From the NCBI GenBank assembly GCA_946800325.1, contig OX326960.1, positions 52,013,355-52,077,354 on the forward strand: a stretch of 64,000 bases of DNA. Reading direction: 5' to 3'. This DNA is from Luzula sylvatica. Lineage: Eukaryota > Streptophyta > Magnoliopsida > Poales > Juncaceae. The position numbers and the translations under genes are program-made. This document shows positions 1 to 64,000 of the stretch, piece after piece (within the stretch, counting starts at the first letter, position 1; each line of letters opens with the position of its first letter). The notes under the pieces were generated by a model. The model worked only from the letters and a program-made list of their open reading frames with translations. It did not search any database and had not been told where the DNA came from.

Positions 1-560
1 TTGTTGGCACTCACAATTCTTTTGATATATTACTGGTACCCTAAACTGGTACACACAATTGAATCAGGCGCTAAGTTTTTTTTTTGTGACTTATTTGCTA
101 CAGACCCTAAACTGGTACACTTATTTGCTACAGACCCTAAGCATGGCTCAAGAAGCCAAATTGATTTGTAAGGCTTTCAATTAGAAGCCAATAGAATACA
201 AAACCATACTTGTCTCGATCAAATTGAAGAAAGCTTGTAGCGAAACCCAAATTGATTTCTTTTTTTATGACCGAAGAAGGCTTCCAATTAGAAGCTTGGC
301 TCAAGAAGCTCAATTTCCGAAACCCAAAATGAAGGTTGTAGAGAAAAAAAATATACCTGATTCTCCTTGCTCCTTAGCCAACGAAAGAAAGAAGGAAGGG
401 TTTTGCTGATTTTGGCGCGAACAAGAGCAAGGCTGCAAAGAGACGGGACTGAAGAGGCTGCAAAATGAAGGGTTTTGCTGATTTTGGTGACGCTGGAACC
501 AAAATACAGGGATAAGAGATGAAATACCGTTTTTGAAGTGGGAGTACAAAATACCGGGAT
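1..560. repeat. Intergenic DNA with short local duplications
   Basis: No gene is supported here. A 30-bp unit (ttatttgctacagaccctaa followed by actggtacac) starts at 91 and again at 121, and part of it occurs near 39. A second pair of similar stretches lies at about 145-195 and 225-315 (aattgattt plus caattagaagc). The phrase gaagggttttgctgatttt occurs twice, at about 396 and 467. These are degenerate tandem duplications without coding continuity. Confidence 0.5.
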
Positions 561-579
561 AAGAAATACTATTCCATTT

Positions 580-663
580 AATCCCTCAAATCAAACAAAG
601 GATTTTAACCTTATCCCGGATATTGAAATCCTATCCCATCTAATCCTTGAAATCAAACATGCC
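580..663. mobile_element. Harbinger-like terminal sequence (relic)
   Basis: Read on the minus strand from 663, the sequence begins GGCATGTTTGATTTCAAGG and continues with a GATGGGATAGG-type stretch. This resembles the terminal inverted repeats of plant PIF/Harbinger MITEs. A partly matching internal copy of the motif lies near 585-600. The other end was not found, so this is a single terminus by resemblance only. Confidence 0.3.
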
Positions 664-760
664 TATATAGGATAAGGATGGCCAAGGAGGATGTATAACC
701 ATTATACGGAAACAGTGTGACTTCCGTTCAAACAGACATGCATTCCGTTCGAACGAGACC
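660..760 (-). mobile_element. Scrap of a TGAAGG-family LTR with one palindrome pair
   Basis: The order of sequence blocks (ggataaggatgg, then a GTATA-rich stretch, then two palindromes) follows that of the LTR at 15700-15790 (gggtaaggattgg, gtgtatatcc, palindromes). The palindromes start at about 722 and 743 and are degenerate CGTTCRAACG copies 21 bp apart. It is a fragment only, far from the main cluster. Confidence 0.4.
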
Positions 761-938
761 TCCACTGTATCTGTATCCGGATCCGACAATATCCTAACCG
801 TATCCGTATCCGTTTACTATCCGAACTGTATTCGTATCCGGATAATTTCGTATCCGGATCCGTATCGGAAAAATAATATGTATATGAATTTGGTACGACC
901 ACTATCCGAACCGGATCCGAACCGTTGACACCCCTACA
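760..938. mobile_element. hAT-type element end with TATCCG repeats
   Basis: The stretch is filled with short repeats of TATCCG and GGATCCG. It ends with TTGACACCCCTAC at 925-937, the reverse complement of the TAGGGGTGTCAA terminus common in plant hAT elements. No matching second terminus was identified, so the left limit is arbitrary. Confidence 0.4.
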
Positions 939-957
939 TAGACATCTTTAATAGTTC

Positions 958-1455
958 TAATCTCTAACATATCACAGGTGACACGTGTCATCAGATTTTT
1001 TTTTTTTTAATAGTTTTGTTTTTATTTTAACCCAAATTACACCCATTATGGAAGAAAAAATATAATTGATCCCCAAATATTTTATTTATTTTGTATGAAT
1101 TTATAATGATTGACCAATTCCATGAAACCAGTTACACCTATGTATGGAAGAAATAATGTAATTTGACCCCCAAAATAATCACAATATCTTATTTATTTGG
1201 TGTAAATTTATAATGATGGACCAATTCCATGAATGCTTATTAATTATAATGCATATATTCATAATGGACAAATTTCATGAACATTTATTAATTATCATTC
1301 ATTATATTGACATCAATACATTTGCGACTATATCATGATTATATAATTGATGTTAAACGTATATGTGCGTAAATTTTCTATTTAAACAAATTATACAAAA
1401 ATATGTAAAAAATAGTATAAAGTCCCGCGCAATTATTGCGCAGTATATTGCTAGT
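958..1455 (+). mobile_element. Non-autonomous Helitron-like element, 3' end
   Basis: The right end shows the Helitron signature. A GC-rich palindrome that can form a hairpin (CGCGCAATTATTGCGC, 1426-1441) is followed about 9 bp later by CTAG at 1451-1454 and then a T. The body contains two diverged copies of a roughly 110-bp stretch (around 1030-1135 and 1140-1250) with the shared phrases acccattatggaag-like and gaccaattccatgaa. The 5' end is uncertain. No Rep/helicase coding is present. Confidence 0.5.
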
Positions 1456-3139
1456 GATAAATAAATAAACAGCAAGAATAGTATAATAAATAATGTTTGG
1501 AAGAAATCCAATTTTAAAAATAAATGAATAACGGCTCATCAAAATTGGCCCAGTATACTATGAATTGGGATTTTATTGTAGTGTGAATACTGGGCCTCAT
1601 TTTCATATAAGATACATCAATGAATTATTAGAGCTATAAATTGGTCGAAGTTTCCACAGTGCACACAATAGATCAAGAACAAAAAGCCAAAACAGAGAAA
1701 TGATTTAAAGGACAATGAAATTACTGTAGAATTAGGGAAAAGTAATGGTACCAATTTCGTGTAGAGGATAATGATGATGAATTTGATCACACATTACTCA
1801 TTAGACTCATGCGACTAGCTCTTGAAGTTGCAGCTTCGGTTCTGTGGTCCATTTTTGTTTCCACAAGCACTGAAATCAATGCAAAGTTACTCTTGTATGG
1901 ACCAATGAATCCCATTTTGTACAATCACCCAATTGCAAATATATAGTATCAAGGTTAGCATTCCCTTAAAAATATGATTGCACACTTTTGCTATGATATG
2001 AAAATGAGGAACTTATATAGCAAATGTGATCTCTGAAGAGAAGGCTGGATAAAGTGTTGCTCGATCAAGTAGCCAGATTATTAGATCGAGTCCCCCACAT
2101 GAACAAAAGTTGCGCCGACTAATCACTGAACCCTGCCCGATTCAGAATCCACAACTCACCCACTCACTCACTCACTCACTCACTCACTCACTCACTCCGT
2201 CCAGTAGGATCCAAGAGCAAAGGACAGGCAAGGACTCCCAAGATAAGTTCTCTCCTCTCTGTGAATGCGAACATAATGGTGGAGACTGTACAAACCGGTA
2301 TTTGCTCTATGTGTCGGTACAGGCCATAGATAATCCAAAAAGTCCACCTCACTCGCTTTTATCTGACAATGTTCAGTGAAAGAAGCAAGAGCAAAACTTA
2401 GTGGCACTGAAAACCACGTTTGAATTTCAACCGCGAAAGAGATTGAGGGAAGGAGACTTGTCTCTTGTCTCGTGAATCGTATAATATACGTACCAGTGAA
2501 CAAATTGGAACAAAGAAACTGTACCAGTGATGATATCTATGAGGCTCTCTATTTACTGTTTGACAACAGTGTGAGCATTGATCCTTCTTTCGGACTGTCT
2601 CGTGTGGTTCGATCGATATGAACAAGTTTAAGTTGAATGATTTTATTTTTGTTATCTCTGCCGTTCACTATTCTTGTTTTTTTGTCTATTGAAATGAAAG
2701 CTCTGTAGACTGTATAGTCTGTACACTTCACTTCACTGTTCGTTTCGTGCTTTCACTTTACTGTTTCTTCACAGTCACACTATTAATTATTATTATTATT
2801 GTATTAAATGACATGGTTGCATTTCTATACAGATGTAAAACTTTTAACAAGGTAAATGGAGATGGAGTGCAACTTTATATCAACATTATTGTTAGTTATG
2901 GAAAAATATTAGATTACTTTTCCCGTAGAGCCTAGAGGAAAGGATTGACCACATAAATGAATAAACGAATGGTAAGTGGTAACATAAAAGTGTGGTAACA
3001 TGTAGTCCTCTTGCAATTTTCTCCTTATGATACATGTTCGATTTTACAAAAATAAACATATATTAAATACGTATATATTAAAAAAACAAGTGATAAGTAT
3101 ATATTAATTTTGTACATTTTTTTATCTTATTTATGTAAC
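1456..3139. other. Intergenic, no gene seen
   Basis: AT-rich DNA without a supported gene. The only notable item is a (CACT)n microsatellite at about 2159-2197, which creates long but meaningless open frames on both strands. Nothing else in this stretch shows codon-like conservation or family resemblance. Confidence 0.6.
2159..2197. repeat. (CACT)n microsatellite
   Basis: About nine uninterrupted copies of CACT. Confidence 0.9.
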
Positions 3140-3614
3140 GGAAATTTTCAAAAAAAAAATCCCTAACTTTTTTGGATATCGTATAATGTATGAAAATATA
3201 TATATATGCAAATGAATAACTTTTTGGATATCGTATAACTTTTTTGGATTTTACAACTATTAATATTGTTCATATTTTTCAAGTTAATTTTTTAGGAAAA
3301 AAATATAAAAGTCAAATATATATAATGTATGAAATATTAAAATTATATAAATATAACATATAATATGTATTTTTTAATTATTATATGCTAAAAATTTAGG
3401 ATTTTTTTTAAATTAATAATTTTTTTTTAAAATTATTACATATGTAAATAGAAGGATATTTCGGTAAAAAAAATTAACACTATTCATAGTTAGTTTTAAA
3501 CACTATTGGGGTATATGAAATACAAATTTAGTAAAGAAGGTTTTTTGGAGTTTTCAAAAATATAGAGAGATTTTTACGATATTAAAAAAAATTATGAGTT
3601 TTTTGAAAATTTCC
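3140..3614. mobile_element. MITE-like inverted-repeat element
   Basis: The ends are inverted copies of GGAAATTTTCAAAAAA (from 3140 forward, and from 3614 backward). The 475-bp body is extremely AT-rich and has no coding capacity. No clear target duplication was found. Similar wording of the ends near 59.64 kb suggests a family, but superfamily is not assigned. Confidence 0.45.
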
Positions 3615-3962
3615 TTTTATTTAATATGAAAATTTTATATGAGACATGTATACATTTTGATAACAAAATCTTTTGGTCACAAGACTCACAACACAACTCT
3701 TTTGCTGAAAAAAAAAACTATAATAAGCTCTTTTGTCCAAGAAAAACCCAATGACATGTATTAGGTTATTGAAATATTTTTCCAGCACGAGGCCACGAGA
3801 CACACAAGACAGAAACAAAATTAAACCAGTAAACCGCCAACCCTTGACCTAATTACAAATTCACAAAAAGAACCAAAGTAGTAACAAGAGAAACTTTAAC
3901 TTCCAAACATAAATTCTAATTATCATTCAATTAAATTACTAAACACAGCATTCATCTCTTGA

Positions 3963-5971
3963 TTAACTCTTTCCTTGATAATTCGACCTTTCATAATTGG
4001 TCACCTCTCCTTCGGTCAAGGCAGACACGACGAACGAATTCTCCTCCGAGACTGCCAACGGCTTGGTCTGAAATTGCTTCTTACAAGAATAACAAGTGAT
4101 CTCGAGTAACGTAGACCCGATTTGCTTAATGGCGTGGTCGCGCAAATTCTGAGCTCTACCAAGCTCTATTTGAGCTTGTTGTCTTATTCTTTTCGCCTTC
4201 AAAAACTCTTCTTCTGCGATCTCTACTTGTCTCTTTGCTTGCTGTCTCGCCTCATCGGCTCTCGTCTTCTCTTCCAAAGCTAGCATCAAATGCTCCCTCA
4301 TCTCGCCGTTCAAATGATCCGACGATGACGAAGGGCCGATAGAGAGTTGTAGTTTCGTCACGTCTGAATATTCGTTGGTGGATATGTGATAATTGCTGGT
4401 AGAAGGTAATGTATTAAGGTGAGACTTGGAAGAAGTGGATGGAGGGAGGAGTTGAAGCTCGCTGCGATGTTGGTTTTTGGAGAGAATATTAGGGTTTTGA
4501 TTCGAATGGAAGAACATGGAGGCCGGATGAGGAATTGTCAAGCTAGGCAATGTAGGTTTGATGAAGTTCGAGTTTGTGTTTGATGGCGGAGTAGTCGGGC
4601 TCGAAAGAGACGAGACTGGTGGTTGGATCGTGCTGAACTCGGCACGGGCTCGGCTCGCACTGCAGGTGTCTTGATGCTCTATGAAACTCTCCACCCTGAG
4701 AGAAATATATATATGATTGTATGGTTAATGGTTGCACCTATTAAATTACCTAGACAAGGATTATGATGGTAATGATATATATATAGTACTGAAGAATTAA
4801 ATTTGGTCTTCATGAGTTATTTTAGATTTGACAGGCTTACAGTATTGTATTAATGACTAATGAGAGAAACTTTTATGGCTGAATGAATGAACAAGACATG
4901 GACATAAGACAAGAAGAAAAACTCAAAACTAAATACCCAATCAAGCATTGATGAGTTACTGTTTCTTTTAGATCTTTTTTGCAAATAAAAGCTTTGTTAC
5001 TTTTTTTTTGGCCATGAAAAGTTTGGGACTTTGAATTCATTCATTATACTGATCCCACACAAACACACAAAATGTAAAGGCTGCCAATTGGCAGTAGTCC
5101 ACCTCGGTAATTGTGCCCTCAAAATTTTCAAGAAATCGATCATAATTCATAATTCATTCGGATCGTTTTCTTCTCAACCTTGTGAGTGCCTGTCAGCACT
5201 CACCCACTCATCACACCACTCAAGAACAAAACAAAAAGAACACTCGAGAATATAAAAAAACTCCTAAAAAAATAAAATCTGAGAAAAAAACTAACCTAGA
5301 GAAAACTCTACCGCAGTCACAAGAATGGCCTCTAGTTCCGCAAGTCTTGAGATGAGCCTTGTAATCCGATTGAACCGCATAAGCCTTCGAACATTTCCCA
5401 CAAACCCATTGTCTATTCCCACTATGCTTTCTCCTATAATGCTTCTTTATTCCTACCTGATATACGTAATTATGATACATTATGATACATTATGATACAT
5501 TATAGTAGAAATTGATAATTAGGGTTAAGTACCAGATCGCCCAAAGCGTGACAAGGGTCGTGATGGAGACAAGATGGTTCAGGGCAGACGAAAACTCGTT
5601 TCTTTGTCCCTTCTGTAGACTCTCTCTTCAAGAGTTTCCACGGGACTTTGTGCCTCCGACGATGCATTTGAAGATTTTGATCTCTCTGGAACCCTTGATT
5701 ACAGATCTCACACACGTACCGGTCTGATTCTAAAAGGGTTCTCGGTGAGAGAGATACCACCTCCGCATCAGGATCTGAGAAAAATATTTCATAAATGCAT
5801 GATTAGTTATGATTATTAGCTACACATGAAATTGTCGTTGTTTTTTTCTTAAATTGTACCTGGTGTACCGGCCGGTCTTCGTTTCCTCTTGGTGGAGAGC
5901 TCCAAAGAAGGGTAGGAAGGAGGAGACTGTACCGGTCCTGGTACGGGCGACGGAGAGGGAGAGCTAAGCAT
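3963..5971 (-). CDS. INDETERMINATE DOMAIN zinc-finger protein, SGR5/IDD14-16 type
   Basis: A plant transcription factor of the INDETERMINATE DOMAIN family. Relatives (IDD14, IDD15/SGR5, IDD16) act in the nucleus in gravitropism, auxin and starch-related programmes. Exons by splice motifs and frame: 5971-5860, 5774-5533, 5456-5296 and 4695-3963, giving about 415 residues. The start ATG has an in-frame stop just upstream. The sequence reads a KRKRRPAGT basic patch, the family hallmark DAEVVSLSPRTLLESDRYVC, then four fingers: C2H2 at about 59-79, C2H2 with the HHDPCHALGDL segment at about 100-131, and two C2HC-type at about 135-185. The C-terminal half has a long coiled coil (EEKTRADEARQQAKRQVE region, about 303-375) ending in CYSCKKQF, as in the SGR5 subgroup. 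The gene looks intact. Which of IDD14, 15 or 16 it matches cannot be decided here. Confidence 0.92.
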
Positions 5972-7984
5972 GGCTAAGAACTAATACTGTTTAGCAAAGG
6001 GGCTTGGTATATAAATACAATCACTATCGTGAATACAGATAGGAAGATGAAGAAGAAAAGGTGGTATTGTCTGTAAGAATTGTTTTTTTGGGTCTGTTTG
6101 AGGACTCTGAAAGAAAGGCAGAAGCTTTGTAGAGGAGAAGAGAGGAGGCAACACTTGTATCTATTCATGCATTGATTTGGGAGCCTTGGTTTGTTTATAC
6201 TTGTATTGAAATAAATAGAGAGAGAAAGAGTGACTGCCATGTGGGCTCCACCTGACAGGAAAAACATGATCGCTAAGAAACAAAGGTTTCATCATGATTT
6301 CGTCTCTCTCTCTTCATCAGTAAATTTACATGCATTAATGCACTGTCCCTCAAAATATACACGTGAGCTCGAATTTCATCAATTGCTCAACCCCTCAGTG
6401 AAAAATGGATATCTCCATTCAAAGCTTTGTTTCTCACTCTCCAATCTACATGTGTCTTTCACTCTTCTAGTACAAGTGTAGATTAGTCCGTCATACATGA
6501 AAGTGCTTCTACGATCTGTAAATATTATCAGTTCTTCTGTGGCACTCACCATGCAGAAATAAATTTAGCAGGAAAGTAATATAAAACTAACTCGTTACAT
6601 ATAACACAACATTATCATTATTGCTGACAGAGAAAATCAGGTAATAATAGATGATGAGTTTTCATGGTAAACGCAAGTACTCGTTTTCTTTGGTCTTTGG
6701 AGAGACGTTTCATGAATAAGAACAATAATTCGATTCGGTTAAAGCAGGCTCGAGCTGCCAATTAGTCGTGACTATTCTTTGGAGAGACGTTCTGTAATTA
6801 TGATTGCATTGTGTTCATTGAGTTTTCATTATTCTTGGTTTATACGAGCTTTAGGAAAACGATATGATTGTGAAGGTTTTTTATTTATGGAATTTTTGTT
6901 TACCGTTATTAAAGGACAAATTGAAGTTCTTTTTAGCGGGTTATGAGGATTTGTTACTTCGTTTTATTTATTTTATTATTATAGTTTTAAATGAGTGATA
7001 TAGTTTTTGTTTTTCTCGTTTTAGAAAGATTTGTCATTTATAAGAAAAATGGCCGCAAAGAATTGGAACCATTAAGATGAAAAGCTAGCTAATTATGTTT
7101 TCATCTCGAGGTTGGTGGTTAGCATAATGGCGGTTCCCCTTAATTATTCATTTTCCAGTTAAACAAATGTTAATAAGAAAAAAATGATATCAGTCAATGA
7201 CTTCTAACATTGTTGGTAAAATATTATAATTGTGAATTTTTATTGACAACAAAAAAAGTAATATATGAATTCCAGCCTCCTCTAATTTATAAACTCGGAT
7301 AGTCTCTATTCTGCACAAAATTAACTTATTAGTTAATGAAATTAGGAAGAAAATTGTTTATACTTTATATAATAAAAAATGTCAGAAATTTATACATTAT
7401 TATATTTTTTTGTGATGAATTATCTGTATAAAAGTAGACAATATATATACTACAAAAGCATAAAAACAAAAAAAGACATTATTATTCGCCCACATTGTTG
7501 CCACTTAGCTCTAATTCCATGGATTAGCTTAGAACCTACCAAGAACAAGAGCCTTTCTAACCATGCATGCTTTACGGACATCATTAGTTTATAAGGACCA
7601 CTAAATTTTTGTGCGTACTTAATGGCATAACATATACATTCAAGACTTAATGAATTGTAGCTTCATCTTCAAGCATGATGGCTTCAAGTCTAAACTTATG
7701 TGACCATATTTATTTATTTATTGTAGTGAAATTACAAATTATAAATCAAAACATGAAGTGGTGCAAGTTCATTGTTTCTTCTTAGGGACCAATACTTCAA
7801 AAGGTGTCATAGTGGCGCGTACCATTTTCCTGATTTTTACAAGAGGCCTACAACCAGACAGGTATAATGGGTGTCATAGCAGCACTGAAGAATTATATTA
7901 TCATGGGAAGCATTTATTTGAATCCATGTTTTAGCATTTAAATTGATTGCATATGTATAATTAAATATAATTATATTATATTTA
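5972..7984. other. Intergenic, IDD upstream region, no gene seen
   Basis: Contains the IDD leader and promoter (5972 to roughly 6300), with a CT-rich leader on the minus strand. The rest is AT-rich. No other gene or transposon terminus could be supported. Confidence 0.55.
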
Positions 7985-7985
7985 G

Positions 7986-8112
7986 TCAATGGGCTCGTGG
8001 CCCAGTGATTGAGTGTGAAACACAAGAAATCATATGTTGTGAGAGGTTGTGGGTTCGAATCTCATTGACACTAATGGATGGAGGACCACCGAGCCTTCTC
8101 CATTTACTCATT
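7986..8112 (+). mobile_element. tRNA-derived SINE-like copy 1
   Basis: It carries Pol III promoter-like boxes: CTCGTGGCCCAGTGATTGAG (box A-like, near 7991) and GGTTGTGGGTTCGAATC (box B-like, near 8045). It ends in a T-rich tract. A second copy follows directly and a third, rearranged copy lies at 44.1 kb, so this is a dispersed family and not a tRNA gene: there is no cloverleaf. Confidence 0.55.
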
Positions 8113-8122
8113 TTTTTTTTTG

Positions 8123-8230
8123 TCAATGGATCCATAGTTTAATTGATTGAGTGTAATGTACAAAAATTCATATGTTGTGAGAAGTTGTGGGTTCGATCCT
8201 CATTGACATTAATGGATGGAAGACATATGA
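8123..8230 (+). mobile_element. tRNA-derived SINE-like copy 2
   Basis: About 80 percent similar to the copy just upstream, including the box B-like GTGGGTTCGATCC and the tail phrase attaatggatgga. The head-to-tail arrangement suggests insertion of one copy beside another, or local duplication. Confidence 0.5.
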
Positions 8231-8719
8231 CTACTTGTATAGTTCAATATATGCATTTGTTACCGTTAAATTATGATAATTCTGATTTTTTGTGAATTCA
8301 ATGGTGTATCATCATATTGGCTTGTAACCATTACTTAGTGGATTATAAAACAAACTCAAAAATATCATAATTTAGTATCTTAAATTGCAATATAATATAA
8401 AATATAATTATTTTATTAAAATAAAAAGTATTGATCTATATCATTGACATAGTACATCTGTGATTTTTTTATATATATATTTGTACTAAAATAAAAAATA
8501 GCAGATGACCTCATTGTTAATATTGAACTAGAAAAACTAAAAAAACATGTAAGAAAGTTTTTTTTTTTTTAGAATAAATAGAGAATGCTCGTTTGCTCTT
8601 CATTCATCAATGTCGATGATATTTGAATTCACAATCTCTCTCAACATATAATTTTTCATATTAAATACTCAATCAACTGTGTAATATGTGCCTATTGACA
8701 AAAACTTAAAATATTAACC

Positions 8720-8942
8720 ACCGATCCTTTGCTATAATAAATATACGAATATATGAAATTGAATAATATCGTCGATATTTAATTATAGAGGTCTCCAAAC
8801 TGTTATGCTGTCACTATTTTACCTTTTTATTATTTAATCAAGCACCGGTCCTTCGCTATAATAAATATATGAAATTTAATTAAATATCAACTATACTATC
8901 TTGTAGCGGTCTCCAAACTGCTATATCGTGGTTATTTAATTA
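8720..8942. repeat. Tandem duplication of about 115 bp
   Basis: The units at about 8720-8830 and 8845-8942 share cctttgctataataaatata-like starts, and ggtctccaaactg followed by ctat. They are diverged and noncoding. Confidence 0.5.
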
Positions 8943-11339
8943 AATTGAGAGCTAATTAATAAGCTCTTCATCTGTACTAGGTTCATACATTTTTTTTTTT
9001 GAAAAAAAGGTCCACTGTTATACATTATGTGTATCTTCTGAACAAATTAATTAAATCTCATTCAGAACTCTCTAGTGCATAAATTAATGTACACAACCCT
9101 ACTTACAGAATTATTTAATTACCATGCATGATTTATAATAATAGTATCTTTTTAATTAATCACAACCCAGAATCCTCATTACTAATATTATATAAATATA
9201 AATATTGATTCAACCAGATCGAACCTACGAGGCAATTGAGGTATAAATTGGCATTATGTATATATTATACACGAACGAATGAAGCATGTAAAGGAAATTG
9301 AAGTGGACATGCATGTGGCCTCGAAAAAGAAAGCGATTGATTCGGATATAGAAAAAGAAAGGGAGTCATCTCACTTTAACTTCTTAAATCAAAGAAGCTT
9401 GGCCTTTCTCTGTGTTCTCTTCCTTTCTTTTTGGTTTGTTTATCAACTTGGCCGAATGGGGGGATCATGGGCACATACAACACAACACAACACAACACAA
9501 GGGATTTCCATCTCCATCTCCATCTCCACACATGCATGCAATTCATCAATTCATTCCCCCATTTCAATACTAATTCATTCTAATTGAAACTTATGTTTTT
9601 TCATGGTACTTAATTTATTGGGATCAGTAACATAATATATAATATATATCGAGTGTTTACTGAAATCTATGTTTTGCTTGCTTAAAAAGGAGAAAAGAAC
9701 AAAAATTGTGATTATATCTCTTTGTAGTTAGTGCATTCTTAATTATTCAATGAAGAACAAACAAAGGATAATTTACATGAAAAACTACAGAAACTACATA
9801 GTTTGAATTCACAGAGGAATCAATCATTCTTCTAAGCCGCCTACAGAAATAAATTAAATTCTGAAAGAAAGCCATTTGCCGACCTATAATCCAATCATGT
9901 CATTCTTTTAAAACTAAGATTTTGTACAAACTAGGATCTCAGTTTAATTTCACATTCAAGACGAGGTTAATTAATTATGAGAATAAAATGCAAAAAGAAG
10001 CTTAATTAAGTACTAAGCAAAGTACTGACAGGTTGGACAGTAATTACTTCCAAAGCAGGAAACACTCATCAACTTTTTCATTTTCTTTTTCCTTGCTGTC
10101 AACTTTTTCCCTGGTAATCATGGACCAAAATAGCTTGGATTAAATTGCTCCTGCATATACATGAGAAGCCTTATCCATTTATTCATTCAATATAACCAAT
10201 CAAAATTTGAGTTTTGCAAAATTGAGTTATCGATTTAATTACATTGCTTTCAATCATGGCATAATAATTTGGACAAGAGGTGATGAGCATGGGCCTAATA
10301 TTTTCATAATGTCATACTTTTGGCTTTCTAGCCCCCTCCCCACCAATAAACCACAATTTTATGTTCATGAATTTGAGAAATAGAAGTTTATTATATATAG
10401 CTAGTTTGGTATAGTATAGTACGTATAAAACATTGTATATACAGACAATGTTATATTGGATTACTCCTGTAGAAGTAATACTGTGACACCTAACATTATA
10501 ATTAGGGAGCTAGGGCTCTGTTTAAACTGTTTGGTTTTCATTTTCTTAATGGACACACACAGAGACAAGGAAGAGAGAGAGAGAGAAAGAGAAAGGTTTG
10601 AGAGAGAAATATGAACTCGATCGTCGGTGTTGGTCCCAGTTTCTCTCTTTTATCGATCTCGTTGTATCTGTCTTTATACACTGTCTATAGTGCTCTAAGT
10701 ACAAGTATAAACAAACAAAAGACTTATTTGTCTAGTCTTTTAGATTTAGACTACATTAAACATTTCTCATGTGGCCTCCAATATGCCGCTAATTAAGTGA
10801 CTGCATTATTTGGCCCAGGGAGTTTTGTATACATAAAAATGCAAATACACATATATATACCACAAGGAATGTAATTGTTAAAGAAAACAAAGAGAAAAAT
10901 GAAATAAAAAAGCAAAAAAATATGAAGTTGTGAGAAAAAAGAACTTGGCAGTATGCAAAACTCTTCAGTCTTCAACGATGATTGTTTTCTCGTATGTAAA
11001 GCTCTATTGCCCTATTTCTTCCAAATTTCAAAAGCCAGATAAGAGAACAACTTATTTAAGTTCAGAATTTGGAGTAATTTATATATTTTAAGGCAAACAG
11101 ATAAAATATGTTACATATTATCATTAAAGGAAAATGTGATTAAATTTGTCCGCATCTCCACTACTCAACTCGAAATCTGAATTGGTATTGGACGCCAAAT
11201 GATCGTTTCGTGATAAGTTCCGCATATAGAGTGTTTAGAAATCCGGGAATAGTGTTGTCATGGAATATACACCTATGGAGAATAAAGAAGGATTTCCATC
11301 AATACACGTTTTTGAAGAAAATTCCCAAAATACACAAGC
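8943..11339. other. Intergenic, no gene seen
   Basis: AT-rich DNA with simple repeats only: ACACA repeats at 9478-9500, (CATCTC)n at about 9508-9530, and a GA-rich stretch at 10568-10606. Short open frames here have low-complexity translations and no start or splice context. Confidence 0.6.
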
Positions 11340-11545
11340 TCAGAACATAATACCAAAATACACAATGACGGAGTTTGTAACTCCGCCAAAAATAAAAATG
11401 GCAGCATTCGTAACTCCGCCATTTTTTTAAATAATTAACTCCTCCATTAACATCCGTTTCGAGAATTAAAAAGAATTAAATATTTGGCGGAATTGATAAC
11501 TCCGCCATTGCAAATCTGGCGGCATTTGTAACTCCGCCAAAACAT
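11340..11545. repeat. Cluster of GGCGGA...TCCGCC hairpin motifs
   Basis: The phrase aactccgcc occurs four times, at about 11378, 11409, 11489 and 11529, each near an inverted ggcgg or ggag partner (for example ggcggaattgataactccgc). It lies just outside the Mutator-like transposase relic and probably belongs to that element's subterminal region. Confidence 0.45.
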
Positions 11546-11988
11546 TTCTCTCTGTACAGCCCTCTCTTTCTTCTTTCTTCTCTCTCCCTCCTTCTTTCCT
11601 CCATTTTTCTTCTCTCGGATTTTCTCGGCGATTTGGGCTAGGCAAGAATTTTTTGGTTATTTTTTGTTCTAAATGTTGTTAAATTTTGGTATTTTTTGTT
11701 ATATAACTAGTGTATGTATCCTTTTTGCTTTTTTAGGACTGATTTGTGCTAAATATTGGCTTAATCGGTGGTTAGGGTTTCGTTTGCTACTCGAGAAATT
11801 TTGTCCAAACGAAAGGTAAATTCTTCTTTGAATATTAGAGTAAAAAATAGGTGTTAAATTCGGTTTATATTAGGTGTTAATTTGGGTGTTATATTATGAA
11901 TAGATTTGGTTTATATTAGGTGTTAAATTGGGTTTATATTATGAATAGATTTGATTTAGAATTGAGCGTTTAGAATTTATAAAATAAA

Positions 11989-12250
11989 GGGGGCTTCTAT
12001 CATACACCATTTTTATTATGATACATCCATTTTCAAGGGTATTTTGAGTAGTTATCCATTTATGAATATTTAAGATAAGATCTTAAGCATATTTATCAAT
12101 TAATGTTTGACTAATTTAGAATTCTTTGTTGTTCATTTAAAGAGAAAATCTTCATAAAAAACAAATTTTATGATACACCCTTTTACAAATATAATTAATT
12201 GCTAAAATATCCAAAATATCCTTATAAAAGGGTGTATGATAGAACTCCCC
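11989..12250. mobile_element. Mutator-type MITE with 9-bp target duplication
   Basis: The termini are imperfect inverted repeats: GGGGGCTTCTATCATACACC at 11989 and, read backward from 12250, GGGGAGTTCTATCATACACC. TAAAATAAA flanks both sides directly (11980-11988 and 12251-12259). A 9-bp target duplication is typical of the Mutator superfamily. The body is noncoding, 262 bp. Confidence 0.75.
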
Positions 12251-12408
12251 TAAAATAAAATTGGAAACAAATAATGTAGATTGAAATAATAATATTTAGT
12301 AAAAAAGGACTATATAAAATAATAAATTTAAAAAAATATTATACGAATTAAAAAAAATATTTAGTAATATTTAGTAAAAAAATAAATATTGTATTTAAAA
12401 TGTTTTAA

Positions 12409-14913
12409 TTGTTGAACACAAAACGCAGTGACCAAATGGAAGGCGCGTCCTTCGTGATTTATTGGGACGGCAATATCAATAGGGTTGCCGATAGTATACC
12501 CCGTTACGAAGGTGGTAGAAATATGTTAATAAATTTACCTTACGGAAGTTCATTTAAGGATTTGGTAAATTTGGTTTACAATTGCACCAAAATCAATCGT
12601 GAAATGTATGATTTGATTCTGAAAACGAATTGGCCAATTCAATTAGGAATTTGGGACGTTGTGGAAATAAATGGGGATTCAAGTCTCATAATGATGATGG
12701 AAACCAATACTGGAAATTATAAACAATTGTTTGTTGAGACAAGACCGAAATACAATCCATACCAAAGTAATGCTCCTTTTGGATACAATTATGCGGGCCA
12801 TTCTTCAGATTCGGGTTATGATTCCGGATATCATTCCGGTCAGATAGGATCATCGCAACAATTTGCCGGTACATCTGAACGTGTGTCATACGAAGAGGGT
12901 GATAATGAAGATGAATTAGAAGAAGAACAAGAAGAAGAAGATAGTAGTGAACAAAATGTAGCAGAAATAGATATCGATCATGTGGTGCATGCATCGAGTG
13001 GAGAAGGAGAATGGTTAAATTCAATGAACACGGGGGAAGAAATGCCTGATATATTCAGAGATGATGAATGGGTCAATTTAATGATAGCTGGTGATGGGGG
13101 TGAGGAAACAAATCAGAGAAATGATTTGCCATGTGACAAATCATGGCTTGGACCTTATGTTTGCAACGAAGAAAGGGTTGCAACATGAAATATAGGATCA
13201 GAATGGTCCATAAAGAATTACGTGGAGTTTCATGTGCAGAGAAGTTCGAAAACCGAATGGCAGATATGTTGCGTTAAAGACGATTGCCCGTGGAGGCTTC
13301 GTGCAGTAATCCCGAAATATGAAACATATTGGAAAATCAGTAAATTCACAGGAGGACACCAGTGCGTTAATTCTAGTGTTGCCTCTCATAATCGCCAACT
13401 GAATGCCCAACACATATGTAGTTTTAGTTTGCCTTCTTTACGTCAAGATTTAACTCTCGATCCGATTAATATAAATGAATTAGTTTTTATCATATATGGT
13501 ATGGAAATTAGTTATCGGACCGCATGTGATGCTCGGTGCAATGCGATAGCCCTAATTTATGGTAAATGGGAAGATTCATATGCTGATTTGCCTGCTTACA
13601 TGAAGATGCTACATATGCGAGATGACAAAACAATTGTAGATTTCGATTACGGTAACGGTCGGCATGGTAAATTACATTTCAAACGGATGTTTTGGGCTCT
13701 CGGTGCCTCAATTGAAGGTTTCAAACATTTTCGTCCGGTATTGAGTATTGATGGTACTCATTTGCATGGTACTTTTTTGGGAAACCTTCTAATAGCCACC
13801 GGAATGGATGCAAACAAAGAAATATTCCCAGTAACGTTTGCAGTTGTAGAGAATGAAAATGTTTCCTCCTAGCAATGGTTTCTTTCTCGGCTTAAAGAAT
13901 ATGTTACTAGAGATATCCCGTTGTGAATAGTTACCGATAGGTGGTCGGGACACAGACATGTAATAGAACAAATTTATTGTAGTTCAGACGGGCACGCATT
14001 GCGATATTGCATTCGTCATGTCCAACAGAATATAGTTTGAAGGTTTGGGAATCAGGCGTTGGGAGAACTGTTTTGGACAGCGGCCACTCAACGCACTATC
14101 GAGGGATTATAGTTGAGGTTGGAACGAATGAGAGTAATGAAACCAGGAGTCATTGAGTACCTGGATAGTAATGTTGGTCAAAAATATTTATGGGCGGTAT
14201 CTCACGACGGTGGTCGCCGATTGGGTATTACGACAACTAATATTTTTGAGTGTTTCAATGGTGTTTTGAAAGGTGAACGTGGATTACCGATTCGTTCATT
14301 GGTATCTCAAATTTGTGGTCGTTTGAATACTTATTTTTTCGCGAGGCGTACGGAAGGGGAACAATCTCGTACTCGGTTCGGTTCTAGAATTGAACAAATG
14401 ATTTATGCAAGAGGTACGGACAGTAGGAATATGAATGTCATACAACACTCGCTTGTATTGTTCGGCGTTACACAATATGATTTCAATCGTGGTGACACCT
14501 TAGTTTGCGAAGTTCGTTTGCCCCAAGCATGAACATTTTGTACCTGCTCGTGTGGGATCCCCCAATTGGAAGGGATTGTTTGCTTTCATGTAATGACGGT
14601 ATGTCGTAAAGTTAATAAAAGCCATTACGATATGTGTCATGATTTCTATCGTATGGACGCCTTCAAAAAAACTTACGAATCAGTCTTACCAGTTATCCCG
14701 GACCATCGTTATTGGCCTCGTGTGCGAAGACCGATATTACTTCCACCAGAGAATGTGCGGAGGCTACCTGGCCGTCCCAAGAAAAAACGAGACCAAACCA
14801 AGATGGACCCACATGGGAGAAAATGCAACACGTGCAGTTATTGCAAGGCTCGAGGGCATACCATACGTACATGTGTGGAATATCGTGCCGTTCAACAACG
14901 TCGAGTTGATTAG
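12409..14913 (+). pseudogene. Mutator-like (MuDR/mudrA-type) transposase, inactivated by stop codons
   Basis: A DNA transposase read in one frame throughout. In order: an N-terminal segment beginning MEGASFVIYWDG (first good Met at 12436), an acidic linker, a MuDR-type zinc-binding region (WQICCVKDDCPWRL, GGHQC), the MULE DDE-type core (LSIDGTHLHG near 13742 and IVTDRWSG near 13927), a SWIM-like C-x-C...C-x-H motif (CSCG...CFH, near 14545-14590) and a CCHC knuckle (CNTCSYC...H...C, near 14827). Six in-frame stops break it, at 13186, 13870, 13924, 14038, 14110 and 14530, but I find no frameshift. Four are TGA and two TAG, as expected from cytosine deamination. The right terminal repeat was not found; the Copia LTR at 15094 may have removed it. 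Confidence 0.88.
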
Positions 14914-15093
14914 TGTTGAATTATGTTTTGTTTGTCTTTTTGTAATGGATTATGTATGTTTTGTTTTAGTTATTTAGTTTGGACTATGTATGCTTTGTTT
15001 TGTTTTGATTTGATTAGAGTCGATTAGTGTTGAATTATGTCCGTCTTCGCCACCCCTTCTACCAGAACATCCATCTCAGCATGAGTCCCAACC

Positions 15094-16162
15094 TGCAGGG
15101 AATAATCCCGTCCCCGGGCCCGCGCAGCGGATATGGAGGTCCGGTCCGGTTCCCAAATTCCGAGATCACGCTTCGATATCGAGGGTACGATGCAAAGTAG
15201 GATAGACGATTACCAGCGTGAAATTGATCACGCACGACGGGTTGATCGCTCACATCCTTCTCTTCTTCGGTGTCACGTTGGTGACTAGCCCGTGCGTCCC
15301 ATACCACACGTCTCCCACCGTCTTGACACGCCTCCGGTTGTCTTCGTGCGTCCCATGTCCACACGCTTCCACAACCTTTCACTAATTTACTTCTCCGATT
15401 TGATCACAAACGAAGAGCCACAAAGTGCGAACTCCTCTACTCGTATCCACCGTGAGTCGTAGCACCTCGGTCGCGAATGCACCTGCCTAGACAATGCACC
15501 GGCAAACTTGCATGATTGCTTTCGATTCTCTAGACGGAGAAAACTCTTTTCTCCTCTTTTCTCTTTCTCTCTTTCTCTTCGCACTCTTTCAACAACTTGA
15601 TAAGAGTCTCTCTAATTTCTGGACAGAACTTGTCTTGTCTAGATTAGACTGAAATGACTAAAATGAGAGAGAGAAACCTCCTATTTATACTAAAATAGGG
15701 TAAGGATTGGGTGAAAGGTTGTGTATATCCAATATACACTTCCAGCAGCATGTTCGTTCGAAGGCAACATACAGTTCGTTCGAACGCACAACTTCTGTCA
15801 TGAGAATGTATAAAATCCTTTTTATACCCGAAGAGGTCCGTTCGAACGAACATCATGGTCCGTTCGAACGTATACTCTCTGTCTCATTTATGTGTTAATT
15901 CCATAATTACATTCGTAGTCATCCGTTCGAACGAACACTAAGATTCGTTCGAACGCAAAGTTTCTGGAATGATTGTGCATTAAACAATTCTATACACGTA
16001 GCGGCCCGTTCGAACGCACCATACGGTTCGTTTGAACGAACCACTCTCTGGAACTTAACTTTGCATAATCATATTATGCATTTAATCAAATCCATGAACA
16101 TCCATGTTCATATATCCTTATATGTACACATTTACCGTTGATCCAAAACTGTATTTCCTTCA
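15094..16162 (-). mobile_element. Copia 3' LTR, TGAAGG family, minus strand (copy C-left)
   Basis: On the minus strand the LTR starts TGAAGGAAATAC at 16162 and ends CCCTGCA at 15094. It is preceded by a purine tract (GTGGGAGAC) acting as polypurine tract, so this is the 3' LTR of an element whose body lies to the right. A TATA box (TATAAATA on the minus strand) lies at 15682-15689. Upstream of it are four pairs of palindromes starting at 15752/15774, 15836/15858, 15921/15943 and 16004/16026, each pair 22 bp apart and the pairs about 84 bp apart. Open frames inside the GC-rich part are not genes. Confidence 0.8.
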
Positions 16163-17645
16163 GTCTCCCACTCAGTTTCATATCCAACTAAAAGGTACTC
16201 ATGTATATCACATATACACTATATCAGAGAATCTAGCTTGCGTATCATATACGCTAAAGCCATGCACATCCCATGTGCAAAAGCTTGCAATCAAGCCCGA
16301 CATAGTACGACTCGTTGTGTGACCGTGTAGGTTCGTTTAACGATGGCAGTAGGCCGTTTCCAAGGCACTACAAGCCCATGAGCGGGATCTAGTCACTCCA
16401 TCATGGCTACCCATGTTAAAACGAAAAAATGATTGTGATCATTGTGCCTATCTCGAATAGCGGTCATTGGTTATCTTGTTACGCGATATCCGTTAATCAA
16501 AAGGCATGGTGGTAGTCATCCTTATAATTTGATTAACAACACTTATTCCCCGATTCCGAATTGAGTTAACAAATTACAATCGATATTAACCTTTAATATC
16601 ATTGACTATGGCCATAGTTTTCGTTAATCAACTCATCGAGTGGCGCCTATGAGATATATATTCCTTTCAGAATAAACAATTCATATCTTGGAGACTCACA
16701 TTGAATTTCGTGTTTCGGACAATACCCAATGATGACCGTTTTGGCCCCTTGTTACAGCAGGCGTAAGGTCATATCAAAGCATTGTGTTACGCACGTAACG
16801 CAATCAATAGTCCCCTCAAGTGTGAAGAACCTAAAATCCTATCCGTCGCAAGTCCATATATAATGACTAAACCATGTCATGGTCTCGCGGCTTTGGTCAT
16901 ATCCAATACATGTAACCTAACATATATCTACGTTCCCGATTCGACAAGCACCTTGTCCCATGATTAGCAAAACATAATCATCTCCTCGGCAAACGTACTA
17001 GTGTACACGTCCAGTCTATTATCTGATAATAGAAATGCTTCTCTCTTAAGCAAACTAATCCGCGACTAGGGATGTTTAGAAATGTAACTTTAGGTGTGAC
17101 GGTTTTGCTGCACATAATCATCAATTATGCCGACGTCCACACAAGCTCAAATCAGGGTTCATGTAACAATCATATTACACAACCCGCACGCAGTTTATAT
17201 ATAAGGTGAATGCATATTAATTTAAGTAAACAAAAAAATTTAAAGGGATGCATTCATATGGATTAAGTATTTGGGTGATACAACGTTTACCTATGGGTAT
17301 CTCCATACCCATAACCTGCGAGGACTATCGTATTAGATAACTACACTCTACTATCTTCTTCCTCCTCTAGGTATCTCCATATCCATAGTCATCGCATGAC
17401 AGTTACGCGCGACTAGAGAGAGCGGTTTTGTAAACGGGTCCGCACGTTGCTGCTAGTGTTAATCTTCATAAGGTTGGGAACATTTCCAATACCTATGATC
17501 ACATCTTTTCACAAAATTTCATGGATCAAATGAAAATTTTCAGAGTATTGGCTAGAAGTGGTTGTGACCTCGCTATGAATCTGTGTATCGCTAAATGAAA
17601 TTTTGAAAATCTTCATCAGGGAATTCGGGCAACCTTATTGCACAA
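16163..17645 (-). pseudogene. Copia RNase H end and long 3' untranslated region, minus strand
   Basis: This stretch is an inverted, diverged copy of 29520-30932. On the minus strand the piece near 17640-17390 retains fragments of the Copia RNase H C-terminus (IHEIL and GNVPNL), followed by about 1.2 kb of noncoding 3' region up to the polypurine tract. No open frame survives. It belongs to the element ending in the LTR at 15094-16162; its upstream pol is missing. Confidence 0.65.
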
Positions 17646-18780
17646 AGGAACTTACCCGAACCCCTTAAGCCATGGATATGTGTATCGCTAATTAGATACG
17701 AAGGAAGAGTTTCAAAATTATACCTCAGATTTAGTTCAAATCTGGTTGAAGGAAGCAAGGACGATCACTTCAAGCGATGCTCCAAATCGGCACCACACTC
17801 TAGAGGTATCCACACACGACTCGTTCGAATTGGATGTGAAGACTTCCGATGCTAGTCAGTCACTTCCTCCCTTCAGAAAATCTGCTTGCTTCTCTTTTCT
17901 TTCTCAAAGAAATTCAGCCAAGATTCACTCTTTTCTTTCTCTCTAAGAAAACTATTTTTTCTTCTTTTTACTCTCTAAATTCGAAATTTTATGAGTGCAA
18001 AATTCTGCACAAAAGATTGAGTGAACCCGTACTTTATGAAGAGGTTTGGTGTGTATTTATAATCAAGTGGAAAAACTCATATAATTCCAAACTCTATTCA
18101 TTTTCCCAAATGAATTGAATTCTGAATTTTAATATCATCCAACCACTTTTGTGGCATCCAATGCTCACAAAAATATCTTCATCAAATGAATTGAATCCTG
18201 GATTTTAATACCATGCATGTAGCATCTAATGCTCACACCTCTTCATGTTTATTTGATTTTCTGTGTCCAATCCAAACTTGTCATTGTGTGTGACCCTATA
18301 GGTTTATTTAATGTTGGCAGCATATTAAATCTCTATTTAACTATGCAAATCATAATTGGCCTCTAGCAAGGCATTATGACTACCCAAATTAAATAAATGA
18401 TTTAGGATCATAACCTATTTATCAAATAGACAAATTTCTAGCTCTCTTGTTCTTACGATATATGTTGATCAAAGGCATGGTAAAATGTCATCCTTTCTAA
18501 ATCAACTTAACTCTTTCCCGATATAGAATCAGATTGAATATTCAATTTATATTAACAACACATGTTAATCTTATTGAGTGTGGCCACGCATTTCCTTCAA
18601 TCCTAATTCATCAGAGGGCCCTGAGAGATATCTCTTTCAATCATGAAAGGAACAACTTCCACGCGATACTTATTTATTAGGCAAAAATGAGAAAGTGCAT
18701 CATTCTCCAAAGGTTGGAGAAAAATCCAACGAATTATTGGAAATTACATTTAAATGTAAATGTTCCGATAAGTTCCGAGG
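17646..18780 (-). mobile_element. Diverged Copia 3' region, further copy
   Basis: Noncoding. The block order at about 18285-18560 (gtgtgaccctataggttta, ggcctctagcaaggcatta, gatcaaaggcatgg) parallels 16319-16560 in the neighbouring element. It is therefore another, older 3' region of the same broad lineage. The boundaries are inferred from where similarity stops. Confidence 0.4.
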
Positions 18781-20654
18781 CAAGATGAGGCTATCAGTAT
18801 TTTGTTACGTTTATGGACGATTAAAATAGATACGGTAATATCTATTTAATGAGTGCCGAAACAGAGACTTTTGAAAGGTTCAAAGAGTTTCAAAAACGAA
18901 ATACAAAATCAACTAGGCAAGAAAATCAAAGCTTTTCGATAGGATCGAGAAGGCAAGTATTTGAGCTACGCGCTTCGATAGGATCGAGGAGACGATATTT
19001 GAGTTATACGTATTGATGATCATTTATGATTGTGGAATCGTTTCACGATTACCTTCATTCGGAACATTAAGATGTATTCGAAAAGAGGAAATGAACACAT
19101 GTTGGACATGGTTCGATAAATGAAAAGTCAAACGGATCTCCCAAAAATGTTTTGGGGATACGCCCTTGAGACAGCGGCACTAATGAATGGTGCATATAAG
19201 ATATGGACCATAAACCTTCTAATTGGAACAAAATACGCCATATGAGATATGGATCGGAATGGTTCCGAAGTTGCCATTTGTAGAGATTTGAGGATGTGAG
19301 TATATTTCGAAATTTGTTTCGATTAAACTCAATCTCAATTCTGAAAATTGTTCGTTTATCATATATCCTTAAGGAAACTAAAGGGTATTAGTTCTAACGT
19401 CCCAACGAAAATGAGATTTTCGTGGCTCGAAGAGATGCCTTCTTGGAGGAGGACATAATGCGCACAAGTTTGGAACTTGATGCCATTTATCTCTACGCGG
19501 GCTAGTGGGAGTAGAATAAATCTCGATAGAGTTCGACATCTGGAAAATGAACATTGTACCGATGAAAGTTGACACGACTTTATCAAAAGTTGATGAATAC
19601 GAGTCGAACACACAAAGGAATTTTTCATAGATCCAGTAGACTATATCATAAATACGGATTTATCGTGGCTAATGATGATAGATCGAAATCATATGATGAT
19701 TCGATATCCTACAAGGATGCTATGAAAATGACGATTCCATATGGCAAGATGCCATGAAATCTGAGATTCGATCCGTGTAGATTATCAAGTTTAGAACTTG
19801 ATTTCATTACTTTTAGGGTTAGACCCGTGAAATATCAATGAGTTTTCAAGATGAGAACCAACACGGATAGGAATACGCATATAACAAAACGAGGCTTGCA
19901 GCGAAGAGCGTCAAGTAATTCATAGTTCCAAGATTTCACATTCTCAAAATTATGCTTGTCATGGTCGCATATTATGACTATATGATGTGGCAAAATGAAT
20001 GTCAAAACCGAATTTCTTAACAGAAATTTTATAAAAGGATGATTACTTGACACAACCTTACGGTTTTGTCGATTCATAAGAATCGGGGAAAGGATATGCA
20101 CGCTTTAACGATCTATATGATGGATTAGAGAAAGCTTCTCGGAATTGGAACATTCGTTTTGACGAAGTTATAAACTGTTATAACATTGTCGGAACGAATG
20201 GAAACTTTGTGTATACATGAAGGTTAGTGGGAGCCGCGTTATATTTCTTGTAACGACAAAGGATTTAGGCGAGACCGCTTATGAATTAAGCGTGAAGATC
20301 TATAGGATAGATCTAAGAAGTTCCTCGTTCTATATTATAGCACATATATCGACATAATGTTGAAAATGGTTTTCAACATATAATTCCTTGGAGGAGATAC
20401 ATCGAAATGTCGAATGGCAGAAATTTTCTACGGCTCGATGTGAGACATCAAGCAGGGCAAAAAGTAATAATATGATGCTTTACATTTGATGTCAAGATCT
20501 ATTATATCTGCCATGACATGTATGTGGCTATACGTCGTACACATAAAACGTCTAATTTACCGTCAATAAAATCCAAGGGAATCACACGAGTTTGAATGTA
20601 ATGAGATTACATGAGACTAACTCTTGTGAATGTATAATGGTTATACATATATAT
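18781..20654 (+). pseudogene. Degraded Copia pol: integrase and reverse transcriptase, first part
   Basis: Multiple stops and frameshifts, but family motifs survive in order on the plus strand: integrase core (FERFKEFQNEIQNQLGKKIK with SDREGKYL near 18870-18960; FWGYALETAA near 19155), the linker (SYKDAMK near 19710), and reverse transcriptase pieces (VKTEFLN near 20010, SRNWNIRFDEV near 20140, KVSGS near 20222). The frame is interrupted at 20655 by a hAT-like element. RNase H motifs resume at 29108. It is one old Copia element split by later insertions. Confidence 0.75.
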
Positions 20655-21334
20655 CAATGTTTTAAATTGCGATATTGCGGTCCATCGCGGTCGGATCTTT
20701 TTTGCAGCGGATTATGTTTGCGGGCGCAATTGCGGCGCAATGACCTTATTGCGGACAGTTGTTGCGATATTAAATTATGTAAAAATAATATTTTGTTTAA
20801 ATATATTTTTCACAATATTTTTTATAACCATTAATATCGTAAAATTTTCTTCATAATTTTCTTCTAAAAAAATTCAAAAAGTTGATTGTCCAGGAACTTT
20901 TTCAGTGTAAATAAAAGTTGATCATAAAATTTCCATTAAAATGGCAATTATACGGGATCTTTGGAATTGTATTTTGTTGAAGAATTTTTTGTCGACATCC
21001 TAAAAATATCAAAACACTATAACTCAAATTTTAAATCGAAACATCAATGAAATACAATGAAAATTACTAAATTCATACATTTATAGATGAAAATGATACA
21101 TTTTAGAAGTTATATATGTTATGAGCATATTTTATCAAATATTTTGATAATAAAACATGAAAATTAAGTATTAAATAATCACAAAATTTATGTTATAATA
21201 TTTGTATTAAATAATTGTCGATAAAATTACTTTAACGTGTATTTTGTGTTTAATTCGGGGTAAAAGACAAAATTTCACAAATTCAAGCCCACCATTGCAT
21301 TCCTCTCGTCGAGATGATCGATTTCGATATAAAC

Positions 21335-22742
21335 TGTTGGTTCAAATTTCCTGGTAGTTTGATTATTTCAAAACACTGTCAGTACTAATGTATACATCCA
21401 GAAAAGTGCAGGATAACATAGGTACGATACGAAGATGAAGGAGGACTTGTGAAGGAGGAGTTCATTGGATTACATCAAGAATCAGGACATGAAGTCTCAA
21501 GATAAACAAGAAAAGAAGAACACAAGGAAGGCCATTGGAATACATCAAGACTCAAGATGTTGAAGCCTTCCGTGAGTGGGATACGCCACAAATAAACCAT
21601 AGGTACAAACCTAGTAGAACTCAAGTAAAATCATGTTCAAAATAACAAAGAGTTCAGTCAAGCAGGAAGTGCGTTCTGAACGAACTCAAAGTCCGTTCAG
21701 AACGCACTTGCTAAATATCAAAACTGTAAAGCTTGATTAGAACCAAACGTGTCACAGGGATGTGTGCGTTCGAACGAACAATCATGTCCGTTCGAACGGA
21801 CAATTAGAATCCGTTCACTCACCTTCTGAGTGCGTTGAACGGACAATCTTTCCTGTGAACGGAAATATGTCACAGGGATATGTGCGTTCGAACGAACACA
21901 CATGTGCGTTCGAACGGACAACCTGGAATCCGTTCACCCACTTTTCAGTGCGTTGAACGGACTCGTGTTCCTGTGAACGCAAAATGCTATGTATAATTGA
22001 GTCCGTTACGAACGGACATTGTCCGTTTGAACGGACCCAAGATGTACTTGCACGTTATTTTGAAACGGCTAGTGCAAACTTCAAGTGCGTTCTGAACGGA
22101 CTGTATGCGTTCGAACGCACTGCAAGTTTTCTGAAGGATTTCTACAGAGAGTATAAATAGAATCCTTCATGGGTCTCTCTCACTCACTTCCTCAATTTCA
22201 AACTTTCAAACCTAAAAAGAGAGAAACCCTAAGCTGTGATTATCTATATCCATTGATAGCTTGAGAAACCTCTTTAGATCGTTGATCTACTTTCGATATT
22301 CTCCACTAATCGTATCCCACTCACGTGACCGATCACGTTGTAGCTCGATTAGTGAAAAAGTGTAATAGGCTAGTGCAACAAATTGTAAAGAGCCTAAGCT
22401 ATAGATCGATAGAAGCGTGTAAATCGATCTAGGCAAATCCTTATAATCGAGTTGAGTTGGAATTCAATCGAAGGCCAAAAAGAGGCACAAGGCATTCTCG
22501 GAGACGTAGGTACTCGCGAATAATTGAGTCGGTCAATTAAGCGAGTAAAGGGTGAGTTAAAGCTACAAAGCAACCACCTACCGAACTTCGTAAACAAACA
22601 TCTTGTGTCAAAGTGTTTGTACGGTATCATCTTTATCATCCAAATTATTATTTATTCCGCACCGTAAATTAGGTTTAAATCTAAACTAAGTATAAGTTAG
22701 ATTGCCGAATTTACCCCCCCTCTAGGTTAGAATTAACCAACA
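21335..22742 (+). repeat. 5' LTR of element B
   Basis: Begins TGTTGGTTCAAATTTCC and ends AATTAACCAACA. The U3 part carries palindrome pairs starting at 21669/21691, 21764/21786 and 21882/21904, each 22 bp apart, plus looser copies to 22120. A TATA box TATAAATA sits at 22152-22159, with a CT-rich transcript start region after it. Confidence 0.93.
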
Positions 22743-22744
22743 AT

Positions 22745-22756
22745 TGGTATCAGAGC
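22745..22756 (+). promoter_or_regulatory. Primer binding site, initiator tRNA-Met type
   Basis: TGGTATCAGAGC, two bases after the 5' LTR; complementary to the 3' end of plant initiator tRNA-Met. Confidence 0.9.
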
Positions 22757-22809
22757 AAGGTACTAACCATCTCTTTGAATATTAGGGATAACTTGTACTT
22801 AACGATCAA

Positions 22810-25164
22810 ATGACCGAAATTAATCCTATTGTACAAAACTCATCGATAAATCCGATAAATACCGTACCCAAATCAAATATATCAAACTCACGTGAATTAG
22901 ATGGAACCAATTGGAGTTCTTGGAAGAAATGCATGCTAAATGCATTCGCTCTCCAAGGACTTGACAAGGTAGTGTTACGAGGCTTTGTCTTGGCCCAAGA
23001 GGTTGACAAGGACGGAAATGTAACCTACCCTTCTCAAACTAGGGAAGATAGAACTAATGACATTTACGCTCAAAACTTAATACTAAACAATGTAATTAGT
23101 TCTATTGGATCGCTAGTTGATCATTGTGATAACTCATATGAAATGTGGCGTATGCTCAATGAGAGATACGAGGGCACATCTCAAATGAGAAGAACTAATA
23201 TCATCGGACTTGAACAAGAATTCAACAATCTCCGAATGATTGAGGGAGAGTCCGTTGATAAAATCTGGGCAAAAATCAATGTACTAAAAACTCGATATGC
23301 CACCCAAAATGCACCTCTTACTGATGATAGAATTATTGCTAGATTACTTCAATCTATGCCCCGTAGTTGGGAATCTTTACGTGTAGCTTTAGGTACAGCG
23401 GTAGCTTCACAAGACCTCACGCCTGAAGAATTGGTAAGTCAATTCCGAAACTTCGAGATTCGACTCAAGCAACTCGATGAAGAACAAGGAATCTACATGC
23501 CCTCTCCTCACTCCAAAACCGTAGCTTTGCCCGCCGTGAATGCAAGCAATGACGACAATGAAATGGATGATCTCACGTTGCGACTCCTAGAGTGGCAAAG
23601 GGACGAGAAGCGATTCAACGAGAATCGGAAACAAAAGGGGCTAAAGCTCCATTGCTTTTGGTGCAAGAAAATTGGACACATGATGGAGTCATGCTGGACT
23701 CTCCATCCGGAAAATTCGAGGTGGATCAAAAAGGATGAGGACCACAAGGATCGGGAAAGGCGAGAGCCCCGATACGAAAGAAGATACGAGGACAAGGGGC
23801 GAGAAAATCGTCAAAACTACAAAGGTAAAGAAATCAATAAGAAAAAGGCATATAAAGCTAACATCGATTGTAGATGGGGAGAAACGGACGGGTCAAGCTC
23901 ATCATCCGACCCGGATGGTCCGTCAAGTCGACACACCGCAAACCGTGCACTCATGGTAAGGATCGATCCTCCACTAATGAGCGCAGTGGAAGCGGCCATC
24001 AAATCTATTCGAATTGAACGAGGTCTAACTACTACATATCACACACCCATGGATGTGGACTCGGAACCATCCACTCCTAATACCTGCTCAACACATGACC
24101 AATGTCATGAGGTACGTACATACTCTCTGCGTGACATAGAATCAATACATAAATCTAAATTTTCTCCCGCATTCAAACTAGAACTCGACTCATGTGACGA
24201 GTTTCTTAGAGATGAAGGGAACTCTCAACTAAATGAGGGTAAACTTGAGAGCTCAACACAAGCTCTCAAGGATAAGGTAGCTTCTCTTGAGCTATCCATT
24301 TTGGCATATAAAACTCAAATAAATGAATTTAAAGGTTTTTCAAAGTGTGAGTGTCAAACCCTAAAAGGTGAGATTTCTCATCTAAAAGTCGAAATTCAAA
24401 CTCTTAAAGTTGAAAATGAATTCCTGAAGAAGGCTTGTGCAAATATTGCATTGAGTCCTCCTTCATTGGATGATGTTTTAAGATTGTCATTGATAGGACA
24501 AAAGCCAAATGACAAATCCGGTTTAGGATATAAGAAAAATAACGGTAATAAACCCGATTTTTCAATATCTCAAAATCAAAAATCTAAATGGGAAAACAAT
24601 AAATTAAGTAGTCATGGAAATGCTTTCATGTACCATGACTACAACAAAAGTAAATATGCTAAAAATGATCAACCTAAGCGTGTCAATAATAATTATAAGA
24701 AAAATCATTATACACAAAATTCACAATCTAGACATACTAATTTGGGAAGAACCGATTGCTTGTTCAAAAGGGGACCAAATGGGTATTTCTTTGAAGTGAC
24801 AAACTACACCGAAGCTTCATATCAACAAGGGCCTCCCAAACATTTCACCAACACACATAAACAATTTAAACAAAATAATTTTAAGCAAACTAAATTGAAA
24901 TCAAATAACCTTTATCAATTGCCAAAATCGATAAATCCTAAGAGAAGTAATCCGAATCAACTCTCGGACTATTTTGTGAAGAGTACCACACCCACAAATA
25001 AACCCACCGTAGCATTTTGTAACTATTGTTGCAAAACGGGTCATGTCTCAACAAGTTGTGATCTTCGCAATCCAAAATTAACGTCAAACTCAATATGGAT
25101 GCGTAAAGATCGTCACTCGATGGGTCCCTCTACGTCGTTTGGTATAGGACCTCCTAGGGCTTAA
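22810..25164 (+). CDS. Retrotransposon Gag polyprotein of element B, intact
   Basis: A 784-residue capsid-type protein that would package element RNA in cytoplasmic particles. The N-terminal part resembles Copia gag (LDGTNWSSWKKCMLNAFALQ near residue 30, then a UBN2-like segment with MWRMLNERYEGTSQ and NEFNNLRM-type helices to about 215). Two CCHC zinc knuckles are visible: CFWCKKIGHMMESC near 282-295 and CNYCCKTGHVSTSC near 737-750. Between them lie a charged stretch, a heptad-rich coiled coil (about 480-545) and a long Asn/Lys-rich region. The second knuckle so near the C-terminus, and the length, are unusual for Copia gag. The start lies 53 bases after the primer site. The frame ends just before noncoding DNA with no protease fused. 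No stop codons interrupt it, consistent with recent activity. Confidence 0.88.
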   Translation: MTEINPIVQNSSINPINTVPKSNISNSRELDGTNWSSWKKCMLNAFALQGLDKVVLRGFVLAQEVDKDGNVTYPSQTREDRTNDIYAQNLILNNVISSIGSLVDHCDNSYEMWRMLNERYEGTSQMRRTNIIGLEQEFNNLRMIEGESVDKIWAKINVLKTRYATQNAPLTDDRIIARLLQSMPRSWESLRVALGTAVASQDLTPEELVSQFRNFEIRLKQLDEEQGIYMPSPHSKTVALPAVNASNDDNEMDDLTLRLLEWQRDEKRFNENRKQKGLKLHCFWCKKIGHMMESCWTLHPENSRWIKKDEDHKDRERREPRYERRYEDKGRENRQNYKGKEINKKKAYKANIDCRWGETDGSSSSSDPDGPSSRHTANRALMVRIDPPLMSAVEAAIKSIRIERGLTTTYHTPMDVDSEPSTPNTCSTHDQCHEVRTYSLRDIESIHKSKFSPAFKLELDSCDEFLRDEGNSQLNEGKLESSTQALKDKVASLELSILAYKTQINEFKGFSKCECQTLKGEISHLKVEIQTLKVENEFLKKACANIALSPPSLDDVLRLSLIGQKPNDKSGLGYKKNNGNKPDFSISQNQKSKWENNKLSSHGNAFMYHDYNKSKYAKNDQPKRVNNNYKKNHYTQNSQSRHTNLGRTDCLFKRGPNGYFFEVTNYTEASYQQGPPKHFTNTHKQFKQNNFKQTKLKSNNLYQLPKSINPKRSNPNQLSDYFVKSTTPTNKPTVAFCNYCCKTGHVSTSCDLRNPKLTSNSIWMRKDRHSMGPSTSFGIGPPRA

Positions 25165-26101
25165 GCCCTAATTTGAAACACTATACTCCTTAGTATCCCT
25201 CACCTTAAAACCAAATTTGTAAGGGGAGTATAGGAAATGGGCTAAATTGAATTCGAGCCAAACTGGTCGAGTATTATATAGATACATCACATGTGTTAAT
25301 AGAGGAGTACATTGGAACACTTGTCTCAATAAATAAATAACGATATCAGTCCAGTGATCACACTTCAGGAACCAGTCCGTTCGAACGAAAAACATGTGCG
25401 TTGGGAACGGACAAATGAAGTCACCAAATACCCTCTTAACAGTCTCAAGTCCGGTCGAACGGATTAAAATGCGTTCTCAACGGATGACTGAACGATGAGA
25501 CCCAAAGTCAGTTAAACTGTGGCGCCATCTAATTTTCCTACCAGGATCAAATGCGTTCGAACGTACAACTGAATGCGTTCCGAACGGAAAAGTGAATTAT
25601 AGGATTATGGCGCCGGATCATACTTTGGCACCGACTCTTAGTGTCAACAGTGTTCAGTGCGTTCGAACGAACAACTAATGCATTCGAACGCACATGCCTC
25701 ACTCAGCGAATCTACTTCGAACCCTTACACTCGCGCCTTTTCATATTCTGGCGCCTCTTCTACGTTGTGTGTGCGTTCTGACGCACATAAGAGTCCGTTC
25801 GAACGGACTTAACAACTTCCTAGATACAACTTAAAAACCCAAAATAGCGCCTTTTCTCAGACATGAATGCGTTCCAACGAACTTGAGAAGTGCGTTCGAA
25901 CGGACTCGTTGTAATAACTCTTCGTCCACATGCAACCGACTGCATTCAATGGATGTGATGGCCCCCTTTTCCTTACAACGCGACCTGAAGGGACAAGATC
26001 TCTTTAGTTACTTAGCCCCCACCCCTTCATTCTCTCTCCTTGTTTCTCTTCCAAAACTCTCTCTCTCTCTCTCAGAAAAACTAAAACCTTCAACAACAGC
26101 C
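25165..26101. other. Noncoding spacer of element B with palindromes
   Basis: The region where pol should be. It has no pol similarity. It carries more GTnCGTTCGAACGnAC-type palindromes at about 25375, 25551, 25573, 25657, 25771, 25793 and 25890, with spacings of 21-23 bp. The last 100 bases before 26102 are CT-rich and read like a plant mRNA leader. Confidence 0.7.
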
Positions 26102-26713
26102 ATGGACGCCTCAAACTCGAGATCGAAAGCCAAGGCAAAGGGGAAGAAGATAGTAGGCGAGAGTTCGAACGCTCAAAGAAGAATGAAGCAAGCGGCAAAG
26201 AAGCCTACTCTTGAAGAACGCATTCAAAGTGACTATGACTTCTCTGACCCAAACAACGAGCATCTGTTTCGAACTCAGGAGGCTGGTATCCTCTTCAATG
26301 AATGGGTATCCAAGAGACCAATTGCTCCATGCTACTACTACGAGTTTCCGCCAAACATACATCACCTCCTCGACAAAGTCGAGGAAATCGAACGTACATG
26401 GGGATTCGCGAATTTAGCATGCCTAAACGTCAAATCGCATGATGTAATCACGCGACTATTTTACGCAAACGCTGAATTCCACCGTGACGAAGAGAAGGTA
26501 ACGTCATACATCCTCGGTGAAGATGTCGAAATCTCTATCAAAAACTTGACTGTTTTGCTCGGACTAAGGGACGGCGGAGAGAAAATCTACGACACTCGCA
26601 AGGCAAGACTCGAAGCTGCCATCACGGGTATCAAACCTGGGCAAGGGGCATCTCACTTGGCCGCCCATGAACAGTTTATCTGGGCCATCGGAAATGCTCG
26701 ACGAAATGGATGA
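26102..26713 (+). CDS. Second frame of element B, plant transposon-type protein of unknown role
   Basis: 203 residues from MDASNSRSKAKAKGKK, a basic N-terminus. A middle part (FNEWVSKRPIAPCYYYEFP, TRLFYANAEFH, ISIKNLTVLLGLRD) resembles the putative plant transposon protein domain seen in many plant retroelements next to or in place of pol. I do not know its function. A longer frame exists upstream from 25883, but 26102 has the better start context (GCCATGGAC) and follows a leader-like CT-rich stretch. Downstream, a different frame (from MLDEMDERMEQHGRAMHDAF near 26692 to GTHH at 26845) continues with helical character, suggesting a frameshift near 26700 cut off the original C-terminus. Confidence 0.65.
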   Translation: MDASNSRSKAKAKGKKIVGESSNAQRRMKQAAKKPTLEERIQSDYDFSDPNNEHLFRTQEAGILFNEWVSKRPIAPCYYYEFPPNIHHLLDKVEEIERTWGFANLACLNVKSHDVITRLFYANAEFHRDEEKVTSYILGEDVEISIKNLTVLLGLRDGGEKIYDTRKARLEAAITGIKPGQGASHLAAHEQFIWAIGNARRNG

Positions 26714-26965
26714 GCGCATGGAGCAACACGGAAGAGCAATGCATGATGCGTTTCGTGTATCTGAAGCACGGATGCTTGAGAACGTGGATCGTCAATTTGC
26801 CGATCTTTACGTTCATCTTGAGAACAGGTTCGGAACGCACCATTAATTCATAACCCGAGCCAAATGAAGTGTGATCAACATTGGTTGTGGTGTGTTGTGT
26901 CGTATTATATTATGTTATGTTATGTCTAAAGTATTGAGTATACATGAGAGTATGTGAGAACTTAT

Positions 26966-26989
26966 AAAAAAAAAAAAAAAAAAAAAAAA
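26966..26989 (+). repeat. A24 tract inside element B
   Basis: An uninterrupted run of 24 A, about 250 bases after the second frame and within the element's internal region. Confidence 0.9.
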
Positions 26990-27470
26990 TTTGATGTGAG
27001 TCGGTATGATTGAACAATTAGGTCTATTGAGTAATTGTGTTTGATGAATAATTATGGTATTATGTCAGTAAACTTGTGCATTCATTTTATTATCCTATTT
27101 TGATTTAGTGTTCGTACACTCATCAGTATAAATTCTGTGAAATTTGTGTCAGTCCAGAGGCAAGTACGTTCGAACGCACCACTTTTTCCGTTCAGAACGC
27201 ACACACAAAAACTGTTATATTTTCTTAAAAATCTGCTAAATTTTGAAAAGATTGTCATCATTCCAAAACAAAAGAATTTGATCATATTTACGAGCTCATA
27301 CATTCATCAATTCATTCTTTGAGGGGGAGCTCGCATTTAGGGGGAGTCTTCCGTTGTTGAAGTCTCCTTGGCCCTTTTGATCTCTTTCAAAATGGGGGAG
27401 AAACGATCGTACGGAAAGTTCTCAACTAAATGATGAAACTCTCCGAACGGACAGTGTTTTGAAATTAATC

Positions 27471-27480
27471 AAAAGGGGGA
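27471..27480 (+). promoter_or_regulatory. Polypurine tract of element B
   Basis: AAAAGGGGGA three bases before the 3' LTR; plus-strand primer site for reverse transcription. Confidence 0.85.
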
Positions 27481-27483
27481 GTT

Positions 27484-28891
27484 TGTTGGTTCAAATTTCC
27501 TGGTAGTTTGATTATTTCAAAACACTGTCAGTACTAATGTATACATCCAGAAAAGTGCAGGATAACATAGGTACGATACGAAGATGAAGGAGGACTTGTG
27601 AAGGAGGAGTTCATTGGATTACATCAAGAATCAGGACATGAAGTCTCAAGATAAACAAGAAAAGAAGAACACAAGGAAGGCCATTGGAATACATCAAGAC
27701 TCAAGATGTTGAAGCCTTCCGTGAGTGGGATACGCCACAAATAAACCATAGGTACAAACCTAGTAGAACTCAAGTAAAATCATGTTCAAAATAACAAAGA
27801 GTTCAGTCAAGCAGGAAGTGCGTTCTGAACGAACTCAAAGTCCGTTCAGAACGCACTTGCTAAATATCAAAACTGTAAAGCTTGATTAGAACCAAACGTG
27901 TCACAGGGATGTGTGCGTTCGAACGAACAATCATGTCCGTTCGAACGGACAATTAGAATCCGTTCACTCACCTTCTGAGTGCGTTGAACGGACAATCTTT
28001 CCTGTGAACGGAAATATGTCACAGGGATATGTGCGTTCGAACGAACACACATGTGCGTTCGAACGGACAACCTGGAATCCGTTCACCCACTTTTCAGTGC
28101 ATTGAACGGACTCGTGTTCCTGTGAACGCAAAATGCTATGTATAATTGAGTCCGTTACGAACGGACATTGTCCGTTTGAACGGACCCAAGATGTACTTGC
28201 ACGTTATTTTGAAACGGCTAGTGCAAACTTCAAGTGCGTTCTGAACGGACTGTATGCGTTCGAACGCACTGCAAGTTTTCTGAAGGATTTCTACAGAGAG
28301 TATAAATAGAATCCTTCATGGGTCTCTCTCACTCACTTCCTCAATTTCAAACTTTCAAACCTAAAAAGAGAGAAACCCTAAGCTGTGATTATCTATATCC
28401 ATTGATAGCTTGAGAAACCTCTTTAGATCGTTGATCTACTTTCGATATTCTCCACTAATCGTATCCCACTCACGTGACCGATCACGTTGTAGCTCGATTA
28501 GTGAAAAAGTGTAATAGGCTAGTGCAACAAATTGTAAAGAGCCTAAGCTATAGATCGATAGAAGCGTGTAAATCGATCTAGGCAAATCCTTGTAATCGAG
28601 TTGAGTTGGAATTCAATCGAAGGCCAAAAAGAGGCACAAGGCATTCCCGGAGACGTAGGTACTCGCGAATAATTGAGTCGGTCAATTAAGCGAGTAAAGG
28701 GTGAGTTAAAGCTACAAAGCAACCACCTACCGAACTTCGTAAACAAACATCTTGTGTCAAAGTGTTTGTACGGTATCATCTTTATCATCCAAATTATTAT
28801 TTATTCCGCACCGTAAATTAGGTTTAAATCTAAACTAAGTATAAGTTAGATTGCCGAATTTACCCCCCCTCTAGGTTAGAATTAACCAACA
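27484..28891 (+). repeat. 3' LTR of element B
   Basis: Same length as the 5' LTR and nearly identical (three transitions counted by eye). TATA box at 28301-28308. Followed by the target duplication TAAAC. Confidence 0.93.
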
Positions 28892-29107
28892 TAAACTTCA
28901 TGTAATTTGGTGGAAGGATGAGAAAATTACAATGATTTGAATATTATCCGCAATATTTGACCCGATATGGCCGCAATATTACCGATATCTCGCCGCAATA
29001 TCCGCAATTTCTCAAAAAAATGATATTTTCGCAATACTTCATTGCGATATAGCGATTCTAAATCTCAGCCCGCAATATCCGCAATATCGCCGCAATTTAA
29101 AACACTG

Positions 29108-30932
29108 ATATATATACATAATGGTTATGTATATTTAAACCCATCGGGATTTGTATTGATAACGGTGAAGTTTATCCTTGAATACTTTGCGAAAGAATTC
29201 AGGATTTTATTTTATCTATAATGGTGTGGAGGACGTGTTGGTTATAAAGAGTTATAACAACAACAGTTTTCAAATATGGCACGTCCAAATATGTAGCATG
29301 ACTTTCGATCACAAAGTGTGTACATGATTTGCTTAAACGAAAACATGGTTATGTGAAAAGGTTCCACGTGACCAATAATTAATGATTCTATTTACGGAGG
29401 CGAGTATATTGTGGTTATGAATCACAAAAGGAAGCGGTATGGATCAAGGATACATGACCAAACTCGAGTAGTCACGAGATATCGGATTTATGATTGTGTA
29501 TTGCGTGATACGCAATAGTACAAGCAAAAATGCCGAGGTCACAACCACTTCTAGACAATACTCAGAAAATTTCATTGATCCATGAAATTTTGTGAAATGA
29601 TGTGATCGTAGGTATTGGAAATGTTCCAAACCTTAAAACGATTAACACTAGCGGCAACGTGCGGAACCGTTTACAAAACCGCTCTCTCTAGTCGCGCGTG
29701 ACTATCATGCGATGACTATGGGTATGGAGATACCTAGAGGAGGAAGAAGAGAGTAGAGTGTAGTTATCTAATACGATAGTCCTCGCAGGTTATGGGTATG
29801 GAGATATCCATAGGTAAACGTTGTATCACCCAAATACTTAGTCCATATGAATGCATTCCTTTAAAAATTTTGTTTACTTAAATTAATATGCATTTTCCTT
29901 ATATGAAAATTGTGTGCGGGTTGTGTAATTTGATTACATGAACCCTGATTTGAACTTGTGTGGACGTCAACATAATTGAGGATTATATGCAGCGAAACCG
30001 TCACACTTAAAGTTTCATTTCTAAACATCCCTAGTCATGATTCAGTTTGCTTAAGAGTGAAGCATCTACATTATCAGATAATAGACTGAACATGTACACT
30101 AGTACGTTAGCCGAGGAGATGATTATGCTTTGCTAATCATAGGACAAAGGTGTTTGTCGAATCAGGAACGTAGATATATGCTAGGTGACATATATTGGAT
30201 ATGACCGAAGCCGCGAGACCATGACATGGTTTAGTCATTATGGATGGACTTGCGACGAGTCGGGTATTAGGTTCTTCAAACTTGAGGGGACCATTGATTG
30301 CGTTACGTGCGTAACACAATTCTTTGATATGACCTTACGCCTGACGTAACAGGGGGGCCAAAACGGTCATCATTGGGTATTGTCCGAAACACGAAATTCA
30401 ATATGAGTTTTCAAGATAGGAATTGTATATTCCGAAAGGAATAGATATCTCTTAGGCGCCGCTCAATGAGTTGATTAACGAAAAATGTGGCCACAGTCAA
30501 TGATATTAACGGTAAATATCGATTGAAATTGTTAACTCAATTCGGAATCGGTGAATAAGTGTAGTTAATCAAAATATAAGGATGACTATTACCATGCTTT
30601 TTGATTAATGAATATCGCTAACAAGAGAACTAATAACCGCTATTCGAGATAGGCACAATGATCACAATCATTTTTCGTTTTAACATGGATAGCCATGATG
30701 GAGTGACTAGATCCCGCTCATGGGCTTGTAATGCTTGACAGCTTACTGCCATCCTTAAACGAACCTACACGGTCACACAACAAGTCGTACTATGTCGGGC
30801 TTGATTGCAAGTATTGGCACATAGGATGTGCATGACTTTAGCGTATATGATACGCGTGCTATATTCTCTACTATTGTGTATATGTGATATACACGAGTAC
30901 CTTTTAGTTAGATCTAAAACTGTGTGGGAGAC
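29108..30932 (+). pseudogene. Copia RNase H and 3' region, continuation of the split element
   Basis: After the hAT end the old Copia frame resumes: KKEAVWIKDT near 29430, then QPLLDNTQKISLIHEIL near 29540 and VIVGIGNVPNL near 29605. These are the RNase H C-terminus of Copia pol. About 1.2 kb of noncoding 3' region follows, up to a purine tract (GTGTGGGAGAC) at 30922-30932. Several stops are present. The 29520-30932 part is an inverted copy of 16163-17640. Confidence 0.72.
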
Positions 30933-31947
30933 TGAAGGAAATATAATTTTGGATCAACGAAAAAAATGTACATATAAGGATGTATGAACATGAATGTTCA
31001 TGGATTTGATTAAATGCATAATAGGATTGTGCAAAGTTAAGTTCCAGAGAGTGGTTCGTTCGAACGAACCGTAGAGTCCGTTCGAACGGACCGCTACGAG
31101 TATAAAATGGTTTTATACATATTCATTCCATGAGTGGTTCGTTCGAACCAACATTGGTGTTCGTTCGAACGGACTACTACGAATGATATTTGGAATTAAC
31201 ACTGAAATGAGACAGGGGATGGTTCGTTCGAACGAACCGTAAGGGTGCGTTCGAACGGGCCTCTTCGGGTATAAAATGGTTTTATACATACTCATGACAG
31301 GAAGTGGTTCGTTCGAACGAACTGTATTGTTCGTTCGAACGAACATGCTGCTGGATGTGTATATTGGATATACACAACCTTTGAGCCAATCATTATCCTA
31401 TTTTAGTATAAATAGGATGTTTCTCTCTCTCTATTCAGACAATTAAGACAATTCAGTCTAATTCAGTCTAATCATTATCCTATGTCTAGAAATTAGAGAG
31501 ACTTTTATCAAGTTGTTGAAAGAGTGCGATGAGAAAGAGAGAAAAGAGAAAAGGGGTTTTCTCGGATTAGAGAATAAAACGCAATCAAGCAAGTTCGCCG
31601 GTGCATTGTCTAGGCAGGTCCATCCGCGACCGAGGTACTGCGACTCACGGTGGATACGAGTAGAGGAGCGTCACATGTGGCTCTTAGTTGTGATCAAACC
31701 GGAGGCGTTAATGGAGTCCAAACGGTGGGAGGTGTGGTATGGGACGCATGGACTAGTCACCAACGTGACACCGGAGAAGAGAAGGATGCGAGCGATCAAC
31801 ACGTCGTGCGCGATCAATTTCACGCTGGTAATCGTCTATCCTACTTTGCATCGTACTCTCGAAGTCGAGGCGTGATCTCGGGATTTGGGAACCGGCCCAG
31901 GCCTTCATATTGGCTGTGCAGACCCAGGGTCGGATCGATTCCCTTCA
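30933..31947 (+). mobile_element. Copia 3' LTR, TGAAGG family, plus strand (copy C-right)
   Basis: Starts TGAAGGAAAT and ends CCCTTCA, matching inverted ends. The TATA box is at 31407-31414. Four palindrome pairs with TCGA core start at 31054/31076, 31137/31159, 31222/31245 and 31307/31329, with the pairs 83-85 bp apart. It is an inverted relative of the LTR at 15094-16162. The open frames at 31513-32000 are translations of the GC-rich R/U5 part, not genes. Confidence 0.82.
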
Positions 31948-33949
31948 TTCTATCTATGTCCCAAACTCTAATCGGATTAGCTTGGACGGTCAAGTCATAA
32001 CCATATCCAATGTATCGTTCAATTGAACTACTCACGTGCCCGACTATGGCCTGAACCCACGTGAGTCCCCAATTAACGCTTACCATCCGCATCAATACAT
32101 ACAATAATACGTGCCCGACTATGACCTGAGACCACGCTTACGTCGTACCAATCTCGATGGTTGTGGGCATGGAAGGCATTTTCACGACTTAAATATTAGG
32201 AGGGACCATGACTTTCATGTTTGAATTCGTGACGTAATCGTATCACATCACTATCACAAGATTTTCTAATGCATATGCATTAACTCGGGAGACTAAATTA
32301 TTCTAAATAATAACTAAATTAATATGAAATAAATCGGTGCAAAGAATTCGAATTTTCGAAGTGTGTAGTAAAAAACAAACATGGCAACCAGGGGCTCTGG
32401 CAACATGACGCACCATAAGATGCGTCATGACGCACCATCTCGTGTAACTCTTTACACATAAATCATGTACAGTCCGTCATGACGCACCGTATGGTGCGCC
32501 ACGGCGGACGAACACCCAAAATCTCCAGGGACTCTGGCTTCATCACGCATGTTTCCACCGTCATGACGCACCTGCTGAACAACATTTGTACAGTAGTCCG
32601 TCATGACGCACAATTGCACCGTCATGACGCACTCTCGGTACAACATTTGTAATGTGGTCCGTCACTACGCAATCTTTGCATCATGACAGACCATGGCGTC
32701 CCCGCAGACCCCTGGAAACCCGTGGCGTGCGTCACGACGCACCAGTCTGTGCGTCATGACGCACAATACGCTGTTTGCCAGAAATGCCTGATTCCAAATC
32801 CGTTTTTCATCATTTCGAAAACGATCGATCATGAAGCTCTTTCATGATCATTCCTAGATACTCTCAATCATCCCATGACCGATCTCTAATGAATTCACTT
32901 GTGATTTTAATCGAAATTCCATTTCAATCACCAATCTTCATGCAAACAGGTGCAACTTTTGCAAACCCGTGCGTATAACTTTTGTACGACTACGATTCGA
33001 CCCTCGAATCTCAACGCTTGTTCTGATACCACTATACGAAATTATCCCGTCTCCGGATCCGCGCAGCGGATATGAAGGCCTGATCCAATTCCCAAATACT
33101 GAGATCACACTTAGATATCGAGAGTACGATGCAAAGAAGGATAGTCAATTACCGGTACAAAATTGATTGCACTCGAAGGGTTGATCGCTATTCTTCTATC
33201 TCCTTGTCACGTTGGTGACAAAACGCGCGTCCCATGCCCACGTGTCTCCCACCACTTCGTTCACGGTATCCGCGTCTCCGGTTCGATCACAACGAAGAGC
33301 CACAAACGTCGCTCATCTACTCGTATCCACCGTGAGTCGTAGCACCTCGATCGCGGGTGCAACTGCCTAAACGATGTACCGGCGAACTTGCTTGATTGCT
33401 TTTGATTCTCTAGACGGAGAAAACTTTTTTCTCCGTTTTCTTTTTCTCTCTTTCTTCGCACTCTTTCAACTCCTTGATAGAATGATTAGATTCAATTGCT
33501 TAGTTACACGAGAGAGAAATTATCCTATTTATATGTAATAGGATAAGGACACCCAAAAGACACATATTGGACACATCAACTCGTGTGTATCAAAATCTGC
33601 CATAAAACAGGTTTAATACATGGTCCGTCATGACGCACAATATGGTCCGTCATGATGCACCAATGCCAATTAGTCTCTGGACAAATTACGCACCCTACCG
33701 TCATGATGCACCATATGGCCCGTCATGACGCACGGCTGTAAAATTTCGGATTTGGTTAAGTCCACAACTGTTGCAGACGTTATACACTAGGTGCGCCGTG
33801 ACGCACCATATTGTGCGTCAGGACGCACAGTGTAATTTCGCCCATTTTTGCACAATCCTATTGCGCATCCATCCGTATTCTCGAACGTGTACGTTCATAT
33901 GTCTTTGTACCTACTCTTTTACCGTTGATCCAAAACTTTATTTCCTTCA
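31948..33949 (-). mobile_element. 5' LTR and leader of a minus-strand TGAAGG-family element (D), truncated
   Basis: The LTR spans 33949 to 33033 on the minus strand (starts TGAAGGAAATAAAG). The primer site follows: minus-strand TGGTATCAGAAC at 33031-33020, one change from the usual sequence. The leader to 31948 matches 61945-63100 of the element at the right end (shared phrases such as gcccgacta and aattgaac). It is cut off abruptly by the LTR ending at 31947. Palindromes here carry the CATG core, in the LTR (33623/33645, 33696/33718, 33791/33813) and in the leader (about 32400-32765). No protein coding remains. Confidence 0.78.
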
Positions 33950-34526
33950 GAAGGGTTGTTCGCTCACATCCTTCTCTTCTCCGGTGTCACGTTGGTGACT
34001 ATCTTGTGTGTCTCATACCACACGTCTCCCACCATTTGGACTCCGATCACGTCTCCGGTTTAATCACAACTAAGAGCCACAAGTGTCGATCCTCTACTCG
34101 TATCCATCGTGAGTCGTAGCACCTCGGTCGTAAATGCACCGGCCTAGACGATGCACCGGCGAACATGCTTGAACTCGTTTGATTCTCTAATCCGAGAAAA
34201 TACCTTTTCTTTTTCTCTATTTCTCATCACACACATTCAACTATTGATGGTGTTCTTTCAATATGATTCCATAGAATGGATTAACCAGGAGAGAGAAATT
34301 CATCCTATTTATATGTAATATGATAAGTACAACCAAAAGACACATATTGGACACACCAACCAGTGTGTACTAAAAACTGTCAGAAAACAGCTTTTATATA
34401 TGTTCCGTCATGACGCACCATACAGTCCGTCATGACGCACCAATGCCAATTAGTCTCTGGACATTTCACGCACCCTACCGTCATGACGCACCATCTGGTC
34501 CGTCATGATGCACGGCTGTAAAATCC
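33950..34526 (-). mobile_element. LTR fragment (F), TGAAGG family, minus strand
   Basis: Repeats the middle and upstream part of the adjacent LTR (33178-33740) in the same orientation, starting abruptly at 33950 with gaagggttg. Palindrome pairs with CATG core start at 34403/34425 and 34476/34498. Neither end is a true LTR end, so it is a truncated fragment. It is fused at 34527 to Copia reverse transcriptase sequence. Confidence 0.7.
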
Positions 34527-37500
34527 ATGAATTGGGTCTATCCCTAATGATCTCCATTCCGAGAATCTTCTTGGCAGCACCCAAATCTTTCATATCAAAT
34601 TCAGAACTCAACTGGCTCTTAACTAGGGGTGTACACAACATTCTCCAACCCACCCAACCCGCCCAACCCAACCCGGACCGACCCGTTTTTGCGGGTTTCG
34701 AAATTGTTGAGTCGGGACCCGGACCGACCCGGACCGACCCGTTTTTTGTGGGTCGGGTTACGGATTAGAAATTAAAAATCCGGATTAACCCAACCCGACC
34801 CATAGACTATCAAATTTTCATTTAATTAGGGAAAACTTATTCATATTTCTAATAACTTAAAAATTAATTATCACATTTATTTTCTACATTAGTTTTAACA
34901 TAAAAACCCTTTTTTTATTTCAGTCACGTTGGAAGCAAATGAAGTCGCAATAAACAAACCAACAACATAAAAACTTCTTCATGGGACATAAAACAGAAAA
35001 GAATGTGGCGATTTCTTCACGGGACAACCGAGATCTTTCACACGAGTGGAATGTGGAGATTTATTTTGCAACAATTTCTTTTTAATATTCATAGTTTACT
35101 ACAAATTTAAGAATTCCAATTTACTTAATTAATGTTACATTATATGATTCAAGTACAAGTGGTATCATCGAATTGGGTGTTTGTTATATTATATGGTTTA
35201 ATTAATTAAGATTTATTTTTCAATTGTGATTCATGTGTTTGTTAAAATAATTGTGATGATTTGATAAAAAAATATAGTTCTTATTGAATATTTTTTTTGA
35301 AACATATGAATAATTGAATACATATCTCTATAGTATATACTCGGCAAAAAAAACCCGGCTAACCCGCCCAACCCGGTTATGTTGGGTTTCGAAATTTTTA
35401 TATGTATCATGGGTTGGGTTGGGTTGGAAAAATGGAAACCCGTTATACGTGGGTTGGGTTATAGTTTCGATAAGAACCCGCCCATGAAAGAGTCAAACTT
35501 CTTGTACCACTGCCTCGGTGACTCCTTCAAGCGATATACTGACTTCTTCAACAAGCATACTTGATTCTCCTTTCCAACTACCTCATAACCTTCAGGTTGT
35601 TGCATATAAATACTCTCGTCTAAATCACCATGCAAGAACGCAGTTTTCACATCTAACTGCTTTAACTCCAAATTTCCCATAGAAACCAAAGAAAGCAAAA
35701 CTCGGATAAAAGTATGCTTAACCACTGTGAGAGAACCTCATTAAAATCCACGCCTTCAACTTGACTATATCCTTTAGTCCCTAATCACGCCTTGTAACGG
35801 ATACCGACGGTGTCATCTTTCTTCTTAAACACCCACTTGCAGCCAACCACTTTCTTCCCTTTAGGTGGCTCGACGAGTATTCAAGTTGCATTCTTCTGGA
35901 GAGATTTGATCTCCTCCTCCATGGCAGCGTTCCACTTTGGCGCCTCACGTGAAGCAATTGCCTCCTTGTAGCTCGATGGCTCGCCAAACTCCACCTCTTC
36001 GCCCACCGCCAAACAATAGGCAAAATATGAATACCCATATCTCGTAGGTGGTTTAATCTGCCTCCTGACAAGGTCTCTTGCCAGATCATACGGTTGTTCC
36101 TTCTCTTCACTTACCTCACTTGACTCGTCATCGTCACTATGAGGATTATCATCATGCCCCAAATCTGGTTGAGTCTCTCCACCATGTTGATTGGGAATTT
36201 CGAACTCCACCTTCTCCTGGACCGTCTCATCCTCCTTAGTGCTCGTCTCGGGAGTTTGCTCTTTTGCTTGTAACATGACCGATTCATCAAAGGTCAAATC
36301 CCTCGAAATGATGAGTTTAGGAGACATCAAATATGTACACCATAAGAGGTACCCTTTCACACCAGAATCATACCCAAGAAAAATGCATTTCTTAGCCCTA
36401 GGTTCGAGTTTTCTATTATTTGTGTGTGCATATGCGGGACATCCTAACACACGCAAATTTGAGTAATATGCTGGTTTGCCTGACCAGACTTCTTCGGGTG
36501 TCTTGCATTCGATGGATGTATTCGGAGAGCAATTGACCAACCAGCAAGCAGTATTAATGACTCTGTCCGGAACTCCTTGCCCAAACTCACATTGAAAAGC
36601 ATGCATCGCACCTTCTCAAGTAGCGTCCGATTCATTCGTTTGGCCACACCATTTTGTTGTGGAGTACCAACAACTGTTCGATGACGAACAATTCTTTCAT
36701 TTTTGTAAAACCATTGAAGTTCTTGTTGCAAAATTCTAGATCGTTATCGGTCGTCAACCGCTTAATATTCTTACCGGTTTAGTTCTCCACAAGAGTCTTT
36801 CATTGCTTAAAGGTCACAAATACTTCGCTTTTTTCCTTCGAGAAATAGATCCAAACTTTTCACGAAAAATCATCGATAAAAGAGAGCATGTAGCGAGAAT
36901 CATTACCCATTGAAGGCTCGCGAGAGGGTCCCCAAAAATCCGAGCGGATGTAGTCCAACGTTCCTTTTGTGCATTGAACCGCGGTGCTAAAACCGAGTCA
37001 CTTTTGCTTGCCAAACACGCAATCTTCATAGAACTCCAATTTGTCGGTACTTTGGCCATACGATAGACCTCTCTTGCTCAAGATTGTCATACCACGCTCA
37101 CTCATATGGCCCGAAACGGTGCAACTTTCAAGAAAGTATAATGTACCGACTCGTTTCGCCTTCATCAATGTGTGAGCTCCTCTAGAAATCTTTAGAACTC
37201 CACCTTCACTTTGAAACTTGCAACCAATATCTTCAAGCGCACCTAAAGAGATCAGATTCTTCTTGAGGTCCGGAATGTGCTTCACACCCGTCAAAGTACG
37301 AACGATCCCGTCATGCATCTTGATCTTCACCGTGCCAACTCCAGGAACCTTGCATAGATGATCGTTGTCCAAGAGGATCCCTCTACTACTCGACTCGTAC
37401 GTGGTAAACCAGTCTCGATTTGGGGTCATATGCAGAGAAGCCCCTGTATCCATAACTCAATTCTTCTCAAATTTCTCCTCCCCGTCCGCCTTTACACCTT

Positions 37501-37610
37501 TATTCGACAAAATCGTCATCATCCGTACTTGCCAAAACGCAAAACTTGTCGTGTCATCATACTTCTCAATGTCAAATTTGGTCGATATAACCGCATTCGA
37601 ATTCATAGTA
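34527..37610 (-). pseudogene. Tnt1-like Copia gag-pol remnant (element G)
   Basis: Minus-strand pieces in the right order. Gag N-terminus: MNSNAVISTKFDIEKY at 37610, fused to protease after a large deletion. Protease and pre-integrase: MDTGASLHMTPNRDWF at 37453 to 36998. Integrase core: HRTVVGTPQQNGVAKRMNRT, 36731-36444, then PEEVWSGKPAYYSNLRVLGC. Reverse transcriptase start: MEEEIKSLQKN and VVGCKWVFKKK around 35880-35820, then LKQLDVKTAFLHGDL and VYRLKESPRQWYKKFDSFM to 35486. Reverse transcriptase later part: LKSQLSSEFDMKDLGAAKKI, 34620-34530. The polymerase YVDD motif is missing where a foreign element sits, and RNase H is lost. There are several frameshifts and stops. Confidence 0.85.
34624..35484. 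mobile_element. Insertion in reverse transcriptase, hAT-like with GGGTTGGG repeats
   Basis: The left edge begins TAGGGGTGTACACAAC at 34624, a plant hAT-type terminus. Both flanks are rich in inverted CCAACCC/GGGTTGGG repeats (34650-34760 and 35355-35462). The right terminus is not clear and no 8-bp duplication was found, and about 50 codons of the host reverse transcriptase are missing, so deletion accompanied or followed insertion. Confidence 0.5.
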
Positions 37611-37662
37611 ACACAACCTTAAACACGCAATTTACTAAAGCAACAAAGTACTGATATGCCTC

Positions 37663-37674
37663 GCTCTAATACCA
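37663..37674 (-). promoter_or_regulatory. Primer binding site of element G
   Basis: Minus strand TGGTATTAGAGC, one change from the initiator tRNA-Met match, directly inside the LTR. Confidence 0.7.
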
Positions 37675-37677
37675 ATT

Positions 37678-39112
37678 TGTTAAGGTAAAGTGCGGTAAGG
37701 GTAACTAATGGAATATATATTGGATGTAGACAATGTTGTTTAATTAAGACCTAGACGGGGGTGAATAGCTAATCCTACGGTCTAATTTTCGATAATGGTA
37801 TACAATTTTAGTTTATATGCGCGGAAGCTTAAATAATAGAGAATAAAGAGAACGATACCAAAAACAAATAACACAAGATATTTGTTTACGGAGTTCGGTA
37901 GGTGGTTGTTTTGTAGCTTTAACTCACCGTCTACTTGCTCAATTGACCGATTCGATTGATTGCAAGTACCTACGTCTCCGGGGATGCCTTACGCCTTTTC
38001 GGCTTTCGATTGAATTCCCGTATCAACTCTTACAAGGTTTGCCTAGATCGATTTACACGATTCTATTGATCTATGGCGGGTTTTACAAATAGTAACTAGC
38101 CTATTACAAAACTCTACTAAAAAACTAGTCGTGATCGGTCACGCAAGTTGGAAATTTTTTAGTAGAAGGAAAAGAAGTAGATCTAAGGTTGAGAAGATTT
38201 ATCAAGCTCTTGATCAAGGCTAGGTTTTCTCTCTTTTAATATGGGAAATGATTTTGCTTTGGATGAGAGAAAAATTCTCAAAGGGGTCATATTTATAGAA
38301 CACATAATTCCCCTTTGAAAAACAACTTTAGTATATAGCTCGTTCGAACGAACTGAATGGTCCCCTTTGAAGTGTACAATTATTCAAAGCTCGTGATGGT
38401 TCGTTCGAACGCACTTGAGGTTCGTTCGAACTGATGGTTCATTCTGAACTTATCATAGCGGTTCATTCGAACGTACATGGTGGTTCGTTCGAACAAACTG
38501 CAAAGTTTATTTATAGTGAAATAAACAAGTGTTGTCACAGGAGGTTCACGTTCGAACGAACATAGTGGTTCGTTCGAACGAACTATAATGCTTTATTTGT
38601 GGTGAGTTAATCAAGAGTCATTACAGTAGGAGTCCGTTCGAACGCACGTCATTGTTCGTTCGAACGAACTGCATTGTTCATTTATAGTGAAACGAACACG
38701 TGTTAACCATTGAGTGGTTCGTTCGAACGCATTGAGGTTCGTTCGCTCTGATTTCTAATTTTTGCCATATTTCATTTGATTTGAATAATTATTTAGATCT
38801 TGATAATTCTAATATGTGTCTAGGATTATATATGGTTTATCTTTGGTGATTTCCCAACTTACGAAAGTCTTCGACGTCTTGACTTGATAGTGCATTTTCG
38901 ATGTCTTCTTCTTGAGCGTCTTGACTTCTTCAATGTCTTGATAGTCTTTGTCTTCGTTTGTGATGCTCGTCTTCATCATTTTATGTATGTTGTTTTCTTT
39001 TTATCCATTTAGCGGTGTATACCTATATCTCTACAATTTGTACTTACACAAAATGATTAGTAGTATCGATATTGTTTTGAAATAATCAAATCATAGAAAT
39101 TTTGAATCAACA
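37678..39112 (-). mobile_element. 5' LTR of element G, same family as element B
   Basis: On the minus strand it runs TGTTGATTCAAAATTTC (39112) to CCTTAACA (37678), 1435 bp. Its start and its U5 part follow the LTR of element B closely in order and wording (gattatttcaaaaca; the acctacgtctccgg stretch; the ctaccgaac stretch). Palindromes with TCGA core include pairs at 38461/38483, 38546/38568 and 38632/38654, all 22 bp apart, and one pair at 38399/38420. It is more diverged from B than B's LTRs are from each other. Confidence 0.78.
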
Positions 39113-42100
39113 GACAAAAGAGAGAAAGGAAGAAGAAGACTAAAAATATATCTTTTTACTAAATGAATTCTTAATGCTTGGTTTGACTTATAAATGATCA
39201 CAACCCTTTCTTTTATAGTCTAAGAAAGGGTATTCATACATGCATAAAAAAAATTGAAAGATAACTATTATACATGCATCATTATTTAATGCATACATAT
39301 TCACATGAGTCATTCATGAATCTAAAAGGATTAATCTAGATTATGAGATTATGGAGACATTTGTAACATATATGATTAAATATGATCAATATTTCTGATC
39401 ATGTTTGCAAAATATAATTTTCATTATTATTATTTATTAATTAAATGCGAGTGCACGTCTCGAACCTGCTTCGCATTTTCAAAAAACAATTATACATAGC
39501 AAAATCTTTTAATATAAGAAAATGTCTTTTCTGCACTTAATTTATTTTAATATTATCAACACAATGATAAAATTATATTAAATCATTCCGAAACAGAGTG
39601 AGGATATGCTCTAATGGCTCTCTAATTTAATTTGACCAAGATATTAGAACTTCAATTATGATTTAACACTAGAAAATTCAAAGATAAACATGATATATGT
39701 GATCTGGCTACAAATTCACAGAAAGCACAAAGAATCGAGACAAAACTTTTGCAATTCATTTCGGCAGTCAAAATCACCATCAAGTTCAAGCCAATGTTTT
39801 GAATTTTGTCTTGTTCTTCATACACACAACACAAACACTACTACAAAGAAATTCACACAAAGACAATTTTTTGTGTAAAAAAGGAGAGATAATTGCGAGT
39901 AAAAGAAGAAAGAGTATGGGACTTCTGATTCTTTTTTTAACCTTTTTATCTCTATCTTTCAATATTTTTGGCCTCACGTGAGGGTGAAGACACTGGCACG
40001 TGCCCCCACTAGGTCGACAAACACGAGTGGTGGGTTATCTCTGTACATCATGCAGATCGATCGCATAAAGTGGCTCCCTCTTCAGTCTTCGTCTTCGTCT
40101 TCATAATCCATGCATATCTAGTCTTATTTACTTCAAATTTGATATAATTTTCTTGTTTTACATATGTAAGTTCGTATTATTTTCTTATTTTAGGCAATCA
40201 TTCAATAGGAAGCTAGGTTATGGTGAAGAAATGATCGAATAATCCGTGAATGTGATTTTGCAAATAATTTGGAATCACCACCTTTGTACGTACATAGAAG
40301 CCAGCCATGCAAAGACAAAACGAGCATACGTACACGTGGCAAACTAGAGAGCTACTTTTTCTCAATAGGACGCAAAGTGGGCTCGTTTCTATAGGATTTT
40401 GAGCTGGCAATTCAGACAAATGTGCCCCATTTTAACAGGGTCTAGTAGGCCCAAAAACTTCTCTCGATCGATCTAAAGCATTAAGCATCTATCTCCCATC
40501 CATCAGAATGCCGATAAATACATTCTAAACCTTGCTATTTGGATCTTCCTAAGATAAACTTACACATCCTCTTCATTCATACAAAACTATGGAGATCTTC
40601 TTTCTTCCTTTTTTCTTCTCAAAATTGAGGTCCAAATATTTCCATTTGTCGAAGTAAATTGAGACGAAGAACACAATACAACACATAAACATAATAATGA
40701 TATAAATTAGGCAAATATGGATCGGGACCGTTCATTGATAAATATGGGCACAACCACCTCTAAATGCCGGTTGACCTCTGCCATCGATCGATCGATCGAT
40801 CTGATTGGGATGTTAATTTTGGAATCTTTTGGTTATCTTGATCCAAAAATTTTATACTCTCACAGATTTGTAATAGCACTAACACTAACATAACACTAGC
40901 GTACTTGACATATACATGAAAATGATGAAATGAAATCAAGTTAGTGGGTTCCGAATTGGGACCATCACCACTCTAACACTGCCCATGGTCCCATAATGGC
41001 CAAATACCAAACCCTAATAAATGGTTGTACGTGTGTGTATAAGAATCTGACACTGTCGTATTCTTCAGGGTTAGATCATGCATTCATTCATGCTAGCTAC
41101 CTTTAAGTCGCCATGAAACAAATCTGGCCTCCAAATTTGCATTCCATATATACATCTTGATTTAGTATTTTTGACTGAGTGATAAATAAATAAATAAAAA
41201 AGTAAATACGAGAATGACAATAGAGTTTCAACTAATTATGAATGTGTCTACAGGGGATTTATGGTAAATGGAAAACGAAAGGGGTGATTAAGACCAATTT
41301 ACAAAAGGCTCGTAGCTAAAAACAGATTTATATACAGTGATACATAAACATAGTTGCTTTGTGGGTCTGATTGTTACAAAATATAATTGCATGGAAATGT
41401 ACTTACGTATATGTCTGTTTTGCATGTGGGGCTAATCTCAATTTATGCACTAATTGTAAAAAAAAAAAAAAATCTAAAAAAAAGATTATCTAAATGAATT
41501 AAGTATTCGTTTATATAATATACGAATTAATTTAATGCTTGTAAAAGAAAGGAAGGCTTTAATTTCATACAACATGCCGACCATTTCCAAATCCGAATTG
41601 TCTCGACCCGTTTACTTTCAATCAGTGTCAATTTCCATTTCCAAAGCAAGCTAAAAATACACAAATCATACAAGACAGATTAATGTCTATATAATCTGAA
41701 ACAAGTGGGTCTATTATTTTGTATATTATATCCTTGTCTTGATATAGAAAATTAACAGTTAATATGGTAATTTATAATCTCCAATGGTCTATGGGTCGAA
41801 ATTATTTAAGGTTATTAATTGAATGTATTTAAGTAATTGTACTTGAATCTTTTGTGCTCTATTTTTTTAGGGGACACTTTGGTGACATCCTTTTGAGATA
41901 AGCTACCTCTCCCCATGTGCAAGTCCATAGTGGTGGATCATTCCACATGAAAGACAAAAGAAATAATGAAACAAAAAGAGAGCAAAAATAAAGGTTCATC
42001 TTTTTAGAGAGAGAAAGAGGGAGAGGGGTTAGAGTGTCGAAATTAATCAAAAGTTGGGTAAGTGAAATCCCTCGTTACAGAGCGAAAGTTATTCCTATGT

Positions 42101-43090
42101 TTGAGAGAGACAAGTAAAGTTGGCCTTGCATAATATACACAACTTTGTTGTCTTTTTAAGTGGAACCAGAGTTTAGACTTTTCTACACTAATGGAGATTT
42201 TCTTAAATATCAAAAATGTCAACCATTAATACTTTTTAATATAATTATTCAATGTTAGTAAATGGTTTTTCTTTTTTCTTTTTTCTTTTTGTTTCGTTTT
42301 GTTTGCATGGAAATAGTATGTATTAGTTTTATTATATCCATTATAACATATTAGTCCAATTATACTAAAGATAAATAGACTAGTAGTATAATACTATTCA
42401 ATACTATATGTTAAATCGCCTAATTTGCTATAGCATGTGTGTTGTAAAGGCTTCTTTTTTTTCAAAAGGAATTGTGTGACCACAAAGCCTAAAAGCAATC
42501 CATGTGAAGCCATATAACACAAATTATATTCAGTCAAAATAATGGAATCTTTTTTTGTCTCAAATCATTCTTTACAAAAAGAAAATATATACCCACCCCC
42601 TTATGAATTAATCAGAGTATATTACACAATCAAATTTCTAATTTTATGGAATTGTGCCTAAAAGAAATGACCTAAAATGTGTTATATCAGAACAAAAAGA
42701 AAACCATAAAAGCGTTTTGCCATAAAAACTTGGTCGAAACATGTGGTTTGGTTGGAAAAAAGCAAAAGTTTTTTGTTCAATAATAAGTGAAGTTAACTAA
42801 CTAATTATTATTTGCTCAATGTCAAAAAGTTGTATGGTGGCTTTCAATCAATCTCATTCTCACATCTGATATCCCTCATGAGTCATGACTCATGAGGGTT
42901 GTCACCAAATGATTAACTCCCTATAATTCCATTTTGTTAGTAATGACCATTTTGTAGGCCCAAGGCCTAAATACAAAATCATTTGTCCATATAACCAGAA
43001 AGAGAACGAACCATTATTCATTGTACGAGATCAACGGCCCATTAACCCTAATTCTTCTCTCTCAAGTCTCACAATATATGATAGGAATAT
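39113..43090. other. Intergenic, no gene seen
   Basis: AT-rich DNA. I see no gene, no transposon core and no RNA gene. It holds a short (ATCG)n at 40783-40802, a poly-A tract near 41459-41472 and a perfect 26-bp palindrome at 42873-42898. The small open frames have low-complexity translations. Confidence 0.55.
42873..42898. promoter_or_regulatory. Perfect 26-bp palindrome with two TGAGTCA sites
   Basis: CCCTCATGAGTCA followed by its exact reverse complement. Each half contains TGAGTCA, the GCN4/AP-1-type bZIP core. It lies in unique intergenic DNA about 200 bp from the NAA40 duplicate. A regulatory role is inference. Confidence 0.45.
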
Positions 43091-43094
43091 AAGT

Positions 43095-43862
43095 GGAATT
43101 TGTTTAACATAAGAGGAAATGGCAAAAGGAAATCAAAATGGAGTGGAGGATACAAATTTCAGCAGTTCAGTCGAGTCGATGATGACGACACGATATTTTT
43201 CAATAATAAAGTTTGTTTGAATCCTGTGGAGAAATACTCGAACCTACGGACGAAGACCAGCCTGCTAAATTCACCAATGTCTTGTTACTCTCTTTTAATC
43301 GTACGTTTAGTAAAACTAATATTACATTAAATGTTTACAGTTATAAGATTAAGTTCATTATTGTCTGTATTTTTGTGTTGGACAGGAGAGATAAAAAGCA
43401 TGCTTGCAATCCAATTGAAATGGCCTTGATAGAAAGAACGACGAAATAACCATCAGTTAAAGAAGATAATATTAAAGATCATCACCATGTTAATTTCTCT
43501 GTGCTTTGAGTTTTTTTTTTTAGTTTTCTTTGTTTAAGTTTTTATATCTTCTTTTTTATTCTTCAAAATGTAAATAAAGAGTTGTTTGAATTATATAAAC
43601 TAATAATTCTCTATTTTTTCAAAATCAATTTTGTAAGTATTAAATTCTTAGAGAAGTGCCATTTAATTAAGAGAAGAAAATTGACAGACCTGGTCAAAAA
43701 ATTTATAAGAATGGAATTAGAAAGCATTTGAAATTCAATCTCGAAATTTTTGAACCAATAAATAATAATGCAAACCTCTAATATGGCTTTAGCTTCGGAA
43801 TTCGAATGTTTTGCAATAAATCTCATAGTTTGTATCAGCTCCAATAAGTTAAATAAAAAACC
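43095..43862 (-). pseudogene. Broken duplicate of the NAA40 3' end
   Basis: Follows 45500-46240 block by block, diverged. The copy of the last recognised NAA40 exon lies at about 43785-43850 and reads YEIYCKTFE on the minus strand, then runs into a stop after one extra base. The matching exon at 46230-46162 reads YEIYCKTFDSEAKAILE. The flanking downstream noncoding DNA is also duplicated. Confidence 0.65.
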
Positions 43863-44085
43863 TACAAATCGTACTTCTTTTCGCGGGGAATGTCGCGCAA
43901 CAAATGAGAAAAAAGATAAGAGATTTATATCATTACTCTTATCTTTAACCTTCCATCTGATTTTTCTTTCCGACCAAACTACCTACATAATTTATTTTTA
44001 TGATTGTATTTATTAAACATAAACTAATAAACAAATAATATTTTGCGATATAATATTTCCTAATATTTTTTTTGATAATAAATGG

Positions 44086-44215
44086 AGAAGACTCATATAT
44101 CCTCCATCCATTTATGTCAATGGGGACCGAACCCACAACCTCTCACAACACATGGATAGAGGTTGTAGAGGTTGTGGGTTCGAATTCCGGCGGCATCAAT
44201 ATAAAAAAAAAGAAA
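44086..44215. mobile_element. SINE-like copy, inverted head-to-head
   Basis: Two box B-like halves face each other: on the minus strand GGTTGTGGGTTCGGTCCCC (around 44147-44129) and on the plus strand GGTTGTGGGTTCGAATTCC (around 44170). The wording matches the copies at 7986-8230. An A-rich tail follows on the plus strand. Confidence 0.5.
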
Positions 44216-45057
44216 CCTATAATGGCCATGATTCTTGGCTTAGGATTCTCTTCAAAAAAAAAATATATATATATATATATAAGAATATTGTCTTATATAT
44301 TCTCTCCAAATTCTCTCTTTCGTTTCACTTCTTTGATCTAATATATTCGAGGTCTCGACACATTGTCAAACCTCCTTCAAAAAAAAAAAATTTCCTAATA
44401 TTATATTATTATATTTTTATACTATTTAACGATTTTTGACTTTGTATAAAATATTATTGTATGTAGTATTGTTTAATACAAAATTATTATTTTATTTAAT
44501 ATAAATCATAAAAATAAAATTATGTAACGTAAAATATTATCCAACTACAATTCAAGAAATATTACGTTGTAAAATATTTTATTTATTTATTTATTTATTT
44601 ATTTAAATTCAATAAAAGAACTTATAAAAAATAAACGCAAAATTACGTTTTTAAGTAAATCATAGTATGTTTTAAAATATTGTTCACTTCATAATTCATA
44701 TAGGAGTAAATATACACATCATCATTTAAAAACATGATAGAAGTGACCTCATATTTAATGTGATTGTATGAGATTTCATACGTATCTATGACAACTCCAT
44801 CATGCTACGGTATCCTGCTGCGTAGCATCCCTCTTCATATAATGACTTTTTTTGTTGTTTATGTTTGTTAAAGTAACTTTTCAGAGGGTGCATATTATCA
44901 TTCTCTCCATTTGATAATTCCATTTTATGCGTCCATTCTCCTTCCACAGCTACTTCCCTCATCCTAATCCCAAACCAAGGGCAGAGAAAATTTACATTCG
45001 GTTTTATTTCGACTGGCTTCGAAAAGATATCAAATCAATAATACAAACTTTAACCAA
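44216..45057. other. Intergenic, no gene seen
   Basis: AT-rich. Contains (AT)n at about 44262-44281 and an ATTT tetranucleotide run at 44577-44606. Nothing else supported. Confidence 0.6.
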
Positions 45058-45505
45058 TCATATCTCGAAACGTTCAAGAGATCGTCTTCGCGTGAGGCAA
45101 CTCAACTTCAGGATCGTCACATCGTAGGACCCATTCATCTCGACGATGCCATCTGAGCCATCGATCAATACCAACTTCCCAGAGAATCCGCGCAAATAAC
45201 CGCTTGTAATCATGACCTTGTCAAACTTGTCGGGCCGCACCACATCCACCTCGGCCTGACCAACTGTAAGCACATCCCCGTTCCCCGAAGAGCCCATGGC
45301 CACCTTATACGATCCATCCTACCACACAAAATAAAAATCACATTTCATAATTCATGAACTATTAAAATGTCAAAATTCGAGCAACACTTTTCTGACAACG
45401 CTGATTTGATAATCGACATTGACAGAACATCATGGCCGAGCTGGTGGGGTTCCTTGGTTGTAATCATAATTAATTATTGTAAATATTTCAGCAAATGAAT
45501 AAAAT
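45058..45505 (-). pseudogene. Broken duplicate of the SPT5 3' end
   Basis: A partial copy of the last two exons of SPT5 (compare 49757-50480). The final KOW segment is readable ([20 protein letters not shown], then SGKLVLIDGSDGIVEMNGS) but the C-terminal end has diverged. The preceding exon is reduced to its two edges by an internal deletion joining the part near 45425 directly to the intron side. It is too short to make a protein on its own. Confidence 0.8.
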
Positions 45506-46161
45506 AAGATAACAAAAAGGAAAATGTAGTCGAGGACATAAATTTCAAGAGCCGATAATGATGATGATGACAAAAGATTTTTCGCTAACAGAGTGTGTTT
45601 GAACCTCAATGCCTCGCTTCTCTTTTTTAATCTTCAATTTAATGACGATATTTGAAACTCATGCTTGAAACGCAATCGAAATGACATCAAAATGACATGG
45701 ATCAAAAGATCGAAGAAACCACAACACAAAAACCTTCTATTGAAGAAGATAGTAGTAAAGCTCGAGATTATGACTGTGTTGGTTTCTTCATGTGTTTCAA
45801 ATTTTCTTTTTTTCTTTTTTTCTAATATTGTTTTTAATTCTTCAAAAACATTAAACAAAAATTGAGTTGTTTGAATTAGAGAAACTAATATATCTTGATT
45901 TGTTTTTTTTTAGTTTTATAAGTATCACAATCTTAAAGAACTACCACTAAATTAAGAGAAGAAAATAAACAAATCTGGACAAGAATTACGCAAAAAAATA
46001 CAAAACTCTAAAAGAATCAAATGATTAAATAAGCCAATATTCGAAGACTCCTTACTGCACAACAAATTTCATAAGAATCGAGTTAGAAAATTATTTCAAA
46101 TTCTCTCTTTTTCTAATTTGAAAACTTTTGAATCAATTAAATAATAATGCATATTACATAC

Positions 46162-47336
46162 CTCTAATATGGCTTTAGCTTCAGAGTCGAATGTTTTGCA
46201 ATAAATCTCATAGCTTGTTTCAGCTCCAATCTAATAAATGAAATAGACAAATCAAAACTCTGACTAATACCATTTTAAATTTTCAAATTTCAAATTGAAT
46301 TTCATACTGTCTATCAAGTACCTGTATATTTACTCTTGTCGGCGAAATGCTCGACATCACATATCTACATAATCAAATTCATATTAATTTACATCTAAAA
46401 ATTCCCAAACCAAAATTAAAATTTCGATTCACCTCATTTTATTCGTGTAAAAATTAATCGCAAGCACATTCGCCTTCTGAACCGTTAACATCACAGCCTT
46501 CATCTCATTCTATTAAACCAGAAGAACATTCTCCAGGACTAAAAACCGAAACTCAAAATTAGAAGGGTAAAGATGCAAATATACCTTGCGAGCAATAAGT
46601 TCGATGAGTTGCATTAAAAATTTGCCTAAACCCTTTCCTTGAACGCAAGACTCGAGTTGTAATTCGTACACATAAACCACTGGCAAATCCTCTTCGACTA
46701 CAAATCTGTAATGTGCGAATCCCATGAGTCGATTTGGGCCGTCCACCTGTCCATCATCGGTTTGTTTGATGAAAATGTATCTGGCTTCAGAATCGACCAT
46801 TTCTCGTCTCTTCACTTTTTCTTCTGTTGCCCATTCTTTACCATATGGTCCCTCCATGTTTGCCTAATTTTATTACAAACGTTCAAATTTCAGATTTGAA
46901 AACATTTCGAAACGAAATATTTACCTTCAAAAGATTTTGAATGTATTTCTTCGTAGAGGAAGAAAGTTCGTCCCCATTTCCCGATTCTAGAATGACTGAA
47001 ACACCTGAAAATTTAAAATTAGAAAATTAATCACCATGCGTGACTTATTATTCATTTAATACGTGCAAATAAAGATGTTTGTTTTGTAACCATTTCTTTG
47101 GTAGCTAGAAAATGGTGGAAAGGAAACAAGATGATCCTTTACCGAAGAAGCTTTCTTGATTATAGCGTCAATAACTTTTTTTCCTTCTAATACCTTGTAA
47201 AATTACAAAAGTACCAAAATTTTGAATCAAATTGATCAGAAAATAAAGAGGAATTAAGCGGGCTTTGCAATTTTGTGCTTACCTCCTTACGTTTGAGCTT
47301 CTTCTCTTTGGAGCTGTTCTTACTGGACTGAGACAT
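46162..47336 (-). CDS. NAA40: N-alpha-acetyltransferase 40 (NatD type), GNAT fold
   Basis: NatD acetylates the N termini of histones H4 and H2A using acetyl-CoA. Exons by splice sites and frame: 47336-47283, 47193-47091, 47004-46925, 46863-46585, 46509-46433, 46364-46322 and 46230-46162, about 235 residues. The short lysine-rich N-terminus (SSKEKKLKRKE) and the order NMEGPYG, KRREMV, ARYIF, YRFVVEED, VYVYELQLES fit plant and animal NAA40. The acetyl-CoA loop is QGKGLGKF near residue 153, followed by VMLTVQKANVLAINFY and YEIYCKTFDSEAKAILE. A short terminal exon may exist further left; I could not fix it. The nearby copies of its 3' end (43.1-43.9 kb) are broken. Confidence 0.88.
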
Positions 47337-47649
47337 CGTGATCTTGCTCGAGTTAATATTTAGTTCAACTTTTTCAACAACAAAAAGAGAAAAAGTAACT
47401 CTAATAAGCACAATTACAGTAATTCTGAAATTTCAACTAACACTAACTCCTCGATCAAATGATCGAAGAAGCAGCAAGAAAGGGTGAAGTGTGGCGAAGA
47501 AGAAGAAAGCGAGGCGAGCCGGAGAAAGCCAAGTTTTAGGGCTTGGGGGTAGAGAAGGGCAGGGTCACAGGAGGAGGGAAAAGAAAACATTGGATAATTT
47601 TTATTTTGAATTTTTATATAAAGGATAAAACTCGAGACTTAACACCTCC

Positions 47650-47721
47650 GGATCCGTGGCGCAATGGTAGCGCGTCTGACTCCAGATCAGAAGGTTGCGT
47701 GTTCGATTCACGTCGGGTTCA
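47650..47721 (+). tRNA. tRNA-Trp (CCA)
   Basis: A 72-nt nuclear tRNA without intron. The acceptor stem GGATCCG pairs with CGGGTTC. The D-arm region contains GCGCAATGGTAGCGC, the anticodon stem-loop is TCTGA-CTCCAGA-TCAGA with anticodon CCA, and the T-arm contains GTTCGATTC. A run of T at about 47741-47750 fits a Pol III terminator. The CCA end is not encoded, as expected in a nuclear gene. It is upstream of NAA40 in divergent orientation. Confidence 0.95.
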
Positions 47722-47740
47722 ATCCCCCGATCCAACCGGA

Positions 47741-47750
47741 GTTTTTTTTT
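47741..47750 (+). terminator. Pol III T-tract
   Basis: A run of T about 20 bases after the tRNA gene. Confidence 0.7.
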
Positions 47751-48239
47751 TATTTTTTAAGAAATCCATCAGAGAATCAAAGTTGAACCCCATAATTTTG
47801 ATTTCTTTCTTTCAAGAAGATAAACTATAAAAAATAAGATGAAGACTTTGGTCATTAAAATGAAAAATTAAATTAATGTTAAGGCTAAATAAAATATTAT
47901 GTGGATTCATTTACATTATATAAACATGCATTTTTTTATGTAAGCATGCAATTTTTTTACATTATATATATAGCCCTTGAACCTACAAACAAGTCTGAAA
48001 ATATACCTAGCTACTCCGATTTTTGGTTATTCAAACACTTTTAATTTGTAAATTTCGTCCTGTTAAATGCTTCTTTCATAGCATGTTTGGCTATATAGTT
48101 CGGTGCGCTCTTTTTGGATTAAAAAATGTGTCTTTTTTGTTCTTATCAAAGGTTTCAGTTAGTGGACATCCCGAGTGAGCTCCGTCCTTTTCTATCGATT
48201 TTTGTAAGGGCCCTCCCATGTGTTTCCCAAACTATCAAA

Positions 48240-48480
48240 GAGGTTCGTACCCCGTGAGATAGGAACCCAGTAATTGAGAGTCACAACTGGTGATGCGCCA
48301 TGCCGTTGTGCAATTCTTAAGTAGGTGATCTCTTGTTTCCGACGCTGAACTACATAGCATGCAAATCGGAGTATTGGGCCATCCTTTTCGGAGTAGGATA
48401 TCAGCCATGTTCAATTTGTTATGCGATGCTGACCAATGAAATAGAAGAACTTTAAGGAGAGCTCTTGTTTGCCATATTCC
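48240..48480 (-). pseudogene. LINE reverse-transcriptase zinc-binding domain fragment
   Basis: An open stretch on the minus strand reads TRALLKVLLFHWSASHNKLN, then ADILLRKGWPNTPICMLCSS and SETRDHLLKNC. The CxxC...HxxxxC pattern and the LLRKGW wording are those of the zf-RVT domain at the end of plant non-LTR retrotransposon (or derived) open frames. Only this domain remains; it ends in a stop near 48240. Confidence 0.75.
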
Positions 48481-48549
48481 TTTTTTGCCACTTATTTCGT
48501 ACTCCCCTGTTTCGTGGAAACAAGTAAGCCGATTTGGCCGTGTTCAATT

Positions 48550-49756
48550 CTTAAGTATGTTTTATATATATTACATATTAAGTTATTATTATTTCATATA
48601 TAAATTTTTTATTTTTCATTACATTCACATTTTATCTTGTAATGTTATACGATAAACAATTGAATAAATTTAGTTTTAACATTAACGTAGTTAATAATAA
48701 TAGTCCACGTCAATAATTTATGATGATGTGGATTTCTAAGAACGGCTAAAATAATGGACAATTAAATGGTTGCAAAGAAAATATGATTATAAAAAATCAA
48801 TGATTAATCAATGGTCTAAATTTTGCCACATATCGATATCATAATCTAATGATTAAAGTGAATGTGGTGACGTGACACAAGAAAATTTCACAAGTTGGAT
48901 CCAAAATAAAGATATGAATAAATGCATTATTATTTGATATCATGTATCGTGAAAAAATACAAAACAAATTTAATGATTCAAACAGAACCATAATTCATTA
49001 ATTTAATGCAAAAATGAGGAGTACGGCTAGTCGAGAAAATGAACCATATATTTTGCGGGCAAAGAAAGGAGGAGTCCGACTGCCGTCGCAGTCATGGACC
49101 GGATGTGGGCCGTTCGGATATGTCTCACGATCATTGACATTAAAGCAAAAAATCAGCCTTAGAGGATCTGATCCGCTGCTGCTCTCGCAAGAAAGGAAAC
49201 AGGGTCTGTCCTGCGTTCAGATTCGGGCCGCCATCGCTACAAAGAGCTCTCACAATCATGCACCGACACCCTAGCCTTAAAAGAGAATGAGGTCGAGGTA
49301 TAATGGTAGAAGGGCAAAGGCGGTTGAGGTAGAGAAGCCAAGAAAGTGGAGGGGTTGAATGGTGAGAGGTCATTTGAGGAGGTGGAAGGCTGGTGGTGGG
49401 CCTGATGGTGATGGAGGCGGCAAAGGTTAGGGGCGGAGGTGGTAGAACGGGTTTAGAGTATATCTATTGTTCTTTAAAGGAGATTATTGTTATATGTATC
49501 ATAAATACACCTCACCCTACTTGACAATTATATCTAATAGAGGATTAGGATTGGCATTAATAATATAATATTTCTCTTATCCAAAAAGTAATCAGCTTAT
49601 CTGTTATTTTCTTCAAATAGTGAATTAAGAAGGATAAATATGTTATTTAGGTAGTAGGACATGTATCGAAAAAATTTCCCAAAGAAAAAGTACAAATCAA
49701 ACCTACATAACCAGTTTATACTAACATACTAATAAACATTTTCAATAATACATACT
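48550..49756. other. Intergenic, no gene seen
   Basis: AT-rich with one GC-richer patch at 49030-49450 that contains G-rich repeats (GGAGG, GGTGG). No gene model could be supported across it. Confidence 0.55.
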
Positions 49757-52700
49757 TTAACCAAGCCTATTATCTGATATGGCCTTTGCAAGGGAATTCA
49801 AGTCCAGGATCTTCACATCGTAGGACCCATCCAACTTGACGATGCCCTCCGAGCCATCAATCCCAATCAACTTTCCAGTGGATCCCCGTAAATTACCACT
49901 TATGACCTTGATCTTGTCCGACTTCTTAGGCCGCACCACATCCACCTCAGCCTGACCAACCGTAAGCACGTCTCCCTTCCCGGAGGATCCCATGGCCACC
50001 TTATACGATCCGTCCTATCAAACGAAATAAAAATCACATTCCACGAACCATTAAAGATTCAAAAAGTAAAAATTCTAGCAAAATGAGACGAGGGGAAGTA
50101 CCGGCAGAACTTCTATGACGACGCCGATTTGAGAATCGATATTGACAAGAACATCGGGGACGAGAAACACCGGCTCGCCTTCACCGCCGCCCAAAGGAGA
50201 CATAGCATCCATGTTGCCAGGTGTCATGGGCTGGCCACCAGGAGTCCCCGGTAAATACGCAGCAGAGCTGGGAGTCATTGGTTGCCCCACTGGTGTTGAC
50301 GGCACGTAAGGACTGGGAGCATTGCCGTAGCTGTTGCTGCTTGGAGTCGAAGGATTGTAATTGCCGCCAGGTGTATTCGTCCAGCCTGAGCCTGGTGTAG
50401 GTGCCTCGTACGGCCGAGCTGGTGGAGTTCCTGGCTGTAATCATTCATTATCGTAAATATTTCAGCAAATGAATAAAATAAGATAACAAATAGGGAAATG
50501 GAATTGTTACGTGGTAGACTGGACTGCTTCCCCATGAACCTGGATCTGCATCGTCCCAATTGTCCCTGAAATCATAATTTAACATCATAAATATATACAC
50601 ATTTTAATCGGAATATAGTGAATAAATGTAGGAACCTTGGAGGGCTCATAGGATGCCAGGCACGACTGTGCATTGGAGTTCTCATACCATCATGAATTGG
50701 TGTAGCTGCAAAGTAAAGGAAGCGAACTGGGTAAGCATGTGTATATTAAGTAAAATCAATCGTACATTGTTTCTATCAATATCAAAGTAAAAGAGGACCT
50801 GAAGGATCGCGCAATGGAGTCTGAATAGGATGAAGGGGCGTTCTAGAAGGATGCATTGGAGTCTCTCCACCAAGAGAGTATCTCGGCTCCCTGATAATTT
50901 CATACAATATTTTTATTGAACAATAAAAGGGAAATAAATATATAATATAAAAGCTACAAACCTGAAAGGAGTGGCGGTAGTGTTGGTGTCAGCAATTTGA
51001 TCTCTATTAACTGCTCAATTTCACATATATATATTAGTTAGTAAATAATACACCAACCACAATAAGAAAATAATTTAAAGAGAGAAAGCGAGAGAGAGAT
51101 AAGTTACCAGTCACGTTCTTCATCTGAGAATCAAGTTCGACACGAACAGTGACGCCCTTGACCTCAGTAACACGGCCACGATATCCCTTATATGGTCCAG
51201 ATTTAATTTTAATAGCTTTCCCTACCAATTCATTTCCATGGCCACCTCCTCTTCCCCCTCCGCCAAATCTCCCGCCAAATCTCCCGCCACCCCCAACTAC
51301 ATCCCATCAGATCACAAAATCACAAATTAATCAAACCAGACCAAGCATATACCAATTAAATTATTAAACTTACAGTGAGAGGTAGGTCCTCTAGGAGGGA
51401 GGCGAGATGGAGGCTGCATCGAGGAACTACTTCTCATACCACCAAATCTTGAATCCTGTAAATAATTAATAAACAACAAATTGGATTATAATGATTTCTT
51501 TTTTTAATGATTTTCCGATGAAATTCAAGTAAATTAAACATACATTTCCACGGCTATTATTCGAGCCTCCAACAAGAAGGACAGACTGAGCTTTCGCACA
51601 GATAAAGCCAGCATGTTCGAGATGATGCCTATCGTGGATGAACAGAATGCCCTTGTGAATATGCTCCACTGGCCCTTGTTTCCCCTGGATTCAATTCCAC
51701 CAATTATTAATCCACACAATACAAATATAATATAAATGGATGAAATATTTTCAATTTTACCTTTAGTGGGCCTTCAACGACCCGAACGATATCTTTAGCC
51801 GAAACCAAATTATTGGAGCGGTCCGTGGCATTGGTTCGCTTGTCAATTTTATTCTTGATTTCTCTTAATTTGACAAGCACCACTTCTGGTCTGTCAGGTA
51901 CACCTTTCAGAACCTATTATCAAACACGTTTTAATCATCATAATCAATTAACTATTTCACAAGTACATAAACTCGAAACAGTAAACAATATGATAAAGTA
52001 TGCTTTCTTGCCTGAAATCCTTCGCTTTCTACACGTACAATCACACCAAATGACGTGTTGCTGCACCAAAAAAAAAATACAAATAAAACTAAAAATTAAT
52101 ACATAATTTATACAATTTTATGATTGTATTAAATAAGAGGAAGTTTTACTCGAGCACTACGAGGTCATGTAACTCATAGTCACCGATGCGTGTGACACCT
52201 GTAGTGATCTCGGAACTCTCCACTACATGATCTGCAAACACACGGATCTGCACCAAACAAAATCAATCCAATTAAAAAAAACTAAATAAATCCATCTATA
52301 TAAACAAATTAAAAAATAAATAAATAAATGTGTACGTGTTCTTTGGTAGTATCAGAGAGAATGATCAGAACATGACCCTCAACTTTAACGACCATTCCTG
52401 TGGCGCCTTCCTGAACGCCAGACACCACCTTTACATGGTCTCCAGGCTTGAAAAACTTGCATAGCTCCTTTTCATTAAATGCAAGTGTTTTCTACACACC
52501 AAAAAAACAAAACAAAAATTACTTTAATTTATCATGCAAAAATTCAGAATTAAGAAATAAATAAAAAATAAAAATAAAACGTACAGGGAGGCCTTCCATT
52601 TTGGGCTTCATGTGCACAGTATCCTCCTCAACTTTCTCAACCCAACCTTCGAGATTTTTCAAGTCTCCTCGAACAACAATTACAGCATCGCCCTTCATGA

Positions 52701-54442
52701 AATGGCCCTTCTTTCTGTTGGAGAACAGAGTGGACAGGCTGGCGACGTCTCCATTTGTTTCATCTCCAGGTTTTCTGAACTTCTCCAGTTCGTCGAATGT
52801 GGGTTGAATGTTCTGCGCGCTTATCGATTTCAAGGAGACAGTTTTGTGCAGAAAGCCATCTTGGAACATTAGACCTTCTACCATTTCAAAATACTCTCTT
52901 GAATCTCTGCCTCTTCTTCTCTCTACTCGGATATTCAATTCTCTGATAGAAGATGGGTTTATGTTAGAACAAAGAATAGGAAAATTAAAGAAATTATTGT
53001 TGGAAAATAAATAGTATACCTGGCTTCCTCGACATTGAAGAATCTTGGGGGCGGTGCAAATGATTTCTTTTTTGGCACCTCGCGACCATCCTGAAAGTGT
53101 TAACAACTCCATTAGAGACAGAGAGAGGGGAGATAGAGAGAGAGAGAGAAGTATACATACCAGCTTATTCGCAAGCATTTGTAAATCGACACGAGGAATA
53201 AGCTTTACTGTCACTCTCTGACGTACGTTATCAACGTCAACGACCTAAACAAATACAACACAAAAAATTAAATAAAAATAACATAAAAATAGCAAATGAA
53301 ATTATAAGAAATGAGAGAAAAGAATATACTTTAGCCAGGTCGCCTTTATAAACACCAATTTTCATGCGAACCCAAGTATCTCTGACAAGGTCCACAGCCT
53401 TGCTCTCCACTGACAAAACATCAGTCATTTCCTTTATAGGCACAATCTTGATCTTGTCTAATGCATATATATTTCTTAAACCCTTACAAACCTGAACAAA
53501 ACAAAACAAAACATGAAACCTTGTTCTATTGAGAGGAATGTAATAAGAGTTAATACAAAAGTACAAACCTCCTTGACATGAGCTTCCTTCTCGGCTTCGA
53601 CATATATGTAATTCTTTAGATGATCCAAGGCAATCACAGACCTTATATGAAGATTAGGGGTATTTATGAACTTCTGCATTAGGCATATCGCCACTTCTCG
53701 CTCATGACCAATCTGAAATCATCACAAAATTGAAATTAATCAGATATTTTCTGAGATCTGGAAAAATTAATTAAGTAAATACGTACTGCGCATTTGACCA
53801 TCCAGAGCTTAGGATCCTTCACGGAAGGGAGAAGAGCTTGCTGCTCTACATCGGTAGCATCGTCAGCATAGTCAGCGTGATTGGACTTGGCGTACCTGTA
53901 CCGCTCCTTCACTTTGCGCTCTATTTCATCGACATCTTCGTGTTCCTCCATGAAAGATGGTCTTCTTTCTCTCCTTCCACTGCCCCTCTCCTCCCCAATG
54001 TCTGCCCCGTTATCGACTATGAAATCTGCAAATTATTCTTCTCGCTGTTAGCCAGAAGCAGACAAGAAGCATTTGACAGAAAGGAAATCAACAAAGCAGT
54101 CAATTTACCGTCTTCTCCTTCATCCTCTTCTTCCTCGTCGTCGTCGCTATCCACTGCTGCCTCGAGTTCAAAGTACTGAGACCCTCGTGATTTCTTCTTG
54201 TTCCTTGTACCTCCGCCTCCATAATCCTCATCATCATCGTCCTGTTCGTCTTCTTCATCGTCGTCCTCGTCCTCTATGGCGGTGTCATCGATAAAATCCG
54301 ACCTGGACCTTTTCTTTCCGCCAGAAGATCCTTTGCCGCCTTTTTTCCTGCTTCTCGGTTCGTCGTCCTCCTCAATTTCTTCCTCCAATTCCTCCTCGGA
54401 TTCATTGTCCACCTCCTCGTCGTCGGAATCGCGCCGCGGCAT
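49757..54442 (-). CDS. SPT5: Transcription elongation factor SPT5
   Basis: Large subunit of the SPT4/SPT5 (DSIF) complex, which clamps RNA polymerase II during elongation. Twenty exons join in frame: 54442-54109, 54025-53787, 53712-53569, 53491-53330, 53244-53161, 53090-53020, 52942-52585, 52491-52336, 52247-52150, 52060-52012, 51913-51761, 51684-51544, 51455-51374, 51296-51108, 51010-50962, 50890-50799, 50705-50636, 50565-50511, 50434-50102 and 50014-49757. This gives about 1038 residues, the length usual for plant SPT5. It has an acidic N-terminus (1-150), an NGN domain (about 187-265), five KOW motifs between about 280 and 750, a Gly-rich patch, a repetitive C-terminal region rich in TPMHPSRTP and PGTP units (about 765-950), and a last KOW near 990-1020. 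One intron (52011-51914) uses a GC donor. Confidence 0.95.
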
Positions 54443-54605
54443 CTGGAACTGGTCGGAGTATTAGATCGAGACGGCTAGGGTTTCGAGAGCAAGAGTGTGG
54501 AATCGACGAAATTGATTGTAGATCGAATGGGATCCAAAATATCCTAGGGTTTCTGTTAAATCGACGGAATTGACAAGAGTAAAGGTTGTGCTGTCAAATT
54601 GGGAG

Positions 54606-54611
54606 GAACGC

Positions 54612-54644
<33 letters not shown>

Positions 54645-54655
54645 AACGAGGGGAG
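54606..54655. repeat. GA tract in the SPT5 leader/promoter
   Basis: About 14 GA dinucleotides, then GGAGAGAGAAACG, 165-215 bp upstream of the SPT5 start. As CT on the coding strand it may be part of the leader; GA/CT tracts are common plant promoter elements. Confidence 0.6.
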
Positions 54656-54659
54656 GGTG

Positions 54660-56400
54660 GTAGGGGGGTGAAAATTTCTTTTCTTTTCTTACCTTTTTAA
54701 GTTTTAATTTAAGCAATCAATAAATTTGATAATGAAATTTCTTGCCTTTTTTAATTTGATCAATAAAATCTATTTATTCTTTTAATTTGACCTATAACGT
54801 GAAATATTTGATGATGCATTTTTTATTTGATAAAATAAATATTTGATTCTATACTTTACAATTAACGACTTCCAGTATTTTGTAAATATATGGATATCTC
54901 CAATTAAATATCGAATTTTAAATACATGCATTTGTAAATATAAATACATACTTCCCGTTCTTAACGGTGGAAGGATAACGGGTCCGTGCTGTCCAGACCT
55001 GATATGGCTCATGATGCAGTCTAACCAAACATTTCATCCTTTTAAAAAAAAAATATAAATACATCAAAATCACCAAATCAAAAAATTATTTATAAATTGC
55101 TTGAGAATTTGAAGTTAAAAAAATCATAAAATATTTTTGAATAAATTAAAATAATACTTATTAGAATAAAAGAGCCAACTTCATAAATATAATATTAAAT
55201 AATTTATTATTTATTATAAGGTTTTAATATTGTTGCCCTCCTTATAGCAGAGTGAATCGACAAAAAATATCAATGTAAAAGATTAGCGGTTCAATTGATT
55301 GAAAGATGATAATAGTCTAATTACAAAATTGCTCAAATTATGTGCAAATCACCTTAAAGTGACGAGAGTATACGTTTTTTTCGAATTATTCTACAATTTA
55401 CTAATAAATTGACTTCTTTACAACAACAAAAAATCAATCAAATACATCTTAACCGATTCAGACTTTCAAATGCAGAAAATGCAACATATTAAACAAAATG
55501 ATATTTCTAAGTTATTACAACTTCAAATATTTCAAACTTGCACACATTTTATCTCACTGGCTCATTTTCTCATTATCACCATTCACCACCAGTGCATCAG
55601 TAATCGTCTTCTTTGTGTTGTCGCAATTTTCTTTTAAGCATAGCAAAGTCATGAATCTTTTTGGTTGGTTGAATTCGAGAGTGAAGACATTGATGTAATG
55701 ATTAGTTGAACTTGATTTACTCCAATATTTCAAAATGTGTTCCTTTGTCCAACTTGCAAGTTTTGCATCATAAATAAAAATATAAGAAGTGTAAAATTTC
55801 CTTTTCATTTTTTTTTCTTGCGTGTCAATTTGATAACTAATTGTAAGCATGCTTTTTACATGACGCTTAGGAGTGTGAATTTTCTATTTATCATTATTAT
55901 ATTTGTGATTTGTACTTTTAGTCCCCAGAAACTATAGGCGCAAAACATGTGAATTTATGCTTGTGTACTTTTTTTCAATTAATAAAGTTTGCAGTGTAAT
56001 TTTCAACCTAAAGGCTAAGGATTTTAAAAAAAAAACTCAGACCCTTCTGTTGTTCCTAGAATTTTTAGTTTTTACGCATCACAATACAAATTCGTAAATT
56101 TCAAATTTATTTGTTATCAAACCAAAAGAACTCTCCAGTTTTCTAATTAAAAGGACATGATGTCTATGCAATATATTCATGAAATGATACCTCCAGTTTA
56201 TTATCACTGGAGATATTTTGAACTAGCCCCCATTTATTCCGGAGACTCGGTCTTTTTTACCGGTCGACGAGTAAAATTTCGCTGTTTTCTCTCCCGCGAA
56301 CTCTTCCGAAGCAAAGCAAACTGATTAGTCATTAACTCTACACTCAGCGAGCACCAGAGAAAGATTAGCCAGTCATTGATCTATTCATTACTGTAAAACT
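54660..56400. other. Intergenic, shared promoter region, no gene seen
   Basis: AT-rich DNA between divergent SPT5 and the membrane-protein gene. No coding, RNA or transposon signature. The last 200 bases (56220-56400) are GC-richer and probably hold the promoter and leader of the right-hand gene. Confidence 0.55.
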
Positions 56401-56585
56401 CTCTCTTGCATGTACGATTTTGATCTCGTCAGTGAGTTTTCCCCCAATTTCAGATGTAATTTGTGTGATCCTAGTCCAGGTATAACCTGATCGGGTTGAT
56501 TCAGTTAATTTTTCGAGTTTAGAGTTGATTAATCTTGCTAGTAATGTTAATTTTTTAAATTTCGTTTGGTTTTAGGGGATCTGCA

Positions 56586-59445
56586 ATGAGTAGTAGCTCA
56601 ATTAATCAGCATTTCTTCCCTCTTACCAGTCTACAAATCGGGTATGTAACTCTTATTGTAGAAACAATGAAGTTATACTAGTTTAATTTAGAAGTATATG
56701 CACTCAAATTGAGTTGAAATACTCATTTGATAACAATTTGGTTTCCTTTCAAGAAAATTGAAGCAAATTGACAAATCTTGGTAATGTGTACATTCCATAA
56801 AATTGATATATCTTTCTGCATTAATGTTATATAATTGCAGGGATTTGCAATCATATCTCTCCCGATTGAGTATTTTCCTAACACCTAATAAGCGAAAATT
56901 TTACATTTTGGTCGACAATAGACCATGGCTGCTGGACCAGGATACCAGACCTACTCATCTGTGGCAACTCGTCATTACCAAAGTAATTTCTCATCAATGA
57001 CACCTAAAATTAATTTTCCTTTTATTTATCAGAACTTCGTTGCATTTCATCACTTTTCAGTCAAGGAGATCTCCATTCGCAAACTCAAAAACTCGGCGAA
57101 AGCGAAGCGACAGTGGAAAAAGGCTTAATTACGCTAATACCCCTAGACAAACACCTGTAATAGTGAACAACCCAAGGCCGAAATGGTACTCTTTAATCGA
57201 CGCAGCCATGGAGCAAAAAAGACGAACACTTCTTCCAGTCAAAAATCTCAAAGATTCCAAAATTTTAAACAAGGAACTCCATAGAACTTTATATGGGTTC
57301 ATTGTATTCGAAATCGAGTGGGCCAATGTTAGAGGTATCAACTATTCCAACGAACTTCAGGTACCAGTTTTCCAAAACCCTAAATATTAAATTAAATAAA
57401 AAATTCAATTCAGTTTTTTTTTGTAATTTTGTTTTATAGACCGATACATCTATGGCTGTGGAGACTAAAGTATTGAGTAGATGGGAATTCGATAGTATCG
57501 AACAAGCTTCAAATTCTCTCTCATCATGGTATCGTGGTAATTTCTATGAGCGCCATTTACTTCAAGAATATCTTGAATCCATGTCTCCAAACGGTACCAA
57601 ATTTTAAACAATATCCCTCGTAATTAACTTCTCAATTCACTAAATATTTTGCCTTCGAATCGAAACCTTTTTCAGACGATGTGTTTCACGATGCGAACTC
57701 AAACAAATTTAACGAGGAAAATATTCAAAATATAAATATAGACGATGATAAATCAAATTATACACCACCTCCTTCATCAGGGCCCTATAAACGAAGAAAA
57801 ATTATGCGACACGACGATGAATCATACAGCGAAATTATCAGCTCTCCAAAATCCTCTCCAGTACTACCATCCTCTCCAGTGTCCAGTGATTCTGAGTTCG
57901 AGCCGACAAATTACAAAAACACATTCGTACTATTTAAATTCAACGATCACGATCTCCCATTCAAAATAAAAGAAATAATCATGTCCGATTTAAAACTCAT
58001 AACCTTATTAGAATACGGTCTCCCCTCATGGGTGATTTTCCTCCAGTCCTACCCTCTCTTCTGCAATTTGTACCGGCACTGGATGTGTCCATTAGCTCGG
58101 TTTCTCTACGTGTTAATGTCTATAATTACAGTACTAATCGGGTTTTACGATTTATACAAAAATGTGCCTTTGTTAAAAGCGACGCTATCGAAATTATTCG
58201 GGCCCTTTTTCGATTGGATAGAAAACTGGGAAATGATTTCCCGGTTAAAGTATTTGGGAACAATGCTCTTCTTGCATAATTTCGAACAGGCGGTTAAGTG
58301 GTCGGTTAATCTGACGCGTTCTATTAAGTCGGTTTTGGCCGTTTTGACCGAGCCGGTTTCGGGGCCGTTCATGGAGATTGTCGAGTTTGTCTATCCTGTT
58401 TGGAGTTTGTTCGTCGAGAGTTTCGAATATTTGGGGTCGTTTGCTTGGCTTCTGTTGGGGAATTCTTATAGTGTTATTATGAGTATTTTAGAGGTTATTA
58501 TTTGGCCATTTTGGTTCGTTCTTGCTACACTTCTCAGTATAGGTAAGTTCGTTTATCACTTTGTTTGGGCCCTCTTGCCAAATCTCTAAATATCTCGCAT
58601 ATCATGCATAAGAAATATCACATACACCCCTGCAAAACATGATATATAATCTTTTGGAGGGTATAGATGATATTTGTTTGTAGGAATATAGATGAAATTC
58701 CAACTACAACTATCCAATTATGCAATTTAATCCTGTTAATATTTTTTATTTTATTGTTTTGCAGGTTCGTACATAATATACCCAATAGTTTGGGTTTTTG
58801 AGGAAATATTAGCGTTGCCATTTAGAGCCATTATTGGCGTAGCAAGTTTTATCACTGCAGTTTTGGTTAACATTTACTATGAGTTGAAAGATAGTTTATC
58901 ATCTCTGAGTAGTATGTTTCAATTTGCATCTGCGTCTCGAACTACCGTAACTGGAGTTACGTATGAATATTCCCTCCTCAGAACTCTCTGGAACGATCTT
59001 TTCTCTCAGGTGATCAAATAAATCAATAACTTTTCGAAATTTCAAAAGGAATAATTATTAATTAAATGTTTGTTTAGGTTTTTAAAGCATTGAAGAGCAT
59101 TTTATACGGTTTTGTTGCCTTCTTTTCGGCTTGTAACCGACACCGCTTGAGGTATATATTATTAATTATTTTGATTTTTTACATTTAGGCCCCTGAATAT
59201 TTTATTTTGCAGTATATATAATTACATTGTCGGGATTTTATCTCCTTCTGATTCTGACACCGAAGATGACGATTCTGATGATTCGGATTCTAGTTATTCA
59301 ACTCAAAGCTCTGTAAGCCAGACAAAAAAATATTTGTTTTTATTTAACGCGAATATAAAATCTTAAAAGAATAATTTTGTCTCGTTTTATTTTGTTGTTT
59401 GTTTTGGTGCAGACAGAAAGATTGAGAAGATTTCAATCATGGTGA
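56586..59445 (+). CDS. Plant membrane protein of unknown function
   Basis: I do not recognise a named family. Nine exons join in frame: 56586-56641, 56841-56982, 57061-57360, 57440-57593, 57676-58542, 58765-59009, 59078-59151, 59213-59312 and 59413-59445, about 656 residues. The N-terminal third is soluble and basic (SRRSPFANSKTRRKRSD, nuclear-signal-like), followed by a compact conserved-looking block (RPKWYSLIDAAMEQKRR, ELHRTLYGFIVFEIEWANVR, RWEFDSIEQA). A Ser/Pro-rich acidic linker follows. The C-terminal half is hydrophobic with probable membrane spans near 355-378, 471-506 and 508-545. The tail is strongly acidic (DSDTEDDDSDDSDSS). An upstream leader intron is likely (acceptor just before 56577). 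Codon continuity over nine exons argues for a real gene; location and role are open. Confidence 0.82.
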
Positions 59446-59721
59446 ATCTTGATGAATATAAAAAATAAGGTTTCTTCTAAATTCTTTGTGTTGTGTTTGT
59501 TTGAAAAAAATTTGTATTTGTTGTATTTGTAGTTGTTGTAGTTGTGGCTAAAAAAGAAAGAAAGTATATTTCTGTAAATAGATAATAATGTGTTCGTTGA
59601 ACAAGTGTATTAACAGCTTGATAATGTTGATATTAATTAAAGGGAAATTTACAAATAACACCTAACTTTTCTTGAATTTACAAAAAAACCCTAACATTTG
59701 AGAAACTCCAAAAAAAATCCT

Positions 59722-60735
59722 ACATACAAGGTTTTCTTTTCAATTACCCCCTTATAGGAATATTTCATGGTATTACGATATTTGGACCAAAATACCTCTC
59801 TATTTTTCATCTTTAAATTTAATAAACATATTTTTGTATTATTTTATTAATTTAAAATCATTATAAATATTTTTTAACATATACTAATTTTAAAAAATTA
59901 TATGTTCATATACATAATTTTAATCTTTTATTTATTATATATTTTATTATAGAAAACTAAAATTAAATAAAAATATGATATACAAAATATTCCTGAAAAT
60001 ATCTTGACAAATTAATATTATTCTAGTATTTAATTTTAATGTTAAATAGTTGTTAATAAAAATAGTTGCTAAATAGTATTTTTTATTAAATTAGCAATGC
60101 ATGAGTGAACATAAAAACTAGCATTAAAATAGTCGTTAGTTCTAATTTTAACAGCTAATTTTTTTTTAGCAGTTTGTTTTGTAATAATTATTTTTATTAA
60201 CTATCAACAGATTAGCTGATGAAATCAATAGTATTTAATAAAAATATTTACTAAAAACTACCTACTAAAATGAAAATAGTTACTACAAAACGAGCTGCTG
60301 AAATTAAAATTAGCGGCAATATTATTTTAATCCTAGCTTTAATTTTCATTCATTCATTTTTAATTTGGTAAGTAAAACTATTCAGTAACTATTTTTATTA
60401 ATAACTATTTAACATTAAAATTAAATACTAGAATAATATTAATTTGCTCAAGTTATTTTCAAGAATATTTTTATATCATATTTTTATTTAATTTTAATTT
60501 TCTATGATAAAATATATAAATAAATAAAAGATTAAAATTATGTATATGACATATAGTTTTTTTAAATTAGTATACGTTAGAAAATATTTATAGTGATTTT
60601 AAATTAATAAAATAATACAAAAATGTGTTTAATAAATTTAAAGATGAAAAATAGAGGGGTATTTTGGTCCAACAAAATTGTAATACCATGAATAACCCCT
60701 ATAGGAGGGTAATTGAAAAGAAAATTGTAATTGAA
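59722..60735. mobile_element. Long inverted repeat (foldback element)
   Basis: Two arms of about 400 bp (59722-60130 and 60330-60735) are inverted copies at roughly 90 percent, with shared phrases such as ggaccaaaatacc and tctatttttcatctttaaat. The spacer is about 200 bp. It is AT-rich and noncoding. It resembles foldback or Mutator-type long-terminal-repeat MITEs; superfamily not settled. Confidence 0.7.
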
Positions 60736-60739
60736 AAAA

Positions 60740-60981
60740 ACAATTAAGCTAAAGGATTGGGCCCTAATTACACATTCCAACATCACCAGCTCTTCTTCAT
60801 AGAGAGAAATCTTTCCTCCCTCCAAGAAACCGCCTATCAAGAAAAATCAAGAAACCGATCTCCTAGGCTCCGGCGAAGTCCGATCCACTCTCTTTCTCTC
60901 CTCTCTCCATCGCTGAGCTCGTGGTGACACCGTTTCACGTTTTTACCCCTTCGACGGGGTTGCGCCGCTCCGGTGCCTCCG
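60740..60981 (+). other. GC- and CT-rich leader-like sequence interrupted by an LTR
   Basis: After the foldback, base composition changes to the CT- and CG-rich style of plant 5' leaders or first exons (ctttctctcctctctccatc, ctccggcgaagtccg). It is cut at 60981 by the LTR that starts at 60982. No continuing frame can be followed, so a disrupted gene start is only a possibility. Confidence 0.3.
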
Positions 60982-61944
60982 TGAAGGAAATACAGTTACA
61001 GATCAACTAGTTGAATGTACAAATGAGTGTAGACAAACATACGTGTTCGTCGGAACGATTGGATGCATAATAAGATTATGCAAATCTGGCAGAAATTACA
61101 TGGTGCGTCATGACGCACCATATTGTGCGTCATGACGCACAGTAGAGTAATTCTGAGAAAAGCCAATCTGTGAGTATACCGTCACGACGCACCAAGTTGT
61201 GCGTCATGACGGTGGTGCGTCATGACGGACGTTATCCTGCGTCATGACGGTACACTGTATAACGGCTATATCCAAGTAAATGTGACTTGTGCGTCATGAC
61301 GCACCATATCGTGCGTCATGACGGACAGTGATCCGAATTCTGGATTAGCAGTTTTTGATACTCATTAATACTCATTAATTCAGAGATTGATTATATAATC
61401 TCTGTAACCTCTCTCTCTCTTTTCTTCCTTCTGATGCTGCAGCCAGTAATCTAGATCTAGAGAAGAGAGAAAAACTTGTTGGACAAGTTGGAGAAAAGGG
61501 ATTAAAGATTTGAGCAAGCTTGCGGGAATTTTAGGGGAATTCGCCGCAACCGAGAGATGTTAGCTCGAGGTGGATACGAGTAGAGAGATCTAAGTTAAGA
61601 TCTTCGACTGTGATCAATCGAGAGCAAGGACGAGCAAGGTCGGAGACGAACCGGATAAATTCCGGTTGTATACGACAAATCGGAGCTTCGCATTAGGTGT
61701 CGAATCGCGCGGGCGTGGGACGTGCGTGTCGCCGGAATCGAAGCAAGCAGCAGCTAATAGAGTCAACCCGTCTCCGTGATCAATTTCACGCGGTATGATT
61801 CTCTATGAATTAAGAGTTAATTTCATAGGTTAGATGCATTTCATGATTCGTACTTTCGAGTCGTTGACGTGGTCCTCGGGATCGGGTCGGACCGGGCCTC
61901 TCAATCCGCTGCGCGGGGCTCGGTAGTGACGCCGATTTCCAACA
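60982..61944 (+). repeat. 5' LTR of element E
   Basis: Starts TGAAGGAAAT and ends ATTTCCAACA, imperfect inverted ends. Palindrome pairs with CATG core start at 61103/61125, 61177/61199, 61215/61237 and 61289/61311, all 22 bp apart. The R/U5 part carries the ggtggatacgagtag stretch shared with the other TGAAGG LTRs. Confidence 0.87.
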
Positions 61945-61945
61945 G

Positions 61946-61957
61946 TGGTATCAGAGC
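61946..61957 (+). promoter_or_regulatory. Primer binding site of element E
   Basis: TGGTATCAGAGC one base after the LTR; initiator tRNA-Met type. Confidence 0.88.
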
Positions 61958-62174
61958 GATCGTCACGATTCGATCGTCGAATCGATTTCGAATAAGTGTT
62001 ATTCGGAATTTCATATAGAATTTTAGGACATAATCATGTAGTTGTAAAATTAGGACCATAGAAAACTTGCTAGTATTTGATCATAAGATGATCAAAAGAA
62101 TCTAGAAGTAATCATGAATTGTTCATGATTGATCGTTTTGGAAACGATCGAAAATCAGAAGTAAATATGAAATT

Positions 62175-62795
62175 CAGGTCTGGTGCGTCATGACGCACAA
62201 TTTGGTGCGTCATGGCGCACACGGGAAATCCAAGAGTTGGATCTGAGGCGTTACTCAGTCCGTCATGACGCACCAAGTTGTGCGTCACGACGCACTGTGT
62301 AAGTTCGTACCATCATGACGGACCGTTTGGTGCGTCGTGACGGTAGAAGCCCAAAAACTCTCTGGCAAACTGAACAAAATGGTTTTGTTCAGTGCGTCAT
62401 GACGCACCCCCTGGCGTCATGACGGACCAGAACAGTCCGTCGTGACGGTATAACCAACCGTCATGACGGAAGAACTTGAAAAGTTTCTGGCAAACTGGAC
62501 AAAATTGTTTTGTACAGTGCGTCATGACGCACCGTCTGGCGTCATGACGGTCAGTCACAGTCCGCCGTGACGGTAGTAACCAACCGTCATGACGGACGGA
62601 CCTGAAAAACTCTCTGGATTGGACAACAAAATTGTTTTGTATTGTCCGTCATGACGCACTCTCTGGCGTCATGACGAACGAGTGAGGTCCGTCGTGACGC
62701 ACCAAGTTGTGCGTCATGACGGAAGTCAAAGAAAATCCAATTTAGTACTGTGCATCATGACGGACGTTATGTTGCGTCATGACGCACCATGTAAT
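62175..62795 (+). repeat. Palindrome array in the leader of element E
   Basis: At least fifteen copies or half copies of GTGCGTCATGACGCAC-type sequence, often in pairs with 22-bp spacing (for example the pair beginning at about 62183), with variants that end in ACGGAC or ACGGTA. Noncoding. Confidence 0.85.
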
Positions 62796-63399
62796 TTTTT
62801 CTGATTTATTTATTTTGGTTCTAATAATTATTAATTATGTTCATTCATCATGATATACTTGCTCAATGATATAATTAGATTATATCACATAAATCCCTGC
62901 ATAATATTTAAGTCATAAAATGCCTTCCATGTTCACAACCTCCGAGGTTGGTCATCACACCTTGCACGGTTTCAGGCCAAAGTCGGGCGTGCATTGTTGT
63001 ATGTATCAACGTGAGAGGCAAGCGTTGATTGGGGACAAATGCGGGTTCAGGCCAAAGTCGGGCGCATTTGTAGCTCAATTGAACGATACGTGAATATGAT
63101 TGTGACTTAACCGTCCAAGCCAATCAGATTGGGGTTCGGGGCATAGTTAGGATGCACAAACGGAATTCGAATCATATATGATATGGTTTGATACCGAAAT
63201 CCCATAATGGGTCAAGAGTCACATTGGATGTGATTGGATTTATCCTACCTAAATAGTGAGATCCCATTTGTCGGCCAAAGTCACTTGTGGGAGGATCATG
63301 AAATATGGGTCTTGAAGTGTTATTGGATTAAGAATCCCGAATCAATATTAGGGTTATTGATTTGATAAAAATAACATATTTCATATCACATAAGCATAT

Positions 63400-64000
63400 A
63401 GAATAAGTACGCACGGTTAGTTGTCAATGTCATAATTCATGTAGAATAATAATTTAAGCAAAAATCTGACAAACTTGAGAAGAAGTCAAATAATATTGTA
63501 TATCAAATGTTGACATACATAGACACGAAGCTTCAAAGGAGTTTGAAGATTTAAAAGAAACAAGAGTCTAAGGGTGATTAAGACAAACGTTGTCTCAATC
63601 AAGGATTTGGGCAAGTTGTTGTCCCAATATCAAAAGAAAGGTTTAATCCGAGGAGGATTAATCCAAAAGTTGATAGAAATAGCTTCTTTTGACATTATCA
63701 TCTTGAAAATGTGTATGAGATATACATTTCTAGAATCCATTGGATGGAATACTAGTTTTATTCGAATAAGATTCGCATGACAAGTACAAGACTTGTTAAT
63801 TAATCAAGATGATAAAAGTGTCATTCCAAAGGTTGGAAAAACGGTCAAAGACTTATCAAAAACCAAACATTTTGAATGTAGGTAAATAAGTAAGTTCGGA
63901 GGCAAGAGAAGGCTACAAATATTTCATTATATTTACTAACGATTATTGTAGATATAAAGATATCTATTTAATGCGTTTGAAACATAATTTTGAATGGTTC
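63400..64000 (+). pseudogene. Start of decayed Copia pol in element E
   Basis: Mostly broken. The last 150 bases read, on the plus strand, GYKYFIIFTNDYCRY, then IYLMRLKHNFEWF, the N-terminal part of the Copia integrase core, matching the wording at 18785-18880. Upstream from 63570 short frames remain, but gag and protease motifs are not convincing. Confidence 0.6.

Follow-up and report, generated by a model that had tools for sequence, protein, structure and literature searches.

Helically phased palindrome arrays in LTR retrotransposons of Luzula sylvatica, with PF20167 proteins as candidate readers

The window analyzed here, a 64,000-nucleotide (64-kb) stretch of the Luzula sylvatica genome, holds complete or partial LTR retrotransposons that we refer to as A to E. 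Element B, on the plus strand, has a 1408-bp 5′ LTR (21335–22742) and a 3′ LTR (27484–28891) that differ at 3 of 1408 bases and are flanked by the target-site duplication TAAAC (21330–21334 and 28892–28896). Between the LTRs lie a 790-aa gag ORF with a PF14223 domain (22792–25161) and a second, PF20167-like ORF, ORF2 (26102–26710); no pol domain was recognized in the scanned ORFs of B. The window copy of ORF2 (L036) is shortened, with the C-terminal end in another frame, at 26568–26843. Polypurine tracts of the sequence AGGGGGAG begin at 27322, 27339, and 27474 (region 27322–27481, plus strand), the last of them 10 bp before the 3′ LTR; these three copies, all in B, are the only ones in the whole window, with none on the other strand. 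Multiple polypurine tracts before the 3′ LTR are a Sirevirus hallmark (PMC2829016). B shares further Sirevirus features: the large gag, the polyC-rich integrase signal CCCCCCCTCTAGG near the 3′ ends of the LTRs (22714 and 28863), and a tRNA-Met type primer-binding site, TTGGTATCAGAGC, at the 5′ LTR junction. The AT/TG attachment site that follows the last tract in 20 described elements (PMC2829016) is absent from B, where TT precedes TG. D, on the minus strand, is a solo B-type LTR (37734–39112; target-site duplication TTGTC). From these sequence features, B and D appear to fall with the Sireviruses bearing palindromic repeated motifs.

Elements A to E all carry arrays of a 16-bp palindrome, GTNCGT-N4-ACGNAC, which we classify by its four central bases, or core. 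The U3 array of B (21664–22125, plus strand, mostly TCGA core) includes the pairs 21764/21786 and 21882/21904, as well as 17-bp variants with a 5-bp center at 21669/21691; it precedes a TATA box at 22152 and recurs in the 3′ LTR at 27813–28274. A linker array, also mostly of TCGA core, occupies 25370–25910 on the plus strand. Its last site is ~200 bp upstream of the ORF2 ATG, and 25375–25905 is linker directly ahead of the second ORF. D has a TCGA array in U3 (38338–38732, minus strand). LTR A1 (~15090–16165, minus strand) has a U3 array of four TCGA pairs (15752–16041), and LTR A2 (~30932–31965, plus strand; TATA box at 31407) has another of four pairs, one at 23 bp (31054–31344, TCGA). The remaining arrays have CATG cores. 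On the minus strand, they lie in U3 of LTR C1 (33623–33828; LTR ~33033–33950), in the partial LTR C2 (34403–34513), and in the leader of element C (32420–32764), downstream of the primer-binding site at 33022–33031. On the plus strand, they lie in U3 of LTR E (61103–61326; LTR ~60981–61945) and in the leader of E (62183–62787), past the primer-binding site at 61946. The palindrome pairs had been assigned, in a sequence-only reading of the window, to U3 upstream of the TATA box. This holds for the LTRs, where the TATA box comes after the array (a TATA-like string also lies within the array in A1 and D, and the E box is TATATAA), but the arrays extend beyond U3: the two leader arrays had been mislabeled as LTR, and B has its linker array.

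A, C, and E are incomplete elements. The pieces in the window have no ORF2, no AGGGGGAG tract on either strand, and no polyC signal on the plus strand, the strand searched; Sirevirus marks were not found in them. A and C have the LTR start and R-U5 in common and differ in core. A MULE/VANDAL origin of the array at 15.7 kb was rejected: a MULE-like ORF ends at 14910, yet the array sits in an LTR related to A2. Separately, possible homology between the between-pair sequences of A and D is marginal, with 8 of 300 shuffles equally good.

The recurrence of the palindrome is confirmed. The window contains 47 exact sites, against none in 10 dinucleotide shuffles; with ≤1 mismatch there are 72 sites (0–3 per shuffle) and with ≤2 mismatches 100 (7–21 per shuffle, eight shuffles in each case). 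Every ≤1-mismatch site lies in an array except one at 27164, inside element B. Among 20 positions quoted in the sequence-only reading, 14 are exact; 15752, 15858, 16004, 31137, 33645, and 34403 carry 1–2 mismatches. Start distances ≤60 bp, counted with both LTRs of B, fall at 22 bp in 12 cases and at 43 bp in one for exact sites; for ≤1-mismatch sites, 22 are at 22 bp, two at 23 bp, and four at 41–53 bp; for ≤2-mismatch sites, 28 are at 22 bp, four at 23 bp, three at 21 bp, two at 20 bp, and the rest elsewhere, with register shifts at 4 and 18. A distance of 22 bp holds for nearly all close pairs, and the earlier tally of 22 of 23 pairs at that distance stands for the stricter site sets, although looser pairs spread over 20–23 bp. 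In the array regions, with the 3′ LTR of B left out, 22 bp is the distance in 26 of 35 pairs at 19–25 bp, and the 6-bp spacers vary (22 distinct of 26; mean identity 0.39). When the spacing is left free, exact half-sites in the order ACGNAC-N(k)-GTNCGT (k = 0–14) have k = 6 in 22 of 31 cases and k = 7 in six. Within the palindrome, GTNCGT-N(k)-ACGNAC (k = 0–12), k = 4 accounts for 42 of 51 exact half-site pairs, followed by k = 5 (five), k = 3 (two), k = 1 (one), and k = 9 (one), with none at k = 7–8.

The same geometry extends across the genome. In a scan of the whole genome (445 Mb) for exact palindrome pairs with spacers of 0–30 bp, 7,988 of 9,254 pairs (86%) have spacers of 4–8 bp, an outcome that favors the sequence-only reading, which had proposed this test; the corresponding counts in reversed controls were 5 and 8, i.e., 5 against 7,988 for spacers of 4–8 bp. 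Shuffles and reversed controls together rule out a chance origin of the palindromes and pairs. Elsewhere, the pair pattern occurs in two stretches of viral_contigs and 15 of genome_contigs, all phage-like or bacterial DNA as judged by titles and inspected stretches. In viral_contigs, neither the B gag nor a maize palindrome pattern had a match. A Sirevirus junction pattern gave 14 matches, all of them lacking a primer-binding site and a further AGGGGGAG within 800 bp.

Gaps between pairs favor the helical repeat in the window, and a separate sample of 178 kb shows the preference too. With each gap class counted once, the window gives R(10.5) = 0.80 (p = 5e-5) for ≤2 mismatches, 0.66 (p = 3.5e-4) for ≤1 mismatch, and 0.52 (p = 0.019) for exact sites, for which a 6.7-bp period is slightly higher (0.55). 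The 178-kb sample, with 12–15 array families, gives R = 0.39–0.49 (p = 1e-4 to 3.5e-4) with best periods of 10.6–10.9 bp; without merging of copies, the peak is at 10.8–11.0 bp. The phasing is not uniform, as the arrays of E and of the C leader, each taken whole, are out of phase and one family has distances of 19 and 39 bp. The earlier proposal of a putative dimeric regulator acting on two sites on one face of the helix is the reading that this geometry (22-bp pairs, variable spacers, and ~10.5-bp gaps) supports best.

Three types of core occur, TCGA, CATG, and TATA/TACA/TGTA, and they hardly mix: genome-wide, at spacers of 3–9 bp, there are 1,985 CATG-CATG pairs and no TCGA-CATG pairs. Simple copying of one ancestral LTR explains the arrays poorly, since their geometry is much alike across three cores that rarely mix. 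ORF2, whose gene lies just past the internal array, falls into three clades, 25%–45% identical to one another. At 29 of 29 loci, picked by ORF2 or PF20167 match alone and with palindromes counted at ≤2 mismatches, the core found most often upstream of ORF2 is that of the clade: TCGA for clade 1 (20 of 20), CATG for clade 2 (3 of 3), and TATA/TACA/TGTA for clade 3 (6 of 6). Minority cores include 7 CATG among the 14 sites of L086 and 2 TCGA among the 4 of L037. The count leaves out the window's own copy and three clade 1 loci with TCGA cores that were found via palindromes (L060, L063, and L080). It also leaves out L058/L059, because the gene there, which belongs to a further PF20167 clade, is split into broken pieces. 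TCGA/TGGA/TCCA cores lie upstream of these, and a CATG array separates them. At one clade 3 locus, the region 0.8–1.5 kb downstream of ORF2, taken as the 3′ LTR, has 14 sites, all of the clade 3 type, before a TATA box. Because only three clades stand behind the match, it may reflect mere descent within three element lineages.

ORF2 combines a PF20167 domain with a basic stretch and a C-terminal segment that, by eye, resembles a coiled coil. Against the Pfam cut-off of 45 bits for PF20167 (Transposase_32), L088 (49.0), L086 (64.5), and L089 (51.8) score above, while the B-type L039 (42.8) and P0001 (39.5) score below, and the window copy reaches an E-value of only 0.046. The gene is under purifying selection: dN/dS is 0.14–0.22 in eight pairs, and 148 of 150 scored genomic copies of the B type have no stop in the matched part, most of the 150 having longer open frames than the window copy. 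Protein-database searches gave one relative of ORF2 and, among 7,991 candidates scored, no relative of the B gag. PDB sequence searches with ORF2 returned nothing useful (one match at E 0.11), and AlphaFold models of ORF2 have pLDDT values of 37 and 36.5. We know of no DNA-binding fold for PF20167. Among the titles and abstracts listed in our literature search, none ties PF20167 to LTR palindromes or reports phasing.

Because three palindrome versions go with three protein versions, the PF20167 protein is a good candidate for the reader of the arrays, and the elements may themselves encode the regulator. Many arrays, however, have no ORF2 nearby. Clade 2 has ~19 genomic places at ≥54% identity, against the 1,985 CATG pairs; among 30 sampled stretches, a long PF20167 frame occurs only in L060, L063, and L080 (with the broken pieces in L058/L059), and in none of the TGTA type. 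Such arrays would need a factor acting in trans or a host factor, as would those of the A, C, and E pieces and those of published Sireviruses that lack the ENV gene (PMC2829016). We propose, with a probability of roughly 0.47, that the arrays are double-stranded DNA platforms for protein binding and that ORF2 is most likely their dimeric, clade-specific, anti-silencing or activating binder, with other elements riding on it. One protein dimer would bind each 16-bp palindrome, and two dimers would sit two turns apart, with further dimers tending to whole turns and therefore aligned on one face, able to contact each other. In position, the arrays precede the TATA box of the LTR and the second ORF, and some families have one in the leader as well. 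Each ORF2 clade would read its own core and keep its own LTR and gene open or active, a role comparable to that of VANC in VANDAL transposons, and elements lacking ORF2 would rely on the protein supplied by others. A broader version, which we put forward more tentatively, is that the PF20167 proteins encoded in the place of the so-called envelope gene of plant LTR retrotransposons are family-specific dimeric palindrome regulators that co-diversified with the cores, giving each family a private channel that gene-less elements exploit.

Captured sites for host dimeric transcription factors, with different cores for different factors, would also account for the many arrays with no ORF2 nearby, and the geometry and position suit any dimeric activator; comparison of Sirevirus palindromes with PLACE gave mainly stress-related sites (Bousios et al. 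2010, PMC2829016). The clade-by-clade match of core and ORF2 would not be expected from host factors, and Bousios et al., in the account consulted, found no common binding factor (PMC2829016). Our own comparison covered the NAC family, whose sites are alike in being inverted CGT/ACG half-sites bound by dimers, but the NAC palindrome is CGT-N(7–8)-ACG (PMC4081100) rather than CGT-N4-ACG. NAC sites are ruled out by this spacing (0 of 51 half-site pairs at 7–8), and just 12 of 42 exact sites have the NAC core T[GA]CGT in each half. On balance, we consider host factors somewhat unlikely. We regard as improbable that the palindromes act as hairpins of RNA or single-stranded DNA, seeding small RNAs and silencing or aiding RNA dimerization. 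Three arrays do fold much more strongly than their shuffled versions (z = −13.9, −14.6, and −16.8), but so would any palindrome array, and neither the 22-bp pairs nor the 10.5-bp gap period is predicted. Maize Sirevirus palindromes are described as small-RNA hotspots (Bousios 2016, via PMC5311732 and PMC10760457). Pairing of the free positions 3 and 14 is mixed: they pair in 22 of 42 exact sites, against 14.9 when shuffled (P = 0.014), but no more than shuffled within core lineages (P = 0.10 and 1.0), and on this result we rejected a hairpin-only reading.

Least credible to us, and already strained, is a neutral minisatellite, in which the arrays grew by tandem duplication and simply inherited pair distance, phase, and clade link. 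Several arrays are indeed tandem repeats of 83–127 bp, and between A1 and A2 whole palindromes (111 of 128 positions conserved) are hardly above the between-pair sequence (114 of 137) and do not exceed R-U5 (465 of 531), so that conservation of the whole palindrome is not clearly above background. Constraint is visible only in a split whose positions were picked after the motif was seen: positions 2 and 4–13 are kept in 85 of 88 cases, against 9 of 16 for the free positions 3 and 14 and 16 of 24 for the 6-bp spacers. Also against neutral growth, the phasing persists when each gap class and each family is counted once, and A and C are alike in LTR start and R-U5 and unlike in core.

Palindromic arrays are known in Sirevirus LTRs and upstream of the "ENV" gene, so this kind of array is not new (Bousios et al. 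2010, PMC2829016). As in Sireviruses, each element here has many copies of one short CpG-rich palindrome, and the CpG-dense arrays cluster ahead of the TATA box in the LTR and ahead of the ENV-like gene. Sireviruses without an ENV gene still have LTR palindromes (PMC2829016). The published motifs, Tnd-1 apart, carry a CGG-CCG signature (PMC2829016), whereas here all three core types are defined by CGT-N4-ACG, some copies containing TCCG...CGGA through the free positions. The Sirevirus motifs are said to be absent from classic Copia (PMC2829016), and here LTRs A, C, and E carry palindromes without Sirevirus marks. The published account consulted gives no pair distance, phasing, or link between motif and ENV clade (PMC2829016). 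New here are (i) the helical phasing of the arrays; (ii) arrays in LTRs and leaders that lack Sirevirus marks; (iii) three core types that hardly mix; and (iv) the link of core with ORF2 clade. In 2010, the role of the ENV-like and other extra ORFs of plant LTR retrotransposons and the reader of Sirevirus LTR palindromes were open questions (PMC2829016), which later papers among the matches listed do not appear to settle.

We infer for ORF2 a working like that of VANC, as a dimeric, family-specific binder of palindromes. VANDALs are DNA transposons (MULEs), the VANC protein family is DUF1985, and Athila is a Gypsy element; the elements here are LTR retrotransposons with a Copia gag and a PF20167 protein as putative binder. 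Each family's VANC protein binds short, tandemly repeated motifs (PMC5735166). An element-encoded protein there targets a repeated motif in the element's own noncoding DNA (PMC5735166, PMC10398659), much as we propose for ORF2. Related VANDAL families have different motifs, and an unrelated element, AT9TSD1, carries the VANC6 motif too; in these accounts, the motifs are not described as palindromes (PMC5735166, PMC10398659). The motif here also varies between families along with the protein, across three clades only. Sunflower Athila has an extra ORF with PF20167 similarity, for which the account consulted gives no function (PMC11728184). If our reading is true, LTR retrotransposons would resemble VANDAL DNA transposons in having sequence-specific regulators of their own, and these would be a source of new modular DNA-binding proteins.

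Exact copies of the 16-bp palindrome GTNCGT-N4-ACGNAC number 47 in the window; 10 dinucleotide shuffles hold none. With up to one mismatch the count is 72 (0–3 in eight shuffles), and with up to two it is 100 (7–21 in eight shuffles). Every site with up to one mismatch lies in an array, with the single exception of 27164, inside the retroelement B. Start distances cluster at 22 bp: with up to one mismatch, 22 pairs have this distance and two have 23 bp; with up to two, the counts are 28 at 22 bp, four at 23, three at 21 and two at 20, plus other distances. When only half-sites must be exact and spacing is left free, the palindrome centre is 4 bp in 42 of 51 cases, and the junction ACGNAC-N(k)-GTNCGT has k=6 in 22 of 31. 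The 6-bp pair spacers are varied (22 distinct among 26; mean pairwise identity 0.39).

A sequence-only reading had described these pairs in LTRs and proposed a genome-wide test of their spacing. We scanned 445 Mb in 37 contigs, the window lying at C5:52013355-52077354. Exact pairs with spacers of 4–8 bp occur at 7,988 places, against 5 for the reversed control; for spacers of 0–30 bp the figures are 9,254 and 8. The recurrence of palindrome pairs, mostly 22 bp apart, is real, with window counts far above shuffles, and it is genome-wide. A separate sample of 30 stretches (178 kb) took the listed spacer-4–8 places in the first 4.4 Mb of contig 1, plus one place from the spacer-0–30 search. Between exact half-sites, the centre in this sample is 4 bp in 223 of 280 cases, 5 in 37 and 3 in 12. 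The junction spacer is 6 in 85 of 159 (3 in 22, 5 in 20, 7 in 14); pair distances here are a biased count because the stretches were picked by spacers 4–8, and other gaps are unselected. One family, with TCGA as its core (the central 4 bp of the palindrome; L057, L064, L075, L076, L078), has 19- and 39-bp distances, within the start-distance series 24/19/22/39/23 or parts thereof.

Element B (21335–28891) is Copia-type, with 1408-bp LTRs that have three differences, a TAAAC target-site duplication, a tRNA-Met-type primer site, a gag ORF of 790 aa (PF14223) and a second ORF, ORF2; no pol was recognised in it. It carries a polyC signal and three AGGGGGAG tracts, the last of which begins 10 bp upstream of the 3′ LTR; by criteria of Bousios et al. 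2010 (PMC2829016) these mark it as a Sirevirus, despite TT before the LTR where AT is described. Its LTRs are 99.8% identical, gag and ORF2 are present, and the ORF2 family is high-copy; the element was probably mobilised in trans. A 24-A run after its ORF2 unit (26966–26989) resembles a poly(A) tail; it could stem from slippage or from the capture of a transcript. A solo LTR of B type, D (37734–39112, minus strand, target-site duplication TTGTC), adjoins a Copia element with reverse-transcriptase, pre-integrase and SH3-like pieces. LTRs A1, A2, C1, C2 and E belong to a family other than B's; four of the five start with TGAAGGAAAT, C2 is partial, and none contains AGGGGGAG tracts. Little coding sequence is left of this family to indicate its lineage; integrase-like letters near 63.9 kb were seen by eye only.

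LTR arrays lie upstream of the TATA box in A1, A2, B, C1, D and E; others occupy the leader downstream of the primer site (C, E) and the linker upstream of ORF2 (B). Arrays have 7.1–9.8 CG per 100 bp, versus 3.4 for the window. Across 1–64000, CpG observed/expected is 1.02, which is high for a retrotransposon-rich plant, and methylation in the region may be low or recent. AT-rich inverted repeats (e.g., ATAAAATGGTTTTAT, ACAAAATTGTTTTGT) were noted by eye between palindrome pairs of A, D and E (31100–31300, 38500–38700, 62370–62640). Remains of a MULE-type transposase (12409–14910; PF10551, with PF03108 below cut-off) end just before LTR A1, and a tRNA gene lies at 47650–47721.

Gaps between successive sites also favor whole helical turns. 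Common gaps in the sample are 52, 62–63, 73–75, 84–85, 95, 105–107 and 116–117 bp; lengths of 39, 45–46, 70, 89, 97–98 and 112 fall off that series. So that tandem copies would weigh less, a gap length was counted a single time in each lineage. For the window, the vector strength at a 10.5-bp period is 0.80 with up to two mismatches (15 classes, p=5e-5), 0.66 with up to one (17 classes, p=3.5e-4) and 0.52 for exact sites (14 classes, p=0.019), where a 6.7-bp period reaches 0.55. In the sample, with arrays clustered by similarity into families beforehand, it is 0.49 for exact sites (32 classes, 12 families, p=3.5e-4), 0.39 with one mismatch (51 classes, 13 families, p=3e-4) and 0.41 with two (56 classes, 15 families, p=1e-4); some of these families recur in the window, and any relatedness that remains may leave the p values too small. 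Best periods in the sample are 10.6–10.9 merged by family and 10.8–11.0 unmerged, and in the window a half-site version of the analysis, free of the palindrome definition, has its peak at 10.6. Arrays vary in phase: in the window, the C leader array and the E arrays, each taken as a whole, are off phase.

Cores fall into three groups, near variants included: TCGA-like, CATG-like, and a type found in the sample (TATA, TACA, TGTA, TGCA). Types are almost never mixed. The sample has no mixed-core pair among 143 classed pairs (three further pairs have an unclassed member) and two mixed-core neighbors among 152 classed; genome-wide there are 1,985 CATG-CATG pairs and, at spacers 3–9, no TCGA-CATG pairs. 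LTRs A and C have the start of U3 and the R-U5 region in common (A1 and A2 versus C1, 74–77% identity in R-U5), but their arrays have different cores and cannot be aligned. The core therefore changes while the geometry stays.

The ORF2 of element B, shortened in the window, matches PF20167 weakly (E 0.046). A database relative, 61% identical, covers positions 4–175 of 177 in PF20167 (E 7e-10), at 39.5 bits, under the curated cut-off of 45; three of four genomic ORF2s pass that cut-off, the B-type one falling below at 42.8. Among 150 B-type copies scored of 920 genome candidates (identity 92–100%), 148 are free of stops across the matched part, and open frames are mostly 430–520 aa. In the search for the family, 150 of this genome's 418 candidates were scored, and 14 control genomes gave no matches. 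The printed proteins have a basic stretch, and the C-terminal segment looks coiled-coil-like by eye, where AlphaFold draws a long helix at useless confidence. Substitution rates indicate that ORF2 is under purifying selection: dN/dS is 0.14–0.22 in eight pairs among eight proteins, with dS >1 in two.

ORF2 clades go with palindrome cores. B-type genes (clade 1) have TCGA palindromes upstream, the last site ~200 bp before the ATG. Of three PF20167 places taken from the family list, two had CATG upstream (clade 2, 26–28% identical to B-type proteins) and the third was of the B clade with TCGA. Since these clades have different cores, a third clade was expected to carry the third core. No PF20167 frame occurs in the TGTA-type stretches of the sample. 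Three places then picked by length of PF20167 match formed clade 3 (44–45% identical to clade 2, 25–29% to clade 1), with TATA, TACA and TGTA arrays; three more clade-3 relatives (64–77% identity) and one more clade-2 place were concordant. Over 29 loci picked by protein alone, the window's own copy excluded, the expected core is the commonest within ~1 kb upstream of ORF2 in all 29: TCGA at 20 clade-1 loci (L037-L055, L088), CATG at three clade-2 loci (L086, L087, L095) and TATA/TACA/TGTA at six clade-3 loci (L089-L094). Minority cores are present (L086, 7 CATG of 14 sites; L037, 2 TCGA of 4; L092, 12 TATA/TACA of 15). Downstream of one clade-3 ORF2, at 0.8–1.5 kb, 14 sites, all TATA, TGTA or TACA, lie upstream of a TATA box, in what we take to be its 3′ LTR. 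In two of the 30 sample stretches (L058, L059) a PF20167 gene from yet another clade is broken; TCGA/TGGA/TCCA sites lie upstream of it, and a CATG array separates its pieces.

The two-turn pair, the preference for whole-turn gaps, the variable spacers and the unmixed cores suggest protein dimers that would bind double-stranded DNA at the palindromes and contact each other. ORF2 is the natural candidate for their reader because it is encoded next to an array, is under purifying selection and has clades that go with the core. As 19 clade-1 loci are near-identical copies, the independent evidence amounts to three clades with some depth in each, and the match may simply have been inherited within three lineages. 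With ORF2 as the reader, most arrays would be served in trans: only three of the 30 sample stretches (L060, L063, L080) have a long PF20167 frame, and clade-2 places at at least 54% identity number ~19, few against 1,985 CATG pairs. Such arrays without a nearby ORF2 count in favor of host factors as readers, a possible though less likely alternative, and they lower our confidence in ORF2 as the reader and in the broader proposal below. We give a probability of about 0.47 to the arrays being dimer platforms read by clade-matched ORF2, with an action that would resemble that of VANC in VANDAL elements. More tentative is the broader proposal that PF20167 proteins are family-specific, dimeric palindrome-binding regulators that diversified with the core, elements lacking the gene exploiting those of others.

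Similar palindromes occur outside plants. Prevotellaceae/Bacteroidaceae metagenome genomes (L003-L015, L017) have pairs, mostly GTCCGT-N4-ACGGAC, at 22 bp, a distance set in the query; some have a third palindrome at 22 bp. Two viral contigs (L001, 3454–3545; L002, 1263–1346) each have four such palindromes 22–30 bp apart, those of L002 inside a 286-aa gene, reminiscent of iterons in a replication gene.

Among known systems, each VANC protein targets motifs that lie in tandem repeats of the family to which it belongs (PMC5735166, PMC10398659). We do not file the ORF2 system as a VANC member, because protein family and element class differ and ORF2 binding and demethylation are putative. Palindromic repeats as a kind are already known: Bousios et al. 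2010 (PMC2829016) describe them in 13 Sireviruses, 8–32 per element. They precede the TATA box in the LTR, and the nine elements that have an ENV-like gene carry them in the linker as well, where 77 of 79 copies lie upstream of that gene. According to the same paper, CpG islands coincide with these repeats, all but those of Tnd-1 show a CGG-CCG signature, and classic elements lack them. Maize Sirevirus palindrome regions are small-RNA hotspots (Bousios 2016, as cited in passages of PMC5311732 and PMC10760457). The arrays described here are CpG dense too. Three features appear new and can be tested directly: the phasing, the occurrence of arrays in LTRs that lack Sirevirus marks and, most of all, the correspondence of ORF2 clade with core.
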